A DNA stretch of 64,000 bases from the NCBI GenBank assembly GCA_014843695.1, contig CM026390.1:56408156-56472155 (forward strand), written 5' to 3'. This DNA comes from Archivesica marissinica. Taxonomy: Eukaryota > Mollusca > Bivalvia > Venerida > Vesicomyidae. Below are positions 1-64,000 of this stretch, in pieces. Under the pieces are notes generated by a model. It had not been told where the DNA came from and made no database searches. It saw only the letters and a list, made by a program, of their open reading frames with translations. The position numbers were made by a program, and so were the translations under genes. Positions within the stretch are counted from its first letter, which is position 1, and the number at the start of each line of letters is the position of its first letter.

Positions 1-31
1 GGATCATTAATTGCTAAGTTTATTCGATTAT

Positions 32-185
32 CTGTCTGATTAGCGTAGTGATTAGCACGCTCGCTTCTAGTCAATGCATTCCGGGTTCCTTACAATGACT
101 GAGAAGTGTGTGAGATGGTACGGTGGTCCCCAAATCGGACATGTGAGTTTTCTCCGGTTATGTCCCACACAAATTACTACATAAT
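32..185 (+). mobile_element. SINE family A (tRNA-headed), forward copy
   Basis: Begins with a polymerase III box A-like stretch (GATTAGCGTAGTGATTAGC), then a degenerate box B, GTGTGTGAGATGGTACGGTG and CGGACATGTGAGTTTTCTCC. The same body is found at 2750, 25812, 40953, 50730 and 58799. The copy is diverged. Confidence 0.7.
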
Positions 186-585
186 TATACGCTTTCAACG
201 AGAGTGCTTAATATTATAATCTTGTTTCGAAAATGTTGTAAAGTAAATAATATTTATACAGTTGATTATTCTAACATTAACAATGAAGAACGATGTAAAA
301 ACACAAAAGTTAACCATAGTTTTTTAAAAAACAGAATTAGGCCGAACTCCAAATATATTTAGTTTCGTCACAGCAACCCAGATTTATGGAATAGTTTCCA
401 TCTTATTAATGTACATACACTGTACTAATCACTTATACATTGTTTTTAAAAAAATTAATATCTGTCAGGTCCACCCTCACAAATGCATGTCCAAATTTGT
501 TCACAAACATTCCAGTGTTCAAATTTATCAGATAGAAATGTAGAACTTTGATGTTAATAGAGTTTTTATATGTTATTTCTTGCAG
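186..585. other. Intronic sequence, nothing recognised
   Basis: AT-rich intronic DNA up to the tentative exon 1 acceptor. No open frame, repeat or RNA gene seen. Confidence 0.5.
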
Positions 586-667
586 ATTCCCTGATGATAT
601 GGCTTTAATTGATGTACAGCAGGATTTTTATCGGAAGTGCCACAGAATACAGTTGGCTCAGTTGATG
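586..667 (+). CDS. INTS1: INTS1 exon 1 of window (tentative)
   Basis: A pyrimidine-rich stretch ending TTTCTTGCAG precedes 82 nt that read one completing base plus 27 codons, FPDDMALIDVQQDFYRKCHR and then IQLAQLM. The exon ends in phase 0, which fits exon 2. The donor ATG/GTCTAT is weak and the next in-frame codons include a stop at 674. I cannot align it confidently to INTS1, so it may instead be an intronic look-alike. Confidence 0.5.
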
Positions 668-3600
668 GTCTATTGATCTATGATTGTGTGATAGCATGGC
701 CAAGAAAATCAAGAGTGGACAACACTATTTCAACAGATCAGTTCATGCCTCTGTCAACACCACTTGATTTAAGGACACTAATCTTAGCTGTCATATTTAC
801 AGTTTAGAAATCTTGAAAACTGATGAAAACTGAGCAACTATCTGGTGATACAAATGCATACTGTTTGGTACTTTTCTTTTATAGACTATTAAGATTTCAT
901 TTTGACAAGCGGCACAGTTTTAAAAATTATGAAAGAAATTTAAGGTTTCCACAAATAAAGCAAACAATATATATATATATATATGTATGCCAAACAAGCA
1001 AAATTAGATGTGCATGAAAACACCCTGGTAATTATATGGTATTGAAGCCTGTGTACAAACAAGATTGTCTATCATACTGTGTTCACTACAGATCTTCAAT
1101 CTATATCTTGTGCAACTATGAAATCAGAAATGATGATGCAACAAAACACGAAAATAGATTCACAGTATATATAATGTGTTGTATCAGATTGCATAGGGTG
1201 TGACAGACAGACTTTGGTGTGAACATGTAACTGCTTCAATATACTTCCCACTACACTGTAACAGAAGCTGTAACATTACACAAAGCAATCCGATACAATA
1301 TATATGTTGATATACATAATACATGAATACCTGTGAGTGTTTTACGTTTATTTATCATAGTTACCAGTTGCCCATTTTAGCGACACCTACTGAAGAGATT
1401 AGTTATATTAGATTCATTAATCTCATCACACAGATATATACGACTAATGTATGACCAGTCTATGACAGCTTGTACATTTGTATATTATATATGCTAGAAT
1501 CGCCGTTATAAAAAGACATGCTGATACAAAAGTGTGTATTAATGAATGGAGTCTATTCAGTATTTACATCACTAGATATTGTGGTAACATGTAAATACCG
1601 TAGGCCCTATTCAATTGCCTCAACATTATTTACAGACACATATCTGGAACATACCCTTGAAAATGAAATAATATTTAACAACATAATCCTATTAGCAAAG
1701 AAGTTTTGGGGTGGGAGCACTGTTTTGCATTTACGCAAAAACGATGTATAAGTTATTTAAAGTATAATAAAAAAGTCTGAAATGTTTAACAATTCAATAT
1801 ATGAAAACAACGTATCAGATTTAAAATATTGTTGCACGATGGAATCATACCAGTTATACTGAAATAGATTATACATGCACAGTACCAATGAAGATTTAGT
1901 GGGGCCGTGTTTTCCTTTCCAATACCGGCGTGTTAAAACATCTCTTCTACGGATTTGACCAACTACGTCGTATTGGATTTAATATATATTGCATGTCTGG
2001 AGAGGCCTGTGCGTAAGGTTTAATTCAATATAAGAAATATTAACATATTCCAAGATATAAAGAAGTTATGAATAATATATACAGGGGCGCCGTGTTTTAA
2101 ACATGTCCGATGTTGACATTTGCGCGCGAAGATGTGTGCACCGGAAGTTTACATTTCGGACTGTGTCACTGTTTTTAAGGTCGTATGACGAAAGAAAATC
2201 TTAGCTGCGACCGAAGACTTACGACCGTGTTGATAAAACGGTCGTACGATTGTCGTAGGAAACGTCGCAAGTAGCGGTCTTAAGATAAGACCGACTTGCG
2301 ACCGACGTTGTTGATAAAACGGGGCCCAGATCTCTATTAAGCAGCCACCTGTGCTAAGCAGACACTGTGATTCACTTGGCTGACTGATTGACACAGGTTT
2401 AATTGAAACCATTTACATATACCACAGTTTCTTACGGAGGTTGGTGCACCCAAGTACTGGTTAACTGCTGGAGCCTGCCCAGGAAAGGTGTTGTTAGGTA
2501 AACTGCCTGCCGGCGATATAGCCCAAAATGGTGCAGATGCAGGCGTAAAACCCGAAATATAACATATAAAAAAAAACTAAAAATAACATATACCACAATG
2601 TACCACAAGTATAAATTGGTGATTATTTTGCTTTAAAATGGTTTGAGATGATATTTACGAATGGTTTCCCTATTTCTACATACTTTATGCTTACTGTTCG
2701 TGGTGTTATAACCAAATAAAGTATAGAGATTCTACTTGTTTTTTGTTTTTGTTTAAATTTTATTTATTTTACAACGATTGTGAAGCAAGTTTTAACAACT
2801 TATATTAATCACTCTTGTTGGTGCGGATGAAAGCGTATATGTTGTCATTCGTGTGTGTGGGGGGGGTGGGGGAACCGGAGTACCCGGAGAAAACCCACCT
2901 GTCCGATCTGGCGACCACCATTCTACTTGCTCTCTTCTGTATACTTATGTTGGTGGGTATTGTATGTCACATGTCTATACCAGGGAACCAGCCAATCTAT
3001 GCCATGGCTTGCAGAGCTCGTGGAGTCATCCGAGGGTTCACTGGACGTGCTACCTGTGCAGTGTCTGTGTGAGTTCCTGCTGCACGAGACGCAGGATGTT
3101 ATGAAAGATGGGCAAGATGATGAGTCTGTCAAGTTTGAGAGACACAAGAAAAAACAGGTACCGTCTAATGTTTCATAATTTCTGCTCCTTAAAACGTCTG
3201 AACACAAAAATATCATGACAACAATTGATCTTACAAGGCCAATCAAATTAAAATTGTTGCTTGATATGAAATAAAGTTACTAATTAATTTTATCACATAA
3301 CTTTGCTTGATTTCAATGTAATAACACCATCTCATAAGTTTGTATATGTACACATGTGTAATAACACCTGGAAGGATTCTGATTGGTTGAGAGAATAATC
3401 CTTATAATTTGTAAATTAAACTTAAAATATGCATATTTCTATTTGAAATGGTAAGACAAACTACGATTTAAAAGAAGTCTGGATGCAATTATAACACTGT
3501 TTAACCCTTTCCCTCATAGAAGCACCTCTTGACACTATTGCCAATACGACATAACATTGACAATGTAGTAGCCAAACCAATGTTCATAATAAAGGCCAGA

Positions 3601-6600
3601 ATCTCATGTAGTCCCAGTAATATCTATGGAGGTGGGATAGATATGGCGACTACTTATCCACTGCGCGATAGCTAAATGGCTGTCATTTGTATGGAGATAT
3701 AATACTATATTAACCTAAATCTCTATGAAAGAAAGGATTAAAACATAAATATAACACTGCCAAAAGGCGAGCTTAATAGCAAAATTCCAAAACGAGTTTC
3801 ATAAAATATGGTATGAAATCACCACGAGTGTAAGATCCTATATATATAATGTCAAATACACATGTTTGCCATTTGCCAATACATTCTTTTGTTGCCTGAT
3901 GTCTCACAATAACAGGTAGATAATGTTCTCCCTGCTTTGACTTTATGGACATAGTCAATTGTATGCATGTGGAGATGCAAAATATATGTTCAGGTGGAGT
4001 ATGCCCCCTACATTCCTTGAATCCATATGTGAAAATCTTAGCTAAGCGCCTCTTATCCATGGCCGAGTTGTGAACACCATTCAGTGTTGTCAATCATTGT
4101 CCTGCACCGTGTGTGGTGGATCCCTACTTGTCCTGCACCATGTGTGTTGTATCCCTACTTGTCCTGCACCATGTGTGTTGGATCCCTACTTGTCCTGCAC
4201 CGTGTGTGTTGTATCCCTACTTGCCCTGCACCGTGTGTGTTGTATCCCTACTTGCCCTGCACCATGTGTGTTGTATCCCTACTTGCCCTGCACCATGTGT
4301 GTTGTATCCCTACTTGCCCTGCACCATGTGTGTTGTATCCCTACTTGCCCTGCACCATGTGTGTTGTATCCCTACTTGCCCTGCACCATGTGTGTTGTAT
4401 CCCTACTTGCCCTGCACCATGTGTGTTGTATCCCTACTTGCCCTGCACCATGTGTGTTGGATCCCTACTTGCCCTGCATCGTGTGTGTTGTATCCCTACT
4501 TGCCCTGCACCATGTGGGTTGGATCACTACTTGTCCTGCACTGTGTGTGTTGTATCCCTACTTGCCCTGCACCGTGTGTGTTGTATCCCTACTTGCCCTG
4601 CACCATGTGTGTTGTATCCCTACTTGCCCTGCACCGTGTGTGTTGTATCCCTACTTGCCCTGCACAGTGTGTGGTGGATCCCTACTTGCCCTGCACCGTG
4701 TGTGTTGTATCCCTACTTGCCCTGCACCATGTGTGTTGTATCCCTACTTGTCCTGCACTGTGTGTGTTGGATCCCTACTTGCCCTGCACCATGTGTGGTG
4801 GATCCCTACTTGCCCTGCACCGTGTGTGTTGGATCCCTACTTGCCCTGCACCGTGTGTGTTGGATCCCTACTTGCCCTGCACCGTGTGTGTTGGATCCCT
4901 ACTTGCCCTGCACCGTTGTGTTGTATCCCTACTTGCCCTGCACAGTGTGTGGTGGATCCCTACTTGCCCTGCACCGTGTGTGTTGGATCCCTACTTGCCC
5001 TGCACCGTGTGTGTTGGATCCCTACTTGCCCTGCACCGTGTGTGTTGGATCCCTACTTGCCCTGCACCGTGTGTGTTGGATCCCTACTTGCCCTGCACCG
5101 TGTGTGGTGGATCCCTACTTGCCCTGCACCGTGTGTGTTGTATCCCTACTTGCCCTGCACCGTGTGTGTTGTATCCCTACTTGTCCTGCACCATGTGTTT
5201 GTATCCCTACTTGCCCTGCACCGTGTGTGTTGTATCCCTACTTGCCCTGCACCGTGTGTGTTGGATCCCTACTTGTCCTGCACCATGTGTGTTGTATCCC
5301 TACTTGTCCTGCACCATGTGTGTTGTATCCCTACTTGCCCTGCACCGTGTGTGTTGGATCCCTACTTGTCCTGCACCGTGTGTGGTTGTATCCCTACTTG
5401 TCCTGCACAGTGTGTGTTGGATCCCTACTTGCCCTGCACCCTGTGTGTTGTATCCCTACTTGCCCGGCACAATGTGTGTTGTATCCCTACTTGCCCTGCA
5501 CCATGTGTGTTGTATCCCTACTTGCCCTGCACATGTGTGTTGTATCCCTACTTGCCCTGCACCATGTGTGTTGTATCCCTACTTGCCCTGCACCCTGTGT
5601 GTTGTATCCCTACTTGCCCTGCACCATGTGTGTTGTATCCCTACTTGCCCTGCACCATGTGTGTTGTATCCCTACTTGCCCTGCACCATGTGTGTTGTAT
5701 CCCTACTTGCCCTGCACCATGTGTGTTGTATCCCTACTTGCCCTGCACCATGTGTGTTGTATCCCTACTTGCCCTGCACCATGTGTGTTGTATCCCTACT
5801 TGCCCTGCACCGTGTGTGTTGTATCCCTACTTGTCCTGCACCGTGTGTGTTGGATCCCTACTTGCCCTGCACTGTGTGTGTTGGATCCCTACTTGCCCTG
5901 CACCATGTGTGTTGTATCCCTACTTGCCCTGCACTGTGTGTGTTGTATCCCTACTTGCCCTGCACCATGTGTGTTGGATCCCTACTTGCCCTGCACCGTG
6001 TGTGTTGTATCCCTACTTGCCCTGCACCATGTGGGTTGGATCACTACTTGTCCTGCACTGTGTGTGTTGTATCCCTACTTGCCCTGCACCGTGTGTGTTG
6101 TATCCCTACTTGCCCTGCACCATGTGTGTTGTATCCCTACTTGCCCTGCACCGTGTGTGTTGTATCCCTACTTGCCCTGCACAGTGTGTGGTGGATCCCT
6201 ACTTGCCCTGCACCGTGTGTGTTGTATCCCTACTTGCCCTGCACCATGTGTGTTGTATCCCTACTTGTCCTGCACTGTGTGTGTTGGATCCCTACTTGCC
6301 CTGCACCATGTGTGGTGGATCCCTACTTGCCCTGCACCGTGTGTGTTGGATCCCTACTTGCCCTGCACCGTGTGTGTTGGATCCCTACTTGCCCTGCACC
6401 GTGTGTGTTGGATCCCTACTTGCCCTGCACCGTGTGTGTTGTATCCCTACTTGCCCTGCACAGTGTGTGTTGGATCCCTACTTGCCCTGCACCGTGTGTG
6501 TTGGATCCCTACTTGCCCTGCACCGTGTGTGTTGGATCCCTACTTGCCCTGCACCGTGTGTGTTGGATCCCTACTTGCCCTGCACCGTGTGTGTTGGATC

Positions 6601-9600
6601 CCTACTTGCCCTGCACCGTGTGTGGTGGATCCCTACTTGCCCTGCACCGTGTGTGTTGTATCCCTACTTGCCCTGCACCGTGTGTGTTGTATCCCTACTT
6701 GTCCTGCACCATGTGTGTTGTATCCCTACTTGCCCTGCACCGTGTGTGTTGTATCCCTACTTGCCCTGCACCGTGTGTGTTGGATCCCTACTTGTCCTGC
6801 ACCATGTGTGTTGTATCCCTACTTGTCCTGCACCATGTGTGTTGTATCCCTACTTGCCCTGCACCGTGTGTGTTGGATCCCTACTTGTCCTGCACCGTGT
6901 GTGTTGTATCCCTACTTGTCCTGCACAGTGTGTGTTGGATCCCTACTTGCCCTGCACCCTGTGTGTTGTATCCCTACTTGCCCGGCACAATGTGTGTTGT
7001 ATCCCTACTTGTCCTGCACTGTGTGTGTTGGATCCCTACTTGCCCTGCACCGTGTGTGTTGTATCCCTACTTGCCCTGCACCATGTGTGTTGGATCCCTA
7101 CTTGCCCTGCACCGTGTGTGTTGGATCCCTACTTGCCCTGCACCATGTGTGTTGGATCCCTACTTGTCCTGCACCATGTGTGTTGGATCCCTACTTGCCC
7201 TGCACCGTGTGTGTTGTATCCCTACTTGCCCTGCACCGTGTGTGTTGGATCCTTACTTGCCCTGCACTGTGTGGGTTGGATCCCTACTTGTCCTGCACAG
7301 TGTGTGTTGGATCCCTACTTGCCCTGCACCGTGTGTGTTGGATCCTTACTTGCCCTGCACCATGTGTGTTGGATCACTACTTGCCCTGCATCATGTGTGT
7401 TGTATCCCTACTTGCCCTGCACTGTGTGTGTTGTATCCCTACTTGCCCTGCACCATGTGTGTTGTATCCCTACTTGCCCGGCACAATGTGTGTTGTATCC
7501 CTACTTGCCCTGCACAGTGTGTGGTGGATCCCTACTTGTCCTGCACCGTGTGGGTTGGATCCCTACTTGCCCTGCACCATGTGTGTTGTATCCCTACTTG
7601 CCCGGCACAATGTGTGTTGTATCCCTACTTGCCCTGCACCGTGTGTGTTGTATCCCTACTTGCCCTGCACCATGTGTGTTGGATCCCTACTTGCCCTGCA
7701 CCCTGTGTGTTGTATCCCTACCTGCCCTGCACAATGTGTGTTGGATTCCTACTTGCCCTGCACAATGTGGGTTGGATCCCTACTTGCCCTGCACCATGTG
7801 TGTTGGATCCCTACACCATGTGGGTTGGATCCCTACTTGCCCTGCACCATGTGTGTTGGATCCCTACACCATGTGGGTTGGATCACTACTTGCCCTGCAC
7901 CATGTGTGTTAGATCACTACTTGCCCTGCACCATGTGTGTTAGATCACTACTTGCCCTGCACCATGTGTGTTGTATCCCTACTTGCCCTGCACCATGTGT
8001 GTTGGATCCCTACTTGCCCTGCACCATGTGGGTTGTATCCCTACTTGCCCTGCACCATGTGTGTTGGATCCCTACTTGCCCTGCACCATGTGGGTTGGAT
8101 CCCTACTTGCCCTGCACCATGTGTGTTGGATCCCTACTTGCCCTGCACCATGTGTGTTGGATCCCTACTTGCCCTGCACCATGTGGATTGAATCCCTACT
8201 CCATGGCCAAGCGGGTAGCACCATTATACTTGTTTGTCCATTATCCGTACTGAGCAGATCATAGGGAAGCTTAATCATTGTGTATATTCCTTTTTCAGTG
8301 TAAGTCTATGAATCTCTCGAGAAGGGAATGACCAACATGTTGGACTGTTTTATTATTTTGCTGTTGTAGAAAATGAAGAAGCAGCAGCAGTTGTTATCCC
8401 GCCTGCAGACCCTTGTACACGACAGTAACGCAGATAGCAGTACAACACACGAGGTCATGGACTACTTCCTCAAGAGGCTTGCCTCCACTCAAGCTGCTAA
8501 TAGGGCACTTGCTACAAAGGTAAGTCATTAACCAGGCACCTGCAAACAGGAACCAGCTGGTATTATTGACCTGTAACAGGAACCAGCTGTTGGTAATATT
8601 GACCTGTAACAGAAACCAGCTGTTAATATTGAACTGTAGCAGGAACTAGCTGTTAATATTGAACTTTAATGGGAACCAGCTGGTAATATTTAACTGTAAA
8701 TGGAACCAGCTGGTAATATTGAACTGTAATGGGAACCAGCTAGTAATATTTAACTGTAATTGGAACCAGCTGGTAATATTGAACTGTAATGGGAACCAGT
8801 TGGTAATAATGAACTGTAACAGGAACCACCAGTTAGGAACCAACTGGTGGTTCCTGGTAATTTTGACTAGTAATGGGAACCAGCTGGTAATGTTGAACTG
8901 TAACAGGAACCAGCCAGTAATATTGAACCATAATGGGTACCAGCTCTACCAGCACCATATTGCTACTGGAGAAATGAAGCTGAAATAATTTAATTGCAAG
9001 AGAATACCAGTAGAACTGACAACAAGCTGGCTGTAGCATCACACACATTATAAAAGTAAGTTGCTATTAACAGAGCATATGCTCAGTCGCCCAAAAGCAT
9101 TTATGCGGTGCGACTTTAAATAAACTTATTAGTCAGAGCATATGCTAGAAAGTATTATTTTTATGCTATTTATTTGTATGTCGGTGTTTATTGGTGTTGT
9201 ATATCTGTTGCAGGGTGTGTCAGTGTTTATTGGTGTTGTATATCTGTTGCAGGGTGTGTCAGTGTTTATTGGTGTTGTATATCTGTTGCAGGGTGTGTCA
9301 GTGTTTATTGGTGTTGTATATCTGTTACAGGGTGTGTCAGTGTTTATTGGTGTAGTATATCTGTTACAGGGTGTGTCAGTGTTTATTGGTGTAGTATATC
9401 TGTTACAGGGTGTGTCAGTATTTATTGGTGTAGTATCTGTTACAGGGTGTGTCAGTGGTTATTGGTGTAGTAGTATATCTGTTGCAGGGTGTGTCAGTGT
9501 TTATTGGTGTAGTATATCTGTTACAGGGTGTGTCAGTGTTTATTGGTGTAGTATATCTGTTACAGGGTGTGTCGGTATTTATTGGTGTAGTATCTGTTAC

Positions 9601-12600
9601 AGGGTGTGTCAGTGGTTATTGGTGTAGTAGTATATCTGTTACAGGGTGGGTCAATGTTTATTGGTGTAGTATATCTGTTACAGGGTGTGTCAGTGTTTAT
9701 TGGTGTAGTAGTATATCTGTTACAGGGTGTGTCAGTGTTTATTGGTGTAGTATATCTGTTACAGGGTGTGTCAGTGTTTATTGGTGTAGTATATATGTTA
9801 CAGGGTGTGTCAGTGTTTATTGGTGTAGTATATCTGTTACAGGGTGTGTCAGTGTGTATTGGTGTTGTATATCTGTTACAGGGTGTGTCAGTGTTTATTG
9901 GTGTAGTATATCTGTTACAGGGTGTGTCAGTATTTATTGGTGTAGTAGTATATCTGTTACAGGGTGTGTCAGTGTTTATTGGTGTTGTATATCTGTTGCA
10001 GGGTGTGTCAGTATTTATTGGTGTAGTAGTATATCTGTTACAGGGTGTGTCAGTGTTTATTGATATTGTATATCTGTTACAGGGTGTGTCAGTGTTTATT
10101 GGTGTAGTATATCTGTTACAGGGTGTGTCAGTGTTTATTGGTGTAGTATATCTGTTACAGGGTGTGTCAGTGTTTATTGGTGTTGTATATCTGTTACAGG
10201 GTGTGTCAGTGTTTATTGGTGTAGTATATCTGTTACAGGGTGTGTCAGTGTTTATTGGTGTAGTATATCTGTTGCAGGGTATGTCAGTATTTATTGGTGT
10301 AGTATCTGTTACAGGGTGTGTCAGTGTTTATTGGTGTAGTAGTATATCTGTTACAGGGTGTGTCAGTGTTTATTGGTGTAGTATATCTGTTACAGGGTGT
10401 GTCAGTGTTTATTGGTGTAGTATATCTGTTGCAGGGTGTGTCAGTGTTTATTGGTGTAGTATATCTGTTGCAGGGTGTGTCAGTGTTTATTGGTGTTGTA
10501 TATCTGTTACAGGGTGTGTCAGTGTTTATTGGTGTAGTATATCTGTTACAGGGTGTGTCAGTATTTATTGGTGTAGTATCTGTTACAGGGTGTGTCAGTG
10601 TTTATTGGTGTAGTATATCTGTTACAGGGTGTGTCGGTATTTATTGGTGTAGTATCTGTTACAGGGTGTGTCAGTGGTTATTGGTGTAGTAGTATATCTG
10701 TTACAGGGTGTGTCAGTGGTTATTGGTGTAGTAGTATATCTGTTACAGGGTGTGTCAGTGTTTATTGGTGTAGTATATCTGTTACAGGGTGTGTCAGTGT
10801 TTATTGGTGTAGTAGTATATCTGTTACAGGGTGTGTCAGTGTTTATTGGTGTAGTATATCTGTTACAGGGTGTGTCAGTGTTTATTGGTGTAGTATATCT
10901 GTTACAGGGTGTGTCAGTGTTTATTGGTGTAGTATATCTGTTACAGGGTGTGTCAGTGTTTATTGGTGTAGTATATCTGTTACAGGGTGTGTCAGTATTT
11001 ATTGGTGTAGTAGTATATCTGTTACAGGGTGTGTCAGTGTTTATTGGTGTAGTATATGTTACAGGGTGTGTCAGTGTTTATTGGTGTAGTAGTATATCTG
11101 TTACAGGGTGTGTCAGTGTTTATTGGTGTAGTATATCTGTTACAGGGTGTGTCAGTGTTTATTGGTGTAGTATATCTGTTACAGGGTGTGTCAGTATTTA
11201 TTGGTGTAGTAGTATATCTGTTACAGGGTGTGTCAGTGTTTATTGGTGTAGTAGTATATCTGTTACAGGGTGTGTCAGTGTTTATTGGTGTTGTATATCT
11301 GTTACAGGGTGTGTCAGTGTTTATTGGTGTAGTAGTATATCTGTTACAGGGTGTGTCAGTGTTTATTGGTGTAGTATATCTGTTACAGGGTGTGTCAGTG
11401 TTTATTGGTGTAGTAGTATATCTGTTACAGGGTGTGTCAGTGTTTATTGGTGTTGTATATCTGTTACAGGGTGTGTCAGTGTTTATTGGTGTTGTATATC
11501 TGTTACAGGGTGTGTCAGTGTTTATTGGTGTAGTAGTATATCTGTTACAGGGTGTGTCAGTGTTTATTGGTGTAGTATCTGTTACAGGGTGTGTCAGTGT
11601 TTATTGGTGTAGTAGTATATCTGTTACAGGGTGTGTCAGTGTTTATTGGTGTAGTAGTATATCTGTTACAGGGTGTGTCAGTGTTTATTGGTGTAGTATA
11701 TCTGTTACAGGGTGTGTCAGTGTTTATTGGTGTGTAGTATATCTGTTACAGGGTGTGTCAGTGTTTATTGGTGTAGTAGTATATCTGTTACAGGGTGTGT
11801 CAGTGTTTATTGGTGTAGTATATCTGTTACAGGGTGTGTCAGTGTTTATTGGTGTTGTATATCTGTTACAGGGTGTGTCAGTGTTTATTGGTGTAGTATA
11901 TCTGTTGCAGGGTGTGTCAGTGTTTATTGGTGATGTATATCTGTTACAGGGTGTGTCAGTGTTTATTGGTGTAGTATATCTGTTACAGGGTGTGTCAGTG
12001 TTTATTGGTGTAGTATATCTGTTGCAGGGTGTGTCAGTGTTTATTGGTGTTGTATATCTGTAACAGGGTTGTCAGTGTTTATTGGTGTGGTATATCTGTT
12101 ACAGGGTGTGTCAGTGTTTATTGGTGTAGTAGTATATCTGTTACAGGGTGTGTCAGTGTTTATTGGTGTAGTATATCTGTTGCAGGGTGTGTCAGTGTTT
12201 ATTGGTGTAGTATATCTGTTACAGGGTGGGTCAGTGTTTATTGGTGTAGTATATCTGTTACAGGGTGTGTCAGTATTTATTGGTGTAGTATCTGTTACAG
12301 GGTGTGTCAGTGGTTATTGGTGTAGTAGTATATCTGTTACAGGGTGTGTCAGTGTTTATTGGTGTAGTATATCTGTTACAGGGTGGGTCAGTGTTTATTG
12401 GTGTAGTATATCTGTTACAGGGTGTGTCAGTGTTTATTGGTGTAGTAGTATATCTGTTACAGGGTGTGTCAGTGTTTATTGGTGTAGTATATCTGTTACA
12501 GGGTGTGTCAGTGTTTATTGGTGTAGTATATCTGTTACAGGGTGTGTCAGTGTTTATTGGTGTAGTATATCTGTTGCAGGGTGTGTCAGTGTTTATTGGT

Positions 12601-15600
12601 GTAGTAGTATATCTGTTGCAGGGTGTGTCAGTGTTTATTGGTGTAGTATATCTGTTACAGGGTGTGTCAGTGTTTATTGGTGTAGTATATCTGTTACAGG
12701 GTGGGTCAGTGTTTATTGGTGTAGTATATCTGTTACAGGGTGGGTCAGTATTTATTGGTGTAGTATATCTGTTACAGGGTGTGTCAGTGTTTATTGGTGT
12801 AGTATATCTGTTACAGGGTGTGTCAGTGTTTATTGGTGTAGTATATCTGTTACAGGGTGTGTCAGTGTTTATTGGTGTAGTATATCTGTTGCAGGGTGTG
12901 TCAGTGTTTATTGGTGTTGTATATCTGTTACAGGGTGTGTCAGTGTTTATTGGTGTAGTATATCTGTTACAGGGTGTGTCAGTGGTTATTGGTGTAGTAG
13001 TATATCTGTTACAGGGTGTGTCAGTGTTTATTGGTGTAGTAGTATATCTGTTACAGGGTGTGTCAGTGTTTATTGGTGTAGTATATCTGTTGCAGGGTGT
13101 GTCAGTGTTTATTGGTGTTGTATATCTGTTACAGGGTGTGTCAGTGTTTATTGGTGTAGTATATCTGTTACAGGGTGTGTCAGTGTTTATTGGTGTAGTA
13201 GTATATCTGTTACAGGGTGTGTCAGTGTTTATTGGTGTAGTATATCTGTTACAGGGTGTGTCAGTGTTTATTGGTGTAGTATATCTGTTACAGGGTGGGT
13301 CAGTGTTTATTGGTGTAGTATATCTGTTACAGGGTGTGTCAGTATTATTGGTGTAGTATCTGTTACAGGGTGTGTCAGTGGTTATTGGTGTAGTAGTATA
13401 TCTGTTACAGGGTGTGTCAGTGTTTATTGGTGTAGTATATCTGTTACAGGGTGTGTCAGTGTTTATTGGTGTAGTATATCTGTTACAGGGTGTGTCAGTG
13501 TTTATTGGTGTAGTAGTATATCTGTTACAGGGTGTGTCAGTGTTTATTGGTGTAGTATATCTGTTACAGGGTGTGTCAGTGTTTATTGGTGTAGTATATC
13601 TGTTGCAGGGTGTGTCAGTGTTTATTGGTGTAGTATATCTGTTGCAGGGTGTGTCAGTGTTTATTGGTGTTGTATATCTGTTACAGGGTGTGTCAGTGTT
13701 TATTGGTGTAGTATATCTGTTACAGGGTGTGTCAGTGTTTATTGGTGTAGTATATCTGTTACAGGGTGGGTCAGTGTTTATTGGTGTAGTATATCTGTTA
13801 CAGGGTGGGTCAGTATTTATTGGTGTAGTATATCTGTTACAGGGTGTGTCAGTGTTTATTGGTGTAGTATATCTGTTACAGGGTATGTCCATGATAATCT
13901 CCAAGACACAGTCAAGCCCGACAGAGGAATCCCCTGTCCCGATAGAGACAGACACAGTAATACTGCAGCACAGCTGGCTTCTTGTCAATTTTCCAGAATT
14001 GCCAATGTTCCCACAAGTCAAAGCGAAAACCTGCACTGCCCTTAGACAGGTTAGTGGTTTTATTATCACCCTAGGTGTAGCGGAGGGTTGGGCTATGTAG
14101 TCTATAGTGATTATATACACTACAGTCTTGCTTGTAAATTAGTTGTTATTGCGACATTAGACCAATAATAACAACCTGGATTTGGTGTTGACGCTGCTGT
14201 GTTGTGATTATTGTGTGATAGATTACCTGATCCCATACACGCTCAGTGCATGGCATTGAAACTTAAAAATGGAGAATATTAGTCAAGTTCAATAACTGTG
14301 TTATGCAATTTAAGAAATTTAGACCCTTGTTGCAAATCCCCCCCCCACCACCAGCGGTTAGCTCATCTGACCACAGACACCATCCAGCTTCTGTCATCAT
14401 CTACATTCAAACAACTAGTTCTCACTTACTGGTTGTTCACAAAGTCTACATTCAAACAACTAGTTCTCACTTACTGGTTGTTCACAAAGTCTACATTCAA
14501 ACAACTAGTTCTCACTTACTGGTTGTTCACAAAGTCTACATTCAAACAACTAGTTCTCACTTACTGGTTGTTCACAAGGTCTACATTCAAACAACTAGTT
14601 CTCACTTACTGGTTATTCACAAAGTCTACATTCAAACAACTAGTTCTTACTTAACACTTACTGGCTGTCCACAAAGTCTACATTCAAACAACTAGTCCTT
14701 ACTTACCACATACTGGCTGTCCACAAAGTCTACATTCAAACAACTAATTCTCACTTACCACTTACTGGCTGTTCACAAAGTCTACATTCAAACAACTAGT
14801 TCTCACTTACCACTTACTGGCAGTTCACAAAGTCTACATACAAACAACTAGTTCTCACTTACCACTTACTGGCAGTTCACAAAGTCTACATTCAAACAAC
14901 TAGTTCTCTCTTACTGGCTGTTCACAAAGTCTACATTCAAACAACTAGTTCTCACTTACTGGCTGTCCACAAAGTCTACATTCAAACAACTAGTTCTCAC
15001 TTACTGGCTGTCCACAAAGTCTACATTCAAACAACTAGTTCTCACTTACTGGCTGTTCACAAAGTCTACATTCAAACAACTAGTTCTCACTTACCACTTA
15101 CTGGCAGTTCACAAAGTCTACATTCAAACAACTAGTTCTCACTTACCATTTACTGGCTGTTCACAAAGTCTACATTCAAATAACTAGTTCTCACTTACCA
15201 CTTACTGGCTGTCCACACAGTCTATATTCAAACAACTAGTTCTCACTTACTGGCTGTCCACAAAGTCTACATTCAAACAACTAGTTCTCACTTACTGGCT
15301 GTCCACAAAGTCTACATTCAAACAACTAGTTCTCACTTACCACTTACTGGCTGTTCACAAAGTCTACATTCAAACAACTAGTTCTCACTTACCACTTACT
15401 GGCTGTCCACAAAGTCTACATTCAAACAACTAGTTCTCACTTACTGGCTGTCCACAAAGTCTACATTCAAACAGCTAGTTCTCACTTACCACTTACTGGC
15501 TGTTCACAAAGTCTACATTCAAACAACTAGTTCTCACTTACCACTTACTGGCTGTTCACCAAGCTTAGTTAATTTGTAGTGTTCATTTATTATCGCCCAC

Positions 15601-18600
15601 ACAGCTTCGTGGCGATGCCTACATTTTATTTTTTGTAGGATAGTACAAGATGCAATTGATGTCTAAATTTCAGAAGTATTCGTGGTTCTTTTTTCATGTC
15701 CCGTGTATAGCACCAATACATTATTCCTCATAGTCCCCTCCTAAAGACATTTAATATTATTATGGTGGCCTGAGGATCAAATACATGACCCCTGTACCGT
15801 CCCCTACATCTGTTGCAGCAATGTAATGGTTCTGCTCCATTGCACATGAAGGCAGCCAGAGTTGAAATTTAGAAGAACCATTAACCCTTTACATGCTAGC
15901 GGCAAATAAAATCAATTTAGGAAACAGCCTAAAACCAAGATCAGACGGCACAGAATGTGCTGTCTGATCAGGCTCTATGCTGTTTGCTATTCGGATAGTG
16001 GAGCTAAAACACTTGACTGAATAGCAACAACATAGATCCTGATCAGACGTGGTGGTGTAACGTCGCGACTGATCTGGATCTATATTGTTTGCAATTGTGA
16101 TTTTATTTACTCAGCAGGTTAAGGGTTAAGCAGCATTGTTCTTGTGTTACAGGCTATACAGGTAGAGGCGGATCCTAGTCTCGTCAGTGCTTACATCATC
16201 TTCCTGTCCAAACATACGACCGATCACACACTTCAACAACTAGATGAACTAGCTCTGGTAAGATATAATACTAACATAGAGAGTGTGCACATGCATTCTC
16301 TTACTTTGTTGCAATCAAATAATCATTGTTCCTGTGACTGTTTGAATTATGACTTATCGACACCGTATCCGTGGTCTAGTGGTTAAGGCGTCCGCCTACG
16401 GATCGGGAGGTCGAAGGTTCAAATCTTGTCAAGGGTTCGTTCTGATATGACCGGTTAGTGAGCCGCCAGCTAGTTAAATAATGGTTACCGATTGCATACC
16501 AGCATGGCGCCTGGCATACAAGCATTGGATTCGGGAAGTACTGATGTTCATAAAAAGAGTTTAGTTAGAAATGGCTGGCCCTTTAAATAGGGGTAACACT
16601 ATAATAAACAAACACTTTACTTTTATAGAAATTCATCACATGTGGCGAGACATCCTTGAGGCAGTGGCCTTGTTCTTATAGCAGTTTGGTACTGTGGTTC
16701 TCTTTGAAATGGTATTAGAAATAGTTATTGAGTTACAGCACAACCTCCCTAAATAGGGGTATTTGTAGTGAGGTGGTCAGTATTTGTAGTGAGGTGGTCA
16801 GTATCTGTAGTGAGGTGGTCAGTATTTGTAGTGAGGTGGTCAGTATTTGTAGTGAGGTGGTCAGTATTTGTAGTGAGGTGGTCAGTATCTGTAGTGAGGT
16901 GGTCAGTATCTGTAGTGAGGTGGTCAGTATATGTAGTGAGGTGGTCAGTGTTTGTGGTGAGGTGGTCAGTATCTGTAGTGAGGTGGTCAGTATTTGTAGT
17001 GAGGTGGTCAGTATTTGTAGTGAGGTGGTCAGTATTTGTAGTGAGGTGGTCAGTATTTGTAGTGAGGTGGTCATTATTTGTAGTGAGGTGGTCAGTATTT
17101 GTAGTGAGGTGGTCAGTATTTGTAGTGAGGTGGTTAATATTTGTAGTGGGGTGGTCAGTATTTGTAGTGAGGTGGTCAGTATCTGTAGTGAGATGGTCAG
17201 TATCTGTAGTGAGGTGGTCAGTATTTGTAGTGAGGTGGTCAGTATATGTAGTGAGGCGGTCAGTATTTGTAGTGAGGTGGTCAGTATTTGTAGTGAGGTG
17301 GTCAGTATCTGTAGTGAGGTATCTGTAATGAGGTGATCAATATTTGTAATGTGATGGTCGGTATCTGTAGTGAGGTGGTCAGTATCTGTAGTGAGGTGGT
17401 CAGTATTTGTAGTGAGGTGGTCAGTATTTGTAGTGAGGTGGTTAATATTTGTAGTGAGGTGGTCCGTATTTGTAGTGAGGTGGTCAGTATCTGTAGTGAG
17501 ATGGTCAGTATATGTAGTGAGATGGTCAGTATCTGTAGTGAGGTGGTCAGTATTTGTAGTGAGGTGGTCAGTATTTGTAGTGAGGTGGTCAGTATTTGTA
17601 GTGAGGTGGTCAGTATCTGTAGTGAGGTGGTCAGTATTTGTAGTGAGGTGGTCAGTATCTGTAGTGAGGTGGTCAGTGTTTGTAGTGAGGTGGTCAGTAT
17701 CTGTAGTGAGGTGGTCAGTATTTGTAGTGAGGTGGTCAGTATTTGTAGTGAGGTGGTCAGTATTTGTAGTGAGGTGGTCAGTATTTGTAGTGAGGTGGTC
17801 AGTATCTGTAGTGAGGTGGTCAGTATTTGTAGTGAGGTGGTCATTATTTGTAGTGAGGTGGTCAGTATTTGTAGTGAGGTGGTCAGTATTTGTAGTGAGG
17901 TGGTTAATATTTGTAGTGGGGTAGTCAGTATTTGTAGTGAGGTGGTCAGTATCTGTAGTGAGATGGTCAGTATCTGTAGTGAGGTGGTCAGTATTTGTAG
18001 TGAGGTGGTCAGTATCTGTAGTGAGGTGGTCAGTATTTGTAATGTGATGGTCGGTATCTGTAGTGAGGTGGTCAGTATCTGTAGTGAGGTGGTCAGTATC
18101 TGTAGTGAGGTATCTGTAATGAGGTGATCAGTATTTGTAATGTGATGGTCGGTATCTGTAGTGAGGTGGTCAGTATCTGTAGTGAGGTATCTGTAATGAG
18201 GTGGTCAGTATTTGTAGTGAGGTATCTGTAATGAGGTGATCAGTATCTGTAGTGAGGTATCTGTAATGAGGTGGTCAGTATCTGTAGTGAGGTATCTGTA
18301 ATGAGGTGGTCATTATCTGTAGTGAGGTATCTGTAATGAGGTGGTCAGTATCTGTAGTGAGGTATCTGTAATGAGGTGGTCAGTATCTGTAGTGAGGTAT
18401 CTGTAGTGAGGTGATCAGTATTTGTAGTGTGATGGTCAGTATTTGTAGTGAGGTGGTTAATATTTGTAGTGAGGTGGTCAGTATTTGTAGTGAGGTGGTC
18501 AGTATCTGTAGTGAGATGGTCAGTATCTGTAGTGAGGTGGTCAGTATTTGTAGTGAGGTGGTCAGTATTTGTAGTGAGGTGGTCAGTATTTGTAGTGAGG

Positions 18601-21600
18601 TGGTCAGTATCTGTAGTGAGGTAGTCAGTATCTGTAGTGAGGTGGTCAGTATTTGTAGTGAGGTATCTGTAATGAGGTGGTCAGTATTTGTAGTGAGGTA
18701 TCTGTAATGAGGTGATCAGTATCTGTAGTGAGGTATCTGTAATGAGGTGGTCAGTATCTGTAGTGAGGTATCTGTAGTGAGGTGGTCAGTATCTGTAGTG
18801 AGGTATCTGTAATGAGGTGATCAGTATTTGTAGTGTGATGGTCAGTATTTGTAGTGAGGTGGTTAATATTTGTAGTGAGGTGGTCAGTATTTGTAGTGAG
18901 GTGGTCAGTATCTGTAGTGAGATGGTCAGTATTTGTAGTGAGGTGGTTAATATTTGTAGTGAGGTGGTCAGTATTTGTAGTGAGGTGGTCAGTATTTGTA
19001 GTGAGGTGGTCAGTATTTGTAGTGAGGTGGTCAGTATCTGTAGTGAGGTGGTCAGTATTTGTAGTGAGGTGGTCAGTATCTGTAGTGAGGTGGTCAGTAT
19101 TTGTAGTGAGGTGGTCAGTATTTGTAGTGAGGTGGTCAGTATCTGTAGTGAGGTGGTCAGTATTTGTAGTGAGGTGGTCAGTATCTGTAGTGAGGTAGTC
19201 AGTATCTGTAGTGAGGTGGTCAGTATTTGTAGTGAGGTGGTCAGTATTTGTAGTGAGGTGGTCAGTATTTGTAGTGAGGTGGTCTGTATCTGTAGTGAGG
19301 TAGTCAGTATCTGTAGTGAGGTGGTCAGTATTTGTAGTGAGGTGGTCAGTATTTGTAGTGAGGTGGTCAGTATGTGTAGTGAGGTGGTCAGTATCTGTAG
19401 TGAGGTGGTCAGTATTTGTAGTGAGGTGGTCAGTATTTGTAGTGAGGTGGTCAGTATTTGTAGTGAGGTGGTCAGTATTTGTAGTGAGGTGGTCAGTATT
19501 TGTAGTGAGGTGGTCAGTATTTGTAGTGAGGTGGTCAGTATTTGTAGTGAGGTGGTCAGTATCTGTAGTGAGGTGGTCAGTATCTGTAGTGAGGTAGTCA
19601 GTATCTGTAGTGAGGTGGTCAGTATTTGTAGTGAGGTGGTCAGTATTTGTAGTGAGGTGGTCAGTATGTGTAGTGAGGTGGTCAGTATCTGTAGTGAGGT
19701 GGTCAGTATTTGTAGTGAGGTGGTCAGTATTTGTAGTGAGGTGGTCAGTATTTGTAGTGAGGTGGTCAGTATTTGTAGTGAGGTGGTCAGTATTTGTAGT
19801 GAGGTGGTCAGTATTTGTAGTGAGGTGGTCAGTATCTGTAGTGAGGTATCTGTAATGAGGTGATCAGTATCTGTAGTGAGGTATCTGTAATGAGGTGATC
19901 AGTATCTGTAGTGAGGTATCTGTAATGAGGTGATCAGTATCTGTAGTGAGGTGATCAGTATCTGTAGTGAGGTATCTGTAATGAGGTGATCAGTATCTGT
20001 AGTGAGGTATCTGTAATGAGGTGATCAGTATCTGTAGTGAGGTATCTGTAATGAGGTGATCAGTATCTGTAGTGAGGTATCTGTAATGAGGTGATCAGTA
20101 TCTGTAGTGTGATGGTCAGTATTTGGAGGTTTAACTGTATGTCATGTTATCTGTACTAGCTATTTTAGGAGTGTAGGACATAATCCACCCCAGACATAAT
20201 TCTCCACAGACATAATCCACCCCCAGACATAATTCCCCCAGACATAATTCCCCCCCCAGACATAATTCCCCCCAGACATAATCCCCCCCAGACATAATTC
20301 CCCCCAGACATAATTCCCCCCCCAGACATAATTCCCCCCAGACATAATCCCCCCCCCCCTGGACATATAAAATCCCAGGTATGATATAATCCCCCTTTCA
20401 AATTCCAGATAGAACTCAAATCCTAGATTCAGAATTGTGTCCTCTTATGTTGAAAAAAATTGGGGGGGGGGGGCGGAGATTATGTTCACTTTGTCTCGGT
20501 GACACTCTGTTATAGAAACTGCTGGTTTGTGTTGTATATTTTAGTTTTGGTAGATGTTGTATGTATGTATGTATGTATGTATGTATGTATGTATGTATGT
20601 ATGTATGTATGTATGTATGTATGTATGTATGTATGTATGTATGTATGTATACTTATTTCTAATGTGTAACCTATGTTTCACTTCACAGGATATAGCCCAA
20701 GTGATAGTTGAGAGGACGACCATTGTAAACTTCATTCTGCCACAAGATGCACGCTCTTCAACACGTTTCAATGGTGACACCCTCGAGGCATTCATACAAC
20801 TGTTTGTAGACTACCTCCGCAAAGCTAAGGAATCTAACACTGCTGGCTACTCCTGGGTATAGTTATTTAAATTCTAGATGCTGGAATCCAAAAACCAGAG
20901 TCTATTGCTGAATCTATCAGAAGATTGCTAAATTTATTGATACAAATTTATAATAACTCGATTGCGAAACAATTTGTTTACAACATTAAATTAATCGCTC
21001 TCGAGACCTCATTCACCATGGGGGAGAGGGAAGAGGCAATTTGGATATACGTGTCTTGGCTAAGGACACCACCACTCTGAATCTGACAGGTCTTGAACTA
21101 ACAACCTCTTGCTTGCTAGATAAACAGAGCTGTCTCAGTATATACATTTATATATATATATAGGCCCATTGTAAGAAGAAGCGAGCATTATGCATTAGTC
21201 ATGTTGGACTAGCCTGACTCATGCAGACAGCATACAGCAGTTGTTCTATAGCTCGCCTGATCCATAGACTCTTGTAAGAGGAGTATCTGCCATCCATAAT
21301 GCATTAGTCATGTTGGACCAGTCTGACTCATACAGCAGTTGTTGCTCTATAGCTCGCCTGATCCATAGACTCTTGTAAGAGGCGTATCTGCCGTCCATAA
21401 TGCATTAGTCATGTTGGACCAGTCTGACTCATACAGCAGTTGTTGCTCTATAGCTCGCCTGATCCATAGACTCTTGTAAGAGGCGTATATGCCGTCCATA
21501 ATGCATTAGTCATGTTGGACCAGTCTGACTCATACAGACAGCATACAGCAGTTGTTGCTCTATAGCTCGCCTGATCCATAAGACTCTTGTAAGAGGCGTA

Positions 21601-24600
21601 TATGCCGTTCATAATGCATTAGTCATGTTGGACCAGTCTGACTCGTACAGACAGCATACAGCAGTTGTTGCTCTATAGCTCGCCTCATCCATAAGACTCT
21701 TGTAAGAGTAGTATCTGCCGTCCGATGTCCGTCAACAATTGTATTTTCATGACAAATGAATTGTTATCATTTACCAATATTGAATAATAGGATGTTACCA
21801 AATTCGGTTTGTATCGTCCTGACAACGACCTCTACCAAGTCTGATTGAAATAGGTCCATACTGTCACTAGGGTCAAATATCATCGGGACTAGATGAACTT
21901 GAAGGGAAACCTTTAAATGACCTCTTCTCGTGAACCATTAGTAGGGATGATTTTAGCCAAAATGGTCAGTAGCATCCTTACAACATCCTCTACCAAATTG
22001 GTTGAAATACGGTCATTGGGTCAAAAAGTAGAACATTAACTAGTTCAATATGGACACTGACATAAAATGTCATAACACTTCTGTTTCAGAATAAAATTTT
22101 CATACATACTGTGGAATTCAACTAGTATTTATATCCTATGCTCTTCATATTTCAGTCAAATACGCAGGATCAGATAATCTTACAATGGGAGTGTGGAGAT
22201 TCTGCCACGATGCATATTCTAGTTGTACACGCCATGATAATCCTGCTCTCTTATGGATCAGCCCACAGTAAGTTGTACATGCCATGGCAATCTGCTGTAT
22301 TATGGATCAGCCCACAGTAAGTTGTACATGCCATGGCAATCCTGCTGTATTATGGATCAGCCCACAGTAAGTTGTACATGCCATGGCAATCCTGCTGTAT
22401 TATGGATCAGCCCACAGTAAGTTGTACATGCCATGGCAATCCTGCTGTATTATGGATCAGCCCACAGTAAGTTGTACATGCCATGGCAATCCTGCTGTAT
22501 TATGGATCAGCCCACAGTAAGTTGTACATGCCATGGCAATCCTGCTGTATTATGGATCAGCCCACAGTAAGTTGTACATGCCATGGCAATCCTGCTGTAT
22601 TATGGATCAGCCCACAGTAAGTTGTACATGCCATGGCAATCCTGCTGTATTATGGATCAGCCCACAGTAAGTTGTACATGCCATGGCAATCCTGCTGTTT
22701 ATGGATCAGCCCACAGTAAGTTGTACATGCCATGGCAATCCTGCTGTATTATGGATCAGCCCACAGTAAGTTGTACACGCCATGATAATCCTGCTCTCTT
22801 ATGGATCAGCCCACAGTAAGTTGTACATGCCATGGCAATCCTGCTGTATTATGGATCAGCCCACAGTAAGTTGTACATGCCCTGGCAATCCTGCTGTATT
22901 ATGGATCAGCCCACAGTAAGTTGTACATGCCCTGGCAATCCTGCTGTATTATGGATCAGCCCACAATAAGTTGTACATGCCATGGCAATCCTGCTGTATT
23001 ATGGATCAGCCCACAGTAAGTTGTACATGCCATGGCAATCCTGCTGTATTATGGATCAGTCCACAGTAAGTTGTACATGCCATGATAATCCTGCTGTTTT
23101 TTCTGTACTTTATGATGTTATTGTACATTTTGTCAGTAATTTATGGTGTTTTTGTACATTTTGTCTGTACTTTATTGTGTTTTTGTAGAATAGAACTTGT
23201 ACTTTATGGTGTTTTGTATGTATTTCAATGTGTTTTGTACATGTAAGTTATGGTATTTTTGCAGGTGAGGATTTGTATCAGGAGTTGTTAGAGACATGGT
23301 TTCCAGAGAAGAGCAAGCCGCCATCTGCTTTTTTATTGGATACATCAGAGGAGGCCCTGCTGCTTCCTGATTGGTTAAAGCTGAGAATGATTCGGTCACG
23401 TGCGGAGCCTCTCATTGATGCAGGTACTATTTCTGCATGCAACTTCTACATCCAGATAGATTAGAGCATGCTAATCTCCCTTGTGCTGCACATGCTTACC
23501 GGGGTGTTGTTTTGCCAATCCAATCCTTGTGTGTTTCATACCAGCTCATACACACAGAATGTCTAGTTTTTCCCACCCTTATTGAAGTGTTTTTATTGAT
23601 TCTTACTGAAGGTCTCTGGACTGCACTTTTGACATGCATGTATTAAAGAGAAACCAGATGGTTTAAGCAAACACACTGTGTAACCATAAGAGTGATAAAG
23701 AACAATAAAATTAACTAATAAGAGTTCTAAAGAGTCAGTACATAGAGTGGTGGCACCTATGCTCGGCGTGTTCCTATGCTCGGCGTATTCCTATGCTCGG
23801 CGTATTCCTATGCTCGTCGTATTCCTATGCTCGGCGTATTCCTATGCTCGGCGTATTCCTATGCTCGGCGTATTCCTATGCTCGGGGCTCGGCGTATTCC
23901 TATGCTCGGCGTATTCCTATGCTCGGCCTATTCCTATGCTCGGCGTATTCCTATGCTCGCGGCGTATTCCTATGCTCGGCGTATTCCTATGCTCGGCGTA
24001 TTCCTATGCTCGGCGTATTCCTATGCTCGGCGTATTCCTATGCTCGGCGTATTCCTATGCTCGGCGTATTCCTATGTTCGGCGTATTCCTATGTACGACG
24101 TATTCCTATGCTCGGCGTATTCCTATGCTCGGCCTATTCCTATGCTCGGCGTATTCCTATGCCTGGCGTATTCCTATGCTCGGCGTATTCCTATGCTCGG
24201 CGTATTCCTATGCTCGGCGTATTCCTATGCTCGACGTATTCCTATGCCCGGCGTATTCCTATGCTCGGCTATTCCTATGCTCGGCGTATTCCTATGCTCA
24301 GCGTATTCCTATGCTCGGCGTATTCCTATGCTCGGCGTATTCCTATGCTCAGCGTATTCCTATGCTCAGCGTATTCCTATGCTCGGCGTATTCCTATGCT
24401 CGGCGTATTCCTATGCTCAGCGTATTCCTATGCTCGGCGTATCCTATGCTCGGCGTATTCCTATGCCCGGCGTATTCCTATGCTCGGCGTATTCCTATGC
24501 TCGGCGTATTCCTATGCCTGGCGTATTCCTATGCTCGCGGCGTATTCCTATGCTCGGCGTATTCCTATGCTCGGCGTATTCCTATGCTCGGCGTATTCCT

Positions 24601-27600
24601 ATGCTCGCGGCGTATTCCTATGCTCGCGGCGTATTCCTATGCTCGCGGCGTATTCCTATGCTCGCGGCGTATTCCTATGCTCGCGGCGTATTCCTATGCT
24701 CGCGGCGTATTCCTATGCTCGGCGTGTTCCTATGCTCGGCGTATTCCTATGCTCGCGGCGTATTCCTATGCTCGGCGTATTCCTATGCTCGGCGTATTCC
24801 TATGCTCGGCGTATTCCTATGCTCGCGGCGTATTCCTATGCTCGGCGTATTCCTATGCTCGGCGTATTCCTATGCTCGGCGTATTCCTATGCTCGGCGTA
24901 TTCCTATGCTCGCGGCGTATTCATATGCTCGCGGCGTATTCCTATGCTCGCGGCGTATTCCTATGCTCGCGGCGTATTCCTATGCTCGCGGCGTATTCCT
25001 ATGCTTGCAGCGTATTCCTATGCTCGCGGCGTATTCCTATGCTCGGCGTATTCCTATGCTCGGCGTATTTTCCATTTTCATCGGTATTTAAAATATTTAT
25101 ATAGTTCTAGGCTAATTACGCTGACAGAGCTGAAGCATGTTTCAATAGCATTCCGTGTTGAGTGTATCGGTAGGCTGATGCAACTGTCACGTGACTCGTC
25201 CAGCAGACGAATATAAACTAGCAAATCATTGGGAGAATATTTCCACCGAAACTGTTACGGTGTATGAGCAATTCAGGTAGCTATTCGAATTTAAAAAATC
25301 AACACCTAACCCGAAAAATAGTTTCTATACCATTTCTGATTAAGACCAATAAGAGTTTTTACTCAATGATGTACTATATCAAAATAAGATATTCAACAAG
25401 TTATTGTGGATAAATAAAAAAAAGAACAAGTACGCCGTGCATAGGTGCCCTGAAGTCTTGAGTTCCCCATATAAACAGGTGCCGACCAAAACCGTTGAGC
25501 GACGGTATTGAGCGACAAGATCACGTGATGAAGCTAAAACTATCAACAAGAGTGTTTTGAAAGTTGTTTTCACATGTTAAGAAAATAATAATATACGACA
25601 AGTGCTATTAACATTTTATACTGGTCATTATATGTGGGATTTATGCCGAGCATAGGTTCCACCACTCTATGATACATGGTGATTGTGAGGCGTGCATGTT
25701 CTTATAAGGTTGAATACATAATTATACTATTTATATATATATATATCATTGTCCAATCATCTGGACTTGTACTCCAGCCCAACTGGATCTATAGCCATGT
25801 CCGTTGTACTCATTTAAACTTTATTTATATTACAACAATTGCGAAGCAAGTTTTAACAACTTATATTAATCACTCTCGTTGGCGCAGATGAAAGCGTAAA
25901 TGTGGTCATTCGTGTGGGAGGAAGCCGGAGTACCCGGAGAAAACCCACCTGTCCGATCTGGTGACTACCATACCATCTCACATACTTCCCGGTCCGAGGT
26001 TCGAACCCGGGTTGCATTGGTGAGACGTGAGCGTGCTAACACTGCGCTAATCGGACAGGGTGTTTGATGAACAGATGAATGGATCTTGTTATACTGTATA
26101 TATAAACACACACTTTATAAATATATCATTGTCCAATCAACTTTTTATTACAAATTTATTTTAGCTCGATTGCGAAACAAGTTCTTACAACTTATATTAA
26201 TCACACTCGAGACCTCATTCGTGATGGAATCCATCACCACGCGGGAGAGAGAAGAGGAAATGTGGAATTTAAATGCCTTGCTGCCTAAGGGCACAATCGT
26301 AACGGCTCCAGCGGGGCTCGAACTCTGGGCCTTTCGCACGTGAAGCACTTGTACTCCAGCCCTGCAGGATCTATATCCTTGTCTGTTGTACTGTATATAT
26401 AAACACACACTTTATAAATATATCATTGTCCAATCACCTTGTACTGCAGCCCTGCAGGATCTGGATCCGAGTCAGTTACTGTTGTTCGTGCAATCGTTTG
26501 GTATTCCCGTACACGGCATGAGTAAACTACTGCAATGTCTCGACAACGCAGTCACCCTGGATGTCGCCGGCCTCGAACAATCTGTACTCGACAAGGCCTA
26601 CATGGCACAACTCATAGAGGTGCAGCACAAACGAGGGGCCAAGGGAGGGGACAAATTCTACAGCATGCTCACTGATGGAAGGCAACTGCAAATACATAAA
26701 GGTATTCTTTATATACATTATAAAGTCTCCATGTGCATTTACTTAGAATGTGCTGCATACCGAGATATTCCAAGAAATGGATGATTTGAAAAATGTGATT
26801 ATTATTATCTATATTTTCAATATTCTTTACCAATTCCAGTTTTAAGCCACATTTTGAAGATAATCCCACAAATGAACTTGTCTAGATGAAATTGCTATTT
26901 GTAGCTTATTAACCCTGTATGGATATTTATTTACAAATTCATCAATAACTTCTGTGCATTCAGATCTAGTACATGATTTCAGTACTACCACAAGTTGAGG
27001 AATTGGTAAATCAGTTTTGATGTATGTCTAATCTTTCAAGTGTTTATGGTAGAGGACTTGTTTTATGTATTTGATGTAGATGTGTGTTTTACTTTTATTT
27101 ATCGTCGCTACTGGTTGCCCATATGAGCGACGCCTCCTGAAGAGATTAGACATTTTAGATTTTTGGAGGATAGTGCATGATACAGACAGAGACCCATTCC
27201 AGAGTCTCCTCTGGTTCTTTTACATGCACGGTGTAAAGCACCGACACGAGACCTCGGTTTAACGTCCCATCTGAAAGACTGTTAATTTCATTAGGGTCAG
27301 ACGAGGGATCGAACCTGCGATCCCTGGATTACCAGTCCAGCGTGTTGCCACTGGATTACAGACCTGTCTGTATGATGGTGTAGATATTGCCTTATGAAGT
27401 ATTTATGGATATGATCTTGCATTATTTAGAAATTGAAAGAGGAAGGTATTTACCAAGAAATGAGAGAGAGTGTACATTTTGTAATTCATGGCATATGTCT
27501 CATCTGGTTGCGATGTGCTTACAGATGAGGAGGAGATGGACTCTCAGTCTGCAGACGACAATATGTGGAAAGGTCAAGGTCATATTGATGTTACCGTGGA

Positions 27601-30600
27601 AACCATTCCGTCATCACATGTTGTCAACATGCTCCTGCAGGTAACTATTTACCAGTTTCCAGGGATGGGTACTGATAAGAGTTGTTACTTTTCACTAGAC
27701 AGTGACAAGGGAAGGATTTTGTGTTCATCATACTGAATCATGTTTGTTTGAACAGTCGATGAATTAATGTTTGATTTTAGCCTGAATATCTGTTCCATAG
27801 ATTATATATACTGTTCCATAGATTCAGTATACTGTTCCATAGATTATATATACTGTTCCATAGATTATATATACTGTTCCATAGATTATATACTGAGTCA
27901 AAAAAGAAACGATACCTGGTGTTTATGTGTCTATAATTTCAACATTTATTAAGAAAATTCTTTGAAAATTCATAAGATGATAGTCCAACATGTTTGAAAG
28001 AGGAGCACATAAAGCATAATGAGCCTCCGAAACTGTCTGCTGCGTGATGACGTAATTCGTCGGACAGGGGTCTAATGGAGTTTTCACACAGACGTCAATA
28101 CTGAGTATGGGCACCATTTGCGTCTCTCACTGCAATGCACTGCCGTCGCATCGAACGGAAGAGTGTCTGAATCTCTTGCTGGTCAATATTTGTCCACTCC
28201 TGACGCAAAACATCCCTCAGTTGGTTTAACGTTACCGGCTGACGTCGTCTGATGCGGCGGTCTAACGTATCCCACAAATGTTCTATGGGTGACAAGTCTG
28301 GTGACAAAGCAGGCCACGGCAGGGTTTAAATATTGTTCTGCTCCAATAATGTGGTGGAAATCCGAGCAGTATGACACCTGGCGTTGTCCTGTTGGAACAG
28401 TGTGACGTTTCTGTTGGCGTTAAAGAACGGCACAGCAACTGGCGCAAGGATCTCATCACAGTACCGCTGGGCGTTTAGGTTCCCGTCCACCACTAACAGT
28501 TCAGTGCGACTGCCGAAGGTGATACCGCCTCACGCCATAACGCTTCTGCCCCCGAACAGATCGACCTGACGTACACATGCGTCGGCGTAACGTTCACCGC
28601 GTCTGCGATATACCCGCTCTCTGCCATCCGCTCGACGCAAACAGAACCGCAATTCATCGCTAAACATCACCGAATTCCACTGTAACTGAGTCCAGCGAGC
28701 ACGTTCCATCGTCCATTCCCGTCGTACGTCATGGTGACGTCGTGTCAGGATGGGTCCAACGTATGGCCGATTGGCACGAATGCCACGTTCACCGAGCCGG
28801 TTCCTGACTGTTTGTGCACTGATGCGATTGTTGGTAATCCCAGGAGTAACGGCAGCTGTGTGCGTAGCAGGTAGGAACCGGTCACGTAAATGTGACGGTC
28901 CTGTTCACGCGTCGTCACACGTGGTCGACCAGATCTTGGACGGTCGTCCACCGATCCATGTGTTCGATAACGTCGAAGTAGACGTGTTATCGTGATCCGT
29001 GTAACCCTGAGTCGATTTGTGACATCACGCTGACGTAAACCGCCGTCAATCATGCCAATGGCACGCATTCTCTGATTGCGGTTTAGCCTAGGCATTTTGT
29101 TAGAGGTAACAATGGGTATGTAAGGTGTTTTTCCTCGATGATAATGCAATACCAGTACAATAAACCGGTTTTCCGATTTGTACATGTGCAGGAAGTTGTC
29201 TTTGTTGAGGAGCACGTGCAAATCGGAAATTCGGCGTTCCAGGATTATCGGGTGTTTATTTACCTGTGTTTATGGTTGGCTGACGTTGCAATCAGATACC
29301 CGGTACTGATACGTAATAATATATTAAACCTTTCTATGGTTTTCTCCGTTTTACGTCATTTTTAGTTTGGTATCGTTTCTTTTTTGACTCAGTATATATA
29401 CTGTTCCATAGATTCTGTATACTGTTCCATAGATTCAGTATACTGTTCCATAGATTCTGTATACTGTTCCATAGATTCTGTATACTGTTCCCTAGATTCA
29501 GTGTACTGTTCCATAGATTCTGTATACTGTTCCATAGATTCTGTATACTGTTCCATAGATTCTGTATACTGTTCCATAGATTCTGTATACTGTTCCATAG
29601 ATTCTGTATACTGTTCCATAGATTCTGTATACTGTTCCATAGATTATATATACTGTTCCATAGATTCTGTATACTGTTCCATAGATTCTGTATACTGTTC
29701 CATAGATTATATATACTGTTCCATAGATTCTGTATACTGTTCCATAAATTCTGTATACTGTTCCATAGATTATATATACTGTTCCATAGATTCTGTATAC
29801 TGTTCCATAGATTCTGTATACTGTTCCATAGATTATATATACTGTTCCATAGATTATATATACTGTTCCATAGATTCTGTATACTGTTCCATAGATTCTG
29901 TATACTGTTCCATAAATTCTGTATACTGTTCCATAGATTCTGTATACTGTTCCATAGATTCAGTATACTGTTCCATAGATTCTGTATACTGTTCCATAGA
30001 TTATATATACTGTTCCATAGATTCTGTATACTGTTCCATAGATTCTGTATACTGTTCCATAGATTCTGTATACTGTTCCATAGATTCTGTATACTGTTCC
30101 ATAGATTCTGTATACTGTTCCATAGATTATATATACTGTTCCATAGATTATATATACTGTTCCATAGATTCTGTATACTGTTCCATAGATTCTGTATACT
30201 GTTCCATAAATTCTGTATACTGTTCCATAGATTCTGTATACTGTTCCATAGATTCAGTATACTGTTCCATAGATTCTGTATACTGTTCCATAGATTATAT
30301 ATACTGTTCCATAGATTCTGTATACTGTTCCATAGATTCTGTATACTGTTCCATAGATTCTGTATACTGTTCCATAGATTCTGTATACTGTTCCATAGAT
30401 TCTGTATACTGTTCCATAGATTATATATACTGTTCCATAGATTATATATACTGTTCCATAGATTCTGTATACTGTTCCATAGATTCTGTATACTGTTCCA
30501 TAAATTCTGTATACTGTTCCATAGATTATATATACTGTTCCATAGATTCTGTATACTGTTCCATAGATTCTGTATACTGTTCCATAGATTATATATACTG

Positions 30601-33600
30601 TTCCATAGATTATATATACTGTTCCATAGATTCTGTATACTGTTCCATAGATTCTGTATACTGTTCCATAAATTCTGTATACTGTTCCATAGATTATATA
30701 TACTGTTCCATAGATTCTGTATACTGTTCCATAGATTCTGTATACTGTTCCATAGATTATATATACTGTTCCATAGATTATATATACTGTTCCATAGATT
30801 CTGTATACTGTTCCATAGATTCTGTATACTGTTCCATAAATTCTGTATACTGTTCCATAGATTATATATACTGTTCCATAGATTCTGTATACTGTTCCAT
30901 AGATTCTGTATACTGTTCCATAGATTATATATACTGTTCCATAGATTATATATACTGTTCCATAGATTCTGTATACTGTTCCATAGATTATATATACTGT
31001 TCCATAGATTATATATACTGTTCCATAGATTCTGTATACTGTTCCATAGATTCTGTATACTGTTCCATAGATTCTGTATACTGTTCCATAGATTCTGTAT
31101 ACTGTTCCATATATTCTGTATACTGTTCCATAGATTCTGTATACTGTTCCATAGCTTCTGTATACTATTCCATAGATTATATATACTGTTCCATAGATTA
31201 TATATACTGTTCCATAGATTATATATACTGTTCCATAGATTATATATACTGTTCCATAGATTCTGTATACTGTTCCATAGATTCTGTATACTGTTCCATA
31301 TATTCAGTATACTGTTCCATAGATTATATATACTGTTCCATAGATTATATATACTGTTCCATAGATTCTGTATACTGTTCCATAGATTATATATACTGTT
31401 CCATAGATTCTGTATACTGTTCCATAGATTATATATACTGTTCCATAGATTATATATACTGTTCCATAGATTCTGTATACTGTTCCATAGATTCTGTATA
31501 GATTCTGTATACTGTTCCATAGATTCAGTATCTCCATAAATTTAATGGAAAGCTTAAAGTTCATCGAGATTATCTCCATAAATTTAACAGAAAGCTTAAA
31601 GTTCATCGAGATTATCTCCATAAATTTAACAGAAAGCTTAAAGCTCATTGAGATTATCTCCATAAATTTAACGGAAAGCTTAAAGCTCATTGAGATTATC
31701 TCCATAATTTAATGGAAAGCTTTAAAGCTCATTGAGATTATCTCCATAAATTGATGATTTGATGTTACTTTCAGGCGTTTGATCCTTCGGGAAGGAGGAG
31801 CCCTGACACGGAGACACACTTCAGATCTCTTGTAATGGTGAGTTTGTAGAAAGAACATAAATGAAAGATTCGGTTTAACGTCCCATCTGAAAGACTGTTA
31901 ATTTTATTAGGGTCAGACGGGGGATCGAACCTGCGAACCCTGGATTACCAGTTCAGCATGTTACCACTGGACTACATATCCGGCTGTAAATTACACTGTA
32001 TCCAAGTGTCGCATTTATTATACCAGCAAATTAAATACAAAATGCTAAAAAGTGCTTTGAGCACATAAATTCCATTGCTAATTATGATTTGCTATGGAGA
32101 AACTGAGTTAGGAAGAGAGCCAAATGAAGAAGACTATATCTTCTAGTCAAAATCCGATTATATATATTTCAACATTGTAAAAGTATATTAAAAATGTTAA
32201 TAATGATGTATTGTTTCAGTCTGTGAACCTGTATTGTGTATTGTTTCAGTCTGTTAACCTGTATTGTGTATTGTTTCAGTCTGTGCACCTGTAGTGTGTA
32301 TTGTTTCAGTCTGTTAACCTGTATTGTTTCAGTCTGTGAACCTGTATTGTGTATTGTTTCAGTCTGTGAACCTGTATTGTGTATTGTTTCAGTCTGTGAA
32401 CCTGTATTGTATCAGTCTGTGAACCTATATTGTGTATTGTTTCAGTCTGTGAACCTGTATTGTGTTGTTTCAGTCTGTGAACCTGTATTGTGTATTGTTT
32501 CAGTATGTGAACCTGTATTGTGTTGTTTCAGTCTGTGAACCTGTATTGTGTATTGTTTCAGTCTGTGAACCTGTATTGTGTATTGTTTCAGTCTGTTAAC
32601 CTGTATTGTGTATTGTTTCAGTCTGTTAACCTGTATTGTTTCAGTCTGTGAACCTGTATTGTATCAGTCTGTGAACCTGTATTGTGTATTGTTTCAGTCT
32701 GTGAACCTGTATTGTTTCAGTCTGTGCACCTGTATTGTGTATTGTTTCAGTCTGTGAACCTGTATTGTTTCAGTCTGTGCACCTGTATTGTGTATTGTTT
32801 CAGTCTGTGCACCTGTATTGTGTATTGTTTCAGTCTGTGAACCTGTATTGTTTCAGTATGTGAACCTGTATTGTGTTGTTTCAGTCTGTGAACCTGTATT
32901 GTGTATTGTTTCAGTCTGTGAACCTGTATTGTGTATTGTTTCAGTCTGTGAACCTGTATTGTGTTGTTTCAGTCTGTGAACCTGTATTGTGTATTGTTTC
33001 AGTCTGTGAACAAAAGATCATCTGGAGCTCTTGATGTTGTTAGAGGATTTAATGAGGTATAACTCAATTTATTTTACGAACTGAAATGGTGAAATGGAAT
33101 ATTTATCATTGTTTTCAAAGACTATATATTTGTATATAATCATTTAAGCGCTATAAATCACACCTAGCAAAAACGAATATTTTACATAATATATTTAACT
33201 TTTACACATTCGTCTGAAATATTTTGAACAATTACTTTTTGATCAGTAAACTCCCATTTTGCAATCTACAAACTCTTAAAAGTGAAAGTAAGATTTTCCA
33301 ACAATGGTTTAGCATATTTCTCAGATATTTCTTAGAGCATCTTATCACACTGCATGTTATAAATAGACAATTCATCATAATTCCTGTTCTTCCACTCGTA
33401 TTCAGATTCACTAAGAAACTCGGCAACATGCAAAAATGAGCACATTTTTCAGAAAAATGGGGGGGAAATGTTGAATTTAGACCAAAATTACACATTCTCC
33501 CCAACTCATTACATTACTGTCTAATTTCAAGGGATTATTAGTTAAAACTATGCCGTTTAAATTTTGGTATCAAATAATGTAAACATTTCGAAACCGTTGC

Positions 33601-36600
33601 CATAGGAACAATGTTTCCTTGCATGTCACTTATAACGGCATGATATTTGGTCAAATCATGATAGAAAGTAAAGAAATATGAATGATGATGTGGACAATAG
33701 GAATCTTGCATATGTGCATCTCTTTACATTGATAGATAAATATACTGACATCATAAGCCACCAAAATTACAGATTATAGAACGTCATTAATGTTGGCACG
33801 ACCATTATTTTATACCATTATTTTATGTTATATATAGTCGGTTCAAAAGCTCATTCAGAGCTTGTGTTGTACTGTTGCTATCTTGCCGACTCAAAATAAA
33901 ATTGATCTTATCTGACGTTTCAAACATCTACCGGTAGTTTATGTGTGTCACTAAACAAGTCACAACTCTCTCAATTGGTAACATATGTTCAGGATTTGTT
34001 TGTGAGACACTGTGGTATACACCTGATATATCAACTTCATCTACATAATACAGTAACTTTCCCAATTGGTAACATATTGAGTTGAAATGTTCAGGATTTG
34101 TTTGTGAGACATTGTGGTATACACCTGGTATATCAACTTCATCTACATAATACAGTAACTTTCCCAATTGGTAACATATTGAGTTGAAATGTTCAGGATT
34201 TGTTTGTGAGACACTGTGGTATACACCTGATATATCAACTTCATCTACATAATACAGTAACTTTCCCAATTGGTAACATATTGAGTTGAAATGTTCAGGA
34301 TTTGTTTGTGAGACATTGTGGTATACACCTGATATATCAACTTCATCTACATAATACAGTAACTTTCCCAATTGGTAACATATTGAGTTGAAATGTTCAG
34401 GATTTGTTTGTGAGATATTGTGGTATAGACCTGATATATCAACTTTCATTTTTGTTAATTATGTCCAAGTGACCCATTCTTATGTCACCAACCATATACT
34501 AGTCTGATGTGATTAACTCTGTAACCTATTTATTTAATAATATTTTATTTCAACTTGTTCCATAATGATGAATACAGTTTACATATCACAATAACATTAC
34601 TGTCACATTAATAACATACATAAATCCTGATAATATCCATATACATATACAGGACAATTTCAAAGTGCAAAATGATTGGGCTACAAGTTTTGAAAACATT
34701 AGCAACAACCCTTTCCAAAAGGTCAAATTTACTATCAATTTGTTCCATGTATGTAGTACTAAGTATCTGTAACCTATGGTGTTCTGTTATGGCCATCATG
34801 ATGCACAGATGTTCTCCAAACTACCGTGTACCATGGTATGATAGGATAATGACATTATGGTACGTTGACGATATTACAATAATAAATACTTTCTTCATTC
34901 TACCGTCATCGTCGTGTAATTAAATGTAGTTTATCATGCTATTTTGATGTCATCATCATTATGTCCTTATACTGTCTTGATGAAGTCATAGCACCATTAC
35001 GTCACCCTACCATCGTGCATCACGGGAGGTCGAGGGCTTACTCACGTATACCACTCTAACCTGTCATCACTGATGGCCACAGGGTTCGAGCCCCGCTCAG
35101 ACCGTGTCCCATTTATATGAAAAAAAGTTGACAGTTTCTGATGGATGTTGGTGCACCAATTACTGATTAACCGCTGGAGCCTGCCCAGGAAAAGTGTTAG
35201 TAAAACTTCCTGCAGGCGATATAGCCCAATATGTTGTTGATGAAGGCGTAAATCCTGAACAAACAAACAAACTTACATTACAATGGCTGCAATGGCTCAT
35301 TATCACCCAGATCAAATTACAGATGCTCCTAGCTAATGCTAGAAGGAGGTATTGGTCCGACTTCTCCCGGTGTACAGCTGAGGGAGAACTGGTATAGATT
35401 TAATGAGTTTGCTGCACCTTATGTTTATTATTGTTTGATATTGAGCTGTGGTGTATTGCAGATTTTACATGGATCACTGGGCAGTGAGTTTAACCTGTAT
35501 GTTTATTATTGTTTGATATTGAGCTGTGGTGTATTGCAGATTCTACATGGATCATCGGGCAGTGAGTTTGCCAAGTCTGTGATGCAGTCAACCAAAGCAT
35601 GTTGTCTCCTCAGGATCATCGTTGCTAAGCAGGTATGCACCCTATCATGTGGAATAGGACACATGCATTGACATAGTAATCTTGATACAGTGGAACCCTT
35701 CAAAACCGGAACCCCATCTAAAGCGGAATTCTATCAAAACCGAACGATTTTCCCGGTCCAGATATTTTTCATTCTTTGTTCCTGGTAAAATAATCTCTAT
35801 AACAGGAACCCCTCTTTTCCGAACACCAGACAAGTTTTAAGACCCATTTGGGGACATTTCTATTGTAAATTCCTAAAAACCGAACACCTGGCGTCGAAAA
35901 TGCTGATCTGAATGATCTTAGTTTCGCCTGAAGTTTAACACCTTTGGTGGTCGGCATAGTGTCGCCATGATATTTATCAAGGTCAACTTGTTCATCTTTT
36001 GACAGATGAAGCTAATGTAGACAAGGTTCCTAGTCACTAGTGTGTCAGAGTGACATATAAATAATTACCTTGACCTTTTCATAGGTCAAACACTAAGCGT
36101 GGCATTGACAACCATTGTTGGTTCTCTTTTATAAAATGTTTTTTTCAGTTAAAAGGAAACGAGTTAAGTGGTTGGCTTATATTTGGGACATGTTTTATAT
36201 TATATTATTCTTATAATAAAGTATGAACCCAGAATAGGCAAGAATAAGCTTCTGATAGAGTTTGTGTTAAAATGTGACTGTGTCTACAGAGTATGTAGCT
36301 TATGCTTCTGTGATTCAGTTTGTGTGTTTTACGTTTATTTATCGTCGCTATCGGCTGCCCATGTGAGCGACACCTCTAGAAGAGATTAGTCATTTTAGAT
36401 ATTTGGAGGATAGTGCAATGATACAGACAGAGACCCATTCCAGAGTTTCCTCCGGTTCTTTTACGTGCACTGTGTACAGCACCGACAGTTCAGACGGGGG
36501 GGGGGGGGTGTTCAGTTTGACCACTTGACCACATACAGGTACTTTTATACCTTTATTGCTTATCAGACTAAACTTCTATTTTATGCTTTCCAAAGAAATA

Positions 36601-39600
36601 TAGAAATTTATCAGTGAAATGAAATGTGTTATTCCACTGCTTTGCAAATGTGGTACCTAGCCGTTGCATTTTGAAATGTTCTTAACGTGAACGTTTTCGG
36701 ACTCAAGCTTTCAGTGAAGTCATTGAATACGTCTTTTATAATGTCATTGATGGTCGTTTAAGCACGACATTCTAGCTCCATTTAGCGTACAGTTACATTG
36801 TTTTCTGTTATAGAAACACGTTTCAGTCTGACATAAAAATAAACTATTTGTTTGTTTAAGTGACTGATCAAATAATATTTTACTTGTGAACATATAAAGC
36901 TAGTATTATCATTTGTGGCTAATGCCACTCATTATAAAAATGTTTTCAATATTCATTCTGTGAAATGTAAATTTGATCATTCAATGAAACAGACAAATAT
37001 CCTCTTATTATTGTTAGAATGAAGCGGGGGTGAAGCGTCATTTATTCGAGACAATGGAGACACTATGCAGGCATTGTGTTGGTCAGAAGTCTCCTATGTC
37101 AGCTATGGTCCATCAGTTTATGGTATCCCAGACCAAACAAACATCTCACAAACCTCATCTCCGAACAGAGAATCACAAGTACTTCCTGGAAGGTAAATAT
37201 AGATTTTATAGAACATAGTTGAAAGTCGCGATAGCGCAGTGGTAGCGCGTTCGCTTCAGGTGCGAAAGGCCGGATTTGGCTGTTACACTTATTTTAAATT
37301 CCACATTGATCCTTCTCTCTCCCTTGTGGTGATGGATTCCATCAGGAATGATGTCTCGAGAGTAATTAATATACGTTGTAAGAACTCATTTTGCAATTGA
37401 GCTAAAATAAATAATGTGTTATGTTGCAGTTTGTACATATAATGTGTTATGTTGCAGTTTGTACATATAATGTGGTATGTTTGCATTATGTACATATAAT
37501 GTGTTATGTTGCAGTTTGTACATATAATGTGGTATGTTTGCATTATGTACATATAATGTGTTATGTTGCAGTTTGTACATATAATGTGGTATGTTTGCAT
37601 TATGTACATATAATGTGTTATGTTGCAGTTTATACATATAATGTGTTATGTTTGCAGTATGTACATATAATGTGTTATGTTTACAGTATGTACATATAAT
37701 GTGTTATGTTTGCAGTATGTACATATAATGCATTATGTTTGCAGTATGTACATATAATGTGTTATGTTTGCAGTATGTACATATAATGCATTATGTTTGC
37801 AGTATGTACATATAATGTGTTATGTTTGCATTATGTACATATAATACATTATGTTTGCAGTATGTACATATAGTGTGTTATGTTTGCAGTATGTACATAT
37901 AATGTGTTATGTTTGCAGTATGTACATATAATGTGTTATGTTTGCAGTATGTACATATACTGTGTTATGTTTGCAGTATGTACATATAGTGCATTATGTT
38001 TGCAGTATGTACATATAATGCATTATGTTTGCAGTATGTACATATACTGTGTTATGTTTGCAGTATGTACATATAATGCATTATGTTTGCAGTATGTACA
38101 TATAATGTGTTATGTTTGCAGTATGTACATATACTGTGTTATGTTTGCAGTATGTACATATAATGCATTATGTTTGCAGTATGTACATATAATGCATTAT
38201 GTTTGCAGTATGTACATATAATGCATTATGTTTGCAGTATGTACATATAATGTGTTATGTTTGTAGTATGTACATATAATGTGTTATGTTTGCAGTATGT
38301 ACATATAATGTGTTATGTTTGCAGATCTGAAAGCTGCCTCATCATCAGACAGCAGCCAGCTAGAGTCTCTGGTTAGAGACAGTATGAGGTCAGCCGTGGT
38401 AGCCTGTAATGCCAGCTCGGCGACAGAACTTGCCTGCACGGTGTTGCTGGCAGATCAGGCAGACTCTGACAAGTAAATATACACGTATAAAACTATGCAC
38501 AACTTGCCTACATGGTGTTGCTCACAGATCAAACAGACTCTGACAAGTAAATATACACATATAAAACTATGCACAACTTGCCTACACGGTGTTGCTGGCA
38601 GACTCTGACAAGTAAATATACACAACTCAATTTTATTTTTGTGGGAAAAGTGGTAGATTTTGAGTGTTTCACCCACCAATCTATTCCTTGTATTTTAGTG
38701 TTGCCCACTTTTGTATAATTTAGTATTATTGAACAACATCATTGATAATACCAGTAATTTATTTGCTTGGTAGCACCGGCTGTTACACTGCGATCTTCTT
38801 GATTTACCGATGCTGTTAACATATCCAATGAAAATAGACGAGGACATTTGCTGATATGTTTTCCTAGACTAGTATTCTAGATTTTAATTTTGATTTCAGT
38901 AATAGCATGCTGCCATCCACATGTGCCTTGTTTGTTGATTGGCTAGAACTGCTTGACCCCGAAGTTATAAGACTGGTTCCCGAACTGCAAGAAAAGCTGT
39001 TATTTGCCAACCAATCAGTGTCACAGTCTAGCCACGGTAGAGAACACAGTAGTCAGCCATATTTACTGGCCTTGTTGACACACCAGTCCAGCTGGAGCAC
39101 TCTACATAGATGTATTAACTCACTGCTGTCTAGCTCTGATACAGGGTAAGTTGTGATGGCTACTGTTGTTTTACTTTTCTACATGGTACTCTTGGTAATA
39201 TTTGAGGTAAGCGTATTTCTACGCGCCAACCGGGGTCAATCTAGCGGGCGGATGGACGTATGCAGATGACAGTGGACAGCTGACTGAGTGATGACAACGA
39301 TATGCTGTGCTTGTTTTACTCTTCAGCAACTGTTATGAGCATGCGTGAATGCTAACGATCACTCCACTATCGTCAGAAACCTGAATTATATCATAAAATG
39401 CCTAGCTGACACAACTCCTCAGTATGACACTTAATAATAAAAAACGCACCAATGCTTAAAAATATGACGTCTGCTATCTAATACAAACAGGCAAGGATTC
39501 TCGGCTATCTTAGAGTGTCGGAGGCCCAGAATGAAGTTCTGCTCGGTATTTATACTAACCGCACAATGCAACGTGTGGGATGTGCAAACTGTGGGTGCAC

Positions 39601-42600
39601 ACTGTGGAATCCACACGTCGCATTGCACGTGCGTGCCCCACATGTGGCATGACGCTGCCCACATGTTGCATTACGCTGCCCACACGTGGCATGATGCTGC
39701 CCACATGTTGCATTACGCTGCCCACACGTGGCATGACGCTGCCCACATGTTGCATTATGCTGCCCACACGTGGCACAACGCTGCCCACATGTTGCATTAC
39801 GCTGCCCACACGTGGCATGATGCTGCCCACATGTTGCATTATGCTGCCCACACGTGGCATGACGCTGCCAACATGTTGCATTATGCTGCCCACACGTGGC
39901 ATGACGCTGCCCACATGTTGCATTACGCTGCCCACACGTGGCACGATGCTGCCCACATGTTGCATTATGCTGCCCACACGTGGCATGACGCTGCCCACAT
40001 GTTGCATTACGCTGCCCACATGTGGCATGACGCTGCCCACATGTTGCATTACGCTGCCCACACGTGGTACGATGCTGCCCACATGTTGCATTAAGCTGCC
40101 CACACGTGGCATGATGCTGCCCACACGTGGCATGATGCTGCCCACATGTTGCATTACGCTGCCCACACGTGGCATGATGCTGCCCACATGTTGCATTACG
40201 CTGCCCACACGTGGCATGACACTGCCCACATGTTGCATTACGCTGCCCACACATGGCATGACGCTGCCCACATGTTGCATTACGCTGCCCACACGTGGCA
40301 TGACGCTGCCCACATATTGCATTACGTCACAGTATATTACTATTCTCTGAAGAATTGAATGAAGTCAATCCAACATTGATACGATATATACTATATAGGT
40401 ACAAAATATTATACTGCATTTATTCAACTTTGATGACTCCCTTATAATGTAATGATCCAGTGAGCTACACATGATCAATGGGGTTCTGTTATGTATTTAT
40501 GATTTTATCTCTGTATGTGTTCTGCATTATTTTTGTATTTACAGTTATGACCCTGCGTCTGTGCTGGATTTTCTGTGGGCCTGTATCCACGTACCAAAGA
40601 TTTGGCAGGGCAGAGAGAGGAAACTAGCGAAGGTTTGTAAAATATGCTGTAAAACATGTTAATTATCACGCTTAACATTTGTGACCCGCCGGCGGAAAGT
40701 TTTACCTTTATCACGTTTGTGATTTGTCCGTGAAATATTTAATGGTTGTGGGTGACCAGTGGAAAGTATAACATTCGTGACTCATCTGGGAAGAAATGTT
40801 GTAACATTTGTTACTCGCCAGAGGGACAGCTTTAAAAATTGTAACTCACCAGAGTAAGTGAAATATTTGTGACACATCGGGGGAAAGTGTAATGAAATTT
40901 TGTCAATCCCAATATGAATAATACTCGTCTATCGGGAAAACTCTGTCATTGGCTGTCCGATTAGCGCAGTGGTTAGCACGCTCGCTTTGCACCAATACAA
41001 TCCGGGTTCGATCCGTGTACCGGGAAGTATATGAGATTGTACAGTAATTCCATCTCTTGACTGTATGTATATATTATATTCTTCACTTTGGCCATGATTA
41101 GTTTTGCAGGACTGGAGCTGGAAGTTAATTAAGATGAAATAGTTTCCCTGAACTGCCTCACTTCTCCCTACTTTGAGCTCAAGGAGTAGTGTGTTCATTT
41201 AGACTAATATATCGGGGAAACTTAACCGGGTCAACAAATTTCTCCCTGAATATACCTTAACTTAAACTTCTCCGTCTCTTTAAGGCGATTTAACCTATAA
41301 GACGGCCACCCTACTTTGGTCCTGAAATTGTGGGTTTTGGCATGCACTCGCATATAAGACGGGTTGATAAAATGGACACGAGACAAAAGTATAAATTGCA
41401 TGTTTGGCTAGTGCAGGTTGAAGACATGTTCAGTGTCAGAGTGCTGTCTTTTCTAAAACATCATTATGGAAACCATTTAATTAACACATTTAAAAAAAAT
41501 AAGAACTTAAAAATAATTTAAAATTTATTTTCTTTGTAGCACTCACTTTAAGATGGTAAGCTACTTTTGAGGCCATAATCTGGTGGTAAAAACTTGTGTT
41601 ATAGGTGAGTATGGATGGTACATATTTCTTGCAGTAATGGTGTTGTTGCCATCTGGTGGTGAAGATATGTAACTGTTTTATTATTATCATTGTGGGTAAA
41701 TGAATATAGTATGTAGCAAAATACGCATAGCATATAAGCTTTACATTGATCTGTATTGCAGAACCAGACTCCAGAGGATGTGTTATGCTTGACTGGTTCT
41801 CAATTGGTTGTGCTTGTGACCTACATTATTAAGGAGACAACCAGTATGTCATGTGACAATGTATCGACCAATCAGACTCCTGTAACTGTCAGAAACAGAA
41901 TGGAACTAGTAAAATCGTGTGTGTGTGGAGACCATGATAAAGTGAAACATTTGGTGCTTTATATTGAAAAGATGCTGCAACTGAAAAGGTAGCTTACAGT
42001 TTAGATGTATATAATTTAGTTGGTTTAAACATATTTATTCATTCATAATGTACAGTACATATCTATTGTATACAGAATGAAAATGGATTTAATCGAAAGC
42101 GTAAAGCTTATTGAGATTATCTCCATAAATGTATAATATATAATTTAGTTATACATTGTGTTGTACAACCTTGGTTAGAACATGTCTTTTGTATTACATT
42201 GTTCACGTGATAACACAAATATGTATTTGTTTGAGACGGTAAAAGTCTGGTACTATAGTATTTGTTTTATATAGTAAGATTGCGGTATACTGGTATTTGT
42301 TTCGGATGGTAATACTCCGGTATACTGGTATTTGTTTCTGATTGTAATACTCCGGTATACTGGTATTAGATTTGGCTGGTAATACTCTGGTATACTGGTA
42401 TTTGTTTCAGATGGTAATACTCCGGTATACTGGTATTTGTTTCAGATGGTAATACTCCGGTATACTGGTATTTGATTCGGATGGTAATACTCCGGTATAC
42501 TGGTATTTGTTTCAGATGGTAATACTCCGGTATACTGGTATTTGTTTCAGATGGTAATACTCCGGTATACTGGTATTTGATTCGGTTGGTAATACTCCGG

Positions 42601-45600
42601 TATACTGGTATTTGTTTCAGATGGTAATACTCCGGTATACCGGTATTTGATTTGGATGGTAATACTCCGGTATACTGGTATTTGATTCGGATGGTAATAC
42701 TCCGGTATACTGGTATTTGTTTCGGATGGTAATACTCCGGTATACTGGTATTTGTTTCGGATAGTAATACTCCGGTATACTGGTATTTGTTTCAGATGGT
42801 AATACTCCGGTATACCGGTATTTGATTCGGATGGTACTACTCAGGTATACTGGTATTTGATTCAGATGGTAATACTCCGGTATACTGGTATTTGTTTCAG
42901 ATGGTAATACTCCGGTATACTGGTATTTGATTCGGATGGTAATACTCCGGTATACTGGTATTTGTTTCAGATGGTAATACTCCGGTATACTGGTATTTGT
43001 TTCAGATGGTAATACTCCGGTATACTGGTATTTGATTCGGTTGGTAATACTCCGGTATACTGGTATTTGTTTCAGATGGTAATACTCCGGTATACCGGTA
43101 TTTGATTTGGATGGTAATACTCCGGTATACTGGTATTTGATTCGGATGGTAATACTCCGGTATACTGGTATTTGTTTCGGATGGTAATACTCCGGTATAC
43201 TGGTATTTGTTTCGGATAGTAATACTCCGGTATACTGGTATTTGTTTCAGATGGTAATACTCCGGTATACCGGTATTTGATTCGGATGGTACTACTCAGG
43301 TATACTGGTATTTGATTCAGATGGTAATACTCCGGTATACTGGTATTTGATTCGGATGGTAATACTCCGGTATACTGGTATTTGTTTCGGATGGTAATAC
43401 TCCGGTATACTGGTATCTGATTTGGATGGTAATACTCCGGTATACTGGTATTTGATTCGGATGGTACTACTCCGGTATACTGGTATTTGATTCGGATGGT
43501 AATACTCCGGTATACTGGTATTTGTTTCGGATGGTAATACTCCGGTATACTGGTATCTGATTTGGATGGTAATACTCCGGTATACTGGTATTTGTTTTGT
43601 ATACTAATACTCTGGTATACTGGTATTTGTTTCGGATAGTAACACTCCGGTATACTGGTATTTGTTTCAGATGGTACTACTCCGGTATACTGGTATTTGT
43701 TTCGGATGGCAATACTCCGGTATACTGGTATCTGATTTGGATGGTAATACTCTGGTATACTGGTATTTGATTCGGATGGTAATACTCCAGTATACTGGTA
43801 TTTGTTTCGGATGGTAATACTCCGGTATACTGGTATTTGTTTTGGATGATAATACTCTGGTATACTGGTATTTGATTCGGATGGTAATACTCCGGTATAC
43901 TGGTATTTGTTTCAGATGGTACTACTCCGGTATATACTGGTATTTGTTTCGGATGGTAATACTCCGGTATACTGGTATTTGTTTTGGATGGTAATTCTGC
44001 GGTATACTGGTATTAGTTTCGGATGGTAATACTCCGGTATACTGGTATTTGTTTCGGATGGTAATATACTGGTATTTGTTTCGGATGGTAATACTCCGGT
44101 ATACTGGTATTTGATTCGGATGGTAATACTCCGGTATACTGGTATTTGTTTCGGATGGTAATACTCCGGTATACTGGTATTTGTTTCAGATGGTACTACT
44201 CCGGTATACTGGTATTTGTTTCGGATGGCAATACTCCGGTATACTGGTATCTGATTTGGATGGTAATACTCTGGTATACTGGTATTTGATTCGGATGGTA
44301 ATACTCCAGTATACTGGTATTTGTTTCGGATTGTAATACTCCGGTATACTGGTATTTGTTTTGGATTGTAATACTCCAGTATACTGGTATTTGTTTCGGA
44401 TTGTAATACTCCAGTGTACTGGTATTTGTTTCGGATTGTAATACTCTGGTATACTGGTATTTGTTTCGGATGGTAATACTCCGGTATACTGGTATTTACA
44501 TATTCAGTTGACCATGCACATTAACAGAATGATCTCATTCTTCACAAATTAATAACTATAATAAGTTTTCTGTAAATACACCACATTAAACCCTCAGAGA
44601 AGTGAAAACAACAACACTAAACCCACAGAGAAGTGACAAACAGCAACATTACACCCACAGAGAAGTGACAAACAGCAACATTAAACCCACAGAGAAATGA
44701 CAAACAGCAACATTACACCCACATAGAAGTGACAAACAGCAACATTACACCCACAGAGAAATGACAAACAGCAACATTACATCCAAAGAAAAGTGACAAA
44801 CAGCAACATTACATCCAAAGAAAAGTGACAAACAGCAACATTAAACCTACAGAGAAGTGACAAACAGCAACATTAAACCCACAGAGAAGTGACAACAGCA
44901 ACATTAAACCCACAGAGAAGTGACAAACAGCAACATTACACCCACAGAGAAATGACAAACAGCAACATTAAACCCACAGAGAAGTGACAAACAGCAACAT
45001 TAAGCCCACAGAGAAGTGACAAACATCAACATTAAACCCACAGGGAAGTAACAAACATCAACATTAAACCCACATAGAAGTGACAAACAGCAACATTAAA
45101 CCCACAGAGAAGTGACAAACATCAACATTAAACCCACAGAGAAGTGACAAACATCAACATTAAACACACAGAGAAGTGACAAACAGCAACATTAAACCCA
45201 CAGAGAAGTAACAAACAACAGCATTACACCCACAGAAAAGTGACAAACAGCAACATTAAACCCACATAGAAGTGACAAACAACAACATTAAACCCACAGG
45301 GAAGTAACAAACAGCAACATTAAACCTACAAACAGCAACATTAAACCCACAGAGAAGTGACAAACAGCAACATTAAACCCACAGAGAAGTGACAAACAGC
45401 AACATTAAGCCCACAGAGAAGTGACAAACAGCAACATTAAACACACACAGAAGTGACAAACAGCAACATTAAACACACAGAGAAGAACAAACAGCAACAT
45501 TAAATACATAGAGAAGTGACAAACAGCAACATTAAACACACACACAGCATCATTAAACCCACAGAGAAGTGACAAACAGCAACATTAAGCACACAAACAG

Positions 45601-48600
45601 CAACATTAGACCCACAAACAGCAACATTAAACCCACAAACAGCAACATTAAACCCACAGAGAAGTGACAAACAGCAACATTAAACCCACATAGAAGTAAC
45701 AAACAACAGCATTACACCCACAGAGAAGTGACAAACAGCAACATTAAACCCACATAGAAGTGACAAACAGCAACATTAAACCCACAGGGAAGTAACAAAC
45801 AGCAACATTAAACCTACAAACAGCAACATTAAACCCACAGAGAAGTGACAAACAGCAACATTAAACCCACAGGGAAGTGACAAACAGCAACATTAAGCCC
45901 ACAGAGAAGTGACAAACAGCAACATTAAACACACACAGAAGTGACAAACAGCAACATTAAACACACAGAGAAGAACAAACAGCAACATTAAATACATAGA
46001 GAAGTGACAAACAGCAACATTAAACACACACACAGCATCATTAAACCCACAGAGAAGTGACAAACAGCAACATTAAGCACACAAACAGCAACATTAGACC
46101 CACAAACAGCAACATTAAACCCACAAACAGCAACATTAAACCCACAGAGAAGTGACAAACAGCAACATTAAACCCACATAGAAGTGACAAACAGCAACAT
46201 TAAACCCACAAACAGCAACATTAAACCCTCAAACAGCAACATTAAACCCACATAGAAGTGACAAACAGCAACATTAAACCCACAAACAGCAACATTAAAC
46301 CCACAAACAGCAGCATTAAACCCATAAACAGCAACATTAAACCCACAGAGAAGTGACAAACAGCAACATTAAACCCACAGAGAAGTGACAAACAGCAACA
46401 TTAAACCCACAAACAGCAACATTAAACCCACAATCAGCAACATTAAACCCACAGAGAAGTGACAAACAGCAACATTAAACACACAGAGAAGTGAGAAACA
46501 ACAACATTAAACCCACAGAGAAGTGACAAACAGCAACATTAAACACACAGAGAAGTGACAAACAGCAACATTAAGCCCACAGAGAAGTGACAAACAGCAA
46601 CATTAAACACACAGAGAAGTGACAAACAGCAACATTAAACACACAGAGAAGTAACAAACAGCAACATTAAACACACAGAGAAGTGACAAACAGCAACATT
46701 AAGCCCACAGAGAAGTGACAAACAGCAACATTAAACACACAGAGAAGTGACAAACAGCAACATTAAACACACATAGAAGTAACAAACAGCAACATTAAAT
46801 ACATAGAGAAGTGACAAACAGCAACATTAAACACACAAACAGCAACATTAAACCCACAGAGAAGTGACAAACAGCAACATTAAACACACAAACAGCAACA
46901 TTAGACCCACAAACAGCAACATTAAACCCACAGAGAAGTGACAAACAGCAACATTAAGCCCCACAGAGAAGTGACAAACAGAACATTAAACCCACAAACA
47001 GCAACATTAAACCCTCAAACAGCAACATTAAACACACAGAAGTGATAAACAGCAACATTAAACACACATAGAAGTGACAAACAGCAACATTAAACCCACA
47101 AACAGCAACATTAAACCCATAAACAGCAACATTAAACCCACAGAGAAGTGACAAACAGCAACATTAAACACACACAGAAGTGACAAACAGCAGGATGCAC
47201 ATGTGCTTTATTTTTACCATTGAAACTGTCCATTTGGTTTTTTAGCCGTGATGTTCAACTATACGAGGCATTTCTACTAGAGTTATATCTGCAGTATCCA
47301 TTCCTGTCTGCCTGGTTGTCAGATACTAGGTGTGTAACTACAGAGGCGCTCGTCTCACATAACTCACAAACTCAGGTATGTAACTGTATCTTGTCACATA
47401 GCTCACAAACTCAGGTATGTAACTATAGATGTTATCTTGTCATATAACTCACAAACACAGGTGTGTAACTGTAGATGTTTTCTTGTCATATAGCTCACAA
47501 ACTCAGGTATGTAACTTTAGATGTTTACTTGTCATATAGCTCACAAACTCAGGTATGTAACTGTAGATGTTTACTTGTCATATAGCTCACAAACTCAGGT
47601 ATGTAACTGTAGATGTTTACTTGTCATATAGCTCACAAACTCGGGTATGTAACTGTAAATGTTTTCTTGTCACATAACTCACACACGCAGGTATGAATTG
47701 AATCCAAGAGTATCATACAGTTCTTGTCAAATACTAAATATAGGGTCAACGGTTCCAGGAAATGAAACAATACATAAGTTATGTTGTGTGTATTGCAGAT
47801 GGATCTCATCACCCACAGACTGATCACTGGTCTATACCAGGGTAGCAAGAGCAAGAGAAATGATAACAGAATGGCAGATGTAAATATAGCGTGTAGAAAA
47901 TTGGCGGCTGAACATCCTGTGCTAGTTCTCAGGTAATGCCACACAGTCACAGAGTACTGGGTATTCGGCAAAAATCATTGTCAGTAATGTTCTCAAAATG
48001 TACATACATACAATGTAATCAGGAGTCCTTGAATGGCAGATCTGTGTTCTATAGTCATACAAATGGCAGTTCTGTGTTCTATAGTCATACACTGAGTTCT
48101 TTAATCATACAAATTACAGATATGTGTTCTATAGTCATACAAATTACAGATATGTGTTCTATAGTCATACAAATTACAGATCTGTGTTCTATAGTCGTAT
48201 AAATGGCAGTTCTGTGTTCTATGGCCATACACTGTATTCTTTAGTCATATAAATTATTATGTGTGCTATAGTCATACAAATGGCAGTTCTGTGTTCTATA
48301 GTCATACAAATGGCAGTTCTGTGTTCTATAGTCATACAAATGGCAGTTCTGTGTTCTATAGTCATACACTGTGTTCTATAGTCATATAAATTACAGATCT
48401 GTGTTCTATAGTCATACAAATGGCAGTTATGTGTTCTATAGTCATACAAATGGCAGTTATGTGTTCTATAGTCATACAAATGGCAGTTATGTGTTCTATA
48501 GTCATACAAATGGCAGTTATGTCTTCTATAGTCATACAAATGGCAGTTATGTCTTCTATAGTCATACAAATGGCAGTTATGTCTTCTATAGTCATACACT

Positions 48601-51600
48601 GTGTTCTATAGTCATATAAATGGCAGTTCTGTGTTCTATAGTCATACAAATGGCAGTTGTGTTCTATAGTCATACACTGTGTTCTATAGTCATACAAATG
48701 GCAGTTCTGTGTTATAAGGTCATACAAATGGCAGTTGTGTTCTGTGCATTTTGTCTATCCTGTGTTCAAAACCCATAGTTCCATTGCCAAAGTAAAATTT
48801 GAAATATTGTAGACACAGTGTGACATCAGACGTGTATTCTTCTCTGTACAATTTCAGACAGCTGCCAGCAATAGTTGCATTACTGAAAGGCAAGACTCAG
48901 TTCACATTTGGGGAGTTTAAGCAGAGAAACCTGCTAATGTTGTACATCTACGTCCTTGGAATGCTGGAACTTCTTCAACCAAACATATTCTACCGGGAAA
49001 TCTCATCACTAGACAGTATACTGGAGGAATACTTCCACCTCTTGACTGTATGTATATATATATACACACTTCACTTTGACCATTAACCCTTTCCTTCATA
49101 GAGGTTTAGGTTAATGTAATATTATATCTCCATACAAGCGACAGCCAATTAGTTATCGTGCAGTGGATAAGTAGTCACCATATCTATCCCACCTCCATAG
49201 ATATTACTGGGACTACATGAGAGTCTGGCCTTTATTATGAGCATGGTTTGGCTACTACATTGTCAATGTATGTCATATTGGTAATGGCGTCAAGAGGTGC
49301 TTCTATGAGGGAAAGGGTTAAGGAGAAATAGTCTCCCTGAACTGTCTCACTTCTCCCTACTTTGAGTTCAGGGTGAAGTGTATTCATTTAAAATTGGTAT
49401 ACCGTTATATTAATGAACTACAGTAAAACCGTAAGCAGCCATCCAAGGGAATCACAAAAAGTGGCTGCTTAGCACAGGTGGCTGCTTAATAGAGGTCAAT
49501 TGTATAATAAAACAACATATTGAGAATCTAGAAACTGGCTACTTAATACAGGTTGGCTGCTTAATGGAGGTAATCACTACAACAGGTTTGACTGTATGTA
49601 ATACAATGTAATGCAAAGCTTGATTATTGTTATTAATTAGTGTGTTACCTATGGATGGATAATGTGCATTTAACAAATAATCTTTCAGTCATACAGTTAC
49701 AACAGTCAGAAGCAGATGGGTACCCTCATTGTGAAGCTTGTGCAGATGCTGAACGAGTATGTCAGACACGACTCACATAGAGCAAACAGTCTGCTGCAGA
49801 AACATGTGCTACTGCTTACGTAAGTATGATAGTCAACACTCACACAGGGTAAACAGCCTGCTGCAGAAACATGTGCTACTGCTTACGTAAGTATGATGGT
49901 CAACACTCACACAGGGTAAACAGCCTGCTGCAGAAACATGTGCTACTGCTTACGTAAGTATGATAGTCAACACTCAGTGTCACTCACACAGGGTAAACAG
50001 TCTGCTGCAGAAACATGTGCTACTGCTTACGTAAGTATGATGGTCAACACTCACAGATGGCAAACAGCCTGCTGCAGAAACATGTGCTACTGCTTACGTA
50101 AGTATGATAGTCAACACTCACAGATGGCAAACAGCCTGCTGCAGAAACATGTGCTACTGCTTACGTAAGTATGATAGTAAACACTCAGTGTCACTCACAC
50201 AGAGCAAACAATCTGCTGCAGAAACATGTGCTACTGCTTACGTAAGTATGCTGGTCCACACTCACACAGGGTAAACAGCTTGCTAATAAATATAGTTTAA
50301 AAGTTTCTTATAAATACATAGGTAGCGACAAGGAGGGAGCAAACTACATTGTTACACGTGATATTAGTCGTGATTCATGGATATAAGCATCCTTCACAAA
50401 CATGTGTCATTCTCTGACAAACATGTAAAATAGCTCCACATACAATCATCAATCTGGTATATTTCATGTGTTAGATCTACAGTAAATAATTTCGCTGTAT
50501 CATATGTATTTCGCTGTATCATATGTATTTCGCAGTATCATATGTATTTCGCTGTATCATATTTATGTAGGTACCATTAATCTGTCTCAAAGTTCTCTTG
50601 TGAACGGTGTTAATATAAGATCTCCAGTTAGAATAACATGGAATGTGTAGATGTTGCCAGGACTAGACAAGTTTTAGTTCCTAACTGTTTGTTATTATAC
50701 CCAGGGCATTATTATAAAGTGTACACTAATTATTTTACAACTATTGCATCAAGTTTAGCAACTTATATTAATCACTCTTGTTGGTGCGGATGAAAGCATA
50801 ACTGTGGGAGGACCATCGAACTACCCGGAGAAACCCACCTGTCCCATCTGGCGATCACCATACCATCTCACATACTTCCCGGTCCGAGGATAGAACCAGG
50901 GCTGCTTTCGTGAGCATGTAACCACTGCGCCAATCTAACTCCAATGATTGTGTAGGAATATCTGCAGATATATGTGTGTATTTACTCCAGGTATATGTAG
51001 GAATATCTGCAGATATATGTGTTTATTTACTCTAGGTATATATGTAGGAATATCTGCAGATATATGTGTTTATTTACTCCAGGCATATGTAGGAATATCT
51101 GCAGATATATGTGTTTATTTACTCTAGGTATATATGTAGGAATATCTGCAGATATATGTATTTATTTACTGTATATTTGTTATCACAGGAACGTATCCTC
51201 TCAGTTCCCCGATTTATCCCCTTTAAAATCCCTGCTGGCTGGCCTCACCCTCCCACGTCACAGCCAGGAAGAAGTAGCGGGCACCAGCACACAGTCAGGC
51301 TCGGGCGCCTACCCTGCCAGACCAGCATCACCCTGGGCAATATCCCATCTAGCTCCATTTATGCAGAAAATCAAGAGGGATAACTCTGATGGTGAGTGTG
51401 TGTTTTACGTTTATTTATTGTCGCTACCGGTTGCCCATATGAGCGACGCCTCCTGAAGAGATTAGTCATTTTAGATTTTTGGAGGATAGTGCAATGATAC
51501 AGAGAGAGACCCATTCCAGAGTCTCCTCTGGTTCTTTTACATGCACAGTGTAAAGCACCGACACAAGAACTCGGTTTAACGTCCCATCTGAAAGACTGTA

Positions 51601-54600
51601 AATTTTATGTGGGTCAGACGGGGGATCGAACCTGCAATCCCTGGATTACCAGTCCAGCGTGATGGTGAGCAGTTTGCATATGCTTATATTGTATTTGTAT
51701 GACTATAGAACACATGTCAGCTTAATGTATCTGGTGTGGAGATACAATATCTCGAGGGGCAGTAACACGCATTACTAGATTTTCTTAAAATATTATTACA
51801 GGACTATGTTGCAACTTTTGGCTGAAATTGACATCCAGTTTTAATGAAACATTTAAATTGGATGATAATGCTAAATATGGGGGGAAAACAAGTTTATGTT
51901 ATCCTTCATCTCTTTAAAATGCTAAACAAATGCAGCCAAAATACACCGGACCTGAAGAACGCCTATGTAGGCGATTTCGAGATAATGTAATGCACGTTTG
52001 CTTGGCTGAATATGTTGTGTTGCTGTCTTGTTACAAATCTTCCCAAGAATAAGCTGCAATGTTCTTTTTGCCACACATTTGATTCATGAATGTTGCTGTT
52101 TCTGCTACTGAGTCACTCCTCAACTGAAATTGTTTTGTAGCTAAAAATAAAAGACTATGCAGGGGAGATAATTATATGGTTATATATTTCTGTACTGCAG
52201 CATACAAAATATAATTAATGAAAATGTCCTGCAATAATTGCTTTGTACAGAGACATTTGTAAATCATGTTATAGTGTATTTATACCATTCTAGCTATCTG
52301 GCCCAGAATTACATAAAGATTTTTGAAAGAATGTTCATGAGAACTTCTGTTGTGTATTTACAGATGTGCTAATGGTGCTCCAAGATTTAGACGAGTCTTC
52401 AAAGAGAACAATAGAAATACTGGAACATTTTGTGGTATGTATGTTGTGTAGTTTGAAACAGTCTGTGGTAAATATACTGTGTAGATTGCAATTGTAAGTG
52501 TGTGTTGTGTAGAAATTTACAGTATGCATTAAGTGTGCTGTGTAGAGTTTTACAGTATGTGGCAAGTGTGCTGTGTAGAATTTTACATTATGTAGTAAGT
52601 GTGCTGTGTAGAGTTTTACAGTATGTGGTGAGTGTGCTGTGTAGAGTTTTACAGTATGTGGCAAGTGTGCTGTGTAGAGTTTTACAGTATGTGGTGAGTG
52701 TGCTGTGTAGAGTTTTACAGTATGTGGCAAGTGTGCTGTGTAGAGTTTTACAGTATGTGGCAAGTGTGCTGTGTAGTTTTACAGTATGTGGCAAGTGTGC
52801 TGTGTAGAGTTTTACAGTATGCATTAAGTGTGCTGTGTAGAGTTTTACAATAGTATGCTGTAAGTGTGCTGTGTAGAGTTTTACAGTATGCATTAAGTGT
52901 GCTGTGTAGAGTTTTACAATAGTATGCTGTAAGTGTGTGCTGTGTAGAGTTTTACAGTATGCATTAAGTGTGCTGTGTAGAGTTTTACAACAGTATGCTG
53001 TAAGTGTGAGCTGTGTAGAGTTGACAGTATGCATTAAGTGTGCTGTGTAGAGTTTTACAGTATGTGGCAAGTGTGCTGTGTAGAGTTTTACAGTATGTGG
53101 CAAGTGTGCTGTGTAGAGTTTTACAGTATGTGGCAAGTGTGCTGTGTAGAGTTTTACAGTATGTAGTATGTGTGCTGTGTAGAGTTTTACCGTATGTAGT
53201 ATGTGTGCTGTGTAGAGTGTTACAGTATGTAGTATGTGTGCTGTGTAGAGTGTTACAGTATGTGGTGAGTGTGCTGTGTAGAGTTTTACAGTATGTGGTA
53301 AGTGTGCTGTGTAGAGTTTTACAATATGTGGCAAGTGTGCTGTGTAGAGTTTTACAGTATGTGGCAAGTGTGCTGTGTAGAGTTTTACAATATGTGGCAA
53401 GTGTGCTGTGTAGAGTTTTACAATATGTGGCAAGTGTGCTGTGTAGAGTTTTACAATATGTGGCGGCAAGTGTGCTGTGTAGAGTTTTACAATATGTGGC
53501 AAGTGTGCTGTAGAGTTTTACAATATGTGGCAAGTGTGCTGTGTAGAGTTTTACAATATGTGGCAAGTGTGCTGTGCAGAGTTTTACAATATGTGGCGGC
53601 AAGTGTGCTGTGTAGAGTTTTACAGTATGTGGTAAGTGTGCTGTGTAGAGAGATTGGAGTTTTTTTTTGGTAAATACATGTACACTGTATGTTGTATAGT
53701 TTGGAACATCTGTGGTAAGTTTGTTTTATAGTTTCGAATATCTGTGGTAAGTAGGTTGTATAGTTTGAAGCATTTCTGGTAAGTTTGTAGTATATCCCAT
53801 ATATAACTCAGGGGAGTATGACATATTGCTGTATTGATTGAGGTGTATGTTGTATACAATGTATTACTCGGGGAGTATGACTTATCGCTGTATTGATTGA
53901 GGTGTATGTTGTATACAATGTATTACTCGGGGAGTATGACATATCGCTGTATTGATTGAGGTGTATGGGTATGTTGTATATTACTCAGGGAGTATGACAT
54001 ATCGCTGTATTGATTGAGGTGTATGTTGTATATTACTTGGGGAGTATGATATATCGATGTATTGATTGAGGTGTATGGGTATGTTGTATATTACTCGGGG
54101 AGTATGACATATCGCTGTATTGATTGAGGTGTATGTTGTATATTACTCGGGGAGTATGACATATCGCTGTATTGATTGAGGTGTATGGGTATGTTGTATA
54201 TAACTCGGGGAGTATGACATATCGCTGTATTGATTGAGGTGTATGTTGTATATTACTCGGGGAGTATGACATATCGCTGTATTGATTGAGGTGTATGTTG
54301 TATATTACTCGGTGAGTATGACATATCGCTGTATTGATTGAGGTGTATGTTGTATATTACTCGGGGAGTATGACATATCGTTGTATTGATTGAGGTGTAT
54401 GGGTATGTTGTATATTACTCGGGGAGTATGACATATCGCTGTATTGATTGAGGTGTATGTTGTATATTACTCGGTGAGTATGACATATCGCTGTATTGAT
54501 TGAGGTGTATGGGTATGTTGTATATTACTCAGGGGGTATGACATATCGTTGTATTGATTGAGGTGTATGGGTATGTTGTATATTACTCAGGGAGTACGAC

Positions 54601-57600
54601 ATATTGCTGTATTGATTGAGGTGTATGGGTATGTTGTATATTACTCGGGGAGTATAACATATCGCTGTATTGATTGAGGTGTATGGGTATGTTGTATATT
54701 ACTCGGGGAGTATGACATATCGCTGTATTGATTGAGGTGTATGGGTATGTTGTATATTACTTGGGGAGTATGACATATCGCTGTATTGATTGAGGTGTAT
54801 GGGTATGTTGTATATTACTCGGGGAGTATGACATATCGCTGTATTGTTTGAGGTGTATGTTGTATATTACTCGGGGAGTATGACATATCGCTGTATTGAT
54901 TGAGGTGTATGTTGTATATTACTCGGGGAGTATGACATATCGCTGTATTGTTTGAGGTGTATGTTGTATATTACTCGGGGAGTATAACATATCGCTGTAT
55001 TGATTGAGGTGTATGGGTATGTTGTATATTACTCGGGGAGTATGACATATCGCTGTATTGTTTGAGGTGTATGTTGTATATTACTCAGGGGGTATGACAT
55101 ATCGCTGTATTGATTGAGGTGTATGGGTATGTTGTATATTACTCAGGGAGTACGACATATTGCTGTATTGATTGAGGTGTATGGGTATGTTGTATATTAC
55201 TCGGGGAGTATAACATATCGCTGTATTGATTGAGGTGTATGGGTATGTTGTATATTACTCGGGGAGTATGACATATCGCTGTATTGATTGAGGTGTATGG
55301 GTATGTTGTATATTACTTGGGGAGTATGACATATCGCTGTATTGATTGAGGTGTATGGGTATGTTGTATATTACTCGGGGAGTATGACATATCGCTGTAT
55401 TGTTTGAGGTGTATGTTGTATATTACTCGGGGAGTATGACATATCGCTGTATTGATTGAGGTGTATGTTGTATATTACTCGGGGAGTATGACATATCGCT
55501 GTATTGTTTGAGGTGTATGTTGTATATTACTCGGGGAGTATGACATATCGCTGTATTGTTTGAGGTGCATGTTGTATATTACTCGGGGAGTATGACATAT
55601 CGCTGTATTGTTTGAGGTGTTTGTTGTATATTACTCGGGGAGTATGACATATCGCTGTATTGTTTGAGGTGTATGGGTATGTTGTATATTACTCGGGAGT
55701 ATGACATATCGCTGTATTGATTGAGGTGTATGTTGTATATTACTCGGGGAGTATGACATATCGCTGTATTGATTGAGGTGTATGGGTATGTTGTATATTA
55801 CTCGGGAGTATGACATATCGCTGTATTGATTGAGGTGTATGTTGTATATTACTCGGGGAGTATGACATATCGCTGTATTGATTGAGGTGTATGCTGTATA
55901 TTACTCGGGGAGTATGACATATCGCTGTATTGATTGAGGTGTATGGGTATGTTGTATATTACTCGGGGAGTATGACATATCGCTGTATTGATTGAGGTGT
56001 ATGTTGTATATTACTCGGGGAGTATGACATATCGCTGTATTGATTGAGGTGTATGTTGTATATTACTCAGGGAGTATGACATATCGCTGTATTGATTGAG
56101 GTGTATGTTGTATATTACTCGGGGAGTATGACATATCGCTGTATTGTTTGAGGTGTATGGGTATGTTGTATATTACTCAGGGAGTATGACATATCGCTGT
56201 ATTGATTGAGGTGTATGTTGTATATTACTCAGGGAGTATGACATATCGCTGTATTGATTGAGGTGTATGGGTATGTTGTATATTACTCAGGGAGTACGAC
56301 ATATTGCTGTATTGATTGAGGTGTATGGGTATGTTGTATATTACTCAGGGAGTATGACATATCGCTGTATTGATTGAGGTGTATGGGTATGTTGTATATT
56401 ACTCAGGGAGTATGACATATCGCTGTATTGATTGAGGTGTATGGGTATGTTGTATATTACTCAGGGAGTATGACATATCGCTGTATTGATTGAGGTGTAT
56501 GAGTATGTTGTATATTACTCGGGGAGTATGACATATCGCTGTATTGATTAAGGTGTATGTTGTATATTACTCGGGGAGTATGACATATCGCTGTATTGAT
56601 TGAGGTGTATGTTGTATATTACTCGGGGAGTATGACATATCGCTGTATTGATTGAGGTGTATGGGTATGTTGTATATTACTCGGGGAGTATGACATATCG
56701 CTGTATTGATTGAGGTGTATGTTGNNNNNNNNNNNNNNNNNNNNNNNNNNNNNNNNNNNNNNNNNNNNNNNNNNNNNNNNNNNNNNNNNNNNNNNNNNNN
56801 NNNNNNNNNNNNNNNNNNNNNNNNNNNNNNNNNNNNNNNNNNNNNNNNNNNNNNNNNNNNNNNNNNNNNNNNNNNNNNNNNNNNNNNNNNNNNNNNNNNN
56901 NNNNNNNNNNNNNNNNNNNNNNNNNNNNNNNNNNNNNNNNNNNNNNNNNNNNNNNNNNNNNNNNNNNNNNNNNNNNNNNNNNNNNNNNNNNNNNNNNNNN
57001 NNNNNNNNNNNNNNNNNNNNNNNNNNNNNNNNNNNNNNNNNNNNNNNNNNNNNNNNNNNNNNNNNNNNNNNNNNNNNNNNNNNNNNNNNNNNNNNNNNNN
57101 NNNNNNNNNNNNNNNNNNNNNNNNNNNNNNNNNNNNNNNNNNNNNNNNNNNNNNNNNNNNNNNNNNNNNNNNNNNNNNNNNNNNNNNNNNNNNNNNNNNN
57201 NNNNNNNNNNNNNNNNNNNNNNNNNNNNNNNNNNNNNNNNNNNNNNNNNNNNNNNNNNNNNNNNNNNNNNNNNNNNNNNNNNNNNNNNNNNNNNNNNNNN
57301 NNNNNNNNNNNNNNNNNNNNNNNNNNNNNNNNNNNNNNNNNNNNNNNNNNNNNNNNNNNNNNNNNNNNNNNNNNNNNNNNNNNNNNNNNNNNNNNNNNNN
57401 NNNNNNNNNNNNNNNNNNNNNNNNNNNNNNNNNNNNNNNNNNNNNNNNNNNNNNNNNNNNNNNNNNNNNNNNNNNNNNNNNNNNNNNNNNNNNNNNNNNN
57501 NNNNNNNNNNNNNNNNNNNNNNNNNNNNNNNNNNNNNNNNNNNNNNNNNNNNNNNNNNNNNNNNNNNNNNNNNNNNNNNNNNNNNNNNNNNNNNNNNNNN

Positions 57601-59913: not shown

Positions 59914-60469
59914 CCTTGACCCTTATATTGAGACGGCAATCTCAGATGGATGACCTTCACGTTGCCTCAGGACGAGATGATAATCCGAGGGCTGGATGAC
60001 CCAGACGTCATCGTGAGATGCTAATTTCACCATAAAGATGATCTTACCTCGGATAGGGATGCCCCTCATCTCAAGATGATAAAACTCACAGAGGGTTGAT
60101 CCAGAAAACTCACAGAGGGTTGACCTGGATCGTAGCACTACAAATATGCATAATCAGACACAAGTGGTGATAGAAAGAGCAAGGTGTTTTAGAAGATGTG
60201 TAGCAATATGCTGAGTTAATTGTAAAGGCCTGCAACAATGAAATTTGTGAGCTGCAGTCATTTTTACCTTGCATTTGATATTCCGTACATCTATACAAGT
60301 GGAAGTCATGGCTTCAGGTGCAAGAGGCACAATTACATATCTTCTCTCCCTCATGGCAATGGATTCTATCAAGAATGAGGTATCGAGAGCGATTAAAATA
60401 ATGTTGTAAGAACATGTTTAACAATCAAGCTATAATAAATTTGTATAAACTAGCATAAATAAATTTGTA
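59914..60469 (+). other. INTS1 3' UTR and downstream flank
   Basis: Sequence after the stop codon has no further open frame. It contains a repeated GACCTT/CTCACAGAGGGTTGA stretch (59914-60125) and then a forward copy of SINE family B (about 60300-60447). AATAAA motifs occur in the SINE tail near 60430-60455 and again near 60945. Which one serves for polyadenylation cannot be decided from sequence. Confidence 0.5.
60300..60447 (+). mobile_element. SINE family B, body and tail, forward
   Basis: CATATCTTCTCTCCCTCATG, GCAATGGATTCTATCAAGAA, TGAGGTATCGAGAGCG and a tail with ATAATAAATTTGTATAAAC. It may supply polyadenylation signals for INTS1. Confidence 0.7.
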
Positions 60470-60725
60470 TAAACTACTCTTACCTTACCTACCCATACCT
60501 TACCATACCTACCCTTATCTTACCTTACCTACCCATACCTTACCTACCCATACAGTACCTACCCATACAGCACCTACCCTTACAGTACCTACCCTTACAG
60601 CACCTACCCTTACAGTACCTACCCTTACAGCACCTACCCTTACAGTACCTACCCTTACAGTACCTACCCTTACAGTACCTACCCTTACCTTACCTACCCT
60701 TACAGTACCTACCCTTACCTTACTG
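60470..60725 (+). repeat. 15-nt repeat downstream of INTS1, about 17 copies
   Basis: Unit CTTACAGTACCTACC / CTTACCTTACCTACC. Confidence 0.93.
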
Positions 60726-61225
60726 CAGGATATAGCAGGATGAGAAATGCAATTTTCCTATTTTCTTTTATTAAAATTATGAATAATTTCAAATATGACT
60801 TCTCGTCAGGTACATGGTTTCTGGAGACCGATACACATTTCCATTTAACAATTGGTTTCAAACTACTCTGCCTGATGTTGTTGTGTAAGTTTATTTATAC
60901 TCGTCACTGCCGATCAGGCAAAATACCCTAATGTGTCGGTCAATAAATTGGATTTAAGCCAATAGTAAGATGTTTACAAAGTTTATTCAAATGGGGTAAA
61001 AAAAATAGGTTAACTCCGCAGGCTCATGTTGGCATATTGTTTACTGCTTGTATTCTGTGTGTGGTGGCATATTCTTCATTGAATCCTATCAAACTCTTAA
61101 CTTGATCCACTGATGCATGGGGCATCAACTCATCAATTTGATATGGAGCCGATCGGTCCAGACTCTCAAATGCACACGGTACACAGAGTTATGACTACTT
61201 TCTGTTCTTTGAAAGTGTCCTCGAT
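60726..61225. other. Intergenic sequence, nothing recognised
   Basis: No convincing frame; a 63-codon frame (60740-60931) shows no recognisable signal. AATAAA near 60945 is a possible distal polyadenylation signal. Confidence 0.45.
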
Positions 61226-64000
61226 CTTCTATGATAGGTATGTTATCCGGTCCTATGATTGGTATGTTATCCGGTCCTATGATAGGTATGTTATCCGGTC
61301 CTATGATAGGTATGTTATCCGGTCCTATGATAGGTATGTTATCTGGTCCTATGATAGGTATGTTATATGGTCCTATGATAGGTATGTTATCCGGTCCTAT
61401 GTTATCTGGTCCTATGATAGGTATGTTATCCGGTCCTAAGATAGGTATGTTATCCGGTTCTATGATAGGTATGTTATCCGGTCCTATGATAGGCATGTTA
61501 TCCGGTCCTATGATAGGCATGTTATCCGGTCCTATGATAGGTATGTTATCCGGTCCTATGATAGGTATGTTCTCCAGTCCTATGATAGGTATGTTATCCG
61601 GTCCTATGATAGGTATGTTATCCGGTCCTATGATAGGTATGTTATCTGGTCCTATGATAGGTATGTTATCTGGTCCTATGATAGGTATGTTATCTGGTCC
61701 TATGATAGGTATGTTATCTGGTCCTATGATAGGTATGTTATCTGGTCCTATGATAGGTATGTTATCCGGTCCTATGATAGGTATGTTATCCGGTCCTATG
61801 ATAGGTATGTTATCTGGTCCTATGATAGGTATGTTATCTGGTCCTATGATAGGTATGTTATCCAGTCCTATGATAGGTATGTTATCTGGTTCTATGATAG
61901 GTATGTTATCTGGTCCTATGATAGGTATGTTATCCGGTCCTATGATAGGTATGTTATCCGGTCCTATGATAGGTATGTTATCCGGTCCTATGATAGGTAT
62001 GTTATCCGGTCCTATGATAGGTATGTTATCCGGTCCTAAGATAGGTATGTTATCTGGTCCTATGATAGGTATGTTATCCGGTCCTATGATAGGTATGTTA
62101 TCCGGTCCTATGATAGGTATGTTATCTGGTCCTATGATAGGTATGTTATCTGGTCCTATGATAGGTATGTTATCCAGTCCTATGATAGGTATGTTATCTG
62201 GTCCTATGATAGGTATGTTATCTGGTCCTATGATAGGTATGTTATCTGGTCCTATGATAGGTATGTTATCTGGTCCTATGATAGGTATGTTATCTGGTCC
62301 TATGTTATCCGGTCCTATGATAGGTATGTTATCCAGTCCTATGATAGGTATGTTATCCGGTCCTAAGATAGGTATGTTATCCAGTCCTATGATAGGTATG
62401 TTATCCGGTCCTATGATAGGTATGTTATCTGGTCCTATGATAGGTATGTTATCTGGTCCTATGATAGGTATGTTATCTGGTCCTATGTTATCTGGTCCTA
62501 TGATAGGTATGTTATCCGGTCCTATGATAGGTATGTTATCCAGTCCTATGATAGGTATGTTATCTGGTCCTAAGATAGGTATGTTATCCGGTCCTATGAT
62601 AGGTATGTTATCCGGTCCTATGATATGTATGTTATCCGGTCCTATGATAGGTATGTTATCCGGTCCTATGATAGGTATGTTATATGGTCCTATGATAGGT
62701 ATGTTATATGGTCCTATGATAGGTATGTTATATGGTCCTATGATAGGTATGTTATATGGTCCTATGATAGGTATGTTATCCGGTCCTATGATAGGTATGT
62801 TATATGGTCCTATGATAGGTATGTTATATGGTCCTATGATAGGTATGTTATCTGGTCCTATGTTATCTGGTCCTATGATAGGTATGTTATCCGGTCCTAT
62901 GATAGGTATGTTATCCGGTCCTATGATAGGTATGTTATATGGTCCTATGATAGGTATATTATCTGGTCCTATGATAGGTATGTTATCCGGTCCTATGATA
63001 GGTATGTTATCTGGTCCTATGATAGGTATGTTATCTGGTCCTATGATAGGTATGTTATCCAGTCCTATGATAGGTATGTTATATGGTCCTATGATAGGTA
63101 TGTTATCTGGTCCTATGATAGGTATGTTATCTGGTCCTATGATAGGTATGTTATCTGGTCCTATGATAGGTATGTTATCTGGTCCTATGTTATCTGGTCC
63201 TATGATAGGTATGTTATCTGGTCCTATGATAGGTATGTTATCCGGTCCTATGATAGGTATGTTATCCGGTCCTATGATAGGTATGTTATCCGGTCCTATG
63301 ATAGGTATGTTATCTGGTCCTATGTTATCTGGTCCTATGATAGGTATGTTATCCGGTCCTATGATAGGTATGTTATCCAGTCCTATGATAGGTATGTTAT
63401 CTGGTCCTATGATAGGTATGTTATCTGGTCCTATGTTATCTGGTTCTATGATAGGTATGTTATCCGGTCCTATGATAGGTATGTTATCTGGTCCTATGAT
63501 AGGTATGTTATCTGGTCCTATGATAGGTATGTTATCCGGTCCTATGATAGGTATGTTATCTGGTCCTATGATAGGTATGTTATCTGGTCCTATGATAGGT
63601 ATGTTATCTGGTCCTATGATAGGTATGTTATCCGGTCCTATGATAGGTATGTTATCCGGTCCTATGATAGGTATGTTATCTGGTCCTATGATAGGTATGT
63701 TATCCAGTCCTATGATAGGTATGTTATCCGGTCCTATGATAGGTATGTTATCCGGTCCTATGATAGGTATGTTATCTGGTCCTATGATAGGTATGTTATC
63801 TGGTCCTATGATAGGTATGTTATCTGGTCCTATGTTATCTGGTTCTATGATAGGTATGTTATCTGGTCCTATGATAGGTATGTTATCCAGTCCTATGATA
63901 GGTATGTTATCTGGTCCTATGATAGGTATGTTATCCGGTCCTATGATAGGTATGTTATCTGGTCCTATGATAGGTATGTTATATGGTCCTATGATAGGTA
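61226..64000 (+). repeat. 24-nt minisatellite, at least 115 copies, cut by the window end
   Basis: Unit TATGATAGGTATGTTATCCG plus GTCC, with TCTGG, TATGG and TCCAG variants. Occasional units lack 9-10 nt (GGTCCTATGTTATCTGG), for example near 62304, 62487, 62860 and 63188. Confidence 0.97.

Follow-up and report, generated by a model that had tools for sequence, protein, structure and literature searches.

Tandem arrays spanning exon-intron borders in INTS1 and other genes of the bivalve Archivesica marissinica

Introduction

Tandem arrays built on exon-intron boundaries have been described in lancelets under the name of mirages (PMC3087553, PMC3902484). These are head-to-tail repeats with a unit of 10 to 160 bp that spans the boundary, found at 5′ as well as 3′ borders, in Adh3 and in the globin genes BflGb6 and BflGb9 (PMC3087553), and also in troponin C and PGBD5 (PMC3902484). 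Many of the repeated copies, not all, keep the AG or the GT (PMC3087553, PMC3902484). RT-PCR suggests that splicing of the genes concerned is regular, and a model of intron gain was offered (PMC3087553). Related structures are on record. Intron gain by tandem genomic duplication duplicates exon sequence together with splice signals (PMC3443670). At their exon-intron boundaries, human genes of segmental duplications carry variable internal tandem repeats, which alter splicing and give rise to novel introns in young paralogues (PMC2812944). In tandem-repeat genes such as UBC, coding monomers are delimited by dual-specific AGGT sites, each of them donor and acceptor (PMC10809524).

We analysed a window of 64,000 nucleotides of the Archivesica marissinica genome (GCA_014843695.1, contig CM026390.1, positions 56,408,156 to 56,472,155), in which a first-pass annotation, made from the letters alone, had noticed arrays of this type in the INTS1 gene and had taken the phenomenon to be undescribed. 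In view of the lancelet reports it is not: the kind has already been named, and what is new here is the phylum and the scale. No report of the structure in molluscs appeared among the open-access papers listed in our literature searches. As in lancelets, the bivalve units span boundaries at donors and acceptors, measure 30-130 nt in the clear cases, and many copies keep the splice signal. Unlike the lancelet cases, the arrays belong to another phylum, that of a bivalve, occur in all three gene groups examined, grow as long as 4.7 kb with as many as 119 copies, and affect ten counted borders in the part of one gene that lies in the window. Lancelet mirages were checked by RT-PCR, whereas the bivalve arrays are known from DNA sequence. 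Compared with intron gain by tandem duplication (PMC3443670), they duplicate one intron end and lengthen the intron. They share with the human segmental-duplication repeats (PMC2812944) the location at boundaries, but the conserved INTS1 keeps a conserved protein. Like UBC (PMC10809524), the gene holds arrays of splice-competent sites, except that the bivalve copies are intronic and of one site kind.

Results and Discussion

C-terminal exons of INTS1 in the window

The window lies inside a 110-Mb scaffold of a 1.54 Gb genome. It carries the C-terminal ~58% of INTS1 as 26 exons (e2-e27) on the forward strand, joined in a single frame of 1225 codons from 2984 to 59913. Exons e2 to e7 are at 2984-3157, 8370-8519, 13882-14049, 16153-16257, 20689-20856 and 22156-22267, e8 to e13 at 23265-23423, 26450-26701, 27525-27640, 31775-31837, 33003-33056 and 35540-35632, e14 to e19 at 37018-37192, 38325-38472, 38900-39145, 40545-40632, 41762-41988 and 47246-47375, e20 to e25 at 47799-47932, 48858-49047, 49689-49819, 51189-51391, 52364-52434 and 57728-57819, and e26 and e27 at 58639-58748 and 59795-59913, with the stop at 59913. 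The numbering matches that of the first-pass annotation, e2 being the first exon in this order and 59795-59913 the last. AG precedes all 26 exons and GT follows all except the last.

The gene had been called INTS1 from the start, and this identification was confirmed. The first PDB search, with pieces of the protein, returned Integrator complex subunit 1 (7cun_A, E 6e-72), and the spliced protein shares 80% identity with the related protein P0001, 67% with INTS1 of Mactra antiquata and, over 76% of the query, 74% with a Ruditapes philippinarum protein. Mya arenaria is the next named match after Ruditapes and Mactra, all three being Euheterodonta, so that INTS1 places its source most probably among the euheterodont bivalves. 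Exons of muscle myosin had scallop and squid chains as their first matches. The alignment with P0001 extends over 1223 residues with one gap of a single residue, placed away from every junction. With P0001 as query, tblastn gave clear matches to 10 further INTS1 exons in the 40 kb upstream, and a weaker match to an eleventh candidate at L031:812-1129.

Arrays at INTS1 borders

Tandem Repeats Finder (TRF) reported 35 arrays with a period of at least 8 between e2 and the stop codon (57 kb), covering 34.1 kb. Their bounds cross seven borders (A for acceptor, D for donor, preceded by the exon number): e4A, e7D, e12A, e13A, e15D, e22D and e24D. Units of the arrays at crossed borders are 30-78 nt long. 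Independently of TRF, we scored as look-alike any GT or AG site in the same intron whose surrounding 20 nt had at most 6 mismatches to the true border and whose score exceeded 2; a look-alike was called as strong as the true site when its score was at most 0.5 below it, or higher. Look-alikes were found at 12 of the 50 INTS1 borders tested, the e25 acceptor, which lies beside a gap, being left out. Ten of these borders were counted, e10D and e18A having one weak look-alike each. The reversed-core control, run without score limit, gave 0/50.

On the acceptor side, all on the forward strand, the largest array is that of e4 (9179..13889, 39-nt unit, exon start 13882), the last copy of which is the true site; of the 118 look-alike acceptors that it holds, 114 equal or approach the true one in strength as defined above. 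Decayed copies precede e9 (25770..26460, exon start 26450), with two look-alikes 90 and 672 nt upstream that both score below the true site. The e12 acceptor array (32207..33011, 30-nt unit, exon start 33003) holds 28 look-alikes, 14 of which are as strong. At e13 a duplication of a 78-nt unit was found (35416..35569, two copies, exon start 35540), with ~30 nt of exon in the unit, a single look-alike as strong as the true site, and a TGAGTTT direct repeat flanking the duplication. The array before e15 (37411..38324, 29-nt unit, exon start 38325) has a unit without exon sequence and ends exactly at the AG; its 13 loose look-alikes include none as strong as the true acceptor, and none was left under a stricter rule.

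The donor arrays, also on the forward strand, start with that of e7 (22221..23097, exon end 22267), whose 50-nt unit consists of the exon end and the intron start (GTAAG), and which holds 15 decoy donors, all 15 as strong as the true one. Both decoys of the e15 donor array (38427..38596, 74-nt unit, exon end 38472) and all six of the e22 donor array (49771..50284, 67-nt unit, exon end 49819) are likewise as strong. The e19 donor is contained in a 46-nt unit (47349..47695, exon end 47375), with seven look-alikes, five of them as strong; here the array start was taken from the sequence, the TRF start (47389) being 13 nt late. From the e24 donor, arrays of 33/32-nt units run into the intron (52424..53794, exon end 52434), with seven look-alikes, three as strong as the true site.

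Arrays are thus present at the borders of five donors (e7, e15, e19, e22, e24) and four acceptors (e4, e9, e12, e13). Eight borders had been named at first as lying inside arrays: seven do, their unit holding the border, and at e15A the array ends exactly at the AG. TRF lists every one of the unit lengths then given (50, 74, 46, 67, 39, 30, 78 and 29 nt), and the proposal of independent events stands, as the units differ from array to array. Among the borders flagged as weaker cases, e9A and e24D were retained with their two and seven look-alikes, and e3D was not, as it has no look-alike and stands 25 nt from the closest array. Further upstream in the gene, arrays were found at two donors, L032:2536-2739 (65-nt unit) and L032:7698-8228 (53-nt unit), and at two acceptors, L032:3472-3834 (55-nt unit, hereafter nE) and L032:7008-7152 (67-nt unit). 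By reading, the copies of nE are without AG, and the true acceptor lies ~20 nt inward of the position first read.

Frame and retention of the decoy sites

Of the 199 look-alikes gathered at the ten counted borders, 18 keep the frame without a stop: e4A accounts for 13, and e9A, e12A, e13A, e19D and e24D for one each. Retention of the splice signal was measured with the site dinucleotide masked when finding the copies. Eighteen arrays were tested and 16, all but e15A and nE, gave copies. The dinucleotide was kept in 257 of the 278 copies, so that the initial statement that decoys retain splice signals is mostly correct. Compared cell by cell with the consensus of the copies, a measure blind to a loss common to all copies of one array, the dinucleotide matched in 541/556 cells (97.3%) and the flanks in 5466/5560 (98.3%; Fisher P = 0.09). 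Nineteen of the 21 dinucleotide losses fell in two arrays, the donor at C2:71242264 (0/6 intact) and the acceptor at C7:54630036 (13/26 intact), both from the myosin sample below. Decoys are therefore mostly tolerated, and some arrays hint at their removal. As the arrays look young or homogenised, this test of selection on decoys is weakened.

Myosin and adaptin exons

INTS1 had been presented as a special case. It is not one: exons of myosin heads and of adaptins, which were not picked for the feature, show look-alikes too. For myosin, 52 of 74 matches were retained after exclusion of near-identical paralogues and of places that lacked DNA, and the 49 with enough flank were used; they fall on 11 scaffolds, in 22 clusters of 100 kb. 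Their borders were predicted (97), and the 79 with a score above 2 were analysed; the predictor was right at 47 of 48 INTS1 borders, which are its own training set. Look-alikes within 1.45 kb were found at 14 of the 79 confident borders, against 1 with the reversed core and 0.2 with shuffled cores. Read by eye, seven of the 14 are unmistakable (C9:36398918D, C3:3958992D, C7:54630036A, C4:23263243D, C3:3901877A, C2:71248437A and C2:71242264D), with units of 31-130 nt, two have an uncertain border (C11:45946157D and C4:23273144D), and the remaining five are score-based only, on one or two look-alikes each. TRF arrays cross 13 of the 97 predicted borders, at least four of these 13 being doubtful border predictions by eye (C5:66183658A, C3:3958992A, C3:3901877D, C1:8485888A).

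For adaptin, 15 exons out of 29 matches were used, with flanks of 500 nt or somewhat more and 28 of 30 borders confident. Two of the 28 have look-alikes (control, 0), both clear by reading, with units of 39 and 55 nt. In one example the last nucleotides of an exon ending in ...MAVNTFVK recur repeatedly behind it, together with GTAA. Taken together, the two samples have look-alikes at 16 of 107 borders.

A separate observation was made at G000:C5:100289375-100289707 (L046), where a myosin-head segment (profile positions 122-152) is matched twice, 240 nt apart. Both matches fall within one open stretch of 1155 codons, which looks as though an array repeated conserved exon sequence.

Where duplication occurs

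The location of duplications was examined with 20-mers under a single rule, allowing at most 4 mismatches within 1.45 kb, border 20-mers being counted on the intron side. Look-alikes were found at none of 75 exon centres, at 19 of 129 borders, and at 40-50 of 126-129 intronic points taken 60-900 nt into the intron, that is at 31-40% of them. Downstream of INTS1 (from 61001), arrays make up 25.7 of 43 kb. Duplication is thus general, and exon centres are clean. A search for a neighbouring gene downstream of INTS1 gave mostly repeats and no border sample.

Two of the downstream arrays may be mentioned for themselves. A 24/48-nt array lies past the end of INTS1, at window 61229-64000, and reaches the window edge. 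At L052:3243-9117, ~153 copies of a 39-nt unit contain long open stretches with 13-residue repeats (GEEEACAITMYTR-like), which would correspond either to a repetitive protein or to a chance open frame.

When the 35 INTS1 arrays were placed at random, with an exon overlap of at most 30, 50 or 80 nt, mean crossings were 1.2, 1.9 and 2.8, compared to the 7 observed, and 7 or more were reached in 0, 0.1% and 1.85% of 2000 trials. These values are optimistic, since INTS1 was picked for its striking look. Array edges were then counted per free kb, which corrects for sequence already occupied. At the 79 myosin borders, density was 2.65 within 50 nt of the border and 0.82 at 100-1400 nt (18 and 59 edges), a 3.25-fold ratio; at the 50 INTS1 borders it was 3.28 and 1.63 (14 and 54 edges), a 2.0-fold ratio. 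With the exon-side 50 nt alone, enrichment was 2.66-fold and 1.86-fold, respectively. This excess may reflect a preference for borders, or arrays pinned against exons. A process aimed at borders, as first suggested, was not demonstrated: arrays fill 34.1 of 57 kb of INTS1 and 25.7 of 43 kb downstream, and 31-40% of intronic points have look-alikes. The crossing of borders may largely be a by-product, although edge density there is raised 2.0-fold in INTS1 and 3.25-fold in myosin.

Proposed explanation

The explanation that we consider probable is that the INTS1 arrays are mirages, produced by tandem duplication acting genome-wide, and that copies straddling a junction survive through the exon-nearest copy, which keeps site and frame. 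Short tandem duplications would arise at a high rate in introns and intergenic DNA, short direct repeats such as that at e13 being a possible starting point, and slippage or unequal exchange would expand them. Those inside exons would be removed by selection, which is consistent with the clean exon centres. Where the founding unit straddles an exon-intron junction, the array can survive because both the frame and the true splice site still come from the exon-nearest copy. As far as the frame is concerned the extra copies become intron, and the same is presumed of the RNA. Arrays would then extend away from the exon, presumably at no cost, lengthening the intron and filling it with near-identical decoys. 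Since most decoys shift the frame or add a stop, the exon-nearest site must serve in most messages. Its choice would probably depend on exon definition or proximity, helped by the decay of mis-spliced RNA. The single frame obtained across 26 exons if the exon-nearest copy is used, and the P0001 alignment without gaps at junctions, fit a regular splicing of INTS1 in which this copy would be the one employed.

Some observations do not agree well with this explanation. Edge density at borders is above that of a neutral by-product (3.25-fold for myosin, 2.0-fold for INTS1). Three arrays have lost their decoys wholly or by half (C2:71242264, C7:54630036 and the upstream nE), which hints at some selection against decoys. 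The adaptin rate is lower (2/28), part of the flanks being of 500 nt.

The arrays constitute a natural experiment in splice-site choice, with a true site standing beside 1 to 118 copies of similar motif and flanks in a conserved gene of unchanged frame, and they allow the rules of proximity and exon definition to be tested on natural genes. They also show a direct route for intron lengthening. In genomes with such arrays, gene predictors and models of splice sites may be led astray.

Alternative explanations

Splice junctions might preferentially seed duplications, for instance by transcription- or R-loop-linked breakage at splice sites. Edge counts close to borders (within 50 nt, 18 for the 79 of myosin and 14 for the 50 of INTS1, 3.25 and 2.0 times the interior density) point in this direction, as do the seven TRF crossings where 1.2-2.8 were expected. 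We nevertheless regard this as unlikely: arrays are equally dense downstream of the gene and commoner in intron interiors than at borders, INTS1 was selected as striking, and edges fall in similar numbers in the 50 nt outside and inside the exon (10 and 8 for myosin, 7 and 7 for INTS1), as pinning predicts. In its boldest form, the proposal would be that junctions attract tandem duplication in this lineage, that about one border in seven (16/107) becomes an expanding array, that this is a main route of intron growth, and that the spliceosome picks its site, out of dozens that are almost identical, by position alone. We hold this whole to be doubtful, with some slight chance of being right. Should borders indeed attract duplication, DNA instability would be tied in a new way to splicing or transcription.

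Rather than mirages that lengthen existing introns, the arrays could be nascent introns, a duplicated exon segment having provided both ends as in intron gain by tandem genomic duplication. This model has been proposed for the lancelet mirages (PMC3087553) and in general (PMC3443670), and the units here do hold exon sequence with strong splice sites. It is very unlikely to apply to INTS1, where the ten counted borders, the e25 acceptor beside the gap being left out, belong to ten different introns. It follows that among the 50 borders tested no intron has look-alikes of both its ends.

Hardly credible, in our view, is that the duplicated sites are kept as a splicing aid, through a local excess of splice factors, or as alternative sites. 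Most decoys are intact (257/278), and e4A has 13 in-frame, stop-free decoys, for example 351-513 nt upstream. However, decoy sites are kept no better than their flanks (97.3% versus 98.3%), so that nothing points to selection for decoys, and at the counted borders other than e4A, only 5 of the 81 look-alikes avoid a frame break or a stop.

Introner-like elements were considered separately. In such a family, one and the same sequence has been inserted in many places. Within INTS1 they were rejected, the border arrays differing in unit length and sequence.

Second copy of the window start and a transposon remnant

The window is preceded by a 6.9-kb N gap, before which a second copy of the window start, up to the e4 array, was found (about L033:475-10000 and L034:1-3122, against window 1-13500). 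Identity is 97.8 and 96.6% in two long alignments, among the alignments listed (>200 nt). This copy is probably the other haplotype left in the assembly as an unpurged haplotig, so that INTS1 e2-e3 appear twice. A purely intronic 31-nt array in the e2-e3 intron (window 4097-8200) has 133 units in the window and 120 in the second copy, and a 30-nt array has 12.9 units in both; the e4 array of the second copy is cut by the gap. That the arrays are assembly artefacts is the least credible reading of all: N gaps do adjoin arrays, and the first 13 kb stand in the assembly twice, unmerged, but the other copy has these arrays too, some with another number of units, just as expected of two real haplotypes, and the structure is found at separate loci on several scaffolds.

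Finally, a remnant of a Tc1/mariner-like element lies at window 27786-31531, within a 21-nt minisatellite that resumes beyond either end of it. Its inverted ends are near 27890 and 29390, and a transposase-like frame is read from its minus strand.
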